DNA from: Candidatus Poribacteria bacterium
GTDB taxonomy: Bacteria > Abyssobacteria > SURF-5
Assembly: GCA_016215705.1 (NCBI GenBank)
Contig: JACRIR010000199.1
Coordinates: 1-48,479, forward strand
DNA length: 48,479 nt
Direction: 5' to 3'
The translations under genes were made by a program, and so were the position numbers. The notes under the pieces are model-generated. The model was not told the origin of the DNA, made no database searches, and worked only from the letters and a program-made list of their open reading frames with translations. Shown here in pieces: positions 1 through 48,479 of the stretch (the first letter of the stretch is position 1; each line of letters begins with the position of its first letter).

Positions 1-179
1 ATGGCAGCCACGCGCCGAAGGCCGGCCTGAGCGATGCGAAAAGAAACTCATTCTTGCTGTTCGCTTCGCCAACGGCACGGCTAATACCGGCGATAACCGT
101 GGTGGGGGACCGGAGGCAGCCGCTTGTCTTCAAAGTTCAAAACATGCGCGCGGGAAGGAGCGCATGGCCAAACAATCAA

Positions 180-199
180 CTCCACGCCCGGGCGTGGAG
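180..199. repeat. Perfect 20-bp palindrome
   Basis: CTCCACGCCC at 180-189 is directly followed by its exact reverse complement GGGCGTGGAG at 190-199. It lies in gene-free DNA. Confidence 0.7.
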
Positions 200-215
200 C
201 CCCAGGCTTCTGTGA

Positions 216-233
216 GTGCGAATTCATTCGCAC
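216..233. repeat. Palindrome, GTGCGAAT arms
   Basis: GTGCGAAT (216-223), a TC loop, then ATTCGCAC (226-233). The inner GCGAAT..ATTCGC motif resembles the inverted repeat at 28636-28711. Confidence 0.6.
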
Positions 234-310
234 GCTTTCATCCTAACCCAGCAATGGAAACCGAAGGCGAAACCCGAAAGGGAAAAGACCAACGGGAATG
301 AAAACGCTAT

Positions 311-334
311 GTAGGGGCGCAATTCATTGCGCCC
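311..334. repeat. GTAGGGGCG-family palindrome, truncated on the right
   Basis: GTAGG followed by GGCGCAAT-TC-ATTGCGCC. The right end lacks the CTAC expected from full copies (compare 23881-23908). The same sequence recurs at 3667-3690. Confidence 0.75.
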
Positions 335-640
335 GATTGACGGAAACGGGAAAAAGACAAAGAATTTGCATCGTTCGTCCCGCGCTTCGCGGATTCACCT
401 CTTTTTTCCCAATCCAAAATCCAAAATCGGAACATTCGTGATCCAAATTTCTTCTTTGTGATCTGTTCTGAAAAAGACGGGCGAAGTGTGTTCATCGGCA
501 GCCTTTCTTTGCGGCGAGGTTTCTTTGCCGCATTTGACCCGAGGCATTCACATGTGTTAGCGTGTGGAGGCCGCAACGGGGATGGGACTGCCCTTAGGAC
601 ATATGGGTTTAACCTGAAAGCTGTAGCCTTTGCTTCTTTT

Positions 641-665
641 CAACCGTAAACCGTAGACCGTGAAC
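641..665. repeat. Short dispersed repeat (GTAAACCGTAGACCGTGAA type)
   Basis: Related, sometimes inverted copies lie at 3761-3796, 3858-3885 and 22541-22565. All are intergenic and built of degenerate 7-mer phrases such as CCGTAAA, CCGTAGA and CCGTGAA. Confidence 0.5.
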
Positions 666-687
666 TCTCTTCTCAGGAGGAACCGCG

Positions 688-1362
688 ATGGACATAATGG
701 AAACCATTAGGACCAGACGCAGCATCCGCGCATACAAGCCGGATTCAATCAGCAAGAAAGTGATGGAGGAACTGCTTCAGGCGGCAATCATGGCGCCCTC
801 GGGCTCGAACACGCAGCCGTGGAAATTCTACGTGGTCGCGGGCGAGAGAAAAAGGCAGTTGGACAATCTTCTTCTGCAATGCCTCGATGAAGGCCGCGAG
901 ACGAGTAACGAGCTCCAGCAGTTTCGCGAGGGCGGCGACGAGGCCGTGCAGGAGAAAATGAGTTCACGGCGGCAGGAACTGACAAGGGCAATCTTCGACA
1001 CCCTCAGAGACAATGATCTCCCCATCGAAGTATTTGTGAAAGGCAGCTTCAAGTATTTCGATGCGCCGGTTGCCGTTTTCATCACCATGGACCAGTCGCA
1101 AGCTGAAGGCTCTCTTCTATCTATAGGAGCGGCGGTCGAGAACCTCATGCTGGCCGCGTGCGCCAAAGGTCTTGGCACATGCTGGATAGGCATGGCGCTT
1201 ATGTACTCCAAAGAGATTAAGCAAAACCTCGGCATCCCCGACGCCGAACGGATCGTCTCGAGCTTTTGCCTCGGCTATCCCGACCCGGAATCACCGCTGA
1301 GCACCTTCAAGGCGACAAGGGAAGAGATGAGTTCGGTGGTTGAGTGGATAGGATGGGAGTAA
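688..1362 (+). CDS. Nitroreductase family protein
   Basis: A 224-residue FMN-dependent oxidoreductase of the nitroreductase fold, cytosolic; such enzymes use NAD(P)H to reduce nitro compounds, quinones or enones. Residues 8-16 (RTRRSIRAY) and 36-45 (APSGSNTQPW) are the family's FMN-contacting motifs, and GLGTCWIG lies near residue 170. A helical insert of roughly 50 residues follows the second motif, making it longer than minimal members. The ATG sits 7 bases after AGGAGG (675-680). It runs in the same direction as the MBL-fold gene 52 bp downstream. The physiological substrate cannot be read from sequence. Confidence 0.9.
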   Translation: MDIMETIRTRRSIRAYKPDSISKKVMEELLQAAIMAPSGSNTQPWKFYVVAGERKRQLDNLLLQCLDEGRETSNELQQFREGGDEAVQEKMSSRRQELTRAIFDTLRDNDLPIEVFVKGSFKYFDAPVAVFITMDQSQAEGSLLSIGAAVENLMLAACAKGLGTCWIGMALMYSKEIKQNLGIPDAERIVSSFCLGYPDPESPLSTFKATREEMSSVVEWIGWE

Positions 1363-1363
1363 T

Positions 1364-1396
1364 TTATTTTGGATTTTGGATTTTAGATCTTGGATT
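1364..1396. repeat. Short AT-rich dispersed repeat (GGATTTTGGATTTTAGAT type)
   Basis: The gap between the nitroreductase and MBL genes is mostly TTTGGATTTTGGATTTTAGA-like sequence. An inverse copy (CCAAAATCCAAAATC) is at about 410-428. Confidence 0.45.
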
Positions 1397-1414
1397 GAAC
1401 AAAAAAGAGGCAAT

Positions 1415-2368
1415 ATGAAGTGCACAACGGCCATTCGTGAGGTTGACAGCGTAGAAATCACGACGCTGGTTGATAATGTCGTGGACCTCCTCCTCGAAAA
1501 CTCCGACAATGCAAAACGGGCGCCCAGAATTCGCGACGGCGCACTCGCGCCGCCACTGCTTGCCGAGCACGGATTCTCGGCCATCATCCGCGTAAGCGAC
1601 GGAGCCGCCAAGCACTCGATCCTCCTCGATGCCGGACTGACCGAGACGACAATGCTCGTGAACGCCGACCGGCTGGGGATCGACTTCTCGGAAATCGAAG
1701 CCGTCGTAATAAGCCACGGGCATGTCGACCACGTCAAGGCGTTGATGCCCGCTCTCAATAAGCTGCGCCGGGGCATCCCGATCGTGATTCACCCGCACGC
1801 TTTTTCGCCCCGGATTCTCAGAATCCCCGACGGCACGGAAGTGCGGATGGAACCGCTTGACCCCGTCGCCATCGAGCGCGCAGGCGCAACAATCTTCCGC
1901 CGGAAGGGGCCTTCCACCCTGGCAGAAGACATGGTTCTGGTCACCGGCGAAATCCCGAGGGTCACGGAATTTGAATTCGGTTTCCCGATACAATATGCTG
2001 TTGTTGACGGCGTCGAGCAGCACGATCCTCTGACGCCTGACGACCAGGCGCTCATCGTAGCCGTCAGGGGAAAAGGCCTTGTCGTGATTTCGGGATGCGC
2101 GCACTCGGGGATCGTGAACACGCTCAGGTACGCCCGCGAATTGACCGGCATCGAAAAAGCGCATGCAGTCGTAGGCGGTTTTCACCTTTCCGGCTTCATG
2201 TATGAAACGATCATCGAGCCGACGGTCGCGGCGCTCGCGGAAATCAGCCCTAATTTTCTCGCGCCTACTCACTGCACAGGCTGGAAGGCGATCCACGAGT
2301 TTGCGAAGCGAGCGCCGGAGGCGTTTATCCAGAACAGCGTTGGCACAACCCTATTGTTCGGGTCTTAA
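1415..2368 (+). CDS. MBL-fold metallo-hydrolase
   Basis: A 317-residue metallo-beta-lactamase-fold protein. The metal-binding signature H101-G-H103-V-D105-H106 is intact; later motifs include SGCAHSGIVN and GGFHLSG, and a histidine in the PTHCTGW segment. The layout matches the archaeal/bacterial MBL group related to 7,8-dihydropterin-6-yl-methyl-4-(beta-D-ribofuranosyl)aminobenzene 5'-phosphate synthase, a relation inferred from the motif pattern only. The ATG at 1415 follows AAGAGG with proper spacing; an upstream in-frame start at 1376 would lie in repeat DNA and lacks a ribosome site. The substrate is unknown. Confidence 0.85.
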   Translation: MKCTTAIREVDSVEITTLVDNVVDLLLENSDNAKRAPRIRDGALAPPLLAEHGFSAIIRVSDGAAKHSILLDAGLTETTMLVNADRLGIDFSEIEAVVISHGHVDHVKALMPALNKLRRGIPIVIHPHAFSPRILRIPDGTEVRMEPLDPVAIERAGATIFRRKGPSTLAEDMVLVTGEIPRVTEFEFGFPIQYAVVDGVEQHDPLTPDDQALIVAVRGKGLVVISGCAHSGIVNTLRYARELTGIEKAHAVVGGFHLSGFMYETIIEPTVAALAEISPNFLAPTHCTGWKAIHEFAKRAPEAFIQNSVGTTLLFGS

Positions 2369-2414
2369 GCAGTTCCCTTGGGGAGCAGCCGGCCCCACAT
2401 TCGGTGTGGCTAAC

Positions 2415-2503
2415 CGTGAAAGAAACGCCCCATAATTCGGGGACACGATGCGATACTGCGTTTATTCGGGGACACCATGCGGCATGGTGTCCCCGAATAA
2501 ACG
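2415..2503. repeat. GGGGACAC-core palindrome plus an adjoining half-copy
   Basis: A perfect palindrome occupies 2459-2503: a 22-base left arm (2459-2480, starting CGTTTATTCGGGGACACC), one central G, and an exactly complementary right arm (2482-2503). A half-copy (AATTCGGGGACACGATGCG) lies just upstream at 2434-2452, preceded by CGTGAAAGAAACG at 2415-2427. It sits between the MBL gene and the Fe-S gene. Other copies: 13518-13661, 22627-22667, 23512-23550, 43768-43814. Confidence 0.9.
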
Positions 2504-2538
2504 CTGGTTTCCCATGGCCGTTGAAAGGAGTGACTGTA

Positions 2539-3546
2539 ATGTTTGAAAGAGCCAAATGCGATCTGTGCGGCGATTGCCTTGTGGCGTGCAAGTACAACAA
2601 TTATGACCGCCAAACCGCAATCGCGGGAATGACCGCCCTCATCGAGGGCCGGTCGACCGTCGTCGTGAAACAATGCGTCACGTGCGCCTCCTGCAACGAG
2701 GTCTGCGAGAAGGGGGCGAACCCGTTCGACCTTATCTGTGAAACACAGGAGAGGACGAACGCGCTCGAGTTGCCGGACGAAGTCATATCGATGTTCGACT
2801 ATATGTGCAAGGGCCGCAACGAAATCCGTGAGGGCGCGCCCGGCAGACCGGCCATCTCCTCATGCGTCATACGTGCGGCGCTGCCCAGACCGCTTGAAGG
2901 CTCACTTTTCGACGACCTCACCCACGTGCGCGGGCAAGACTACTTTTGCCACATCGGCTGGGTCCATCTCGGCAAGGCGAGCCCGATGGATAAGGGCATC
3001 CACTCGCTCATCAACAACCTCGCGGCGCTGGGAAAGAAGGAAATCGTGTTCGCTCACGACGACTGCTATGCTACCGCGACCACAAAGGCGAAGCAGTACG
3101 GAGTCAAGGTCCCGTTCCGCCCCATTCACATACTGGAATACCTGCGGGACGAAATGAAGAAACGGAAGGATGAGATAAAGAAGCTCGGCCTTAAGATCGC
3201 CTACCAGCGCCCCTGCGCCTCGCGTTATACGCCCGAAAAGGAGCCATTCGTCGATGAATTGTTGGACCTCATCGGGGTGAAACGAGTCGCCCGCAAGTAT
3301 GACCGCAAGAATGCCCTCTGCTGCGGGCTGCCTCTCATGTTCCGCGACATGAACAAGGGCATGGAGATTCAGAAGAAAAACCTTGACGACGCCAAAGGTT
3401 CCGGCGCCGAGGCGATGACGTTCCTGTGCCCCGTTTGCATCCGAGGCCTCGGCAGCGGCTGCGCCGAGCGAGGCCTCGACATTTATATGGTTAGCGACCT
3501 GTGCCGCCTCGCGCTCGGCGAGCGGATACCGGCCTATTCGGCATAA
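2539..3546 (+). CDS. Fe-S protein with two 4Fe-4S motifs and CCG (HdrB/HdrD-like) domain
   Basis: A 335-residue cytosolic redox protein. Two CX2CX2CX3C motifs, C7-C10-C13-C17 and C46-C49-C52-C56 (the latter followed by EKGANPFD), should bind two 4Fe-4S clusters. The C-terminal half carries CCG-domain elements: RPCASRY, then ALCCGLPL, then CPVC. This is the heterodisulfide-reductase/GlpC-like architecture, used to move electrons between ferredoxin-type carriers and a quinone, thiol or flavoprotein partner. The start at 2539 is chosen for AAAGGAG at 2524-2530; the longer frame from 2404 runs through the palindrome. No partner subunit is adjacent, so the electron acceptor is unknown. Confidence 0.85.
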   Translation: MFERAKCDLCGDCLVACKYNNYDRQTAIAGMTALIEGRSTVVVKQCVTCASCNEVCEKGANPFDLICETQERTNALELPDEVISMFDYMCKGRNEIREGAPGRPAISSCVIRAALPRPLEGSLFDDLTHVRGQDYFCHIGWVHLGKASPMDKGIHSLINNLAALGKKEIVFAHDDCYATATTKAKQYGVKVPFRPIHILEYLRDEMKKRKDEIKKLGLKIAYQRPCASRYTPEKEPFVDELLDLIGVKRVARKYDRKNALCCGLPLMFRDMNKGMEIQKKNLDDAKGSGAEAMTFLCPVCIRGLGSGCAERGLDIYMVSDLCRLALGERIPAYSA

Positions 3547-3621
3547 GATTGGGAAGACGAAAGGAAGCGAGAGAGAGTCCACAGCGTGGCGAAGCCTCAA
3601 CCAGTACAAACAACACATATC

Positions 3622-3690
3622 GGGCGCGATGAATCGCGCCCCTACAGCGTTTCTTGATTCATGCCCGTAGGGGCGCAATTCATTGCGCCC
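3622..3690. repeat. Two facing GTAGGGGCG-family palindromes
   Basis: GGGCGCGAT-GA-ATCGCGCCC then CTAC (3622-3645), a 21-base spacer, and GTAGGGGCGCAAT-TC-ATTGCGCCC (3667-3690). The units face each other, so the pair forms a larger inverted repeat, as bacterial REP/BIME units do. Confidence 0.8.
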
Positions 3691-3760
3691 ACGTGATTTC
3701 CATGCAAGGCGTCACCAAAAATCATGACACAAATTCAAGAAATTAAGCGTGAGTAGCACA

Positions 3761-3885
3761 GTTCACAGTCTACGGTCTGTGGTCTACAGTCCATAGTTTT
3801 TGACCGATCGGTTCTTGAAAGTGTGAACGGCAAGCTGGATAATTTGGAACTGTTCTTGTGAACCGTAAAACGTGAAGCGTAGACT
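3761..3885. repeat. Pair of short dispersed repeats
   Basis: GTTCACAGTCTACGGTCTG-type sequence at 3761-3796 and its inverse-orientation relative (GTGAACCGTAAAACGTGAAG) at 3858-3885. Confidence 0.45.
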
Positions 3886-3900
3886 GGCTTCGGAAACAGC

Positions 3901-3930
3901 TTGCATTTTTGTATCCGCTTGTAGTATACT
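3901..3930 (+). promoter_or_regulatory. Putative sigma-70 promoter of the rimP-nusA-infB operon
   Basis: TTGCAT (3901-3906), an 18-base spacer and TATACT (3925-3930). The -10 is good and the -35 weak. It would start RNA near 3937, just before the 3957-3982 hairpin. Confidence 0.45.
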
Positions 3931-3956
3931 AATTTAAGAAAGAGCCGCCAGGTAAG

Positions 3957-3983
3957 AAAGAGTGGGCAGCGACCCACTCTTTT
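3957..3983 (+). promoter_or_regulatory. Leader hairpin upstream of rimP
   Basis: AAAGAGTGGG (3957-3966), loop CAGCGA, CCCACTCTTT (3973-3982), then one further T: a perfect 10-bp stem. A structured leader upstream of rimP is known in other bacteria (Rfam rimP leader); equating this hairpin with it is inference. It could act as an early terminator/attenuator or a regulatory element. Confidence 0.55.
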
Positions 3984-4031
3984 GCATTGATAGGGCTGGC
4001 TCTCCAGCAGTGGCGGAAAGGAGATGAGGCG

Positions 4032-4057
4032 AAGGCGGCGTTTGCCGCCTTTGTTTT
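4032..4057 (+). terminator. Terminator-like hairpin (possible attenuator) before rimP
   Basis: AAGGCGGC (4032-4039), loop GTTT, GCCGCCTT (4044-4051), then TGTTTT. It lies about 45 bp before the rimP start, inside the presumed leader, so it would attenuate rather than end the operon. Confidence 0.5.
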
Positions 4058-4100
4058 GGGTATTGGTGTCAAAGGTTGAAGGAGCAAAGCAGCCGGACCT

Positions 4101-4568
4101 ATGGAATCAATCGCTGACAAGGTTCTGAAAACTGTGGAACCTGCTATCGAGGCCGAAGGTTATACCTTGGTGGACATGGAGTTAGGCCGGGAGGGCGGCC
4201 AGTGTATCTTGAGAATCTTCATTGATAAGGCCGAAGGCGGGATCACCCACGAAGATTGCGAAAGGGTCAGCACCCTCGTGAGTCCGATGCTGGACGTGGA
4301 AAACGTAATCGAGGAAAGGTATTTCCTTGAAGTCTCCTCTCCGGGTATCAACAGGCGAATAAAGAAGAAGGCGGATTTCGAGAGGTTCGCGGGAATGAAA
4401 GTCAAGATATTCCTGCGATCCCCGGTCGACGGACACAAGAAAGTCACCGGTATAATTGAATCCGTGGAGAGCGACGAAGTCGTCATTCGCAATGAAAAGG
4501 CGGGTTCGGAGAACGTGAAGCGGGTTCCGCTTGCGGCCATCGGCCGTGCGAACCTTCAGATACTGTAG
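4101..4568 (+). CDS. rimP: Ribosome maturation factor RimP
   Basis: A 155-residue protein of the RimP family, which helps assemble the 30S subunit and occurs just before nusA in most bacteria. The N-terminal alpha/beta domain has GREGGQCILRIFIDK and the family hallmark EVSSPGINR(R); the C-terminal SH3-like domain begins near KKVTGIIESV. Length is normal. It is the first gene of the operon, behind a promoter and two hairpins, and nusA follows after 38 bp. There is no strong Shine-Dalgarno; AGGAG lies some 20 bases upstream. Confidence 0.95.
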   Translation: MESIADKVLKTVEPAIEAEGYTLVDMELGREGGQCILRIFIDKAEGGITHEDCERVSTLVSPMLDVENVIEERYFLEVSSPGINRRIKKKADFERFAGMKVKIFLRSPVDGHKKVTGIIESVESDEVVIRNEKAGSENVKRVPLAAIGRANLQIL

Positions 4569-4606
4569 TCATAGTGAGCCCTGGAACTAACAGGAGGCGT
4601 TCCTAG

Positions 4607-5896
4607 ATGAAGGCAGATTTGATGCCGATTTTCGAGCAATTGCAAAGTGAGCGAAATATCGACAAAGGTGTGCTCATTGAAGCAATCCGCTCAGCTATAG
4701 AGATCGCCAGCAAGAAGAGCTTCTATAACTACGGCAACGTCGAGATCGACTTTGACGAAGAGAAGTGGGACTTCCGTGTATACCAGAAGAAAGATGTTGT
4801 CCAAAAGCCCGACAATTACAAGACGCAGATATCGCTCGAGGAAGCCCGCGCAATCAACTCCGGGGCCAAAATCGGAGACTCCCTACGTATCGAGATAGCA
4901 CCGGGCAACTTCGGCCGGATAGCCGCACAGACAGCCAAGCAGGTGATAATTCAAAAAATAAAAGAGGCCGAACGCAAGAACGTGGTCGCCGAATTCAAGA
5001 AGCGCGAGGGCGATATCCTGGCAGGAGTGGTCAAGAAGCAGGCGCACGGCAACGTAATAATCGACCTGGGCAGGGCCGAAGGGATTCTTCCCTTCAAGGA
5101 GCAATCGCCGCGCGACATCTACAGGTTCGGCGAGAGAATGAAGTTCTACGTGCTGGAAGTGGCCGAAAACGAGCGCGGACCGCAAATCGTTGTCTCGCGC
5201 TCGGCGCCGGAGATCGTTCGCCTTCTGTTCGAGATGGAAGTTCCAGAGATAGCGGATGGAATCGTCGAAATCCGCGCTATCGCGCGTGAAACCGGTTACA
5301 GGACCAAGGTCGCCGTCGTCTCACACGACGCAAATGTCGACGCGGTCGGCGCATGTGTCGGAATGAAAGGCATGCGCGTGCGCACGATTGTCGATGAACT
5401 CCGCGGCGAGAAGATAGACGTCATCAAATGGAGTTCGGACGTGAAGACGCTTATCGGCAACGCTTTGAGCCCGGCGATGATATCCAATATAATAATAGAC
5501 GAGAAACTCAAGAGCGTCCTCATTACCGTGACGCACGACCAGTTGTCGCTCGCCATAGGCAAACGCGGCCTGAACGCGCGCCTTGCCTCGAAGCTCACGG
5601 ACTGGAAAGTCGACATAATTGACGAAAAGAGGCTCAAGGAAGAAACGGCCCTGTTCGAAGAAGACATCATCGATGAGTTGATGGAACTTCCCGGCGTCGG
5701 CGAGAAAACCGCCCAGGTCCTCAGAGAAGCCGGCTATACCAGCACCCGGAAAATCGCCAACGCAACAGCGGATGACATCGCCTCCTTGCCCGGCATCGGC
5801 ACAAAGACCGCCGAAAAACTCATCGAGGCTGCCGCTGAACGACTAGCCTCGCTCGATGAAGAAGAGGAAGAGGGGGAGGATACACCCGATGAATAA
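4607..5896 (+). CDS. nusA: Transcription termination/antitermination factor NusA
   Basis: 429 residues in the usual order: N-terminal RNA-polymerase-binding domain (about 1-125), S1 domain (about 130-200; [20 protein letters not shown]), two KH domains (about 205-345; [15 protein letters not shown] and [13 protein letters not shown]), then helix-hairpin-helix segments ([11 protein letters not shown] and [11 protein letters not shown]) and an acidic tail. NusA binds elongating RNA polymerase and modulates pausing and termination. It replaces the E. coli acidic repeats with an HhH tail, as in several non-proteobacterial lineages. CAGGAGG (4591-4597) sets the start. The stop overlaps infB. Confidence 0.96.
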
Positions 5897-8351
5897 GGTT
5901 CGCGTTTTCGAGCTTGCCAAAGAAATAGGGCTCTCGAGCAAAGAGCTCATGGCGAAACTCCAGGAACTCGGTTTTGCCATCACCTCCCATATGTCAACCC
6001 TTGAGGAAAAAGAGATCAAGCTAATTACGAAGAAATTCGGCTACATCCGAGTCGAGAAAAAGGTCGAGGCCAAGAAAGCCAGACCCGGTAAAGAACGAAA
6101 AGAAAAGAAAGAGGAAAAGGAAGCCGAGCGGATCATCGAAGAAAGAGCGGGCAAGAAGAAGGAAGAGCCGGCCCCAAAAGAAGAACCCTCGCCGCCGGCG
6201 CCGCCTGAAGCCCCCGCTCGAGAGGCCGCTGTAAGCGAGCCGCTCCCCGCTGCCGCCACCGCCGTAGCCGAACCGCCGATGGTCAAAGCGCCTGAAATAG
6301 TCGCGCCGGCAGCCAAAGTTGTTGAGGAGGAGGAGGAGGAGGAGGAGGAGGAGATAGAAGAAGAAGGTCCTCCGCCGATCACGGCGCCGCCGGAAGCGGA
6401 AACGGGCGCCCTGGAGGATGAGACCGAGCTGCTCCTGGAGGAAAAGCGGCGACTTGAATGGAGAACGCGACGACGCGACAAAAGAAAACGCAAGCGCGAA
6501 CGCGAGAAAGAGCGCCTCAAGAAACTTGAAGAGCAAAAGGTTGTGGAACAAGCGCCGCCGTCCGAGCGGTTGCTGAGGAGAAAGGCGCGCGGTCCGCGAA
6601 GGCCCATCATCACCGTGGACGAGGTGATAACGGTCGATGAGTTGGCAAAGAACCTTAAGATCAAGGCGTCAGCCCTCATTCTCGAGCTCATGCAAATGAA
6701 TATTATGGCGACGAAAAACCAGCCGCTCGAGCTCGAAGTGGTAACTCAAATAGCCGAGAAGTATGGCCACGACGTTCACGTGGCGACATCTATCGAGGAA
6801 ACTCTTGAAGAAAGAGAGGAAGAAGAAGCGCCCGAGAACCTCAAGCCTCGCGCCCCGGTCGTTACCGTCATGGGACACGTTGACCACGGCAAAACGGCAT
6901 TGCTTGACGCCATTCGCCAGACCCATGTAATGGAGAAGGAGGCCGGCGGAATCACACAGCACATCGGAGCATACGACGTCAAGCTCGAGAAAGGGCACGT
7001 GGTGTTTCTCGACACCCCCGGACACGAGGCGTTCACCGCAATGCGCGCTCACGGCGCTCAGGTGACCGACGTGGTTGTTCTTGTCGTCGCCGCCGACGAC
7101 GGAATCATGCCCCAGACAGTCGAGGCGATAAACCATGCGCGCGCCGCAGGCGTTCCGATGGTAATCGCTCTCAACAAGATTGACAAACCTACCGCCAACG
7201 TGGACCGCGTAAAGCAGCAACTCGCAAAACTTGACCTGCTGCCGGAGGATTGGGGCGGCAAGACGATAACGGTGCCCGTTTCGGCAAAGTCCAAGACCGG
7301 AATCAAGGAACTCCTGGAGATGCTGCTCCTCGAGGCGGAACTCCTGGAGCTCAAGGCCAACCCGAGCAAACCCGCCCGTGGCATCGTTCTTGAGGCCGAA
7401 CTCGACAGGGGCCGCGGCGCCGTAGCTACGGTTCTCGTTCAGGGCGGAACGCTTCACGTAGGGGATGCGTTTGTCGCGGGCTCACAATATGGCAAGGTGC
7501 GCGCGCTTCTGAACGACAAGGGCGAGGCCCTCACCGATGCCGGTCCGTCCATACCGGTGGAGGTTCTCGGTTTCACAGGGGTGCCGCAAGCGGGTGATGC
7601 CTTCATCACGGTCGAAGACGAGAAGAAGGCCAGGCAGATCGCCGATGTCCGCGCATTGAAACAGCGCCAAAAGGAAATGATACAGCGAAAGCGCATCACG
7701 CTTGAGGAATTGTACGAACAAATACAGGCGGGCGAGATCAAAGAACTCAACGTCATTGTCAAGGGCGACGTTCAGGGCTCGGTTGGGGCGCTGCAAGACT
7801 CCTTGCAGAAGCTTCCGACGGACAATGTCAAACTCAAGGTGATACACGCCGGAGTGGGCGGAATAAACGAATCCGACGTTATCCTCGCTTCCGCCTCGAA
7901 CGCTCTCCTCCTGGGATTCAATGTCAGACCCGACGCCAAGGCGCGCGAGCTCGCGCAGCAGGAAGGAGTCGATTACAGGCTCTACCGGGTGATCTACGAT
8001 GTGATAGACGACGTGAAAGCGGCAATGGAAGGACTGCTCGAACCGGAGAAGCGAGAAGTCTTTCTGGGCCGCTGTGAAATAATCAAGACTTTCAAGGTCG
8101 GGTCAGTCGGAGCGATTGCCGGCTGCCGGGTGGACGAAGGCGAAATCGTGAACAACCAGAAGATCAGACTTGTTCGCGATGGAATCATAATTTATGACGG
8201 CAAAATATCTTCTCTGAAGCGGTATAAGGATTTTGTCAAGAGCGCGCAGGCCGGGACAGAGTGTGGAATCGGTCTCGAGAACTACAACGACGCCAAGGTC
8301 GGCGACACGCTCGAGTGCTACCGCATCGAGGAGATTGCGCGAAAACTCTGA
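5889..8351 (+). CDS. infB: Translation initiation factor IF-2
   Basis: An 820-residue GTPase that delivers initiator fMet-tRNA to the 30S subunit. Residues 1-50 form a first IF2_N domain; residues about 50-230 are a charged, Pro/Ala-rich linker with ten consecutive GAG Glu codons (6324-6353); a second IF2_N-like domain follows (about 235-290). The G domain starts at M328 with GHVDHGKT (329-336), then [12 protein letters not shown] and SAKSKTG; domains II-IV complete the protein. The chosen ATG (5889) overlaps the nusA stop by 8 bases and has GGGGGAGG upstream; the in-frame ATG at 5856 lies inside nusA and gives a non-family N-terminus. Confidence 0.96.
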
Positions 8352-8354
8352 TAC

Positions 8355-8636
8355 ATGTTTGTAGGCATTCTACAGATTGAGCTCCTCCTCAGGGGAAACA
8401 CCTCGCTGAAGGGAAAGCGACAGATACTCAAGAGCGTCAAGGACAGGGTTCGCCACAAATTCAATGTTTCGATCGCCGAGATCGACAACAACGACCTCTG
8501 GCAACGCTCGACATTGGGCATTTGTTGCGTATCCAATGACAAGACGCATACAAATCGTATGCTTTCCGAAGTCGTCAATTTCATCGAGACCAACTCAGCG
8601 GCGGAACTCCTGGATTACAGTATCGAGATACTTTAG
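8355..8636 (+). CDS. ylxP: DUF503 (YlxP-like) protein
   Basis: A 93-residue protein of the DUF503/YlxP family, recognisable by the N-terminal LLLRGNTSLKGKRQILKS segment and by its place between infB and rbfA, as in Bacillus and many other bacteria. YlxP proteins are small alpha/beta proteins suspected to act in ribosome assembly or RNA metabolism; no enzymatic role is established. It starts 3 bp after the infB stop, so translational coupling is likely. Full length. Confidence 0.9.
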   Translation: MFVGILQIELLLRGNTSLKGKRQILKSVKDRVRHKFNVSIAEIDNNDLWQRSTLGICCVSNDKTHTNRMLSEVVNFIETNSAAELLDYSIEIL

Positions 8637-8640
8637 TGTC

Positions 8641-8695
8641 ATTTCGCCGGCGTCAGCCTGACGAGGAGATTCTTCGCCTCGCCCGGAATGACGCG
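8641..8695. repeat. GTCATT..GGAATGAC dispersed-repeat copy
   Basis: Between ylxP and rbfA. The complement reads GTCATTCCGGGCGAGGCGAA, continuing through AATCTCCTCG to CGAAATGAC, so both ends carry GTCATT in inverted orientation. It resembles the GTCATTCC-type small repeats common in bacterial genomes. A rearranged relative is at about 30044-30078. Confidence 0.55.
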
Positions 8696-8724
8696 GGGGA
8701 AAACTTGATGGTGGATGATGACCT

Positions 8725-9090
8725 ATGGAAAACAGGCAGAAGCGCCTCGGCGAATTAATAAAGCAGGAAATAAGCGAAATGATGCTGCGGGAAATCAAGG
8801 ACCCGCGCATCGGTTTTGTCTCCATCACGTCGGTGGACATGACTGCCGATCTTCGTCACGCGAAGGTCTTTATCAGTGTCCTGGGGAGTGAAAGCGAAAG
8901 AAAATCGTCGCTGGCGGGGCTGCGAAGCGCGACGGGCTTCATCAGACGCGAGTTGGGACATCGATTGCGTTTGAAATACACGCCCGAGATCAGTATCACT
9001 TATGACAAGTCCATCGAGGAGGGTGTTCGCATCGTCGCGCTCATCGATTCAGTTACTAAAGAGAGAACCAGCTTGTCAGATGACGAATGA
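8725..9090 (+). CDS. rbfA: Ribosome-binding factor A
   Basis: 121 residues with the RbfA KH-like fold: N-terminal helix RLGELIKQEISEMM, the conserved KDPRIGFVSITSV stretch, then LRHAKVFISVLG and LGHRLRLKYTPEI. RbfA binds the 30S subunit near the 5' end of 16S rRNA during late maturation and cold adaptation. It sits in its usual place after infB, here separated from ylxP by a repeat copy. Its stop overlaps the nrnA start by 11 bases. Normal length. Confidence 0.95.
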   Translation: MENRQKRLGELIKQEISEMMLREIKDPRIGFVSITSVDMTADLRHAKVFISVLGSESERKSSLAGLRSATGFIRRELGHRLRLKYTPEISITYDKSIEEGVRIVALIDSVTKERTSLSDDE

Positions 9091-10072
9091 GATCAGTCAC
9101 CTTCTCGAGATTATTGAAACGCATCGCAGCTTTCTCCTGCTTTCGCACGTCGACCCTGACGGCGATGCGATAGGCTCATTAATAGCGTTTGCGCTGCTAA
9201 TCGAGAGGAAGGGCAAGAAAGCTGTCGCATATGATCAGGACGGAGTTCCGGAGATTTACCGTTTTCTTAAAGGCTGCGACCGGATAGTTTCCGTCATACC
9301 TCCTGCCGAGCATTTCGAGGTGGCCGTCTTTCTGGAGTGTCCCGACGTGAGACGCGCCGGTACGGCATGCTCGCCGTTCATCGAGAAGATTCCCCTCTGG
9401 GTTAACATAGACCATCACATGGAGAACTCACGGTTCGGACATCTCAATATCATCGATGAGAACCTGTCCGCGTTGGGCGAGACGCTCTTCGATCTGTACA
9501 GGGAATCGAAGGAGCCCATGGACTCGGCGGTCGCCGAAGCGCTCTATGCGGCCATCATGACGGACACCGGCTCATTCAAGTACATCAATACAACCCCCCG
9601 GGCGCACGAAATTTCCGCCCAGCTCATCAGGCTGGGCATTAATCCGTATCGCATGTACGAGGAAATATTTGAAACTCTGAGCAGGCCCGCCGCGCTCATT
9701 GCGGCGCGCGCCCACTCGACTCTTGAGATTGACAACGGGATATCGTGCATAACGATTACTCTTGACATGTTCAAGGAGACGGGCTCAACGGCGGACGACA
9801 CTCAGGAGATCGTGAACCTGGGCAGGAATATCAAAGACGTGGAGGTCGCGCTCTTGTTCAGGGAGACGGCAAACGGAGTCAAGGTGAGCTTGCGCTCGAA
9901 GCACAATGTGAACGTCAATGAGATAGCCGTTAAATTCGGCGGAGGCGGCCACTTGAGGGCTGCCGGATGCACTATCGAGGCCGATATGAAACATGCGAAA
10001 GAAATGATATTCGCCGCCGTGAGAAAGGCCTTGCAGGAGGCATCGGGCCATGCGCGGCCAAATGAGCGCTGA
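9080..10072 (+). CDS. nrnA: DHH/DHHA1 phosphoesterase, NrnA-like (nanoRNase / pAp phosphatase)
   Basis: 330 residues; NrnA-type enzymes degrade 2-5-mer RNAs and dephosphorylate 3'-phosphoadenosine 5'-phosphate with Mn2+. Motif I is SHVDPDGDAIGS (H23, D27, D29), the DHH motif is D111-H112-H113, and the DHHA1 substrate motif GGGGHLRAAG lies near the C-terminus. Oddity: the usual metal-binding Asp of motif II (consensus like LDCxD) appears as E86 in FLECPD. The ATG at 9080 overlaps the end of rbfA and gives the family N-terminus; a longer frame from 9002 is inside rbfA. The truB gene overlaps its 3' end by 23 bases. Confidence 0.88.
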   Translation: MTNEISHLLEIIETHRSFLLLSHVDPDGDAIGSLIAFALLIERKGKKAVAYDQDGVPEIYRFLKGCDRIVSVIPPAEHFEVAVFLECPDVRRAGTACSPFIEKIPLWVNIDHHMENSRFGHLNIIDENLSALGETLFDLYRESKEPMDSAVAEALYAAIMTDTGSFKYINTTPRAHEISAQLIRLGINPYRMYEEIFETLSRPAALIAARAHSTLEIDNGISCITITLDMFKETGSTADDTQEIVNLGRNIKDVEVALLFRETANGVKVSLRSKHNVNVNEIAVKFGGGGHLRAAGCTIEADMKHAKEMIFAAVRKALQEASGHARPNER

Positions 10073-10985
10073 CAGTCAGACCGGCGGACTGCTGCTCGTC
10101 GATAAACCCGGCGGCATGACTTCGCATGACATTGTGGCCGGCATCCGGAGACATGTGCGCCCCCTCCGCGTCGGACACACGGGCACGCTTGATCCTCTGG
10201 CCACCGGCTTGTTGATCCTGTGTGTGGGCGAGGCCGTCAAGATCTCAGGATTCATTGAAAAAGAAGACAAGGTCTATCGCGGGGTGGCGCTCCTGGGCTT
10301 GCAGACGGACACGCAGGATGTTACGGGCAAAGTGACGGCCCGGACGGCCGTCGAAAACATCTCTGAGGAACAAGTCCGAAAGATCGCTTCCCGGTTCATC
10401 GGCGAAGTCGAGCAAAGGCCGCCCGCTTTCTCGGCGGTCAAGATTGGCGGAGTCCGCGCATACAAACTCGCCCGTAACTCGAAGCCGGTCGAAATGAAGA
10501 CAAGGCGCGTTCGCATCACGCGATTCGACATCGAGCGCGTACGACTCCCGCGAGTTGACTTCGTGGTCGAATGCTCGAAAGGCACTTATATTCGCGCTCT
10601 TTGCAACGACCTGGGCGCGGCGCTCGGCGTCGGCGGATGTATGGAATCGTTGAGGCGTCTGTCAATCGGGCAATACACAGTGGATAACGCAAAGGCTTTC
10701 GCAGAACTCAACTCCAGAGAAGCTGTTATGCAGACTCTGTTGCCGGCTTCGGAAGCGCTGTCATATACGCCCGCCGTCGTTTGTGGCTCAGAGGACGCGC
10801 GGCTCATTGAGTGCGGAATGCCGGTCATTGTTTCGAATGACCTTGAACCCGTGAAGAACGGAGATTCACTCGCGCACGCGTTGGGACCCGACGGTGAGCT
10901 TCTGGCGGTGGGCAGACTCGTGAAGAAGGGCGAAACACTTTTGTTCCAACCTAAGAGGGTGCTGATGACCGGTCGGCGCCGATAA
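10050..10985 (+). CDS. truB: tRNA pseudouridine(55) synthase TruB
   Basis: 311 residues. TruB isomerises U55 in the T-arm of elongator tRNAs. The N-terminus has LLLVDKPGGMTSHD, the catalytic-Asp motif is GHTGTLDPLATGLL, and RPPAFSAVKIGGVRAYKLAR and CSKGTYIRALCNDLG follow, ending in a PUA-like C-terminal region. The ATG at 10050 is preceded by AGGAGG (10034-10039); ATG 10062 is an alternative. It overlaps nrnA, placing it in the same transcript. Normal length for a TruB with a C-terminal domain. Confidence 0.95.
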   Translation: MRGQMSADSQTGGLLLVDKPGGMTSHDIVAGIRRHVRPLRVGHTGTLDPLATGLLILCVGEAVKISGFIEKEDKVYRGVALLGLQTDTQDVTGKVTARTAVENISEEQVRKIASRFIGEVEQRPPAFSAVKIGGVRAYKLARNSKPVEMKTRRVRITRFDIERVRLPRVDFVVECSKGTYIRALCNDLGAALGVGGCMESLRRLSIGQYTVDNAKAFAELNSREAVMQTLLPASEALSYTPAVVCGSEDARLIECGMPVIVSNDLEPVKNGDSLAHALGPDGELLAVGRLVKKGETLLFQPKRVLMTGRRR

Positions 10986-11020
10986 ACAAGGCGGCCCGCG
11001 CAAAATCGAGAGCCACTCGT

Positions 11021-11962
11021 ATGTTGATATTTACAAACGAAGACAAGAATATTCCCCAATTGCCGTCCATCTGTCTGACCCTTGGCATATTCGATGGAGT
11101 GCACCTGGGACATCAGAAGATTATCCGAAGAGTCGTCGAAAAAGCGGCTCATCTCGGAGGAAAAAGTTGTGTCGTCACATTCGACCCGCATCCACGCGAA
11201 GTGCTGAACCCTGACAGCGCGCCTGATCTTCTGACAACCACGGAGAAGAAGTCCAAACTAATTGAGGACCTCGGTGTCGACGCGCTTTGCCTGATAAAGT
11301 TCACCCGCGAATTCGCCGGCACCGAGGCGCACGAATTCGTCAGAAACTTCCTGGTCGGCGTCCTCCGCATGAAGGCGATCATCGTAGGATATGATTGGAG
11401 ATTCGGGAAAGGCCGCAGAGGCGACATTCACCTGCTCAGAGAGATGAGCAAGGGGGCAGGCTGCGAGGTCGAACAAGTCAACGGAGTGGACGTGGACGGC
11501 ACGGTAATCAGCAGCACGCTCATCCGCGAACTTGTGCTTGGCGGCGACCTCGAGCGAGTCGCGAGGTATCTTGGGCGCAGGTATTCTATCACCGGCGCTA
11601 TCGTCGGCGGGTCCCGCCTCGGACGCGAGATAGGTTTTCCGACGGCCAACATAGCGCCTCACCATGAAGCTGTGCCGCCCAACGGCATTTATGCGGTTTG
11701 GGCCGAAGTGAGCGGAGTTCGGAAGCCTGGAACCCTCAATATAGGCATGAGGCCGACCGTATCGAACGAGAGGAAAAGGACAATCGAAGTCCACATCATG
11801 GATTTCTATCATGACATATATGACCGGGAGATAGAGATTACGTTCGTCGAGAAACTGCGGGACGAAAAAAAGTTCCCCTCTCTCGATGCGCTCGCTGAAC
11901 AGATTAAGAAGGACGTTGAGCAAGCGAGGAGCATTCTGGTTGAACGGGGTAGTCACGTGTGA
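11021..11962 (+). CDS. ribF: Bifunctional riboflavin kinase / FAD synthetase
   Basis: 313 residues; converts riboflavin to FMN and FMN to FAD. The N-terminal nucleotidyltransferase domain shows GIFDGVHLGHQ and the VGYDWRFGKGRRGD segment; ISSTLIREL leads into the C-terminal flavokinase domain, with GSRLGREIGFPTANI and PPNGIYAVWAEV. It ends the rimP-to-ribF operon. In many bacteria rpsO and pnp come next; here tpiA-secG follows. A tpiA promoter appears to begin inside its last codons. Confidence 0.95.
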   Translation: MLIFTNEDKNIPQLPSICLTLGIFDGVHLGHQKIIRRVVEKAAHLGGKSCVVTFDPHPREVLNPDSAPDLLTTTEKKSKLIEDLGVDALCLIKFTREFAGTEAHEFVRNFLVGVLRMKAIIVGYDWRFGKGRRGDIHLLREMSKGAGCEVEQVNGVDVDGTVISSTLIRELVLGGDLERVARYLGRRYSITGAIVGGSRLGREIGFPTANIAPHHEAVPPNGIYAVWAEVSGVRKPGTLNIGMRPTVSNERKRTIEVHIMDFYHDIYDREIEITFVEKLRDEKKFPSLDALAEQIKKDVEQARSILVERGSHV

Positions 11963-11968
11963 TATAAT
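11940..11968 (+). promoter_or_regulatory. Putative sigma-70 promoter for tpiA-secG
   Basis: TTGAAC (11940-11945), a 17-base spacer and TATAAT (11963-11968), overlapping the 3' end of ribF. RNA would start near 11975. Confidence 0.55.
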
Positions 11969-12013
11969 TATCGCCGTTTGCACCCGTACGCCACGACTTT
12001 ACGGAGCGAAGAC

Positions 12014-12796
12014 TTGAGACAAATAATGGTCGCAGGAAACTGGAAGATGTATAAGCTCGCCGGCGAGGCGCGCGCTCTGGCATCCGACCTGAAGGCGAAG
12101 CTGGCAGGACATGATTCGGCTGTGAGCGTCGTCCTATGCCCGCCATTCACCGCTCTGGCCGCTGTTGCGGCTGCGATCGCGGGCACAAGGATGCTCCTCG
12201 GGGCGCAGAACATGCACTGGGAAGAGAAAGGCGCCTACACCGGAGAGGTTTCGCCCTCAATGCTGAAGGACGCGGGCTGCACCCATGTGATTATCGGTCA
12301 TTCAGAACGGCGTCAGTATTTCGGAGAGACCGATGAAAACGTTAACAAGAAGACTCGCGCGGCGCTGGCGGCCGGTCTCAAACCCATTGTATGCGTCGGC
12401 GAGACCGAGCGCCAACGAGAGGAAAGGAAAACGGAAGCCGTGATCGTCGAACAGGTTCGCAAAGGTTTGGCAAACCTGACCGTGGAGAACATGGCTGACG
12501 TTACAATTGCTTATGAACCAGTCTGGGCAATCGGAACAGGCAAGAATGCGACTCCGAAACAGGCCCAGGAGGTCCATGCGTTGATTCGTGGATTGCTGAC
12601 GGAAATTTTCGGCGAAAAAGTAGCATCGGCGCGTCTGATCCTTTACGGTGGCAGCGTCAAGCCGGATAACGCGCGCGAGCTTTTGGCAGAACCGGATATT
12701 GACGGCGCGCTCGTCGGCGGCGCCAGCCTGGACGCTGACTCTTTCGAGAAAATAGTCCGCGCAGGTATTGCCGTCACGCCCAACAAGGAATCGTAG
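12014..12796 (+). CDS. tpiA: Triosephosphate isomerase
   Basis: 260 residues; interconverts dihydroxyacetone phosphate and glyceraldehyde 3-phosphate. All active-site elements are present: VAGNWKM (substrate Lys), IIGHSERRQYF (catalytic His), AYEPVWAIGTGK (catalytic Glu and flexible loop) and LYGGSVKP. The N-terminus fits a TTG start at 12014 (encoding MRQIMVAGNWKM) with GGAG upstream; the in-frame ATG at 12026 is possible, and a TTG at 11978 would overlap the likely transcription start. Its pairing with secG is common in bacteria. Confidence 0.95.
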   Translation: MRQIMVAGNWKMYKLAGEARALASDLKAKLAGHDSAVSVVLCPPFTALAAVAAAIAGTRMLLGAQNMHWEEKGAYTGEVSPSMLKDAGCTHVIIGHSERRQYFGETDENVNKKTRAALAAGLKPIVCVGETERQREERKTEAVIVEQVRKGLANLTVENMADVTIAYEPVWAIGTGKNATPKQAQEVHALIRGLLTEIFGEKVASARLILYGGSVKPDNARELLAEPDIDGALVGGASLDADSFEKIVRAGIAVTPNKES

Positions 12797-12814
12797 TCAA
12801 GGAGAAAACACCGT

Positions 12815-13321
12815 ATGACTTTGGTAGGTATTCTTCTGCTCATCATACACATCATTGCTTGCAGCGGGCTCATACTCATCGTTCTGTTACAAGCCGGAAA
12901 AGGCGCATCGCTGGGAGCGTCATTCGGAGGCGGCTCGAGTCAAACCGTGTTTGGAGCGCGGAGCGCGACTTTCATCGGGAGACTGACGTGGGTTCTTGCG
13001 GGAGCATTTATGGCGACTTCGCTTCTCTTGACGGTCATATCGCCCTGGGGCGGACGACAAGCCGGGACAGCATCCGGCATCCTGCATGAAGAACCGGTCA
13101 CCCTGCCGCCAGTGGGATCGCCGTCGGGCGCGACGCAACCAACGGCTGGCGAGTGGCCGCAACAGACACAGCCTGCGGCAGCCTTGCCGGCGCAGCCGCC
13201 GACCGAGCCGGCGGGGACACTCGGGCAAGGGGAGAAGACGACCACGCCGAAGACGCCTGCAAAAAGCCAGCAGCAGTCAAAATCGAAGGCTTCTTCGCCG
13301 GCCAAACAGAAGCACCCCTGA
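12815..13321 (+). CDS. secG: Preprotein translocase subunit SecG with long C-terminal tail
   Basis: 168 residues. SecG is the small partner of SecYE in the inner-membrane translocon. Two membrane segments (about 3-26 and 52-75) flank the conserved cytoplasmic loop GKGASLGASFGGGSSQTVFG. Typical SecG is about 70-115 residues; here residues 76-168 form a low-complexity tail rich in Pro, Gln, Ala and Thr, ending in a Lys/Ser-rich stretch, probably disordered. It follows tpiA by 18 bp. Downstream lies the palindrome array. Confidence 0.92.
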   Translation: MTLVGILLLIIHIIACSGLILIVLLQAGKGASLGASFGGGSSQTVFGARSATFIGRLTWVLAGAFMATSLLLTVISPWGGRQAGTASGILHEEPVTLPPVGSPSGATQPTAGEWPQQTQPAAALPAQPPTEPAGTLGQGEKTTTPKTPAKSQQQSKSKASSPAKQKHP

Positions 13322-13727
13322 GCTTGCTCACGGCACGACGGGAAAAGGACTCCTCCTCTTCCCTGCCTTGGTTCTTGTCCAATCCCAGAAAAAAGGTTCT
13401 TGGTTCCAAGTTCCTGGTTCCCGGCTAAATTCATCCAAGAAACCGAGTTTGACAGCGTGGCATTCTTTCATTCTCTCAAAGGTGAGAATGCGGGTGCATG
13501 TGCCGCGAGAGTCCGGCTTATTCGGGAATACGGTGCGGCATGGCCTATCCGGGAACACGACGCGGCACGGCCTATCCGGGAACACGACGCGGCATGGCTT
13601 ATTCGGGGACACGACGCGGCTTATTCGGGGACACGATGTCGCATCGTGTCCCCGAATAAGCATACTGCACTCAGACTGAAGTCCGGAGCATTGGTTTTAC
13701 AGCTTTCTGTAATCGAGGATCATTCCC
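13322..13727. other. Gene-free repeat region between secG and murA
   Basis: No gene seen; all open frames are products of the repeats. It holds a GGTTCTTGGTTCC-type phrase repeat (about 13395-13428) and the half-palindrome array (13518-13661). GAGGA at 13714-13718 serves as the murA ribosome site. Confidence 0.6.
13518..13661. repeat. Tandem array of GGGGACAC half-copies ending in a full palindrome
   Basis: Five units in a row: 13518-13544 (27 bp, starts TTATTCGGGAATACGG), 13545-13571 and 13572-13598 (27 bp each, CTATCCGGGAACACGACGCG, differing at one base), 13599-13620 (22 bp) and a full palindrome in 13619-13661 with 20-base complementary arms around TCG. There are no unique spacers between units. 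Confidence 0.85.
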
Positions 13728-14984
13728 ATGGACGCCTTCATAATTCGCGGAAGTCGGGCCCTTAAGGGGAAAGTCAAGGTCCGGGGAGCGAAGAACGCCG
13801 TACTCCCCATCATGGCTGCCGCATTATTGACCGACGAACGTTGCACGATTGAAAATATTCCCACGCTGCGCGATATCGTCACCATGGGCAAGGTGCTCAA
13901 GCATCTGGGCATGGCGATAGAGGACAACGGCAACGGCGCGCTCGTGGTCGACAGCAGCGGACTAGCGAATCATATCGCCCCATACGAATTGGTGCGGACG
14001 ATGCGCGCGTCGGTTCTGGTCATGGGACCGCTCCTGGCAAGACTTGGAAAAGCCAAGGTGGCCCTGCCGGGCGGCTGCGCCATCGGGCTCCGTCCGATAG
14101 ATATCCACCTTAAAGGTCTTGAGGCGCTGGGCGCCAAGATAAAGATAGGCCGGGGTTACGTCGAGGTATCTGGCAAGAAGCTGCACGGCGCCGAAATCCG
14201 CCTCTCATATCCGAGTGTGGGCGCAACGGAAAACCTGATTATGGCGGCCGCGCTCGCCGGCGGGAAGACAGTCATCGATAATGCCGCGCGCGAACCCGAG
14301 ATACAGGACCTGGCTAAATTCCTGCGGTCGCTCGGCGCAAAGATTGAGGGTGAAGGGACATCGAGGATTTCCATAGAAGGCGTGCAGCGCCTCGGCTCGG
14401 CGACGCACTGCGTGACGCCCGACAGAATAGAAGCCGGCACATACCTGGCCGCGGGCGCGATAACCGGCGGGCGTGTCACGGTCGAGGGTGTGGTCGAGGA
14501 ACACTTGAAGCCGGTCTCCTTGAAACTTGCGGAGGCGGGGGTAAACATCGAGGTCGATGGGTCTTCAATAACCGCCTCGATACCCGGACGCATGCGTCCG
14601 TTGAATATCCGGACAATGCCTTATCCGGGTTTTCCGACGGATATGCAAGCGCAGTTCATGGCTTTGATGACCGTCACCCCCGGAATCAGCTCGATAACTG
14701 AAACGGTTTTTGAGAACCGGTTTATGCAAGTGGCCGAACTCAACCGGATGGGGGCCGACATCCGGATCGAACACAACACTGCGATCATTAACGGCGTCAA
14801 TAACCTTTCGGGCGCCGAGGTGATGGCATCGGACCTGCGCGCCAGCGCCGCGCTCGTGCTCGCCGGCCTGGTCGCCCGCGGTGAAACCCATATCTCGCGG
14901 ATTTATCATATCGACAGAGGATACGAGCAGATCGAGTGTAAGTTGAGAGACCTCGGGGCCGACATCGAACGGGTGAAAGAATAG
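13728..14984 (+). CDS. murA: UDP-N-acetylglucosamine 1-carboxyvinyltransferase
   Basis: 418 residues; catalyses the first committed step of peptidoglycan synthesis, enolpyruvyl transfer from PEP to UDP-GlcNAc. The N-terminus has KVKVRGAKNAVLPIMAAALL; C117, in PGGCAIGLRPIDIH, is the loop cysteine alkylated by fosfomycin. PSVGATENLIMAAALA, PGFPTDMQAQFMAL and the C-terminal RASAALVLAGLVARGET are also family segments. Full length. hisD begins 52 bp later, an arrangement seen in several phyla where murA heads a his gene group. Confidence 0.97.
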   Translation: MDAFIIRGSRALKGKVKVRGAKNAVLPIMAAALLTDERCTIENIPTLRDIVTMGKVLKHLGMAIEDNGNGALVVDSSGLANHIAPYELVRTMRASVLVMGPLLARLGKAKVALPGGCAIGLRPIDIHLKGLEALGAKIKIGRGYVEVSGKKLHGAEIRLSYPSVGATENLIMAAALAGGKTVIDNAAREPEIQDLAKFLRSLGAKIEGEGTSRISIEGVQRLGSATHCVTPDRIEAGTYLAAGAITGGRVTVEGVVEEHLKPVSLKLAEAGVNIEVDGSSITASIPGRMRPLNIRTMPYPGFPTDMQAQFMALMTVTPGISSITETVFENRFMQVAELNRMGADIRIEHNTAIINGVNNLSGAEVMASDLRASAALVLAGLVARGETHISRIYHIDRGYEQIECKLRDLGADIERVKE

Positions 14985-15036
14985 GGAAGTTCGGAGAACC
15001 GGCGAAAAGAGGTTAGACAAGGCTCTGGTCTTAGTT

Positions 15037-16338
15037 ATGATGAAGATAGTAGACACAGCGAAGACCTCTCCGTCCGAATTGGATGAATTGCTGTTTGGAG
15101 AGAGAGCGGAGGCGGAATCCTCCGGGATCGAACGCGCCGTCCGGGCAATCGTGGAATCGGTCCGCCGTGGAGGTGACCGTTCCGTGGCGCGTTTTACGAA
15201 GAGATTTGATGGGGTTGCACTCAGGCCGGCCGACTTCGAGGTTGGCGAGGCCGAAGTTCATCTCGCCCACAAGAGTCTTCCGTCGAAGTCGCTCAGCGCT
15301 CTCAGGAGAGCCCACGAAAGAATAGTCGCGTTCCATAGGAAGCGCCTGCGGCAAAGCTGGCTCAGCCGAAAGTCGAACGGAGCGCTCCTGGGCCAGCGGA
15401 TTTCTCCAATTGAGCGAGTGGGCGTGTATTGTCCGGGCGGCAAGGCGTTCTATCCGTCTTCCGTGCTCATGAACATCGCCCCGGCGAAAGTGGCAGGCTG
15501 CCGTGAGATTATCATGGTGTCTCCGCCGTCGGGAGCCGGAGGAACGATACATCCTGCGCTCCTTGCCGCAGCCGCTATGGCAGGCGCAACGAGGATATTC
15601 AGGATCGGCGGGGCTCAAGCCGTTGCTGCGTTGGCGTACGGAACCGAAACGATTCCGAAAGTGGACAAGATCGTGGGACCAGGCAACGTCTATGTCACGC
15701 TTGCAAAACGTCTCGTCACAAGCGAGGTAGCGATAGACATGGAAGCGGGCCCCAGTGAAATCGTGATTCTTGCAGATTCCACTGCGAGCGCGCGGCTTGT
15801 GGCTGCGGACCTCCTTTCACAGGCGGAGCACGACGAAATGGCTGCATCTATTCTCGTGACGACGTCGCGAAAGCTCGTGCGCGAGACGTTGAGAGAAATC
15901 GAAATTCAGATGAAGGCTCTCGACCGGCGTACGATTATTCGCGAATCGCTCGGCCGGCGAGGGCTGGCAATCGTGGCGAAAGACATGGAAGAGGCAATCG
16001 ACATTGTGAACCGGCGCGCGCCCGAACACCTGGAATTGCTTGTGCGCGACCCGGAACAGACGCTTGAGAAAATCCGTAATGCGGGCGTGGTCTTTCTGGG
16101 AGAGCAAACACCCAACGCGGTGGGAGATTATCTTGCCGGACCGAACCATGTGTTGCCCACGGGCGGACGGGCCCGGTTCTCGTCTCCATTGACTGCAGAG
16201 GATTTCAGAAAGGTCACCAACGTCATCCGGTACACCGATAAGGAATTGCAGTCGGATGGCGATGACATAGTCGCGATTGCGGAGCTCGAAGGTTTCACGG
16301 CTCATGCGAATGCAATAAAGGTAAGGCTTGAGAGATGA
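15037..16338 (+). CDS. hisD: Histidinol dehydrogenase
   Basis: 433 residues; zinc enzyme catalysing the last two steps of histidine synthesis, oxidising L-histidinol to L-histidine with NAD. Motifs: RVGVYCPGGKAFYPSSVLMN, RIGGAQAVAALAYGTETIPKVDKI, GPGNVYV, DMEAGPSEIVI, LLSQAEHDEMA (zinc His) and NAVGDYLAGPNHVLPTGGRARFSSPL. Two adjacent ATGs open the frame, without a strong ribosome site. The stop overlaps the hisC start (ATGA). hisG and hisB are not adjacent. Confidence 0.97.
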   Translation: MMKIVDTAKTSPSELDELLFGERAEAESSGIERAVRAIVESVRRGGDRSVARFTKRFDGVALRPADFEVGEAEVHLAHKSLPSKSLSALRRAHERIVAFHRKRLRQSWLSRKSNGALLGQRISPIERVGVYCPGGKAFYPSSVLMNIAPAKVAGCREIIMVSPPSGAGGTIHPALLAAAAMAGATRIFRIGGAQAVAALAYGTETIPKVDKIVGPGNVYVTLAKRLVTSEVAIDMEAGPSEIVILADSTASARLVAADLLSQAEHDEMAASILVTTSRKLVRETLREIEIQMKALDRRTIIRESLGRRGLAIVAKDMEEAIDIVNRRAPEHLELLVRDPEQTLEKIRNAGVVFLGEQTPNAVGDYLAGPNHVLPTGGRARFSSPLTAEDFRKVTNVIRYTDKELQSDGDDIVAIAELEGFTAHANAIKVRLER

Positions 16339-17381
16339 GTTACACGCGGAAACATCTGGCCACAGTGGAGGGCTATGTCCCGGGCGAGCAGCCAGCCGAG
16401 GGTGGTTTCATCAAGCTGAATACGAATGAGAATCCATACCCGCCCTCTCCACGAGTGTTTGAAGCCATACAGCAGGTGACCCCGGAGAGGATGCGTAAAT
16501 ACCCGGACCCTCTTTACCGGCGGCTCAGCGCAAAAATCGCGCAGGTGTACGGCGTCAAGCAGGAACAGGTTTTCATCGGTAACGGGTCGGATGAAGTCCT
16601 TAGCCTGCTTGTACGGACTTTCGTTGACCCTGACGAGAAGGTTGTCTACACGTATCCGTCCTACGTGCTGTACGAGACGCTTGCGCGCCTCAATGCCGTC
16701 GGATGCGAGGCGGTTGAGTTGGATGAGAACTTCGACCTCCCGAAAAGAGCATTCAGCGCCGGGGGTAAGCTATTGTTTGTGGGCAATCCGAATAATCCCA
16801 CAGGGAGAGGCATTCCCGCAGACACAATGGGCAGGCTATGCCGTTCATTTCCCGGACTCGTGGCCACAGACGAGGCATACGCTGATTTCAGTAATAGCTC
16901 GTGCGTGTCCTTGCTGCGAGATTGTCAGAACCTGATGATTTTGCGAACGTTCTCTAAATCGTTCTCGCTCGCTTCGATCAGGGTCGGATTCGCGCTCGCA
17001 AGAGAAGAGCTTGTCGCCGACCTAATGAGAATGAAGGATTCGTATAACGTGAATCTCCTGAGCCAACTGGCGGCGGAAGCGGCCCTCTCGGACCTCGAGC
17101 ACATGCGTGCAAACGTGCTTAAGATCGTCCGAACTCGCACTCTCCTGATCAGCGGACTGGCGGCGCTCGGGTTTGTCGTTTATCCGTCCGAATCCAATTT
17201 TGTCCTCGCAAAGTATCCGAACGGAAGCGCCCGCCCGCTCTATGAGGAATTGAAACGAAGGAAGATACTTGTGCGATATTTTCCGCTCAGGCGGCTTGAG
17301 GACTGTCTCAGGATCACCGTGGGAACGGACGGAGAAGTTGACGCGCTTCTGAAGGAGTTGCGGGACATTCTGAAGAAATAG
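16335..17381 (+). CDS. hisC: Histidinol-phosphate aminotransferase
   Basis: 348-residue PLP-dependent class I/II aminotransferase converting imidazole-acetol phosphate and glutamate to histidinol phosphate. It shows the N-terminal IKLNTNENPYPPSP, GNGSDEVL, GNPNNPTG, DEAYADF and the Schiff-base lysine motif RTFSKSFSLASIRVGFA, with C-terminal VRYFPLRRLEDCLRITVG. Four-base ATGA overlap with hisD indicates translational coupling. Normal length. Confidence 0.95.
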   Translation: MSYTRKHLATVEGYVPGEQPAEGGFIKLNTNENPYPPSPRVFEAIQQVTPERMRKYPDPLYRRLSAKIAQVYGVKQEQVFIGNGSDEVLSLLVRTFVDPDEKVVYTYPSYVLYETLARLNAVGCEAVELDENFDLPKRAFSAGGKLLFVGNPNNPTGRGIPADTMGRLCRSFPGLVATDEAYADFSNSSCVSLLRDCQNLMILRTFSKSFSLASIRVGFALAREELVADLMRMKDSYNVNLLSQLAAEAALSDLEHMRANVLKIVRTRTLLISGLAALGFVVYPSESNFVLAKYPNGSARPLYEELKRRKILVRYFPLRRLEDCLRITVGTDGEVDALLKELRDILKK

Positions 17382-17385
17382 GGAC

Positions 17386-17706
17386 TCAGGCTTTTACGTC
17401 CAGATGCGAGCCTTTCTCTTCAGTTGGGGTATTCTGTTGATCTTCGGGTAAGTTTTTTTTGGCGGGCTCAGCCGCATTCTTTGTGCGTTCGGCGCGATTC
17501 CTTCTCTGCTGTTCCGCGGATCCTCGCGCATTTTCTTCACGATTGCGGCGGCTCACTTCATCGTGAATGATATTATAGTCGGTTTCTTCAGGATGTTGTT
17601 TGTGCTCGCGAACGGCCCGAAGGTACTGTATAGTCTCGGCATCGACGAGCCGGTTCCGCGTGTCGATATCCAGAAGATGTCTGGCTTCAATGGGTTTGGG
17701 CTGCAT
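17386..17706 (-). CDS. Small highly charged hypothetical protein
   Basis: I do not recognise this 106-residue protein. The first half is mixed sequence (ARHLLDIDTRNRLVDAETIQ, then YLRAVREHKQHPEETDYNII); the second half is Arg/Asn/Glu/Lys-rich without cysteine or hydrophobic stretches and is probably helical or disordered. It is cytosolic by composition. AAAGGTG lies upstream of the ATG, and a strong promoter-like pair (TTTACA-17-TATAAT) lies about 100 bp upstream on the same strand, supporting a real gene. It is tail-to-tail with hisC (4-bp gap) and divergent from suhB. It could still be a non-coding open frame. Confidence 0.5.
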   Translation of the reverse strand: MQPKPIEARHLLDIDTRNRLVDAETIQYLRAVREHKQHPEETDYNIIHDEVSRRNREENARGSAEQQRRNRAERTKNAAEPAKKNLPEDQQNTPTEEKGSHLDVKA

Positions 17707-17779
17707 GTTCTTTACTCACACCTTTGTCCTGCCCATGCCCTGTCCTGTAACTTCTATCGGCACATTCTTGAGCAGGCTA

Positions 17780-17809
17780 TAGTCATATTTTCTTCATCAT
17801 AACTATTAT
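17780..17809 (+). promoter_or_regulatory. Putative promoter for suhB
   Basis: TAGTCA (17780-17785), an 18-base spacer and TATTAT (17804-17809), ahead of the GGGAGG ribosome site at 17819-17824. It overlaps the opposing promoter for the small minus-strand gene. Confidence 0.4.
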
Positions 17810-17833
17810 ATCCCAACCGGGAGGTATTGTAAA
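17805..17833 (-). promoter_or_regulatory. Putative sigma-70 promoter for the small charged gene
   Basis: On the minus strand, TTTACA (17833-17828), a 17-base spacer and TATAAT (17810-17805). The -35 overlaps the first base of the suhB start codon, so transcription in the two directions should interfere. Confidence 0.55.
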
Positions 17834-18636
17834 TGATGGGAGAAGCCGAAAAAGTGGACAAATTTCTAGAACTAGCCATGGATGCCGCCACTTCCGCCGG
17901 AAGATTACTGCGTGAGGGAATCGACAAGATTGCATGGATAAAACACAAAGGCGAGATCAATCTGGTGACCGAGATGGATATCAAATCGGAAAAGCTCATC
18001 AAGGAGAAGATTCAAGAAGCGTATCCGGATCACCAGATACTTGCCGAAGAAAGTGATATCCCCCACGCCGGCGCGCGCTTCCGCTGGATTATCGATCCGC
18101 TCGACGGTACAACGAACTATGCGCACGGGTTCCCGGTTTTCTGTGTCTCGGTGGCCCTCGAGATCGAGGGAACAGTGGAACTCGGGACTGTTTACGACCC
18201 CATGCGTGACGAACTATTCACGGGGAGACGCGGCGGCGGCGCAATGTTGAACGGTGAGAGAATAAGCGTGTCGGACATCAGCGACCTTAACAATGCTCTT
18301 CTTGCGACGGGTTTTCCTTATGACCTTCGCGAGAGTGAAGCCAACAACGTGGACAACTGGAACGCGATGTTAGTGCGCGCACAGGCAATCAGGCGCGCCG
18401 GCTCCGCTGCTCTCGACCTGTGTTACACTGCAATGGGTCGATTCGACGGTTTTTGGGAACTGAAGCTGTTTCCGTGGGACGTTGCGGCCGGAGCGCTCAT
18501 TGTACGGGAAGCAGGCGGAAAGGTGACGCACCTCGGGGGCGAGACGTTTAACATATACTCACGAGAAGTCGTTGCCACCAACGGCAACATTCACAGCGAT
18601 ATGATCGAGATACTTGCGAAGGGCAAACGCCCGTAG
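17833..18636 (+). CDS. suhB: Inositol-1-monophosphatase (SuhB family)
   Basis: 267-residue Mg2+-dependent phosphatase of the IMPase superfamily; family members hydrolyse inositol 1-phosphate and, in E. coli, SuhB also joins rRNA antitermination complexes with NusA. Metal-site motifs: EES, IDPLDGTTNYAHGFP, and C-terminal WDVAAGALIVREAGGKVT. It starts at one of two adjacent ATGs after GGGAGG (17819-17824). It is a single-gene unit flanked by two minus-strand small genes. The exact substrate is not determined by sequence. Confidence 0.92.
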   Translation: MMGEAEKVDKFLELAMDAATSAGRLLREGIDKIAWIKHKGEINLVTEMDIKSEKLIKEKIQEAYPDHQILAEESDIPHAGARFRWIIDPLDGTTNYAHGFPVFCVSVALEIEGTVELGTVYDPMRDELFTGRRGGGAMLNGERISVSDISDLNNALLATGFPYDLRESEANNVDNWNAMLVRAQAIRRAGSAALDLCYTAMGRFDGFWELKLFPWDVAAGALIVREAGGKVTHLGGETFNIYSREVVATNGNIHSDMIEILAKGKRP

Positions 18637-18648
18637 CATTGCTGCCGC

Positions 18649-18930
18649 TTACGATGCCAGAGGTTTCGTCATGAGGACATCGGGAAGTCGCTTCAAAGCG
18701 AGTTCGGGGGGACAGTTTACGGATGTGACCTTATGCAGCGGCAGCTTCAGGCTCCTGTTCCTGAGACGCATCACCTGATTCATTCTCGGGCAGTAGCATA
18801 AGTCGCCTTCGCTTATTTTCTGCGCGGGGTCGATGCGCAATTCCACGTGACAAGATTCCGCGGAGATGCCCGGGCATTCATACTTCTCGAGGTCAAGCCT
18901 AACGAAGTATTCTTTCTTCTTATCCCCCAT
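18649..18930 (-). CDS. Small cysteine-containing hypothetical protein
   Basis: A 93-residue protein I do not recognise. It begins MGDKKKEYFVRLDLEKYECP and contains ISAESCHVELRIDP and GDLCYCPRMNQVMRLRN; five cysteines (C16, two in CYC, others) could bind a metal, but no classic motif is complete. The start at 18930 is chosen because AAAGAGGG lies just upstream on the minus strand; the longer GTG frame (19026) has no ribosome site. It is tail-to-tail with suhB, 12 bp apart. It looks soluble and beta-rich at the N-terminus. Confidence 0.55.
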   Translation of the reverse strand: MGDKKKEYFVRLDLEKYECPGISAESCHVELRIDPAQKISEGDLCYCPRMNQVMRLRNRSLKLPLHKVTSVNCPPELALKRLPDVLMTKPLAS

Positions 18931-19336
18931 TTTGGCACCCTCTTTCCGGTTATGTGAAACACTTGAACCGTCGATTTTCATCCTAAGACTGCCTTCGAAG
19001 AGTGTAACCGTTCTTCTATCGCTCACGCTAAATTCCCATTGTGAGGAGCTTGGGACTGATCTTCGCTTAATCTAAATTTTATCATCCTTTGCGGAGGGAG
19101 GCAATAGTCGGAGCGGATTCTACATAAACCGAACAGCAACAATCTATTAACGCGGATATCGATGTCCGTGTGGTATAATTCATCTCCACAAGAGCTCGGC
19201 GATATGTTCGCTTGTCATCCGGCGCAGTTTGCGGAAGGCATTATGGCCACGAGGCTTGTGAAACAACAAGGAAACGATGCTAAGTCTTTCATCTGTCGCC
19301 GACGGCACAATCGAGAAAAAATAGAAGAGGTGAATA
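18931..19336. other. Intergenic region upstream of the EamA transporter
   Basis: Apart from the promoter at 19171-19179 and a possible 46-codon frame at 19204-19344 without a good ribosome site, I see nothing definite. Confidence 0.4.
19171..19179 (+). promoter_or_regulatory. Extended -10 promoter element
   Basis: TGGTATAAT: a consensus TATAAT (19174-19179) with an upstream TG. No good -35 is visible. It would serve the EamA transporter with a leader of about 150 bases. Confidence 0.4.
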
Positions 19337-20302
19337 TTGTCTGAATTTTCCTCCGGTCATTCTTTCTTGCCAGGGAGAACCCAGCGCAGAGGGCATTTAG
19401 CCGCTCTCGGGCAGATGTTCGTTGTGACGCTGTTGTGGGCGTCGTCATTCCCGATTCACAAGCAACTGATGAGCGGAGGGCTGCCCCCGCTCTCATTGGC
19501 AGCGTACCGGTATTTCTCGGCGTCGATTATCTTGCTGGTGGCGCTCGGGTTTCAGCGACAGCGCAGGACGCAAGCCCCGGTTTTGCCGCGGCCCTCGCGG
19601 CCACGGCCCGGGAACTTTAACGAGTGGTTGATACTGTTGGGGATCGGGCTATTCACGTACGCGGCGCAGGGCGTGCACATCACCGCGCTCTCGTTGATTT
19701 CCGCCTCTGACTCCGGACTTGTCAGCATGACATCGATGCCGGTTGCGGTGGCGATACTCACTTCGATTGTAGAGAAGACCCCGCCCAGGCGAGCGCAATT
19801 GACGGGGCTTGGAATAATATTGGCGGGCATGTACGTATATTTCCACACCGCTCTGGCAGGCACAGAGGTGACGGGAATACTCTTAAACGTCTTGTCGTCT
19901 GCGATGTGGGCGGTCGGGATAATTCTAACGCATGTGGCCGTCAGCAAATTGAGAATGCCCTCTCTTAAGCTGACGATGGTTTCGATGGCGACGGGCAGCT
20001 CATTCCTGCTTCTGATAGCTCTCGTGCATGACCGGACGTATGTCCCCAGCCTGTCCCAAACGTTGTGGCTCGCATACCTCTCTCTGGTCAATACGGCTTT
20101 GGGCTTCGGATTGTACAACCACACCATGAAAATCTTGGGCGCCTTCGAGATTGCGGTTTTTCAGGACTCGATGGTTATCCAGATTGGCGTTCTCTCGGCA
20201 ATCTTTCTGGGAGAGACGATCTCTTTCAGAATGACGATGGGAATGCTGACAGTGGTCATTGGGGTAGGCGTGGTGCAGTATTTCGCGCCGGAACGCCCAT
20301 GA
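19337..20302 (+). CDS. EamA/DMT-superfamily transporter
   Basis: A 321-residue inner-membrane protein with about ten hydrophobic segments in two EamA repeats, typical of drug/metabolite exporters. Repeat 1 has the VVTLLWASSFPIHKQLM start and an AAYRYF segment; repeat 2 ends with FLGETISFRMTMGMLTVVIGVG, whose LGE is a family hallmark. The loop after TM2 is Arg/Pro-rich. The TTG at 19337 follows AGAGG (19326-19330). It converges on the amidohydrolase gene with a 26-bp gap. The substrate is unknown. Confidence 0.88.
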   Translation: MSEFSSGHSFLPGRTQRRGHLAALGQMFVVTLLWASSFPIHKQLMSGGLPPLSLAAYRYFSASIILLVALGFQRQRRTQAPVLPRPSRPRPGNFNEWLILLGIGLFTYAAQGVHITALSLISASDSGLVSMTSMPVAVAILTSIVEKTPPRRAQLTGLGIILAGMYVYFHTALAGTEVTGILLNVLSSAMWAVGIILTHVAVSKLRMPSLKLTMVSMATGSSFLLLIALVHDRTYVPSLSQTLWLAYLSLVNTALGFGLYNHTMKILGAFEIAVFQDSMVIQIGVLSAIFLGETISFRMTMGMLTVVIGVGVVQYFAPERP

Positions 20303-20328
20303 GCGGCAAGGCGAAAGGCGAATTCGCT

Positions 20329-21933
20329 TTAGGCGTGTTCGTAGACCACCTTTCCTCCGACGATGGTCATTTCTATCTTTGCCTCCGTTATTTGCTCCGG
20401 CGGAATCCCGGTAATGTCGTGGTCAAGGACTACAAGGTCGGCATACTTACCGGGTTCGATCGTGCCGACATTATTCTCGTCGAATGAGAAATGGGCCGCT
20501 TCCGAAGTATAAAGGCCCACAGCCTCAGTCGCAGAAAGCCTTTCCTCCGGTCCTATCTCTTTTCCGGAGCCGGTGAGTCGCAGAATTGCATCGCGTATTC
20601 CGGTAAGAGGAGAGGCCGGCGCGACAGGCGAATCGGACGCGCCGGCGAGTCTGATTCCGTGGTTGATCAACGAGCGATACGGATAGAGCCGATGACCGCG
20701 TTCGGGGCCGAAGGCCTCGAGGAAACCGTCGCCCAAATGCGAAAGGAACATCGGCTGGCTGGATACGAGGATGTTCATCTCTGCCGCGCGCCTTATCTGT
20801 TCCTCGGTGATGTTGCCACAGTGTTCGATTCGATGACGGAGTGGATTCGGGCTGCGGCGGCCGAGGACGTTTTCGAAGGCATCCAGCAGGATGCCGATGG
20901 CGGCGTCGCCCTGAGCGTGAACGGCTATCTGGTATCCCGCGTTATGGAATTTCTCCACCTTCGAGAACATATCTTCGCGCGCGCTCAAATAGATGCCGGT
21001 TTCGGCGCTGTTCTCGTAAGGTTGAGAAACGGCGGCAGTCCGATTGCTCATGCCGCCGTCCATGAACATCTTGATGGGACCAACCTTCACCATCGGCGTG
21101 CCATAGCCGCACGCAATCCCGGCGTCCAGGAGGGTCTGGGCGGCAAAGTCGATATTCATCGTGTAGATTCGCAGGTTCAGGCGGCCTAAGCGTTCCATTT
21201 CCTGATAGAGTTGTAAGCTCTGCGGGATGACGTACGCCTCGTGGAGCGCCGTTATTCCCGCCTGATTGTAATGGTTCACGGCTGTCTCGATGATGCCGAC
21301 GCGCTGCTCGAGGGACCAGGTGAGAAAGTCACGGAGAAATAATCCGTTGACCTGATTCATGAGAGCCGATTCCTCGAGGATTCCGTTCGGCTCGCCGGTA
21401 CGCGGGTCGTGTCTTATGGCGCCGCCGGGCGGATCAGGCGTGTCCTTGGTGTATCCGAAAAGATCGAGCGCGGGTGTGTTGGCCACTCCTGCATGTCCCG
21501 AAACCTGAATCAGGAGTATTGGGTGTTTGTCGCTGACTTCATCAAGGTCGGTTCGCGTCAGCGGGCGGTTCTCCTTGAGATAGTAATGAGCGTAGCCCCA
21601 CCCTTTAACCCATTGACCGGCCGGCGTTCTGTCTGCTTCGGAGCGAAGCCTGTCTATGATGTCAGCAATGCAGGACACTCCCGAGGCTTGCCGGCAATCA
21701 ACCGAACTGACCAGATATCCGTAGAATGACAGATGGTTGTGGGTATCAATAAAGCCGGGCAGGATGGTCTTTCCGCGCAGGTCTATAATGCGTGTGCCTG
21801 CCCCGGCCAGTCCTCTTATCTCATGGTCGGCGCCGACCTTGAATATCCTATCCCACTTGACCGCGAGGGCAGACTCACGGCGTGCGGCGGGGTCCATCGT
21901 AATGACATTCGCATTGACAAGAATCATGTCCAT
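20329..21933 (-). CDS. Amidohydrolase (YtcJ-like)
   Basis: 534 residues of the metal-dependent amidohydrolase superfamily, YtcJ-like group. An N-terminal composite beta domain (MILVNANVITMD) leads to the metal motif D63-T-H65-N-H67; later elements include VHAQGDAAI, HRIEHCG and GASDSPV, and the C-terminal GTIEPGKYADLVVLD. Such enzymes hydrolyse amide or imine bonds; this substrate is unknown. The start at 21933 follows AAGGAGT on the minus strand; a longer frame to 21969 lacks one. It ends a minus-strand series with the unknown 154-residue protein and the VOC protein. Confidence 0.88.
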   Translation of the reverse strand: MDMILVNANVITMDPAARRESALAVKWDRIFKVGADHEIRGLAGAGTRIIDLRGKTILPGFIDTHNHLSFYGYLVSSVDCRQASGVSCIADIIDRLRSEADRTPAGQWVKGWGYAHYYLKENRPLTRTDLDEVSDKHPILLIQVSGHAGVANTPALDLFGYTKDTPDPPGGAIRHDPRTGEPNGILEESALMNQVNGLFLRDFLTWSLEQRVGIIETAVNHYNQAGITALHEAYVIPQSLQLYQEMERLGRLNLRIYTMNIDFAAQTLLDAGIACGYGTPMVKVGPIKMFMDGGMSNRTAAVSQPYENSAETGIYLSAREDMFSKVEKFHNAGYQIAVHAQGDAAIGILLDAFENVLGRRSPNPLRHRIEHCGNITEEQIRRAAEMNILVSSQPMFLSHLGDGFLEAFGPERGHRLYPYRSLINHGIRLAGASDSPVAPASPLTGIRDAILRLTGSGKEIGPEERLSATEAVGLYTSEAAHFSFDENNVGTIEPGKYADLVVLDHDITGIPPEQITEAKIEMTIVGGKVVYEHA

Positions 21934-21998
21934 GAAATGACTCCTTAGTGGTCTGTTCCACAAATGCAATCACGTTTCTCACCAGAGCACGGGTGCAA

Positions 21999-22060
21999 GG
22001 GCGACCCACCGGGTCGCCCCTACGCAAGACGGGGGATACGTGACCGTATTTATGAAAACA
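21999..22060. repeat. GTAGGGGCG-family palindrome plus second small inverted repeat
   Basis: GGGCGACCC-ACC-GGGTCGCCC followed by CTAC (21999-22023), then GGATACGTGACCGTATTT with ATACG/CGTAT arms. The same two-part unit recurs at 23368-23456, including the following TGAAAA. Confidence 0.75.
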
Positions 22061-22065
22061 TATAC

Positions 22066-22530
22066 TTACTCCAATATCTCGAGCAGGTCCAGCCTTTGTG
22101 CCTTGAATTTTACGATATCGCCCACCTTGAAGGCGGACACATCTCCATCCGGAATGACGTAGAGATCACCAACCCCGGCGTTGACGAGGAGATCATGGTC
22201 CCTCTCGTTGACCTCCAGGATTTTCGCAATCATGGTCACAGCGGAAGGCTCTTCGCTTACCGGGTCAGATTCGATGTCCAGCAGCCCCACCTTCCCTGAC
22301 TCAAGCACTGCCACCTGTCCGTCGATGAAGGGGACACAAAGAATTATCTTCTTGTTCTTGCCCAGCCTCGATTCTGTGACGGCAAACCCCATGAAATCGA
22401 ACAATCGGATGAGGGCTCCGTCACTAGTCCTCACTTCGACTGTCTGTTCATAGGACATTCCGTCAAGCTTGCAGCGGGACTTGAACGAAAGAATCTCTAC
22501 TTCTGTGAAATGCGTATTGTCCAGGCGCAT
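22066..22530 (-). CDS. Hypothetical protein, beta-rich
   Basis: A 154-residue protein I do not recognise. The pattern of alternating hydrophobic residues (TVEVRTSDGALIRLF, KIILCVPFIDGQVAVLES, GDIVKFKAQRLDLLEIL) suggests a beta-barrel or OB-like soluble protein; there is no signal peptide or membrane segment. It has two cysteines and no catalytic motif. The start is uncertain because no clear ribosome site precedes the ATG at 22530. It lies between the VOC gene and the amidohydrolase on the same strand, 132 bp before the latter. Coding nature is supported by length and even composition. Confidence 0.65.
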   Translation of the reverse strand: MRLDNTHFTEVEILSFKSRCKLDGMSYEQTVEVRTSDGALIRLFDFMGFAVTESRLGKNKKIILCVPFIDGQVAVLESGKVGLLDIESDPVSEEPSAVTMIAKILEVNERDHDLLVNAGVGDLYVIPDGDVSAFKVGDIVKFKAQRLDLLEILE

Positions 22531-22540
22531 CGACTAAAGA

Positions 22541-22565
22541 CCAGTTCACGGTTTACGGTTCCGAA
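22541..22565. repeat. Short dispersed repeat (GTTCACGGTTTACGGTT)
   Basis: Inverse orientation of the 641-665 copy, just upstream of the 154-residue protein gene. Confidence 0.5.
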
Positions 22566-22607
22566 CCATGCGCAAGCGGTATCGTGTCACGGAACAAGCT
22601 CAAGGCT

Positions 22608-22729
22608 GTGCCAGAACCAGATGTGTGAAAAGTGGGGACACGATGCCGCATCGTGTCCCCACTTTTCTGCGGTAGGTCTCCGATACGACATCGGCGCCGA
22701 AAAACAACTTGACAAGATGTTTCTGGCAC
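22608..22729. repeat. MITE-like unit: terminal GTGCCAGAA inverted repeats around a GGGGACAC palindrome
   Basis: GTGCCAGAA (22608-22616) and TTCTGGCAC (22721-22729) flank a perfect palindrome with 19-base arms (22627-22645 and 22649-22667) around CCG. The palindrome's ends are GAAAAGTGGGG and CCCCACTTTTC, unlike the TTATTC ends of other copies, and would make a bidirectional terminator with A and T tracts. Confidence 0.7.
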
Positions 22730-22735
22730 GCAACA

Positions 22736-23314
22736 CTATCCCTCCAATGCTTTCATCAGGTCTTTCAAAAGGTCTTTGATTTCCTCTTTGGTTAAGGATA
22801 ACTTGAGTTCGACGCCGCCGGGGTGATGAACGCTAAGCTCATAGCCGGTTTCATTTGATTGAATTCGCCAGCGTTTCCCTTGGGGGCGTTTTACCGGCTC
22901 GATGAGATGATATTTCGGGCCAAACTGACAAATCTGGATGAGTACCCCAAAGGTGTCTTTAGGGTGGATGAAGAGTTCCGACCAGAGCTCCGGGATTTCA
23001 TTGAATCCGAAATATGGGACCTTGTTCTCTTCCAGTCGCCTTTTTGCCTCGTGAATATCTGCTGTTTCGAGGGTGATATGGTGGATGCCTCCCTCTCGCG
23101 TTTTCAAGAAATTCGCGAGGAAACTGGGTTCTCCGGAAGGTGTGATTAGTTCCATCCTGGACATATCGCCGAGCGTAAATATGTGCCACAGGTAATTCAG
23201 GTTCGAGTCTTCCATCGAGGCAACCGACACTGCGCCGAGCACTTTTTCCAGAAAGGCCTTTGCGGTTTCATAGTTCTTGACGGCGATCCCGACATGATCG
23301 ATTCTGGCAATCAT
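22736..23314 (-). CDS. VOC-family protein (glyoxalase/epimerase-like)
   Basis: 192 residues of the vicinal-oxygen-chelate fold. The first beta-alpha-beta unit starts IARIDHVGIAVKNYE, and GGIHHITLETADI begins the second; its order resembles methylmalonyl-CoA epimerase. The last metal ligand, usually Glu in VLIE, reads GVLIQICQ, so metal binding may be altered. A C-terminal extension of about 60 residues is basic and amphipathic, ending in KEEIKDLLKDLMKALEG. The ATG follows AGGAGAG on the minus strand. The reaction cannot be assigned. Confidence 0.78.
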   Translation of the reverse strand: MIARIDHVGIAVKNYETAKAFLEKVLGAVSVASMEDSNLNYLWHIFTLGDMSRMELITPSGEPSFLANFLKTREGGIHHITLETADIHEAKRRLEENKVPYFGFNEIPELWSELFIHPKDTFGVLIQICQFGPKYHLIEPVKRPQGKRWRIQSNETGYELSVHHPGGVELKLSLTKEEIKDLLKDLMKALEG

Positions 23315-23367
23315 CGTCTTACTCTCCTAACCTGGTAGTCAGTTTCCTAAACCCTATGACGTATTCT

Positions 23368-23456
23368 GTAAGGGCGACCCACCGGGTCGCCCCTACGGAG
23401 TTGCACGGATACATCGCGGAGTTGCACGGATACGTCATCGTATTTGTGAAAATGAG
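23368..23456. repeat. Two-part GTAGGGGCG unit with a 21-bp tandem duplication
   Basis: GTAA-GGGCGACCC-ACC-GGGTCGCCC-CTAC (23368-23396), then CGGAGTTGCACGGATAC repeated twice with a 21-bp period (23396-23437), then ATACGTCATCGTATTTGTGA. The second inverted repeat has the same ATACG/CGTAT arms as at 21999-22060 but a different loop. Confidence 0.75.
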
Positions 23457-23511
23457 CGCTTGGGGTCTTAGGTCACGGGTCTCGGGTTTCAAGTTTCAAG
23501 CTAAGTCAATC

Positions 23512-23550
23512 CTATTCGGGGACACCGTGCCGCGTGGTATCCCTGATCAG
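23512..23550. repeat. Degenerate GGGGACAC palindrome
   Basis: CTATTCGGGGACACCGTG, CCG, CGTGGTATCCCTGATCAG. The right arm has decayed: several positions no longer pair. Confidence 0.65.
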
Positions 23551-23638
23551 GCAGTATTTCTTTCACAAGCAACCTCGCGTGGTAGTGTCGGTTGTTCTTC
23601 GAGCATGAACACTGCGAACAACTGCGGAAGAGTATATC

Positions 23639-23749
23639 AGAAAAGAGGACGTATCAACCATAAAGCTCACTCAAAGCTGTGTATCATGGAGCCACCGGAC
23701 TGGAGCGGGAGAGAAAAGAGGGCGTATCAACCACAAAGCTCACTCAAAG
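23639..23749. repeat. 38-bp direct repeat, period 73
   Basis: AGAAAAGAGG-x-CGTATCAACC-A-y-AAAGCTCACTCAAAG at 23639-23676 and 23712-23749, two mismatches. Confidence 0.75.
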
Positions 23750-23880
23750 GATGTGCGACATGAATAGTGGTTCAGGCGGCACGGCGAGATTCCCGGTAGC
23801 CCTCGAACAGGTCGGATTCTATGCAGCAGCGAAGCGCAATGAGTGTGCGAGATAGAATTGGTCAAGGCCAAAGAATTCTA

Positions 23881-23908
23881 GTAGGGGCACGGCGCGCCGT
23901 GCCCCTAC
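23881..23908. repeat. Perfect 28-bp GTAGGGGC palindrome
   Basis: GTAGGGGCACGGCG directly followed by its exact reverse complement. It is the most symmetrical member of the GTAGGGGC family here. Confidence 0.85.
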
Positions 23909-24047
23909 AAAAGCGCGGCAGACGCATTTCCAATCGCATTATGAATCTCTTGGCAGTAGTATTCGCCACCCTCAGAAAATACGACGCCAATGGAAGAAGC
24001 TATCATCAACCACCTTTCATGTTGCACACCCAAGTGCAATGCACGCA

Positions 24048-24076
24048 TTGAACACGCGCAGGAAATAGTGTAGTAT
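24048..24076 (+). promoter_or_regulatory. Putative promoter upstream of the first GT-C gene
   Basis: TTGAAC (24048-24053), 17-base spacer, TAGTAT (24071-24076). The predicted RNA start near 24083 excludes the ATG at 24079 as translation start. Confidence 0.35.
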
Positions 24077-24174
24077 GTTTGAGACATCCGTCAAGAGCAT
24101 CCCGGCAGACTGAGTCGAGACTTATCCTTCGGAGAGAGGGGGGGGGATTTGTCTCAGGATGCATCTCGATATTC

Positions 24175-25881
24175 ATGGAAAATGGCCGAAGACATGGACA
24201 AATCTTGCTCAGGGTTATCAGAGAACATATCCCGATAGCGCTCGCCTATCTTGGCCTTGCGATCATATTCACATATCCGCAGATCACGGGCCTTACTACT
24301 TCGGTTCCGCAAAGTCCGTTAGGTCTCAGTTCCGATCCGTACCTTATGCTATGGAATGCGTGGTGGGCCAAAGAATCGCTCATTGACCTAAGAGCAAACC
24401 CTTTCTTCACCGACTATCTCTTTTATCCGAACGGCACAAGCCTGGCGTTTCACGAATTGACCCTTCTGAACGGGATTATCACCATTCCGTTCCAGGTCTT
24501 GCTTGACGGACCCCGCGGACTGATCCTTGGTTACAACATGGTTATCCTGCTCAGTTTTGTGCTCGCGGGCGTGGGCATGTTTGCTTTGATCAAGCACCTG
24601 ATCGGGAGCGCGTCCGCCGCCTTTTTTGGTGGAGTGGCATTTGCTTTTTGTCCCTACCGCACGATGCACATTGTGCACATGGACCTTCTCAGCATGGGCT
24701 GGATACCGCTGTACATGCTCTCGCTAATCCGAACGTTTCGCGAAGAAGGTTATCTCAATCCCATTTGGGCCGGTCTTCTCTTTTGCGCCACATGGCTTTC
24801 GTGCAGTGTATATGCGTATTTTCTCTTACTCATGACAGGTCTCTTTGCAGTCTATGGCCTCCTTTTCAACCGAAAGGAAATGCAGCCGAAACATTTTATT
24901 CACCGATTCGCTCTGCTTGTCTTCTTGCTTGCAGTGGCTATTACTCCTCGCCTCATTGCCATGTTGAGGGCCGGCGGGGCAGTTGAACAGCCCGGAGAGG
25001 TGATTGATATTCTCTCCGCGAATTTGTTGGGTTACTTGATTCCCACGGAAAAGCACGCGCTCTATCGTTTTATCTTCGGACTCATTCGCGGCCATAGTTT
25101 CTACCTGACAGGGGTCCCCGGACACGCAACCTTCCTCACGTTTACCGTCATCGCACTCGCAGCAGTGGCCGTCGCGCGACTTCCACTGAGGACGACGGGG
25201 TTTTGGCTGGTCGTGTTTCTCGCGTCGGTTACGCTCTCGCTGGGACCCAGGCTGCACGTCTGGAGGTGGGCGACGTTGGTCCCGTTGCCATATGCGCTGC
25301 TGTACAAGTTTGCGCCCTTATTCAATGTTATTCGAACTCCATATCGGTTTGTCGTTCTCGCTGAAATCGGGATAGTCGTGCTTTCCTGCTATGGTCTCCG
25401 CTATCTCATTTTCGGGTCACGGAGAGCAGCGTCACAAGGAAGTATTGAAGGCAGGCAAACGGCGCGCGCAGGAACTCGCAGGAGTGTTATCGTCGGTGTC
25501 TTTACAGCGCTGCTCTGTATGGAGTTGTGGAATATTCCATTCCGGAAATACCCCATAACTGCGCCTCCGGTATACTCAGGGATTGGCAAGGAACACGGCT
25601 CTTTCGCCGTACTGGACTTGCCCGCCACACAATACCCTGAGTTGACACGCTCCATGTACTATCAGACATTGCATGAAAAGCCGATCCCCATCGGCGTGTT
25701 GTCTCGCACAAACCCGACGTTGAAGGACTTCGCCACAAACTTACTACCGAAGAGCGCGTCGCCCGGAGAGCTTCACGAAGAAGAGATTGAGAGATTAGAA
25801 GGGAATAGAATAAAATATCTCATATACCATAAGTATGACGATGATATGGACCACATCGATCCCATTGTCAAAGTGTTCTGA
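24175..25881 (+). CDS. Multi-membrane GT-C-type glycosyltransferase-like protein
   Basis: 568 residues with about a dozen hydrophobic segments and a C-terminal soluble part of roughly 120 residues. The first periplasmic loop has the acidic SSDPYLMLWNAWWAKESL segment, and LFYPNGTSLAFHE follows; such early loop acidic residues are catalytic in GT-C enzymes that use polyprenyl-phosphate sugars. The specificity is unknown. The start at 24175 is inferred because upstream starts lie at or before the presumed RNA start; the ribosome site is weak. It is followed by an octamer repeat and another large membrane protein. Confidence 0.75.
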   Translation: MENGRRHGQILLRVIREHIPIALAYLGLAIIFTYPQITGLTTSVPQSPLGLSSDPYLMLWNAWWAKESLIDLRANPFFTDYLFYPNGTSLAFHELTLLNGIITIPFQVLLDGPRGLILGYNMVILLSFVLAGVGMFALIKHLIGSASAAFFGGVAFAFCPYRTMHIVHMDLLSMGWIPLYMLSLIRTFREEGYLNPIWAGLLFCATWLSCSVYAYFLLLMTGLFAVYGLLFNRKEMQPKHFIHRFALLVFLLAVAITPRLIAMLRAGGAVEQPGEVIDILSANLLGYLIPTEKHALYRFIFGLIRGHSFYLTGVPGHATFLTFTVIALAAVAVARLPLRTTGFWLVVFLASVTLSLGPRLHVWRWATLVPLPYALLYKFAPLFNVIRTPYRFVVLAEIGIVVLSCYGLRYLIFGSRRAASQGSIEGRQTARAGTRRSVIVGVFTALLCMELWNIPFRKYPITAPPVYSGIGKEHGSFAVLDLPATQYPELTRSMYYQTLHEKPIPIGVLSRTNPTLKDFATNLLPKSASPGELHEEEIERLEGNRIKYLIYHKYDDDMDHIDPIVKVF

Positions 25882-25902
25882 AAGCAGCGAGACTCCGGGA
25901 TA

Positions 25903-25974
25903 GGGGTTTGGGGGTTTGGGGGTTTGGGGGTTTGAGAGTTTGAGAGTTTGGGAGTTTGAGGGTTTGAGGGTTTG
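25903..25974. repeat. Nine tandem 8-bp units, G-rich minisatellite
   Basis: Units in order: GGGGTTTG x4, AGAGTTTG x2, GGAGTTTG, AGGGTTTG x2, with no indels. The four G4 runs on the plus strand could form a G-quadruplex. It lies 21 bp after the preceding gene. Confidence 0.9.
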
Positions 25975-26002
25975 ATTGCGCATGTTTCATGCCGCATTTA
26001 TC

Positions 26003-26029
26003 ATGGACTCCCGCTTTCGCGGGAGTGAC
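26003..26029. repeat. TCCCGC..GCGGGA hairpin repeat (GACTCCCGC type)
   Basis: ATGGACTCCCGCTTTCGCGG then GAGTGAC: arms ACTCCCGC and GCGGGAGT. Its relative at 47744-47770 has ATTCCCGC and GCGGGAAT, a compensating base-pair change. Confidence 0.75.
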
Positions 26030-26082
26030 AAATGTGAAAGGTTCGGCGTGCGCAAGAACGATTGAAATATGTGTATTTTGCC

Positions 26083-28620
26083 ATGAATCAGCGAACAAAA
26101 CGATTATTGACGATAGGTCTTGTGACGCTCGGGGTACTTTGTTTTCTCGCAAACGCGGTGTACCAGATAGAGAAAGCAGGGAGAGGTTTGCCCAATCCCA
26201 CTGCCCGAAGCGTTGACACATACAAAGGTTATCTGCCCTGTTTCACACTTATGAGAAAGACGGTTTTGGACGGCTTGCTTCCTCTGTGGGACCCCTATGC
26301 CGGAGTAGGCAACCCCTTGGCCGCAAATCTGGGGCTTGGGGTATTCTATCCATTCAATTGGCTGATATTCTTGTTGAATGTGCCACTTGCGATTCTGGCG
26401 GTGCAATTACTGGACGTTACCGTCGCTCTGGCAGGAATGGCGATCTACCTGCGGTATCTGAAGCTGGAGTGGCCGTCGGTCACTCTGGCTGCGGTGCTTT
26501 TTGGATATACAGTCCTGGCGGATAGTTTCGGTTTGGGTCTGGCATCGACTCTTTGCTGGGCTCCACTCATAATGTGGTCGATTCATCGGCTTTTCGATGC
26601 GCCATGTTTTTCAAGGTGCGTCCTGCTTGCGGTTTTTCTATGCCTTTGCTTTCTGGGAGGGTATGTTCACTATTTCTTCTATATATCTCTCACCGCTTGT
26701 ATCTACGCCCTTGTAATAAATCTTTGTTCCTGGCCTGAGTATCGACTGAAGGGGGTCTTGTTCAGATTCAGCCTCGTTGGATTGGCATTCGCGCTGATGC
26801 TGGGGGCAGTCTCGGCTCAGTTCTTGCCGACCCTCGAGTTATCACTTCAATCTGTCCGTAAGGCGGCGGAAACCGTTGACGCCGGACAAGCGCATTGGTT
26901 TGGAGGATTCTCTCCTCTCGAGACATTGAAAGATTCCCTGAGCAAGTCGCCGCCTGACAATCGCCTTATCATGCCCTACTTCGGCAGCGCGGCTCTCTTG
27001 ATCCCGTTTGCACTCGGTTCCAGAGATCGCAAGCGTGTTGCTTTCGCTCATCTGGTTGCTTTGGGATATGCGGTCCTCTTCGTCTTGTCGAAAGAAGTTC
27101 CGTGGCTAAGCATCATGGGAAGAATCCCTCTTGCCGATTCCTTTCGATGGCACATACGGTTCATCGCAGTGAGTCATTTCATGATTGCCGCGCTTGCGGG
27201 TATTGGTTTCTCAGTTTTACTCAACAGAGGCGCGTTTCGAGCAATGCGTCCCGGAACAGGCAGAATGGATTGGTTTCCGGTGGCAACGGTTCTATATGCT
27301 CTTGGCGTGTCGTGGCTCGCTTATTCGAGTATCAAAGGAACCGGGCCCGCGCCGGCTTCTTTATTTTCCTCAGCGCCGGAGAGACTGGGATCGGGATCGA
27401 TCGTCTATTATATTGCTCTCACGATATGCGTGGCAGTGATATTGACTGTTTTTCTGAACCGCTCCGATTTTCCGCCGCAGGCTCGTAAAGCAGGCCTCAT
27501 GATAGCAGTGTGTTTGGCGCTGCTGGGTTTCCTGTTCCGCGACAAGTGGCCCACTGCGGGTCTGTTCATGCTTGTCGTGACTGCTGTCTTTGCAGTTTCT
27601 CTTTTCTCGTCGGACCCTTCCTCACCCATGAGGAAGGCAGGCGCGTGGGCGCTTGTGGCGCTAATCCTGGTGGACGTAGCCCCTTACAGGAATTGCAGAA
27701 CGACGGTTCCCGCCACCACCGGCACATACGCTCCGGAGTTGGTCAGGCGACAAGTGGGGTGGATCAAAGAGAATGCCGGCCACGATCGGGTTCTCCTGAC
27801 TTCAATAACCCATAACTTTGATGGTTTGAATGTGAATGCAGGGACGATGTATCAGTTTTTCAGCATAAACAGCTACTATGCTTTTACCTTGAATCGCTGG
27901 AAGAAGTTTCTTGAATTCGCGATAGGGCCCAAAGAGTTCGAGGAAGGCACTCATTACCTGGGATTCTATGGCGAGATTGACCATAGACTCAGGGCTCCGG
28001 CGCTCAACCAACCGGAGATGTTCGGTCTGGTCTCCTGGCGTTATTTTGTAGCTCACTATATGCTCGATGAAGCCGGTTACCGAGGAGCGTGGCGACTAAA
28101 GTACGTGAGCAGTGACAAAGAGCCGAAATTCTATGTCTATGAGAATCAATTCGCTCTTCCACGGGCTTACGTCGTGGGCAGTTATATAATTGCGCCAGAT
28201 GATGAGGACAGCATTCTGGGCACAATCCGGAACGTCTTGCCTCATTTGGCTCAGTCGGTTGTGCTTGAAGGCGGCCGGCCCTCGTTTGCGGCAGTTACCA
28301 CATCCACAAGACCGGGTGTGGCGGCTATCGTCAGATACGAAGCAAACGAAGTCGAGTTGCGCGTGGAAGCGAAGGAGCCCTCGCTTGTCATCTTGACTGA
28401 TTGTTACTATCCGGGCTGGGCGGCCTACGTAGACGGCGTAAGAAGGCCCATTTGGCGGGCCAACTACCTATTCCGGGCCGTCGAGACGCCTTCCGGCGCG
28501 CATACCGTGCTGTTCAAATATCGCCCAGTCAGTGTACAATGGGGGGCGTCGCTTTCCGTAGCAGCCATTGGTGTTGTTCTTGCGGGCCTTTTGGTGGAAC
28601 GACGTTACAAGGCGAGATGA
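26083..28620 (+). CDS. YfhO-like membrane protein
   Basis: 845 residues: about 12-14 membrane segments, then a soluble C-terminal half. It resembles the YfhO family, thought to act as GT-C glycosyltransferases on lipid-linked sugars. The first extracytoplasmic loop has DTYKGYLPCF and LPLWDPYAGVGNPLAANLG, typical of YfhO. The C-terminal TDCYYPGWAAYVDGV motif recurs in the 38212-40776 protein (DAYYPNWKARINGL). The ATG at 26083 is chosen over TTG 26062; neither has a clear ribosome site. It lies in the same direction as the GT4 gene. Confidence 0.82.
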   Translation: MNQRTKRLLTIGLVTLGVLCFLANAVYQIEKAGRGLPNPTARSVDTYKGYLPCFTLMRKTVLDGLLPLWDPYAGVGNPLAANLGLGVFYPFNWLIFLLNVPLAILAVQLLDVTVALAGMAIYLRYLKLEWPSVTLAAVLFGYTVLADSFGLGLASTLCWAPLIMWSIHRLFDAPCFSRCVLLAVFLCLCFLGGYVHYFFYISLTACIYALVINLCSWPEYRLKGVLFRFSLVGLAFALMLGAVSAQFLPTLELSLQSVRKAAETVDAGQAHWFGGFSPLETLKDSLSKSPPDNRLIMPYFGSAALLIPFALGSRDRKRVAFAHLVALGYAVLFVLSKEVPWLSIMGRIPLADSFRWHIRFIAVSHFMIAALAGIGFSVLLNRGAFRAMRPGTGRMDWFPVATVLYALGVSWLAYSSIKGTGPAPASLFSSAPERLGSGSIVYYIALTICVAVILTVFLNRSDFPPQARKAGLMIAVCLALLGFLFRDKWPTAGLFMLVVTAVFAVSLFSSDPSSPMRKAGAWALVALILVDVAPYRNCRTTVPATTGTYAPELVRRQVGWIKENAGHDRVLLTSITHNFDGLNVNAGTMYQFFSINSYYAFTLNRWKKFLEFAIGPKEFEEGTHYLGFYGEIDHRLRAPALNQPEMFGLVSWRYFVAHYMLDEAGYRGAWRLKYVSSDKEPKFYVYENQFALPRAYVVGSYIIAPDDEDSILGTIRNVLPHLAQSVVLEGGRPSFAAVTTSTRPGVAAIVRYEANEVELRVEAKEPSLVILTDCYYPGWAAYVDGVRRPIWRANYLFRAVETPSGAHTVLFKYRPVSVQWGASLSVAAIGVVLAGLLVERRYKAR

Positions 28621-28635
28621 GCCTGTCCCGTAATT

Positions 28636-28711
28636 CTGTAGCGGCGATTTATTCGCTCGCGCTGCGCAGAGAGAGGCCGAAGAGATTGTGCGAATAAATT
28701 CGCGCATACAG
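28636..28711. repeat. Inverted repeat with CTGTA..TACAG ends
   Basis: CTGTAGCGGCGATTTATTCGC (21 bases) near 28636-28656 faces GCGAATAAATTCGCGCATACAG at 28690-28711, with a 33-base loop and a few mismatches. It lies between the YfhO-like gene and the GT4 gene. Confidence 0.6.
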
Positions 28712-28763
28712 CGGTCCGGTGCAAAGATCGAACCGCTCGACGGCAATTGACGAAATAATACAA

Positions 28764-29987
28764 ATGAACATTCTTATCGTTTCGCAAAATATTGCTCTTG
28801 GCGGCGCGCAACGTGTGGTCATACATTTGTCCGACTATCTGAACAGACATGGACACAATGCGTGGATATTGACGCCGCACCTTGACCTCGAGGACATGCC
28901 ACAAATAGCCCAAAGACAGAAATACATTGAATGCCCGTACCCGATTCTCAACAAGGTCGGCTACGAATACAAGATGCGAGGGAACATTTTCTCCCTGGCG
29001 CATAACATTATTCGCATACGGAAGCGCCTGAAGCAGGTATTGAAAGATTACAGAATCGATTTGATCAGCGCGCATAATCCGCCGTCGAACTGGATTTCCA
29101 GTTTCTGCCCTGTCCCTGTGGTCTGGTCGTGCAATGAACCGGTGTCGCTCTGCTTTTCCCGAAGGAAACCAGACTATTTCCCTCTGAGCGCCGAGCCGCC
29201 GAGGCTCTCCAGTCACATCTTGCAGAGAATCTATGAATCCGTCGACTATGCGCTGTGCCGATGGGGGATTGATCACATTGTCGTGTTGTCACGGTACACG
29301 CAGAGAGGGGTTCGGAACATCTATAACCGCGAAGCGGAGGTCTGTCGCGTGGGCGTTGACGTGGAGCCCTTCCAAAGGGGTGATGGGCAATCCGTTCGGA
29401 AACAGTATCGTTGTGAGAATTCCTTCCTGCTGCTCCAGGTTGGACACTTCAAGCCGGAGAAGAACCAGCAGGTGTCAGTGAAAGCCTTGTATTCACTGAA
29501 AGACAAGATTCCGGACGTCCGGCTCATGTTCGTGGGAGGCGGCGCGCTCGAAGAGCAGACCCGGCAGACGGTCGATGCGTTGGGGTTGAGTGAGAGAGTA
29601 ATTTTCGCCGGTCGCGTGCCCGACGACCATCTGCCCGACTACTATGCCGCATGCGACCTTGTAGTCTTTCCGGCAGTCAGGCAATCGTGGGGGTTGACTC
29701 CGTTTGAAGCGCTGGCGGCGGGCAAGTTGTCGATCATCTCGAGTGACTGCGGGGCCGGCGAAGCCCTGAGCGACGAAGACATAGGCTTTGTCTGCGATCC
29801 GACACCCGAGGCTATGGCCCAAAAGCTTCTGGAAATATATAATACCGGGAGATCACTCAATGGGATGGTAGATAGAGGGCAAAGATACATAAAACAAGAA
29901 CTCAGCTACGAAGCCTATGGAAAGCGGATGACACATTTGTTCGAGAGCATAGTAGCCGGAGTCCGGGAACCAAGGTCGAAGGTCTAA
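28764..29987 (+). CDS. GT4-family glycosyltransferase
   Basis: 407-residue GT-B retaining glycosyltransferase, cytosolic face. The N-terminal domain starts ILIVSQNIALGGAQRVVIHL; the C-terminal domain has LLQVGHFKPEKNQ, LMFVGGGALEE, VIFAGRVPDDHLPDYYAACD and the donor-site segment FPAVRQSWGLTPFEALAAG. In the usual E-x7-E signature the first Glu is Gln307 and the second is E315. The start at 28764 matches the family N-terminus; the frame from 28719 adds 15 non-family residues. It probably adds a sugar to a lipid or nascent glycan. Confidence 0.9.
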   Translation: MNILIVSQNIALGGAQRVVIHLSDYLNRHGHNAWILTPHLDLEDMPQIAQRQKYIECPYPILNKVGYEYKMRGNIFSLAHNIIRIRKRLKQVLKDYRIDLISAHNPPSNWISSFCPVPVVWSCNEPVSLCFSRRKPDYFPLSAEPPRLSSHILQRIYESVDYALCRWGIDHIVVLSRYTQRGVRNIYNREAEVCRVGVDVEPFQRGDGQSVRKQYRCENSFLLLQVGHFKPEKNQQVSVKALYSLKDKIPDVRLMFVGGGALEEQTRQTVDALGLSERVIFAGRVPDDHLPDYYAACDLVVFPAVRQSWGLTPFEALAAGKLSIISSDCGAGEALSDEDIGFVCDPTPEAMAQKLLEIYNTGRSLNGMVDRGQRYIKQELSYEAYGKRMTHLFESIVAGVREPRSKV

Positions 29988-30043
29988 AGGCGAAAGACGA
30001 AGGTCCGGGGAAGAAAGACAAAAGACCGGCGAGCGGAATTGGA

Positions 30044-30078
30044 GAGCGAGATTGCCTCGCTTCGCTCACAAGGAATGC
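30044..30078. repeat. GAGCGAG..GGAATG repeat remnant
   Basis: GAGCGAGATTGCCTCGCTTC, then GCTCACAAGGAATGC. It resembles the complement of the 8641-8695 GTCATTCC-type repeat, with rearrangement. Confidence 0.4.
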
Positions 30079-30127
30079 CTTCCGAGAATCAGGGCGGAGA
30101 ATCGACAGATTGAACCAGAGCGTTGCA

Positions 30128-30967
30128 ATGAAGAAGGATTATCTCTATCCTTTCCTTCTCAAGTATTCGCTGCTGCCTTCACTCGGTTTGTGGCGCGCAG
30201 AGGAAGCGCGACTGTTTGGTGAACTCGAACTGAAGGAGCCGGTCCTGGACCTCGGCTGCGGGAACGGATTCTTCGCCGCAACTGCATTGGATAGACAGGT
30301 GGAGGCCGGCTGCGACAGGGACTTTTCGCAGGTGAACCGCGCAAAGCTGTCAGAAGCATATCGATTCGCGCTTGTCGCAGATATTGCGAATCTTCCGTTC
30401 AAAAATGGGACCTTCACGACTATAATCTGCAATTGCGTCATGGAACACATTCAGCACGTCGAGCAGGTTTTGCACGAGATATCTCGCATTTTGGCGCCTC
30501 AAGGAGCATTTGTTTTCACAGCGCCGAGCGAGAGATTCAACGAATGGTTCTATCTCTCCTTTTTGCTGCGGAAGTTGAGGCTTGGCGGGTTGGCCGATAA
30601 TCAAATCCAGAGGTATAACCGATTTCAGTTCCATTATAACATCTGGCCGGTTCATCGTTGGTCGGATGAGCTTGCGAAGGCGGGGTTAGTGTTGGACGAG
30701 TACAGATATTACAGCCCGCGGGCTGTTGCTTTCGTTTTTTCTGCGCTCGATGACATCCAACATGCGATTGCCGGCATGTTTCGCCGAAAACTCACAAGCA
30801 GCGAGGCGCTTGCGACGCGAGCGGGTAGACAATCGGACGTCGGCTTTTTCCGGGACATTCTAGCGCAATTTTGGTGGCTCTTATTGATGCCTTTTCACAG
30901 GATGGGATTGTCGCGTAATGGCGAGGGCGCCGGCGTGCTCGTCCGTGCCAGGAAGACTATGGCCTGA
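30128..30967 (+). CDS. Class I SAM-dependent methyltransferase
   Basis: 279 residues. Motif I is PVLDLGCGNGFFA, acidic residues follow in CDRDF, and the VMEHIQHVEQVLHEISRILAP stretch is the methyltransferase-11 type. The C-terminal portion (after residue 150) is Tyr/Phe/Arg-rich, ending with a hydrophobic segment (FWWLLLMPFHRMG). Start uncertain: ATG 30128 is preferred; TTG 30110 is possible. Its stop precedes the next methyltransferase start by one base. It probably methylates a glycan or lipid intermediate, inferred from neighbours. Confidence 0.85.
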   Translation: MKKDYLYPFLLKYSLLPSLGLWRAEEARLFGELELKEPVLDLGCGNGFFAATALDRQVEAGCDRDFSQVNRAKLSEAYRFALVADIANLPFKNGTFTTIICNCVMEHIQHVEQVLHEISRILAPQGAFVFTAPSERFNEWFYLSFLLRKLRLGGLADNQIQRYNRFQFHYNIWPVHRWSDELAKAGLVLDEYRYYSPRAVAFVFSALDDIQHAIAGMFRRKLTSSEALATRAGRQSDVGFFRDILAQFWWLLLMPFHRMGLSRNGEGAGVLVRARKTMA

Positions 30968-30968
30968 T

Positions 30969-31781
30969 ATGCGGGAAAGAACATTGAAATCGGTGGACCC
31001 ATCGCTTTATGACCGAGAGTATTTCCTTTCTCACTGCGAGGGATACAAACAGTTCCTTGAAGGCCGTATTTCACCCAGACTGAAGAAGGCGGTGGATTTC
31101 CTTTCCCCGGGACAGAAACTCACGATTCTCGACGTTGGCTGCGGACGGGGAGAAGTGGCCCAGTACCTGGTCCGGCAAGGGCACAAGTGCGAAGGGATCG
31201 ATTATTCAAGGGACGCCGTCGGGATTGCCGCTGAATCAGCCAAACAAAGGCTCTCCGACGAGCAGTTGAGTAACTGCCGCTTCCGTTTCATGGACGCAAA
31301 GGCAATGGATTTCGCCGACGACAGCTTCGATGCGGCGCTGATGCTGGACGTCGTCGAACACCTCTATCCGTGGGAATTGGACCAAGTGCTGCGAGAGGTG
31401 AAGAGAACTTTGAGGCCGGGAGGCAGGCTGCTGATCCATACGGTTCCGAACAAGTGGATCATCAAACCGGCGCGACTGGCGATGAAGGTTCTCGGGATTC
31501 CTACGGAGACGGACCGTCACGTGAACGAGCAAAGCGTCTTTTCGTTGAGAAAGGCTGTGCGCCCTCATTTCTCCGGCAATGTCTGGATCGAGAAAGAAAG
31601 AGGGTTCTGGTCTTTCTGGGCCGTGTCGTCAGATCGACTTCCTAATCGAGGCCTCGGCATCATGCTTCGCGCTCTCGATTTCTTGTTGGATAACAGAATC
31701 GTTGCGCCTATTGTTGAAGCGCCCCCATTGGTATTCTTTCTCGGTACCGACATATGGGGTGATCTCACGGTCGGAAAGTAG
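30969..31781 (+). CDS. Class I SAM-dependent methyltransferase
   Basis: 270 residues. Motif I is ILDVGCGRGEVAQYL, with D in GIDYS (motif II), DAKAMDFADDSFD and LMLDVVEHLYPWELDQVLRE. The C-terminal region has the HTVPNKW and FWSFWAV pattern of sugar-modifying methyltransferases. The ATG at 30969 lies one base after the previous stop; a frame from 30918 would begin inside the neighbour. The radical SAM gene follows after 8 bp. The acceptor is unknown. Confidence 0.87.
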   Translation: MRERTLKSVDPSLYDREYFLSHCEGYKQFLEGRISPRLKKAVDFLSPGQKLTILDVGCGRGEVAQYLVRQGHKCEGIDYSRDAVGIAAESAKQRLSDEQLSNCRFRFMDAKAMDFADDSFDAALMLDVVEHLYPWELDQVLREVKRTLRPGGRLLIHTVPNKWIIKPARLAMKVLGIPTETDRHVNEQSVFSLRKAVRPHFSGNVWIEKERGFWSFWAVSSDRLPNRGLGIMLRALDFLLDNRIVAPIVEAPPLVFFLGTDIWGDLTVGK

Positions 31782-31789
31782 AAAAGGGA

Positions 31790-33232
31790 ATGCACAAGAG
31801 AATTCTCCTGATCAATCCGCGGATCGGGTCAACCAAGAGCTTGACGCCTCATCTTGGTCTGGCGGTATTGGCCAGGCAAATCGAAAGAACCGGCCATTCC
31901 GTTGTGACGCTGGACTACTCCGCCGAAGACTCGACGCCGCCGTTGGAGAAGTGTTTGCGGGAGTATGGTCCCGTCCTTGTCGGCATTAGCGCCCTTACTC
32001 CCGGCGCCGATGTCGTGAGGGAGATAGTAGCCCAAGTGTCGCAGTGGAAGGAAGACACAGTAATAGCCGTAGGCGGACCTCACGCAACGCTGTATCCCGA
32101 AGACCTCATATCTGTCGCCCATTTGAGTTATATTGTTCAGGGCGAGGCGGAAGAAAAAATCGCCGAAATAGTGGAATCGGCCACTTTACAGGTGTCACCA
32201 CAGATCATACCTTGCGGCCGGCCGTCGATTCATGATTTCCCTGCGCCCGCGTTTCACTCGTTTCATAACTATCAAAACATCGCCGTCTATCCTCTGCTGA
32301 CGAGCAAGGGCTGTCCGTTCAATTGTTCTTTTTGTTCAATCCGCCATATTAGTTCCAGAGTGTGGAGAGCACGCAGCGTCGAGAACTGCATGGCAGAGAT
32401 ACGCGAGGCAAGGAAGCATCTGCCCCGTCTTCGCCACGTGCGCGTGATCGACGATGAGCCGGCAGTCGACCGTGACCGGTTTCACGAGTTTCTGACGCGG
32501 TTTGCGCAAGAGCGTAACGGTCTTAGCCTGGAGATTGTGAATCTTAGGGCAAAGGACGTCTCTGAAGAGACCCTCGAGATGATGAAGGAAGCGGGCGTTT
32601 TTGAAGTATGTTTCGGGGTGGAACATGGACATCCGTTTGTATTCAAGGAAATCGACAAAGGCGAGAGCCTGGAAGATATCGCCCGGGCAGCCGAACTGGT
32701 GAAGCGGAGCGGGTTATTCCTCCGATGCTGTTTTATTGTTGGACTTCCTTACGATTCCTATGAGAGAATGATGGAGTCGATACGATTCGCCAAGAGGATC
32801 AGGGCTGATTTTTTCCATTGGAATTCATTCATTCCTCTAAAGGGCACTCGAGCGTCAGAGTGGTTTTCCGCAAACGGACGGGCTCTGGCGACTAAAGAGA
32901 GATTCTCGCTTCCGGGTTCCGGAGGTTTCTTTGTCCCGGAGCCCTCTGTTGAGACGAACGAATTCAGCCGGGAAGAACACAAGAAGGCCTATGTTCTTGC
33001 AGTTCTTGAAACCGACAGTTACATTTTGACGCCGCGCGGACTTGTGGATATTGTGCGCGTGATGTTCAGGTACGATTTGCAGGGGGCGGGGCTCAGGTCT
33101 CTTCTGCGCCAGCCCAAATGCGTGTACAAACACGCGCTTCGATTTCACAAAGCCGGCCTGCTCTCATACTACGTGCGGAGATACCTGCGGGACGGCCTGG
33201 TGTCTGTCAGAGCAAGAAGAACATCCGGATAG
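31790..33232 (+). CDS. B12-binding-domain radical SAM protein
   Basis: 480 residues. Residues about 1-140 look like a cobalamin-binding Rossmann domain (HKRILLINPRIGST, AVGGPHATLYPED) but without the usual DxHxxG signature visible; residues about 165-390 are the radical SAM core with C175-x3-C179-x2-C182 (CPFNCSFC) binding the 4Fe-4S cluster. Many such enzymes methylate unactivated carbons or install lipid modifications. It is co-directional with two methyltransferases and the prepilin peptidase. The substrate is unknown, most likely a lipid or glycan by context. Confidence 0.88.
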   Translation: MHKRILLINPRIGSTKSLTPHLGLAVLARQIERTGHSVVTLDYSAEDSTPPLEKCLREYGPVLVGISALTPGADVVREIVAQVSQWKEDTVIAVGGPHATLYPEDLISVAHLSYIVQGEAEEKIAEIVESATLQVSPQIIPCGRPSIHDFPAPAFHSFHNYQNIAVYPLLTSKGCPFNCSFCSIRHISSRVWRARSVENCMAEIREARKHLPRLRHVRVIDDEPAVDRDRFHEFLTRFAQERNGLSLEIVNLRAKDVSEETLEMMKEAGVFEVCFGVEHGHPFVFKEIDKGESLEDIARAAELVKRSGLFLRCCFIVGLPYDSYERMMESIRFAKRIRADFFHWNSFIPLKGTRASEWFSANGRALATKERFSLPGSGGFFVPEPSVETNEFSREEHKKAYVLAVLETDSYILTPRGLVDIVRVMFRYDLQGAGLRSLLRQPKCVYKHALRFHKAGLLSYYVRRYLRDGLVSVRARRTSG

Positions 33233-33243
33233 AAAGCGCATTC

Positions 33244-34077
33244 ATGACCAAGAATCCTGCGGCAATGAAGTTATTCCTGGAAGTATATTTATTTGCACTT
33301 GGGGCGATAACGGGCAGTTTTCTGAACGTATGTATCCTTCGCCTGCCCGAAGGGAAGTCTCTCGTCTGGCCGGGCTCACATTGCCCGAAGTGCGAGAAGC
33401 CCATCAGATGGTTTGACAATATTCCGATCATCAGCTTCATAATTCTCAGGGGGAGATGCAGACGTTGCGGCTCATCCATTTCATGGCAGTATCCAGCGGT
33501 CGAACTGCTCACGGCTTGTTTCTTCGTGTTGCTGATGCAGCGGTTCACGAATTTCGTCGCGCTCGCGATATATTTGTTGTTCACAAGTTCTCTGATTGTT
33601 GTCACTTTCATAGACCTCAAGCATTACATAATTCCCGACGAAATATCTATCCCGGGTGTTTTCGTGGGATTGGCGGTCAGCCTGCTTCCTGCGCGCATTG
33701 CGGGCGGCCAACTTGTGAGCAGCTCGTTCCTTGACTCACTCATCGGCTGTATCACGGGAGGCGGAATACTATTCCTCGTGGCCGAATTCTCGCTGATCTT
33801 CTTGAAAAAAGAAGGTATGGGCGGGGGAGATGTCAAACTGCTCGCAATGATCGGGGCATTCCTGGGCTGGAAACTCGTCCTCATGACGATTATTGTCGGC
33901 TCAGTGATGGGGGCGGCGGTGGGGGTTGCGCTCATCCTGCTGCGGCTTAAGACCAGAGCCGACTACATTCCGTTCGGGCCTTATCTTGCGCTGGGGGCCA
34001 TTCTGGCAGTCATATGCGGCGAGCAGTTGCTGGCGCTTTATCTGGCATTCGGCGAAAGCTTGAATTCGTTTCCCTAG
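33244..34077 (+). CDS. Prepilin peptidase (A24 family, PilD-like)
   Basis: 277-residue inner-membrane aspartyl protease that cleaves and N-methylates type IV prepilins or type II secretion pseudopilins. The N-terminal GAITGSFLNVCILRLPEG segment and zinc-binding C47-x2-C50 and C72-x2-C75 mark the full two-domain form with methyltransferase activity. Catalytic Asp are D124 (FIDLKHYIIPD) and D196 (GMGGGDVKLL). About 7-8 membrane segments. ATG 33244 lies 11 bp after the radical SAM stop; the longer frame from 33118 is inside it. No pilin gene is visible nearby. Confidence 0.93.
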   Translation: MTKNPAAMKLFLEVYLFALGAITGSFLNVCILRLPEGKSLVWPGSHCPKCEKPIRWFDNIPIISFIILRGRCRRCGSSISWQYPAVELLTACFFVLLMQRFTNFVALAIYLLFTSSLIVVTFIDLKHYIIPDEISIPGVFVGLAVSLLPARIAGGQLVSSSFLDSLIGCITGGGILFLVAEFSLIFLKKEGMGGGDVKLLAMIGAFLGWKLVLMTIIVGSVMGAAVGVALILLRLKTRADYIPFGPYLALGAILAVICGEQLLALYLAFGESLNSFP

Positions 34078-34089
34078 GACCCGGGTAAA

Positions 34090-35667
34090 TTAGTGCACGG
34101 CCTTTCCGTCCGTCCAATACTTTTCGCGCAATACCTTCTTCAAGACCTTGCCACTCGGATTACGCGGCAACTCCCTGACGAATTCGATGGACTTGGGTTT
34201 TTTGAAGGGCGCCATGTTCTGCTTACAGTAATCGGCGATTTCTTCCGCAGTGGCTTCACAGTCGGCCTTCAGCATTATGAACGCCTTCAGGCTCTCGCCC
34301 CACTGCTCGTCGGGAATGCCGATGACGGCTGAATCAAATATTTTCGGGTGATGATTAAGGACAATCTCGATTTCGGCCGGATATATATTGACTCCGCCGC
34401 TGATAACCATGTCCTTCTTGCGGTCAACGATGTAGTAGTAGCCCTCTTCGTCCATGAAGGCCATGTCTCCCACCGACATGAAGCCGTTGTGGAAGGATTC
34501 GTCCGTAGCCTTCTTGTTCCGGTAGTATCCATCCACGAGCATGCTGTTTTTCGCGAACAGTTCGCCGACCTCGCCGGGTTTGACCGGATTACGGTTTTCA
34601 TCGAGGAGAACGAGTTCGTTCCCATCGAGCGGCTTGCCGCATGAACCGGGTCTTCTGAGTTGCTCTTCCGGCCTCAAAACTGTGTTTATGCCCAATTCAG
34701 TAGAGCCATAGAATTCAAAAAGACAATCGTTTCCGAAAAGCTCGACGACTCCTCTTTTCGTGCTGATGTGAAACGGCGCGCCGCCGACAACAATGGTGCG
34801 CATCGAACCGACATCATATTTTTTCTTCACGTCGGCGGGCAGGTTCACCACCATATTCAGCATTGTCGGCACCATGAATGTGCTGGTAATCTTCTCTGAT
34901 TCGATCACTTTGAGAAAATGCTCGGGGTCGAATTTTTCCATGATATATACAGAGGCGCCCAGTATCGTGTGAAGGCCCGCGAAAACGGGGGGCGCAGTGT
35001 GATAGAGAGGGCAAGTGACGACATGGTAGTCGTACGAGGTGATTCGGAAATTCGAAACGAGGCCCATGATAAGCTGGAGGTCGCGTGGCTTGTTTCCTCG
35101 ATAGGCCCCTTTGGGGAGGCCGGTCGTTCCGGAGGTGTAATTGATTGCGGAACTCGACTCCTCCGGGTCCGTTTCCGGGTCTACATCCGACGCTGACTCT
35201 ATCCGCTCTTCCAACTGCTCAGCCCACGGGAGTGTTCCACCACACACTAGAATCCGGTCGGGTGTGACCCTTTCAAAGTTGCCGAGCGCAGGCTCTATGA
35301 CGTCGTTGAACTCTGCGCCCATCACCAACGCCGCAGACTGAGAGTTGTTAATAATGTATTCAATCTCCTTGCTTTTCAGTCTGTAACCGATAGGGACTAC
35401 ACTCGCCTTCAGTTTGCCGACTGCAAAAGCGATTGCGAATCCTTCGACGCGATTGTGCATGAGCACTGCGACGCGGTCGCCGCGCCCGATTCCGATTCCG
35501 GCGAGGACGTTGGCTATCCGGTTGGTCAACAGATGGAACTCTTTGAAGGAATACTTGCGCCTCGAGTCGGCCATTGCCTGTTTCGCGGGAGTTTCCCGGG
35601 CATAATACGCCAGCGTGAATGGAATCGGCTGTTGCTGACCGACATTTGTCGCAGATGAATCATGCAT
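34090..35667 (-). CDS. Acyl-CoA synthetase (AMP-forming)
   Basis: 525 residues of the ANL superfamily; activates a carboxylic acid with ATP to the acyl-AMP and then acyl-CoA. Motifs: INYTSGTTGLPKGAYRGN (ATP-binding P-loop), FEFYGSTELGINT, VGDMAFMDEEGYYYIVDRKK, SGGVNIYPAEIE (hinge) and the catalytic Lys in RNPSGKVLKK. Start 35667 follows GGAGG by 6 bases; the longer frame to 35775 has no ribosome site. It is the third gene of a minus-strand unit with two dehydrogenases. The acid is unknown; lipid chain length cannot be read. Confidence 0.92.
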   Translation of the reverse strand: MHDSSATNVGQQQPIPFTLAYYARETPAKQAMADSRRKYSFKEFHLLTNRIANVLAGIGIGRGDRVAVLMHNRVEGFAIAFAVGKLKASVVPIGYRLKSKEIEYIINNSQSAALVMGAEFNDVIEPALGNFERVTPDRILVCGGTLPWAEQLEERIESASDVDPETDPEESSSAINYTSGTTGLPKGAYRGNKPRDLQLIMGLVSNFRITSYDYHVVTCPLYHTAPPVFAGLHTILGASVYIMEKFDPEHFLKVIESEKITSTFMVPTMLNMVVNLPADVKKKYDVGSMRTIVVGGAPFHISTKRGVVELFGNDCLFEFYGSTELGINTVLRPEEQLRRPGSCGKPLDGNELVLLDENRNPVKPGEVGELFAKNSMLVDGYYRNKKATDESFHNGFMSVGDMAFMDEEGYYYIVDRKKDMVISGGVNIYPAEIEIVLNHHPKIFDSAVIGIPDEQWGESLKAFIMLKADCEATAEEIADYCKQNMAPFKKPKSIEFVRELPRNPSGKVLKKVLREKYWTDGKAVH

Positions 35668-35701
35668 CTCGTGCCTCCGTCTGCTACCCCGGGGTAGAGC
35701 T

Positions 35702-36883
35702 TTATAGAATTGCCGTAATCTTGCATTCCTCTCTATCGGTCTGAAGCAGCTTAAGGTTCTCGGGAACTTCGTCAAGCCGAATCCTTTTTGTTACGAGCCG
35801 GGTCATGTCCATTCCGGTAGCCATGGCGCTGATTACCCGTGGGAACGTACCGTGACCGGAATGTCCCTGAGCGCCGACGATTGACGCGCGCCTCACCTGG
35901 AAGACTTCACCGGTGACCGGTATTTTCGCGTCCGCCCTGGCCACAATGACTACCGTGCTGTTAAGGGTGCGGCCACGCCAGATGGCGTCTTCTATTCCGG
36001 GCCACACAATGGCAGGCAAGCCCGTCGCTTCAAGATAGAGGCTGGCGCCCATTCCGTCGGTGAGCTCGAGCAGCTTTTCGGCAAAACTTTCTTTCGAGGG
36101 GTCTATCGTGGCGGTCGCGCCCATTTTCTTTGCCAGCTTAGCGCGGCTTTTTGACGGCTCCGACAAGATGACGTGGGCCGCGCCCGAACGGCGAAGAATC
36201 GCGACTGCGGCAAGACCTATCGGCCCGCCGCCCAAAATGGCGACGTTATCCCCCGCCCTGATTCCCCCGCCCCGTTCTATCACGGCATTGTACGCAACGG
36301 AGGTCGGCTCGACAAGGCTGCCCGCCACAAAGAGGTCATCTCCCGAATAGTTAGCGCGGAGCGGCTCCAGACTCCAACAGTATTTTGCTTTCAACTTCAC
36401 ATATGGAGCAAAAGCGCCATCGCATGAGAATCCGATTTCTTCAAGCGCCTCGCAGTGGTTGGGATATCCATCGGCACAAGGACGGCAGCGGCCGCACCAG
36501 AACATCTCCTCTGCGCACACGGGCGCTCCGGCCTTGTATCTCTTGTTTGTCCGCTTATCGAATGCAAACTTTCCGGCTTCGACAATGACGCCTCCAAACT
36601 CATGTCCGAGCGTGGCCGGAAACGCTGTCAGACCGGGATAAAAGATGTAGCCGTCCGAGTCCTCCTGGGCCATATGCACGTCGCTTCCGCATATTCCGCA
36701 GGCCTTGACCTCTATAAGAACTTCGTCATCGGCGATTTTGGGCCGTGGCAATTCCTCGACCGTGACCCGTGGGTTGCGCCATACTTTGCTGCCGAGATAA
36801 GTGAGCTTACCATCGACATCCTTGGCGCCAAGCACAAAGTCTTTCTTGGGCGCCCAATCCGCTTTGAGTCTGACTGCCTTCAT
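35702..36883 (-). CDS. iolM: Zinc alcohol dehydrogenase, scyllo-inosose 3-dehydrogenase-like
   Basis: 393-residue zinc-dependent MDR dehydrogenase. Long stretches (KACGICGSDVHMAQ, LGHEFGG, CAEEMFWCGRCRPCADG, SLVEPTSVAYNAVI, GGGPIGLAAVAIL, GHSGHGTFPRVISAMATGMD) recall from memory the Thermotoga maritima inositol-pathway dehydrogenase IolM. Catalytic zinc C-x2-C and HE sites and structural cysteines look intact. The ATG at 36883 is preferred: it sits 7 bases after GAGGA, matching the family start, whereas ATG 36889 is one base after it. In a row with another dehydrogenase and an acyl-CoA synthetase; other inositol genes are absent, so the natural substrate may differ. Confidence 0.82.
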   Translation of the reverse strand: MKAVRLKADWAPKKDFVLGAKDVDGKLTYLGSKVWRNPRVTVEELPRPKIADDEVLIEVKACGICGSDVHMAQEDSDGYIFYPGLTAFPATLGHEFGGVIVEAGKFAFDKRTNKRYKAGAPVCAEEMFWCGRCRPCADGYPNHCEALEEIGFSCDGAFAPYVKLKAKYCWSLEPLRANYSGDDLFVAGSLVEPTSVAYNAVIERGGGIRAGDNVAILGGGPIGLAAVAILRRSGAAHVILSEPSKSRAKLAKKMGATATIDPSKESFAEKLLELTDGMGASLYLEATGLPAIVWPGIEDAIWRGRTLNSTVVIVARADAKIPVTGEVFQVRRASIVGAQGHSGHGTFPRVISAMATGMDMTRLVTKRIRLDEVPENLKLLQTDREECKITAIL

Positions 36884-36893
36884 TTTCATTTCC

Positions 36894-37922
36894 TCACTCG
36901 TTAGGGTCCACCAAAACCTTTATCGCCTCGCCCCTGCGCATTGCGTCCACACCCTTATGAATCTCTCTCAATTTGAACCGGTGAGTCACGAGACTCTTCA
37001 GATTGAGCCGGCCACTCTCGAGGAGAGAAACCGTTGCGGGGAACGTGGCATTCGCGATAAAGCTGCCGATAATCTCTATTTCATTGCGCGTAATGTCGTT
37101 CTGCCGTATCTCGGCCATAGCTCTGCTGTTCATCCCGAAGAGAAGCACTCTGCCACCCTTGCGGGCCGATGCGACGGCTTCCTTCATCAGGGCGCCTACC
37201 GCGTCGATCACAATATCCGCGCCGACACCGGTCCTGGCCCGGACGATTTCCTCAAGCTGTGTATCACCCCGGCTAATGACCTCAGTGGCGCCCATCTTCC
37301 GCGCCATGCGAGCACGTTTGGAATTGGGTTCGCTTACAAGTATTTCCTTCAGTCCCGCCATACGAAGGATGCTTACGAAATACAGGCCGATGGGGCCCGC
37401 TCCAAGCACCAGCGCAGACTCGCCGGGCAAAGGCTTCAGCTTCCGGATTCCGTTCAGCACGCACGACAGCGGCTCCGCAAATATCGCTTCCTCGAGAGGA
37501 GTCTCTTTCGAGATGGCAAAAAGGGCGTCGCACGGCGCGAGATTGTATTCCGCGAATCCGCCATCGATGAAAATCCCGAGCGTGGTCATGTTCTCACACA
37601 TGTTTGGCAGCGCTTTTCGACAGTAAGCACAGAAGCCGCACGCGAGATTCGGATTGACAACCACCCTATCGCCTTTCTTGAGATGGGTCACGCCGTTGCC
37701 TGCGTCGATAACCTCTCCGACGTATTCATGGCCCAGAATTGTCGCCGCATTCGCAGGATGTCCGGGCGGAACCGAAAGGATGTGAACGTCCGTTCCACAG
37801 ACGCTTGCGACCTCGATTCTCAGTAAGACGTCTTTCTCACGGCTAACTGCGGGGACGGGTTTCTTGCGCAACTGCAACACGCCATTGCCCTCAAAGACTG
37901 CGGCCACCATTTGTTTTTTCAT
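36894..37922 (-). CDS. Zinc-dependent alcohol/polyol dehydrogenase
   Basis: 342-residue MDR enzyme of the threonine dehydrogenase/sorbitol dehydrogenase type. Zinc sites: VCGTDVHIL and LGHEYVGEVIDAG; structural cysteines NLACGFCAYCRKALPNMC; Rossmann motif LVLGAGPIGLYF; C-terminal LVTHRFKLREIHKGVDAM. NAD(P)-dependent oxidation of a secondary alcohol is expected. Start 37922 follows AAGGAAG on the minus strand. It is the first gene of the three-gene unit behind a perfect sigma-70 promoter. Which polyol it uses is unknown. Confidence 0.92.
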   Translation of the reverse strand: MKKQMVAAVFEGNGVLQLRKKPVPAVSREKDVLLRIEVASVCGTDVHILSVPPGHPANAATILGHEYVGEVIDAGNGVTHLKKGDRVVVNPNLACGFCAYCRKALPNMCENMTTLGIFIDGGFAEYNLAPCDALFAISKETPLEEAIFAEPLSCVLNGIRKLKPLPGESALVLGAGPIGLYFVSILRMAGLKEILVSEPNSKRARMARKMGATEVISRGDTQLEEIVRARTGVGADIVIDAVGALMKEAVASARKGGRVLLFGMNSRAMAEIRQNDITRNEIEIIGSFIANATFPATVSLLESGRLNLKSLVTHRFKLREIHKGVDAMRRGEAIKVLVDPNE

Positions 37923-38017
37923 GCTTGTCTTCCTTCTGCCCGGAGAAAACGCCTGATCTTGAGATTATTCCGCAATTGCGCGTTTGTTTCAGGCTTCTTT
38001 GTCCCCAAACGACCCGA

Positions 38018-38046
38018 ATTATACTTCAAGGGAACAGCGGTGTCAA
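38018..38046 (-). promoter_or_regulatory. Perfect sigma-70 promoter for the dehydrogenase/acyl-CoA synthetase unit
   Basis: On the minus strand TTGACA (38046-38041), a 17-base spacer and TATAAT (38023-38018). Both boxes are exact consensus. RNA would start near 38012, giving a leader of about 90 bases. A divergent promoter lies at 38135-38164. Confidence 0.75.
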
Positions 38047-38113
38047 ACGGGCGCCACCAGCCGTAACCATGTGTAATTGTGAGCAGACACTCCCGACCGA
38101 ATAGAAGTTGCAC

Positions 38114-38126
38114 GTGAAAGAAACGG
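38114..38126. repeat. CGTGAAAGAAACG motif shared with palindrome flanks
   Basis: Identical to 2415-2427 beside the first palindrome and one mismatch from the complement of 43816-43828 beside another. No palindrome is present here, so it may be a relic or chance. Confidence 0.3.
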
Positions 38127-38134
38127 AGGCGGGT

Positions 38135-38164
38135 TGATAGAGAAAACTCTTCAATGCTATAATC
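38135..38164 (+). promoter_or_regulatory. Putative promoter of the second YfhO-like gene
   Basis: TTGATA (38135-38140), 18-base spacer, TGC plus TATAAT (38159-38164), extended -10. RNA start near 38171, leader of about 40 bases. Confidence 0.6.
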
Positions 38165-38211
38165 GCGCGCATGAGTTCAGGACAGCCGCCTCAAGATGGA
38201 GCGGGAACACC

Positions 38212-40776
38212 ATGCGCATAGAGCGTCGAGATCTCGTCGTTTCGGCGTTTCTCGCAGTCCTCGTTCTTGCTTTCTTTCACAATGCCCTTTTGCGAGGAGA
38301 GCAGTTTTACGCGGGGGACACGTATAGGTTCTTCTATCCGCTGAAAAGAATGGCTGCGGACCTCGTGCGCAGCGGCGAAGCTCCCTTATGGAATCCGCTG
38401 GTTCACAGCGGCGCGCCGCTTCATGCAGCCCTCCAGTCGGCGGTTTTCTATCCTTTCTCGGTCCTGTTCTATTTCTTTCCTTTCGACTTTGCGTTCAAAT
38501 GGTATATCGCCTTGCACGTGCTGCTAGCTGCCCTAGCGACCTATTTTCTCATGCGTCGATGGCAATTGGACCGCCTCCCTGCTTTTGCGGCAGCCATAAC
38601 CTATGCGTTCAGCGGATACCTGATTTCATTCATCGACGGTCTCAACATTTTTTCCTCAATTGCATGGCTTCCGCTTGTGTTTGCAGCCTTCGAGAGCGCG
38701 GTGGAACAATCCGGAGTCGCATCTGTTTCGCTTGCGTCACTTGCGGTGGCGGCCCAAACTCTGGCGGGAGACCCCGTGAGCGGCTACTGCACGTTCTTGA
38801 TATGCGGCGCATATTGGCTGATTCTGATAGGGGTCTCCGCCTTCAGTCACAGGCCGCGCGCGGAAACCTCCATCAAGTTCTCAGTCTTGCCGATGATAGC
38901 AATCCTGGCTTTTTTTCTCTCTTATGTCCAGATCGGCCCCTCACAAGAATTTGCTCAGAATTCCACACGGTCGGTGGCGATAAGCTATGACAGCGCCACA
39001 CAATACTCACTTGCGCCACAGCGCCTGCTCACGCTGATTGCGCCGTACCTGTTCGGGAATCCCATAGAAAACGTCGCCGATTGGGGCCGGATTTTTTCCC
39101 CTCGCTTTCCGTTGGAGCGCACTCTGTACGTCGGCGCCATGCCGCTTGCGCTCATGATGATTGCGGTAGCCGCTTTCAGGGAGAGACGCGTCTATTTTTT
39201 TGCCGGCGTCTTCGTTGTGAGCCTTTTGCTGTCATTAGGCAGGAACACACCCATATATCATATTCCATACCGCATCCTGCCCGTATTCGCCATGTTTCGG
39301 TATCCGGTGAAGTTTTTCTTTGCGACTACATTCGCTACGTCGGTGCTTTGCGGATACGGTCTGCAATATCTGACGGAGGGAAACGCCGGCGGAACCCATC
39401 GGCTGAGAGCATCAGCGGAGATATTTACGAAGCGTTTCTCGGCCTTTCTTGCAGCAACAGCCGTCACATGGCTTGTGTTTGCGGCATGTGACAGGTTTCT
39501 GGTAGATGTGACGGGCGGTCTCTTATTAAGGTTTTCCTCTGTAGACGCTCAATTCACTCACCAGTTTATTCCCTACATGAAAAAGCAAGCATTTCAAGCG
39601 GCCGTCGTATTTGCGCTCCTTGGCGCGGGCCTCCGGGCATACAAGAAAGGGTTCTTTTCGCGGAATTTCTTCAAAATCTTCGTCGCGGCTTTTCTTATTC
39701 TGGATTTGTTGCCCGTAAGCTACCGCGCAATGGACACGACACATGAATCGTTCTACTCCGCTCCACGTATTGACTCGACGCTGCGGGCCGATGGCGAAAT
39801 GTTCCGACTCTATCGAACTCCTATCGATATGGAACAGCATCTGGATAACCTTCCGATAAGGACGGCAGCGGACTATTACCTGTGGAACCGGGAAATTCTG
39901 TCACCGAATTTCGGAACGCTTTTCGGATACGCCTACACCGACGGGTACGACAGCGCAAATCTGCTCTGGCATAACCTGTTTCTCAGGTTTGTTGAAGGGT
40001 CGCCTCCGCTTGTCAGACCCCGCTTGCTCGGCCTGTTGAATGTCAAGTATATTTTCTCCTCACACCCCCTAAATCATCCTGACCTGATTCTCAGGAACTC
40101 GCTATCAGGCAATGTGTTCTTGTACGAAAACGTCCGCTGTCTAGAGCGAGCATACTTCGTTCCGAATTCGATTGTGGCATCGAGCGAATCCGTTGCGTTG
40201 AGGGTGCTGGCTTCCAACGGCTTCGAGCCGAAGACCGCGGTAGTGCTGGTTGACAAGGGCGGTCCGGGATCGCTCAACCCCGGGAAAGGCGCCGCTGGTT
40301 TTGACGTGTCCATGCCGAAGGATTTCAAGTACCAAACGATGAACGTGTCCGACGAACCATCAGGCGTACTCCCGCACGGACCCTCGATCGGACGGCCTGA
40401 CAGACCTTCAAATAAGTCTCACCTCGAACTCTTGCATGGAATGGCTGAAATGCCGGCGCCCCTTGCGCCGGTAAGAATCGAGAGTTACGGGCCGAATTCG
40501 GTTGTTCTCTCAGTCAATGCTCCATATGCAGGTTATGTCGTCCTATGTGACGCATACTATCCCAATTGGAAAGCACGCATAAATGGGTTAAGCGTAAAGG
40601 TGTTGCGGGCCAATTGTACGGTGCGGGCGATTCCTGTTAAGGCGGGCAACAGCATCATCGAATTTGCTTACGATAAGGACTCCTTCCATCGGGCGGCGAT
40701 AGTCAGCGCGGTAACAATTGCAGTGTGCGTGGCGGGCATTGTCGTGCGCCGGCGGATGAGCGGTAAGCGCGCATGA
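38212..40776 (+). CDS. YfhO-like membrane protein
   Basis: 854 residues. About 13 membrane segments make the first two thirds; the rest is soluble. The first loop carries FYAGDTYRFFYPLKRMAADL and APLWNPLVHSGAP, a YfhO signature near the entrance to the GT-C active site, and the C-terminal DAYYPNWKARINGL is shared with the 26083-28620 protein. Start 38212 follows GGAG by about 10 bases and the promoter by 48; the frame from 38134 lies upstream of the RNA start. Likely transfers a polyprenyl-linked sugar outside the membrane (inferred). Confidence 0.83.
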   Translation: MRIERRDLVVSAFLAVLVLAFFHNALLRGEQFYAGDTYRFFYPLKRMAADLVRSGEAPLWNPLVHSGAPLHAALQSAVFYPFSVLFYFFPFDFAFKWYIALHVLLAALATYFLMRRWQLDRLPAFAAAITYAFSGYLISFIDGLNIFSSIAWLPLVFAAFESAVEQSGVASVSLASLAVAAQTLAGDPVSGYCTFLICGAYWLILIGVSAFSHRPRAETSIKFSVLPMIAILAFFLSYVQIGPSQEFAQNSTRSVAISYDSATQYSLAPQRLLTLIAPYLFGNPIENVADWGRIFSPRFPLERTLYVGAMPLALMMIAVAAFRERRVYFFAGVFVVSLLLSLGRNTPIYHIPYRILPVFAMFRYPVKFFFATTFATSVLCGYGLQYLTEGNAGGTHRLRASAEIFTKRFSAFLAATAVTWLVFAACDRFLVDVTGGLLLRFSSVDAQFTHQFIPYMKKQAFQAAVVFALLGAGLRAYKKGFFSRNFFKIFVAAFLILDLLPVSYRAMDTTHESFYSAPRIDSTLRADGEMFRLYRTPIDMEQHLDNLPIRTAADYYLWNREILSPNFGTLFGYAYTDGYDSANLLWHNLFLRFVEGSPPLVRPRLLGLLNVKYIFSSHPLNHPDLILRNSLSGNVFLYENVRCLERAYFVPNSIVASSESVALRVLASNGFEPKTAVVLVDKGGPGSLNPGKGAAGFDVSMPKDFKYQTMNVSDEPSGVLPHGPSIGRPDRPSNKSHLELLHGMAEMPAPLAPVRIESYGPNSVVLSVNAPYAGYVVLCDAYYPNWKARINGLSVKVLRANCTVRAIPVKAGNSIIEFAYDKDSFHRAAIVSAVTIAVCVAGIVVRRRMSGKRA

Positions 40777-40791
40777 GATTCCTCATGCAGA

Positions 40792-41928
40792 TCATATTTC
40801 CTTGAATTCGATGATTGCGTTCACGATGCGGTCCAAGTCAGTCTCATTCAGCTTGTTGTAAAACGGCAGGCGCAGCAGTCTGGCGCTAACATCCTCTGTT
40901 ATCGGACAACCCCCTTCTTTCCCTCCATAGCGTCTCCCCATATCCGACAGATGCAGAGGCAGATAATGGAAAACAGCGTGAATCCCGCGTCTTTTCAAGT
41001 GCGCAATCAAGGCCTGGCGACTTTCGAGCGACGGCAGAAGAATATAGAACATGTGGAACGGATGCTCGCAATGCGACGGTATAAAAGGAAGTCGAACACC
41101 GTGTTCCTTTGCCCAGGCCAGGAGATTCTTGCAGTAATACTCCCATATTCGGCGGCGAGAGGACTGAATCTGGTTTCGAGCTTCGAGCTGAGCATACAAG
41201 AACGCCGCGAGAATGTCAGTGGGCAAATAGCTCGACCCGATATCGACCCACGTGTATTTGTCTATTTCCCCGCGAAAGAATCGGCTGCGGTTTGTGCCCT
41301 TCTCCCTCAGAATTTCCGCCCGCTCGACGTACTGTGGGTCGTTAATGACCAAGGCGCCGCCTTCACCACACGTGAAGTTCTTCGTCTCATGAAAGCTCTG
41401 TGCGGCGAGGCAACCGAATGTTCCGAGAAATCGCCCCCGGTATTTGCCCAATAGTCCGTGTGCGTTGTCCTCGACGACATGAACGCCGGAACGTCCGGCG
41501 ACCTGAGAAATGACATCCATCTCACAACCCACACCCGCATAGTGCACGGGCACAATCGCCTTCGTCCGCGAAGTTATGAATTGCTCCAGTAGTCTCTCGT
41601 CCAGATTGAGGGTGTCCGGCCGAATATCGACAAAGACCGGCCGCGCGCCGCGAAGTACGAAGGCGTTAACCGTGGAGACAAAGGTAAAGGAAGGGATGAT
41701 TATCTCATCGCCCGGCCCAACATCCAGGAGGAGCGCGGCCATCTCGAGGGCGTGAGTGCCCGAGGTGGTGAGCAGAGCTTTCCTCGCCCCGAGCAACTCC
41801 TCCAGCAGCGCATGGCACTTCCGTGTGAAAGGTCCGTCACCGGAGATGTGCGAGTTGGCAAGGGCTTGCCGGACACAGTCCAGTTCCGTCCCAACGACAA
41901 AAGCGCGGTTAAAAGGGATATCGGACAT
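40792..41928 (-). CDS. wecE: dTDP-4-amino-4,6-dideoxygalactose transaminase (WecE-like)
   Basis: 378-residue PLP enzyme of the DegT/DnrJ/EryC1 sugar aminotransferases. Cofactor residues are D154 in VVEDNAHG and the Schiff-base K183 in FHETKNFTCGEGGALV; TTSGTHALEM and PSFTFVSTVNAF are also typical. ETKNFTCGEGGA fits WecE/RffA, which converts dTDP-4-keto-6-deoxyglucose to dTDP-Fuc4N. The start at 41928 (MSDIPFNRAF) matches the family; a TTG at 41940 is possible. It is third in a minus-strand run with a GNAT enzyme and a GT2, but the acceptor keto-sugar could differ. Confidence 0.88.
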   Translation of the reverse strand: MSDIPFNRAFVVGTELDCVRQALANSHISGDGPFTRKCHALLEELLGARKALLTTSGTHALEMAALLLDVGPGDEIIIPSFTFVSTVNAFVLRGARPVFVDIRPDTLNLDERLLEQFITSRTKAIVPVHYAGVGCEMDVISQVAGRSGVHVVEDNAHGLLGKYRGRFLGTFGCLAAQSFHETKNFTCGEGGALVINDPQYVERAEILREKGTNRSRFFRGEIDKYTWVDIGSSYLPTDILAAFLYAQLEARNQIQSSRRRIWEYYCKNLLAWAKEHGVRLPFIPSHCEHPFHMFYILLPSLESRQALIAHLKRRGIHAVFHYLPLHLSDMGRRYGGKEGGCPITEDVSARLLRLPFYNKLNETDLDRIVNAIIEFKEI

Positions 41929-41982
41929 TGGTAGTCTCAATATCTGTTCGCGACAACAGGCAAATAATGGCCATTGTGATTC

Positions 41983-42732
41983 TCATGGCGCATCAAACCA
42001 CTTGTGGAACGTGTAGTACGAATGACCCGGCTCAAAACCCATGCGGGTCCAAACCTTTTGAGCGAGGAGATTGGTTACCTGAGTGGACATGGTCATTCTC
42101 TGCGCCCCTTTCAGTCGGCACCATAGCATTGCATGGACCATGAGCAAACCGGCAACGCCCTGTCTTTGAAATCGGGGAGCCACCGCCCACAAAGGGCCTT
42201 CGCCTTCCGCAGGGCTGCTGAGCCGCAACGTGATAAAGCCTGCAACCGACGCATTGGATTCGGCCACCAGCACTTCATCTGCGACTTTTCGGGAAACGCA
42301 GGACCGAACCGCCCACGAGATGTACACCGCGTCACAACCGGCGCGTCCTAATCTGGCATCTGAATGATAATGTCCTTTATATCCGCGAAACGACTCAGCA
42401 GCAACTCTCTCTATGTCGTTCTCTTGTCCGGGTACGAATGGGTGTATGGTCATTGTCGTCGTGTCTCGCAAAACCGGAATCTCAGTGAGTTTCCGCGAGT
42501 AGAAAACGAGGGTATCCATAAGATGGAATCCCTCTTGTTCCATTGCATGGACCGCCGCCATGTCGTCCGTTGGACAACGGGCGATAAGAAAGATAACGGC
42601 ATTTGCGCGGCAAAAGTCCAACACCGACGGCAATGTATCGACGGTTATGTGCGGCGCCCGCGCAGCACGGATGTCGAAGCGCTCTTCGTCAATATCGGAG
42701 AGATACACGTTCGGCGGGGTGGAGCCTTTCAT
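41983..42732 (-). CDS. GNAT N-acetyltransferase, probably amino-sugar acetylating
   Basis: 249 residues. The C-terminal GNAT domain has AESFRGYKGHYHSDARLG, CDAVYISWAVRSC, WAVAPRFQRQGVAGLLM (acetyl-CoA site) and TQVTNLLAQKVWTRMGF. The GHYHSD and STQVTN features are those of acetyltransferases paired with WecE, which make dTDP-Fuc4NAc. The N-terminal 80 residues are family-specific. The stop of the GT2 gene overlaps this start (ATGA), and wecE starts 54 bp downstream, so an operon is likely. Confidence 0.83.
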   Translation of the reverse strand: MKGSTPPNVYLSDIDEERFDIRAARAPHITVDTLPSVLDFCRANAVIFLIARCPTDDMAAVHAMEQEGFHLMDTLVFYSRKLTEIPVLRDTTTMTIHPFVPGQENDIERVAAESFRGYKGHYHSDARLGRAGCDAVYISWAVRSCVSRKVADEVLVAESNASVAGFITLRLSSPAEGEGPLWAVAPRFQRQGVAGLLMVHAMLWCRLKGAQRMTMSTQVTNLLAQKVWTRMGFEPGHSYYTFHKWFDAP

Positions 42733-43673
42733 GCGCGTTCCTCAGCGCCAGGGTGGAAGCCTACAGTTTCCCGGATGACACTCGACGGTCGCCTCATCGA
42801 GAGAAAGTGCATCCGCGCCAGGTACTCTCCTATGATTCCAAGCGCAAACAATTGGGCCCCCGAAAAAATAGCGATGATCGAGGCGAGGAAAGGAAAACCC
42901 GGCACGCTTCCGCCCTGTATGAAATAGCGTCCTGTCACGTAGGCCAGCACCAATACTCCGAAGAAAGTAAAGAAAAAGCCGACCAGACTCGCCAGGCGCA
43001 GTGGCATCGTGCTGAAGCCGGTTATCATGTTGAGAGCGTGCGCGCAAAGTCTGCGGAAAGTATAGTTCGACGCGCCATAGCGGCGGAGATCATGAGAGAG
43101 CGGAATAGCCGCAAAACGGGTTGTACCCCAGCAGAGCAGCACGTCGATCGAAACAAATGGCCCCTGATAGGCCGCGAAAGAATCGCGCAACTGGGTCCGC
43201 AACACGCGAAAAGCGCTGACCTGTCGAGCGATATCGATGTCCATTGCGCTCTGCAAAGTCAATTTGGTGAACTGTGAGGCCAGGTTCCTCCACAGGCCGT
43301 GCCGTTCCGTTGCAGGCGTTCCGTAGACTACATCATAGTCCGTGCCGAGTTTATCAATCAGTTTCGGAATTTCCTCCGGCGGATGTTGCAGGTCGTCATC
43401 CATCGTGACAGTGATTTCGTATCTTGCATTGCGTATGCCGCAAAGTAGTGCGTTATGCTGGCCGTAGTTGCGCATGAGGTTGATCCCTCGAATCCATGTG
43501 TGCCGCATAGCAAGATTGCGGATCACCTCCCAACTCTGATCGCGGCTTCCATCGTTGACCAGGATCAACTCGGACGTGTCGGCCAGGGATTCCAGAACAG
43601 GTTTTAGACGCTCCACCAGAGGGGGCAGGGAAGACGCGCTGTTGTAAACGGGCACGATCACAGAGAGGTCCAT
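42729..43673 (-). CDS. GT2 glycosyltransferase (polyprenyl-phosphate type)
   Basis: 314 residues. The GT-A domain starts LSVIVPVYNSASSLPPLVE, with the DXD region TMDDDLQHPPEEIPK and PLSHDLRRYGASNYTFRRL; two C-terminal membrane segments lie at about 231-256 and 266-291. This is the ArnC/GtrB-type that moves a sugar from a nucleotide donor to undecaprenyl phosphate. It heads the minus-strand unit with the GNAT and transaminase genes, and the sugar could be the Fuc4NAc product (inferred). AAAGG lies 7 bases before the ATG. Confidence 0.9.
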   Translation of the reverse strand: MDLSVIVPVYNSASSLPPLVERLKPVLESLADTSELILVNDGSRDQSWEVIRNLAMRHTWIRGINLMRNYGQHNALLCGIRNARYEITVTMDDDLQHPPEEIPKLIDKLGTDYDVVYGTPATERHGLWRNLASQFTKLTLQSAMDIDIARQVSAFRVLRTQLRDSFAAYQGPFVSIDVLLCWGTTRFAAIPLSHDLRRYGASNYTFRRLCAHALNMITGFSTMPLRLASLVGFFFTFFGVLVLAYVTGRYFIQGGSVPGFPFLASIIAIFSGAQLFALGIIGEYLARMHFLSMRRPSSVIRETVGFHPGAEERA

Positions 43674-44119
43674 TACCGACCTTTCCCCGTCGCATTACTC
43701 TCAATCAGTTATGAAAAGCTGCTTGCGACTCAGTCGAGCAAGTTTCCTAAGAAGTCGGCGACTGTTTCCCTTAATTCGGGGACACCATGCGGCATGGTGT
43801 CCCCGAATTAAGGGTCGTTTCTTCCACGATTGACCGCTGTACGGAGGCGGTCATGCGCTTCTAATGAAAGGGCTTACAGGCCCGTCGTTCCCCGGGGGCT
43901 ACCATGTGACAAGATATCCCCAACAAAGGACGGCGCAAGCGTGATTATGATAGCAGAAAGAACCTTATACTTCAATCATTGGAAGACCGCTCTGCCTTTG
44001 AGGTCCCACTTCTCATTGTCATGTTACACTTGAGTTTGTGAGCACAGGCGCATGTTCCTGCAGGGGCATAATCCCGCTCCCTCCTCACGGGAACCAACAA
44101 GACAGAATCGACGGAACAC
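43674..44119. other. Gene-free region with a large palindrome
   Basis: 446 bases between GT2 and GH2. Holds the palindrome 43768-43814 and TGACCGC/GCGGTCA inverted arms (43831-43837, 43847-43853). No gene seen. Confidence 0.55.
43768..43814. repeat. Perfect GGGGACAC-core palindrome, 23-base arms
   Basis: Left arm 43768-43790 (CCCTTAATTCGGGGACACC then ATGC), central G, exactly complementary right arm 43792-43814. It is followed by CGTTTCTTCCACG (43816-43828), whose complement nearly equals the left flank of the first copy at 2415-2427. Confidence 0.92.
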
Positions 44120-46408
44120 TCACGACATCGTCAGTTTTCCGAGCCGATCATAGATGCGGTTCCAGAGTGAGGCGTCGCCCGGGTCCCACACATTCATGTC
44201 GTAGCAATTGTTGCAGAGGACTTCATTTTTCGAGCGAAGCGCCGCGTGCAGAAGCCATCTTGGGCGGTTGGGGAATTTGAGCCCGAACTGGAGGTATGGT
44301 TTTGAAGAGTCCGGCGGGATTGATTCGATATCAAAGCTGAGGCTCATAAGGCGCTCGCCATTGTCCTCGGCATAGATGTCGAGTTTGCATTCCTGAACCT
44401 GGCGGAGCAGATCGTTTACAATCCAGACTTCGATGGGGACCAACTCCCCCGGCAAATAACGTTTGAGCTCATATTTGAGGCTGACAAGAATAGGGCTATA
44501 TACGTCCTTCACCTTGTGATACGCCAGTTTCGGAGTCCTGTAGTAGTCGATGACGCTCCAACTGATCGCGGGCCATGGTTCGTTGAATTGCCAGAACATG
44601 GCGCCGCTGCACTCGTATTTTCGCCTGCGGAAATGTTCGATCGCGGTCTGAAGAGCAAACGCCTGCATTCTTTGGCTGACCTCGACAAATTCCTCCAGCC
44701 GGCTAAAATTCCTGTTTGGACCCGAATAGCGTTCAAGCTTTTTGGCCTGGATTTTATGGTATTCCCATTCGGCCCCCACCGGCCACAAGCCCTTCTCACT
44801 CAGGAAACGTTTGAGGGACTCCACCGACGGAGGCGACTGAAGTCCGAACTCGCTTGCGAACTGGCAATTGTCCTTTCGATAGTCCCGAATGTTTGCGAAG
44901 CCATGCCACACAAACCAATTGTGACTGTCGCCACGGAAGGGAGACGCCGGCATGAAGGGCACGCTGTCATCGATGCTCCTGACTGTATGCGCTATCCGTG
45001 AAAGCAACCTCGAGTTACGAGTCGGGCTGAACTCGTTGCCCCCGCAGTAAGCAACGGTGCACGGGTAATTCGCCACTGACTCGACAATGGAGGCGACTTC
45101 TTTTTCGGCCAATCTCAGGAATGGCTCGTCGGTCGGAAACTTGCCGAGGAATACGCATGCAAAAGGAAATTCCTGCCACACAAGCATTCCCTCTCGCGAG
45201 CAGATTTCATAGAAGTACCTCTTCTCCCGCAGGCCGCCGCCCCAAACGCGAAGCATATTGATATTCGCCTCTTTGGCCAACTTGATCAATTCGGCGTAGT
45301 CCTTTTCACGAACTCGCCCCATGAGCGAGTCGACCGGAACCCAGTTTGCGCCACGGATGAATTCGCGCTGTCCGTTCACAACAAAGGTCCAGTCGCCTTT
45401 GTTTGCCGGCGTGTTCGTATTCCGCGCCATCTTGACATCTCTCAAGCCGATGAGCCCGCTCAAGGAGTCGCTTAGTTCCTCTCCATCAACGAGTCGGACA
45501 ACCAATTCATAAAGATTCGGGTCTCCTTTGTCCCAGGGGTTCCACAGGCGCGGTTTTTCGAGAACGATGTTCCTCTCGATGATTTCGGCGCCTTTCTTCA
45601 CAAATGCGTTGAAGTTGAAGGTCTGAGCGGGCCCCTGGAAATTGGCCGGGCGCAACTGCATCATGATTTTCAGCGGCCCTGCGATAATCGAGTTGAGGTG
45701 AAGCCTGACCTGGAGCTTGACGCTGTCCAACTCGTGAAAGACAGACGGCTTGACGTAAACGCGCCCCAGGAATACATTCCCGCTGCCGATGAGCTTAACC
45801 TCATCCCAGATGCCCATCGTTCGCATATCAGGGGCAAAGTCCCAGCCGAATCCCATCTGGCATTTCAGTGTCGCCGTGCGGTCCGGAAACACCTCCTCTC
45901 CGCCCTGAATGCGCAAACCGATTTTACTGCCCATGCGCTGCCACGGGGTAAGGGATCGTTTTGGCAGGAAAGCGGAGCCCATGATCCTCACGTTGAGGAC
46001 GTTCTCATCGCTCATAAGTGAGGACACATCGTATAGATGGCGGGTGAACATGCCCTCATTCTGGCCCAGCTTGCGGCCGTTGAAATACACCTGGCTGATA
46101 TAATCGATCCCCCGCAGCTCGATGAAAAACCGTTGGAAATCGCGGGGGGGTCGATTGAATTTCTTCTCATACCACCATACGCACTCGTCAACCCACTTTG
46201 AGCTCTCATTATTCGTTGCGACAAACAGATCAGGCAGTTTTCCCGCAGACATCAGATCGGCCCTGACGTTGCCCGGAACGGTGGACTCGAACCATTCGTC
46301 CATTCCCTTTACCTCGGCTATCGTTCCGGAGGCCGACCCGTCGCTGATTTTCTTGTACCCCAGGCGCCAGTCGGCGCCTTCGAGCAGTATTGAATTGCTG
46401 TGCTCCAC
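44120..46408 (-). CDS. Glycoside hydrolase family 2, beta-mannosidase-like
   Basis: 762 residues. The order is N-terminal jelly-roll (WFESTVPGNVRADLM, VWWYEKKF), immunoglobulin-like domain and TIM barrel. The acid/base is E459 in YCGGNEFSP; the nucleophile is E520 in FASEFGLQ. FIRGANWVPVDSL and LRVWGGGLREKRYFYEICSREG are beta-mannosidase hallmarks. It removes terminal beta-mannose or related residues. No signal peptide is evident, so it is probably cytosolic. The GTG start follows GAGGA. It could turn over the glycans built nearby or use imported ones. Confidence 0.9.
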   Translation of the reverse strand: MEHSNSILLEGADWRLGYKKISDGSASGTIAEVKGMDEWFESTVPGNVRADLMSAGKLPDLFVATNNESSKWVDECVWWYEKKFNRPPRDFQRFFIELRGIDYISQVYFNGRKLGQNEGMFTRHLYDVSSLMSDENVLNVRIMGSAFLPKRSLTPWQRMGSKIGLRIQGGEEVFPDRTATLKCQMGFGWDFAPDMRTMGIWDEVKLIGSGNVFLGRVYVKPSVFHELDSVKLQVRLHLNSIIAGPLKIMMQLRPANFQGPAQTFNFNAFVKKGAEIIERNIVLEKPRLWNPWDKGDPNLYELVVRLVDGEELSDSLSGLIGLRDVKMARNTNTPANKGDWTFVVNGQREFIRGANWVPVDSLMGRVREKDYAELIKLAKEANINMLRVWGGGLREKRYFYEICSREGMLVWQEFPFACVFLGKFPTDEPFLRLAEKEVASIVESVANYPCTVAYCGGNEFSPTRNSRLLSRIAHTVRSIDDSVPFMPASPFRGDSHNWFVWHGFANIRDYRKDNCQFASEFGLQSPPSVESLKRFLSEKGLWPVGAEWEYHKIQAKKLERYSGPNRNFSRLEEFVEVSQRMQAFALQTAIEHFRRRKYECSGAMFWQFNEPWPAISWSVIDYYRTPKLAYHKVKDVYSPILVSLKYELKRYLPGELVPIEVWIVNDLLRQVQECKLDIYAEDNGERLMSLSFDIESIPPDSSKPYLQFGLKFPNRPRWLLHAALRSKNEVLCNNCYDMNVWDPGDASLWNRIYDRLGKLTMS

Positions 46409-46530
46409 CCCGGTTGTCCTCAGATTTGGTTTAGTTCAAGACCAGTCAATAGGCTGACACGGAGAAAGAATCGATCTCGAGAGATATGAACTCCGCGGAA
46501 TTTGTCAGGCCGTCAAGCGGCCACCCGTGC

Positions 46531-46559
46531 ATGTTATCAGAAAGCTGCTTTTTTGTAAA
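46531..46559 (-). promoter_or_regulatory. Putative promoter of the GH2 gene
   Basis: Minus strand TTTACA (46559-46554), 17-base spacer, TAACAT (46536-46531); leader of about 115 bases. Confidence 0.35.
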
Positions 46560-46596
46560 CTGAACGAGATTCACCGAGGCAAAGCCAGCTTTGGCC

Positions 46597-46625
46597 TTGA
46601 CACGCGGACGCAATTGCTATAGCAT
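46597..46625 (+). promoter_or_regulatory. Putative promoter of the GT-C gene
   Basis: TTGACA (46597-46602), 17-base spacer, TAGCAT (46620-46625). The -35 is exact consensus. Confidence 0.5.
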
Positions 46626-46741
46626 AAAGCGCCAAATGCAATCTGCGCGAGTTTGTGTGATCACCGCGCGCCGGAACGCGAGCCGACCGCGCCCGAGTGA
46701 ATGGCCCGGCCTGCTTCCGGAGTTCGTCCCGCGATTACGAA

Positions 46742-48343
46742 ATGGGCTCAATGAACTCATCTTCGCTTCCTCAGCCGTCGCGCCTTTGCAATTTCCTGGC
46801 CGGAAAGACAGGCGTTTTCGCCGCGTGCGCGTGTATTGCCGCGTTGGACCTTGTCCTTTACCGGAAGTCGTTGAGCCTTTATTTCATCCAGGACGATTTC
46901 TACTATCTCTGGTTCACCAGCGACCAGAGTATCCGCGGATTCATAAAACTCTTCGCACAACAGCACATCTTCTATCGCCCCATATCAAACTATTTGTATT
47001 TCTACCTGATGCAGACGGCCTTCGGGACGAATCCGTTTCCTTATCATCTTCTCAACCTGCTGATCCATGTGTTCAACTCACTGGCAACCGGATATCTCGT
47101 TTACTTGATGACAAGAAACCGGGTACTGGCAATCACTTCAGCCGTCATTTTCACGTCGAGGATCGGACACGTGATTGCGATATACTGGATTTGCGTGAGC
47201 ACACAGAGTATGCCGCTTATGTTCTTCCTGCTCTCTCTGATTCTCTATATCCGATATCTGGAGAATGGCCGTCCGAGTGTGTTGGTTTGGTCTTACCTTT
47301 CTTTCGTCTTCTGCGCATTCTCAAACATTAACGGCCCGACTCTTGTCGCGCTTGTTACGCTCTACGACATACTCAGCAGGGATAACCGCTCGTTTCTGTC
47401 GATCCTGAAGAGCGAATCCGGTTTCTATGTTATTGTGGCGACGTTCCTGTTTCTGCAATTCGTCGTCTTTGGATATCATCCCCCGAAGGACTATCGAATA
47501 AACGTCGGCCTTCTGGCGCTGAGGAACTTCGGCGTCTTGAATTTGTTCAGTTGTAATACGTTGTATCTTGCCAACTATCTCGGCGGCGCGCCCCCTGTAA
47601 TGCTTGCGGCAGGAGTTCTTGCCGGAATAGCCACAATCTCGGGCGCCCTTATCTGCTCTCTCAGAAACGTTGTTGAGAAACCGAACGTTAGGCCATTCCC
47701 GCCAAAGCCGGAATCGGGATTGGCGCACAGTGAATCCCAAAACATGGATTCCCGCCTTCGCGGGAATGACAACCCGGCTACGATGCACACTTTTTATCCG
47801 GATAACTCCGCTTCATCCCGGTCGGCTGCCGCCGGAAAACCTGCGCCGTACTTGTTCTTCGGGCTTTGGTATATCTGGGGATTCGCTCCATACCTTCCCT
47901 TGTCTGAACACGTTTGGCCGCAATATATCACGACTGCGGCGGTGGGATTGTCATTCCTGTCTGCCGCGTTGCTGACCAGGTTGCTGAAGCCGAAGATGCT
48001 GGCGGCCGCACTGTGCCTGATTGTGGCTGTGTCTTTCTTGTCCGTCAGGCTATTCGAAAGAGAGGAGTACGACACCAGGGGAATAATCTATAAGTCAGCG
48101 CTGGCGCGAAACGTCGTCTCGGACTTCACAAGAAGTCTCTCCCAACAGCCTGACGTTGATAAAGTAATCGTTCTCGACGGCACGGTGGACCTCTGGTGGA
48201 TTCTGCATTATGGGAAGTATGCGGAAGTTTTCACAGGCAAGGTGAAGCCGATATTCTATCTCAATTCATCCGAAACGATTCGTCCCGATCCTGCCACCCT
48301 TGTGCTTCGGTTTGAGAATATGCGCCTGCACAAGGTCCCTTAG
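46742..48343 (+). CDS. GT-C-type membrane glycosyltransferase-like protein
   Basis: 533 residues with roughly ten hydrophobic segments. The first loop has FIQDDFYYLWFT, with adjacent Asp residues as in dolichyl/undecaprenyl-phosphate-mannose and ArnT-type transferases, followed by YRPISNYLYFYLMQTAFG. About residues 317-343 are encoded by a repeat (47691-47773) inserted in frame in a loop, giving an NMDSRLRGNDNP segment. The start is uncertain (ATG 46742 or 46751, or GTG 46697); none has a strong ribosome site. Its stop overlaps that of the convergent methyltransferase. The donor and acceptor are unknown. Confidence 0.78.
   Translation: MGSMNSSSLPQPSRLCNFLAGKTGVFAACACIAALDLVLYRKSLSLYFIQDDFYYLWFTSDQSIRGFIKLFAQQHIFYRPISNYLYFYLMQTAFGTNPFPYHLLNLLIHVFNSLATGYLVYLMTRNRVLAITSAVIFTSRIGHVIAIYWICVSTQSMPLMFFLLSLILYIRYLENGRPSVLVWSYLSFVFCAFSNINGPTLVALVTLYDILSRDNRSFLSILKSESGFYVIVATFLFLQFVVFGYHPPKDYRINVGLLALRNFGVLNLFSCNTLYLANYLGGAPPVMLAAGVLAGIATISGALICSLRNVVEKPNVRPFPPKPESGLAHSESQNMDSRLRGNDNPATMHTFYPDNSASSRSAAAGKPAPYLFFGLWYIWGFAPYLPLSEHVWPQYITTAAVGLSFLSAALLTRLLKPKMLAAALCLIVAVSFLSVRLFEREEYDTRGIIYKSALARNVVSDFTRSLSQQPDVDKVIVLDGTVDLWWILHYGKYAEVFTGKVKPIFYLNSSETIRPDPATLVLRFENMRLHKVP
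47691..47773. repeat. GATTCCCGC-type repeat inside a coding sequence
   Basis: The left end ATTCCCGCCAAAGCCGGAAT and right end GGATTCCCGCCTTCGCGGGA, continuing to ATGAC, are two imperfect hairpins about 25 bases apart. The right hairpin matches 26003-26029 with compensating changes. Its length of about 80 bases keeps the reading frame. Confidence 0.8.
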
Positions 48344-48479
48344 TGTTTGCGCGCCACAATAAACATCTGTTTGCCGAAGATTCGATGAAGTATCGGGAGT
48401 TTGAGATAAGTCCACACGAAGACTTTACTTTTCGGATAGCGACTCCGGAAAGTGTACGGCAGAAAACGGCCTTTCAGAA
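48340..48479 (-). CDS. C-terminal end of a probable SAM-dependent methyltransferase (partial)
   Basis: Only the last 45 codons are in the window; the gene continues past the right edge. The reading ends RIFGKQMFIVARKH, after FRSRYPKSKVFVWTYLKLP and ILH. The closing KQMFIVARK pattern is typical of class I methyltransferases of the methyltransferase-11 type. No catalytic motif is in view. Its TAA (48342-48340) overlaps the TAG of the convergent membrane protein (48341-48343). Assignment rests on the tail only. Confidence 0.55.
   Translation of the reverse strand, partial: LKGRFLPYTFRSRYPKSKVFVWTYLKLPILHRIFGKQMFIVARKH

Follow-up and report, generated by a model that had tools for sequence, protein, structure and literature searches.

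Terminal inverted repeats (TIRs) with the motif GGGGWSAS belong to the "TIRYT" class of Y1 transposases (Di Nocera et al. 2013, PMC3733652), and TIRYTs were later assigned mainly to TnpA-Y1 subclass 2.1 (Quentin et al. 2018, PMC6006769). In a separate line of work, two reports (PMC8604942, PMC8794818) give the signature of template switching between the arms of an inverted repeat as arm homogenisation or two-sided change, together with inversion of the spacer. The window analyzed here, meaning the whole stretch of 48,479 nt, contains palindromes built around GGGGACAC, which matches the TIRYT motif (GGGG-W(A)-S(C)-A-S(C)) and occurs 14 times in the window vs 1.0 expected. We read these palindromes, from their sequence, as inverted TIR dimers that have no transposase gene, or miniature TIRtrons. 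Because GGGGACAC fits the motif and Y1 genes are flanked by TIRs, the simplest anatomy would be a TIRtron reduced to two head-to-head ends; the same origin by central deletion was proposed for double-foot REPs by Quentin et al. (PMC6006769).

Palindromes of the window and the genome-wide family

Five palindromes had been listed in the first-pass annotation of the window, and the coordinates of all five are correct (Table 1). Truncated half-copies just upstream of palindromes 2459 and 13619 had been overlooked; the first of these, at about 2429-2458, reads CCCATAATTCGGGGACACGATGCGATACTG in the window sequence. The four good copies pair completely apart from a 3-nt centre, and as DNA hairpins they have predicted energies of -22.0 to -26.2 kcal/mol (z -9.8 to -11.2). 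The corresponding values for the decayed copy are -5.7 kcal/mol and z -1.1. The window contig (C132) carries no Y1 transposase, in keeping with the earlier remark that no RAYT gene is present in the window; the three matches of the genome are located on C225 and C28.

Table 1. Palindromes and truncated half-units in the 48,479-nt window.
Feature	Position	Strand	Arm and core	Context
Truncated half-unit	2429..2458	+	arm differs from that of its neighbour (CCCATAATTC GGGGACACGATGCGATACTG)	abuts full palindrome 2459..2503
Full palindrome	2459..2503	.	arm CGTTTATTC, core GGGGACAC-CATG	5' leader of Fe-S/CCG-domain gene (2539-3546 +)
Truncated half-unit	13597..13618	+	GCTTATTCGGGGACACGACGCG, arm type as in the neighbouring palindrome	abuts full palindrome 13619..13661
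Full palindrome	13619..13661	.	arm GCTTATTC, core GGGGACAC-GATG	EPSP synthase gene (13728-14984 +) downstream
Full palindrome	22627..22667	.	arm GAAAAGT, core GGGGACAC-GATG	between minus-strand genes 22066-22530 and 22736-23314
Decayed copy	23512..23550	.	26/39 positions still match own reverse complement	
Full palindrome	43768..43814	.	arm CCCTTAATTC, core GGGGACAC-CATG	class-typical mosaic flanks: left GGCGACTGTTTC, right GTTTCTTCCAC

A search of the whole genome for the core, as the first-pass annotation had proposed, revealed a large family. Perfect GGGGACAC-N11-GTGTCCCC copies numbered 277-279 (two spacer ranges gave slightly different counts), and the reversed control pattern had 0 copies genome-wide. 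Copies were analyzed in detail in a region-wise sample of 2.06 Mb of the 5.47-Mb genome. This sample held 142 perfect-core copies, and 231 copies when up to 3 mismatches were allowed, vs 18 in the reversed sequence; scaling from it suggests a genome total of about 450, decayed copies included. An earlier sample comprised 94 copies, and in 92 of them the spacer measured 11 nt. Upstream of a full palindrome there is often a truncated half-unit in tandem, made up of an arm and the core's 5' half; its arm is usually that of the neighbour (L037, L055, L067, and 13597 in the window) and sometimes a different one (2429 in the window).

Two related genera have 1 palindrome each, with different centres, vs 277 here, and a survey of 386 genomes yielded any match in only four, the present genome counted. 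One Elusimicrobia genome has an identical 27-mer, GGGGACACCTTGCCGCAAGGTGTCCCC, as a single copy without matched arms; it sits within a 3-hydroxyacyl-CoA dehydrogenase-like ORF. When GGGGACAC was used as a text string in a literature search, only unrelated papers were returned. The symmetric core and constant length (the 11-nt spacer) could point to a binding site for a protein that reads GGGGACAC...GTGTCCCC, such as a regulator or nucleoid organiser. However, arms that vary yet match, tandem truncated half-units, copies within genes, near absence in related genera, and the identical 27-mer in another phylum all fit a mobile element better, and we consider such a binding site very improbable.

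Genomic context and insertions

Genes were called with a home-made hexamer model. By these calls, 193 of 210 scorable copies (92%) were intergenic, vs 14% of random positions. The palindromes had previously been described as all intergenic; this holds for the five window copies, which lie between called genes, but it is no rule for the family, since the other 17 of the 210 scorable copies overlap a called ORF. Convergent spacers outnumbered divergent ones (39 vs 18, p=3e-8), a bias that comes from the GAAAAT class (26 vs 3, p=2e-10), in which TTTT stands at the end on both strands. The remaining classes have no U tract and no such bias (13 convergent vs 15 divergent).

These features bear on an RNA function, whereby the palindromes would act as bidirectional transcription terminators or 3' mRNA stabilisers and selection on the RNA hairpin would keep the arms paired. 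The mostly intergenic location is consistent with that idea, as are the TTTT ends and convergent bias of the GAAAAT class. In contrast, the other classes show neither U tract nor bias, and some copies are located inside ORFs or just 5' of ribosome-binding sites. When mismatches were oriented by transcription, G.U was not in excess of A.C (69 vs 57, p=0.33), and the window had no match to any Rfam family. An RNA function is therefore unlikely. A terminator role for the family as a whole was rejected on the classes outside GAAAAT.

Mobility is indicated by a recent insertion into a gene. In a membrane/TPR protein (L171), a TTAATC-class palindrome lies within an in-frame insertion of 37 aa that the orthologs in two related genera lack. 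L171 was the single genic copy for which an orthologous empty site in these genera could be used. Its insertion exceeds the palindrome in length and takes in part of a mosaic flank, so that the origin of the arms is not shown by it. For a gamma-glutamyltransferase-like gene (L032), relatives were only 31-42% identical and thus not informative for empty sites. Some palindromes sit in another dispersed repeat of about 200 bp, which also occurs empty; in 13 such palindromes, 18 of 494 positions were off consensus vs 79 of 728 in the flanks (p=2.5e-6, centre excluded).

Covariation of the arms and its possible cause

The arms had been said to differ between copies and to remain complementary within each, and our counts bear this out. 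In the perfect-core copies of the 2.06-Mb sample, arm positions -8 to -1 were 82-99% paired per position, and pairing was kept even at positions -8 and -7, where all four bases are in use. When 20 pairs were scored in 187 distinct copies, Watson-Crick cells made up 94.7%. Shuffling the 3' letters within columns, which leaves the relatedness of copies in place, gave a mean of 77.0% and a maximum of 78.3%, and sliding the partner gave 31-34%. Two-sided changes were found in ten of the 20 pairs, 537 cells altogether. All six arm bases were paired in 116 of 142 perfect-core copies, compared to 18.6 (maximum 33) when whole arms were swapped between copies; the first-pass annotation had named unpaired arms or too few copies as grounds for abandoning the family, and these grounds do not hold. 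With the arm AAAAT held fixed, position -1 was occupied by all four Watson-Crick pairs (30, 5, 5, and 4), which indicates that the changes do not proceed mainly via wobble pairs.

There were 44 distinct fully paired 7-nt arms, and about 30 arm types were singletons. The commonest 7-mers among 138 were GAAAATC (24), TTAATTC (19), and CTTATTC (19), followed by TTTATTC (11) and CTAATTC (7). TAATTC and TTATTC arms were each found with CA, CT, and GA cores, the halves still matching, and GAAAAT arms had a GA core in 55 of 59 cases. The consensus of the arm beside the core is WWAWTC. This is a constrained set, which simple templating alone does not predict and which counts against an explanation by template switching.

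One account of the pairing is that the same TIR-dimer element is kept folded by selection alone, only fully folding copies being recognised and multiplied and the arm types being subfamilies copied whole. HuH transposases act on hairpins (PMC6006769), a few arm types dominate, and the GAAAAT arms almost always go with GA cores, all of which would agree with that account. However, the singleton arm types argue against it, as does the symmetric reassortment of arms and cores, for which the writing of one half from its partner is the easiest explanation. Moreover, paralogs of a single insertion are altered on both sides, for which no re-transposition is needed. We regard selection alone as a doubtful explanation.

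The exact matching of the halves despite their variable outer parts suggests instead that one of them is rewritten to match the other. Our main reading, to which we give a probability of roughly 0.55, is that the palindromes are miniature TIR-dimer elements mobilised in trans by a TIRYT, with halves matched by template switching. Each palindrome would consist of two head-to-head TIRs of a TIRYT-type Y1/HuH transposon and would be non-autonomous, its transposase gene missing. The evolving unit would be one half, comprising a variable AT-rich arm, GGGGACAC, and SATG or CTTG. During replication of a folded single strand, the template would switch within the hairpin, and one half would be overwritten by an inverse copy of its partner; a mutation in either arm would thereby be carried over to the opposite one. 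The palindromes are probably mobilised in trans, as single-stranded DNA hairpins, by a TIRYT like those encoded on C28, and such mobilisation would bring further selection for pairing. The earlier suggestion that either selection or the mechanism of copying maintains the pairing of the arms was, in our judgment, right. The family and its abundance, the covariation, the match to the motif, the bias towards intergenic sites, the location within a recent gene insertion, and the compensated changes of paralogs are observed directly; we infer that a TIRYT mobilises the palindromes and that template switching causes the pairing.

Comparison of paralogous copies of one insertion, rather than of strains, revealed both two-sided changes and an inverted centre. 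Both arms were altered together in L025 and L210, the centre was inverted in L012, and AATG/CATT replaced AATC/GATT in L014 and L229, which have related contexts; L211, L224, and L197 had one-sided changes. Only a few compensated changes are seen among the paralogs, and the pattern could also result from selection or from conversion of the gene copies by other members of the family.

Tentatively, the heritable unit may be the half-palindrome, its second half being written from the first at insertion or later by template switching. Were it written at insertion, one arm would resemble the native target and the other would be its inverse copy. At one junction with the host repeat, the arm AGAAAATC is similar to the native AAGAAATC on just one of the two sides, and at a second junction (L183 1537) the target also resembles the arm; two such cases are not enough to decide how the arms arose. 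If true, the palindrome would be a self-rewriting mobile hairpin. Each copy would make its own matched arms, and perfect pairing could thus arise without compensatory selection. Compensatory change is commonly read as proof of structural selection, and hundreds of copies with about 44 exactly matched 7-nt arms in one genome provide a natural setting in which to test the alternative, namely that hairpins are kept perfect by the copying of DNA itself. A large dispersed repeat family is also now available for the little-studied TIRYT transposases, a term used by only two papers in the library searched; we know of no demonstration of their activity.

Relation to TIRYT transposases and other described elements

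The genome has three Y1_Tnp matches, two on C28 and one on C225. Those on C28 are tandem TIRYT-like genes of about 218 aa with NHVH and YVERNP motifs; they scored 55.9 bits against the REP-associated transposase model, below its cut-off of 80, and their Y1_Tnp match was above cut-off. The second C28 gene, which is complete, has inverted TTATTCCGGGGACATAATACC on both sides, and the left end of the first gene is lost at the contig end. TTATTCCGGGGACATAATACC is related to the palindrome half and not identical to it, and GGGGACAT deviates from GGGGWSAS at the final base. The product of the C225 gene carries a DnaA-like domain at its C terminus, and another type of repeat lies at the start of the gene.

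Flanks were surveyed for 81 genes, namely the C28 gene and 80 relatives from many phyla. GGGGAC or GGGACR was present in the near flanks of 74 of the 81 genes on at least one side and of 61 on both, usually with AT-rich arms ahead. One Elusimicrobia gene (L092) has AATTCCGGGGACACCATACGG, almost identical to the half-unit of window palindrome 43768. Possession of a GGGGACAC-type TIRYT does not imply the presence of such palindromes, since only 1 of 16 genomes with this type has one, in a single copy. The resident C28 TIR occurs only 6 times. The first-pass annotation had also proposed looking for a TnpA_REP/RAYT gene flanked by the same palindrome, and no transposase gene with exactly the GGGGACAC palindrome was found in the fragmented, 92%-complete assembly. 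These three observations count against the explanation by TIRYT mobilisation and template switching.

The palindromes had been compared to REP elements mobilised by RAYT transposases. That comparison stands as to the kind of element, which is mobile, mostly intergenic, and linked to Y1/HuH (RAYT-type) transposases, and a REP-like high copy number (277-279 perfect copies) and extragenic location (92%) are present. The subfamily was wrong, given the GGGGWSAS core, the inverted TIR dimer, and the lack of a GT(A/G)G foot: neither GTAG nor GTGG was found at positions -12 to -1 or in the core. Membership in the GTAG REPs was rejected because the hairpin base has no foot.

Among described systems, GTAG REPs, BIMEs, and REPINs with their RAYTs (Nunvar 2010, PMC2817692; Bertels and Rainey 2011, PMC3116915) resemble the present family in being short, mobile, and mostly extragenic, in forming tandem mosaics, and in their link to a Y1 transposase. 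However, the GTAG REP is a hairpin with an unpaired GT(A/G)G foot, whereas the palindromes here are symmetric dimers without one. Double-foot REPs of subclass 2.4 (PMC6006769) share the symmetric ends and a suggested origin from an inverted REP dimer, but they have GT[AG]G feet and belong to another transposase subclass. Inverted repeats attributed to template switching (PMC8794818, PMC8604942, PMC7202029) show the same two-sided changes, homogenised arms, and spacer inversion; the cases described there are RNA hairpins, coding inverted repeats, and a mutational assay, whereas ours is a dispersed bacterial TIR family. Closest are the TIRs of TIRtrons (PMC3733652, PMC6006769), which likewise carry GGGGWSAS, flank Y1 genes, and are dispersed as single, dimeric, or clustered copies. 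Those families were called "moderately abundant", whereas here there are hundreds of copies. By sequence, then, the palindromes appear to be of a known kind, TIRYT-type TIRs, and what seems new is that almost every copy here is an exact head-to-head dimer and that the matched arms are particular to each.

Arm classes and gene orientation
Palindrome copies whose variable arm is GAAAAT were found 26 times in convergent and 3 times in divergent gene spacers of the contig's own genome. Among the arm classes of that genome, this was the only one strongly concentrated in convergent spacers. The bias is as expected of bidirectional terminators.

Palindromes within genes and another repeat
The Elusimicrobia 27-mer (see table) was located within a 3-hydroxyacyl-CoA dehydrogenase-like ORF, and its arms were unmatched. 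The insertion in the membrane/TPR gene was missing in orthologs of two related genera. A second dispersed repeat (GGGCGCGATGAATCGCGCCCCTACAG...CTGTAGGGGCGCAATTCATTGCGCCC) was present as an empty copy at about 3580-3736 of the window and as palindrome-bearing copies at other places in the genome.

Coordinates of palindrome-bearing genes and Y1 transposase genes
Feature	Location	Positions
Single-copy 27-mer identical to own-genome palindrome	L251, Elusimicrobia genome	1501-1527
Membrane/TPR protein gene; 37-aa in-frame insertion holds palindrome	L171	3121-5616
Two tandem TIRYT-like genes	L006/L007, contig C28	1-2430
REP-type Y1 transposase, 324 aa, DnaA-like C-terminal domain	L005, contig C225	56-1030

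Y1 transposases and other palindromic words
The complete TIRYT-like gene (Y1 transposase with terminal inverted repeats) of the C28 pair had inverted repeats of TTATTCCGGGGACATAATACC; the 3 further copies, on C85, C99, and C244, are apparently solo or remnant ends. The contig carrying the REP-type transposase starts with CGGGGTCAGGTCTTGAAATTTGAATTAA, a GGGG-type repeat of another kind, of which GGGGTCAGGTCTTG occurred 5 times in 880 kb of this genome. Further high-copy palindromic words in the 880-kb sample were GGCGCGCCGTGCCC (n = 32), CCCCCTTTGCAAAG (n = 31), CGCAATGAATTGCG (n = 25), and GCGAATGAATTCGC (n = 12).

In genome G041 (loci L160 and L161), which lies outside the window's own family, Y1_Tnp was matched 19 times and related palindromes (GGGGACACCATNNGNATGGTGTCCCC) numbered 7; gene L160 had flanks of the ATTTTGGGGACACCATAC type.
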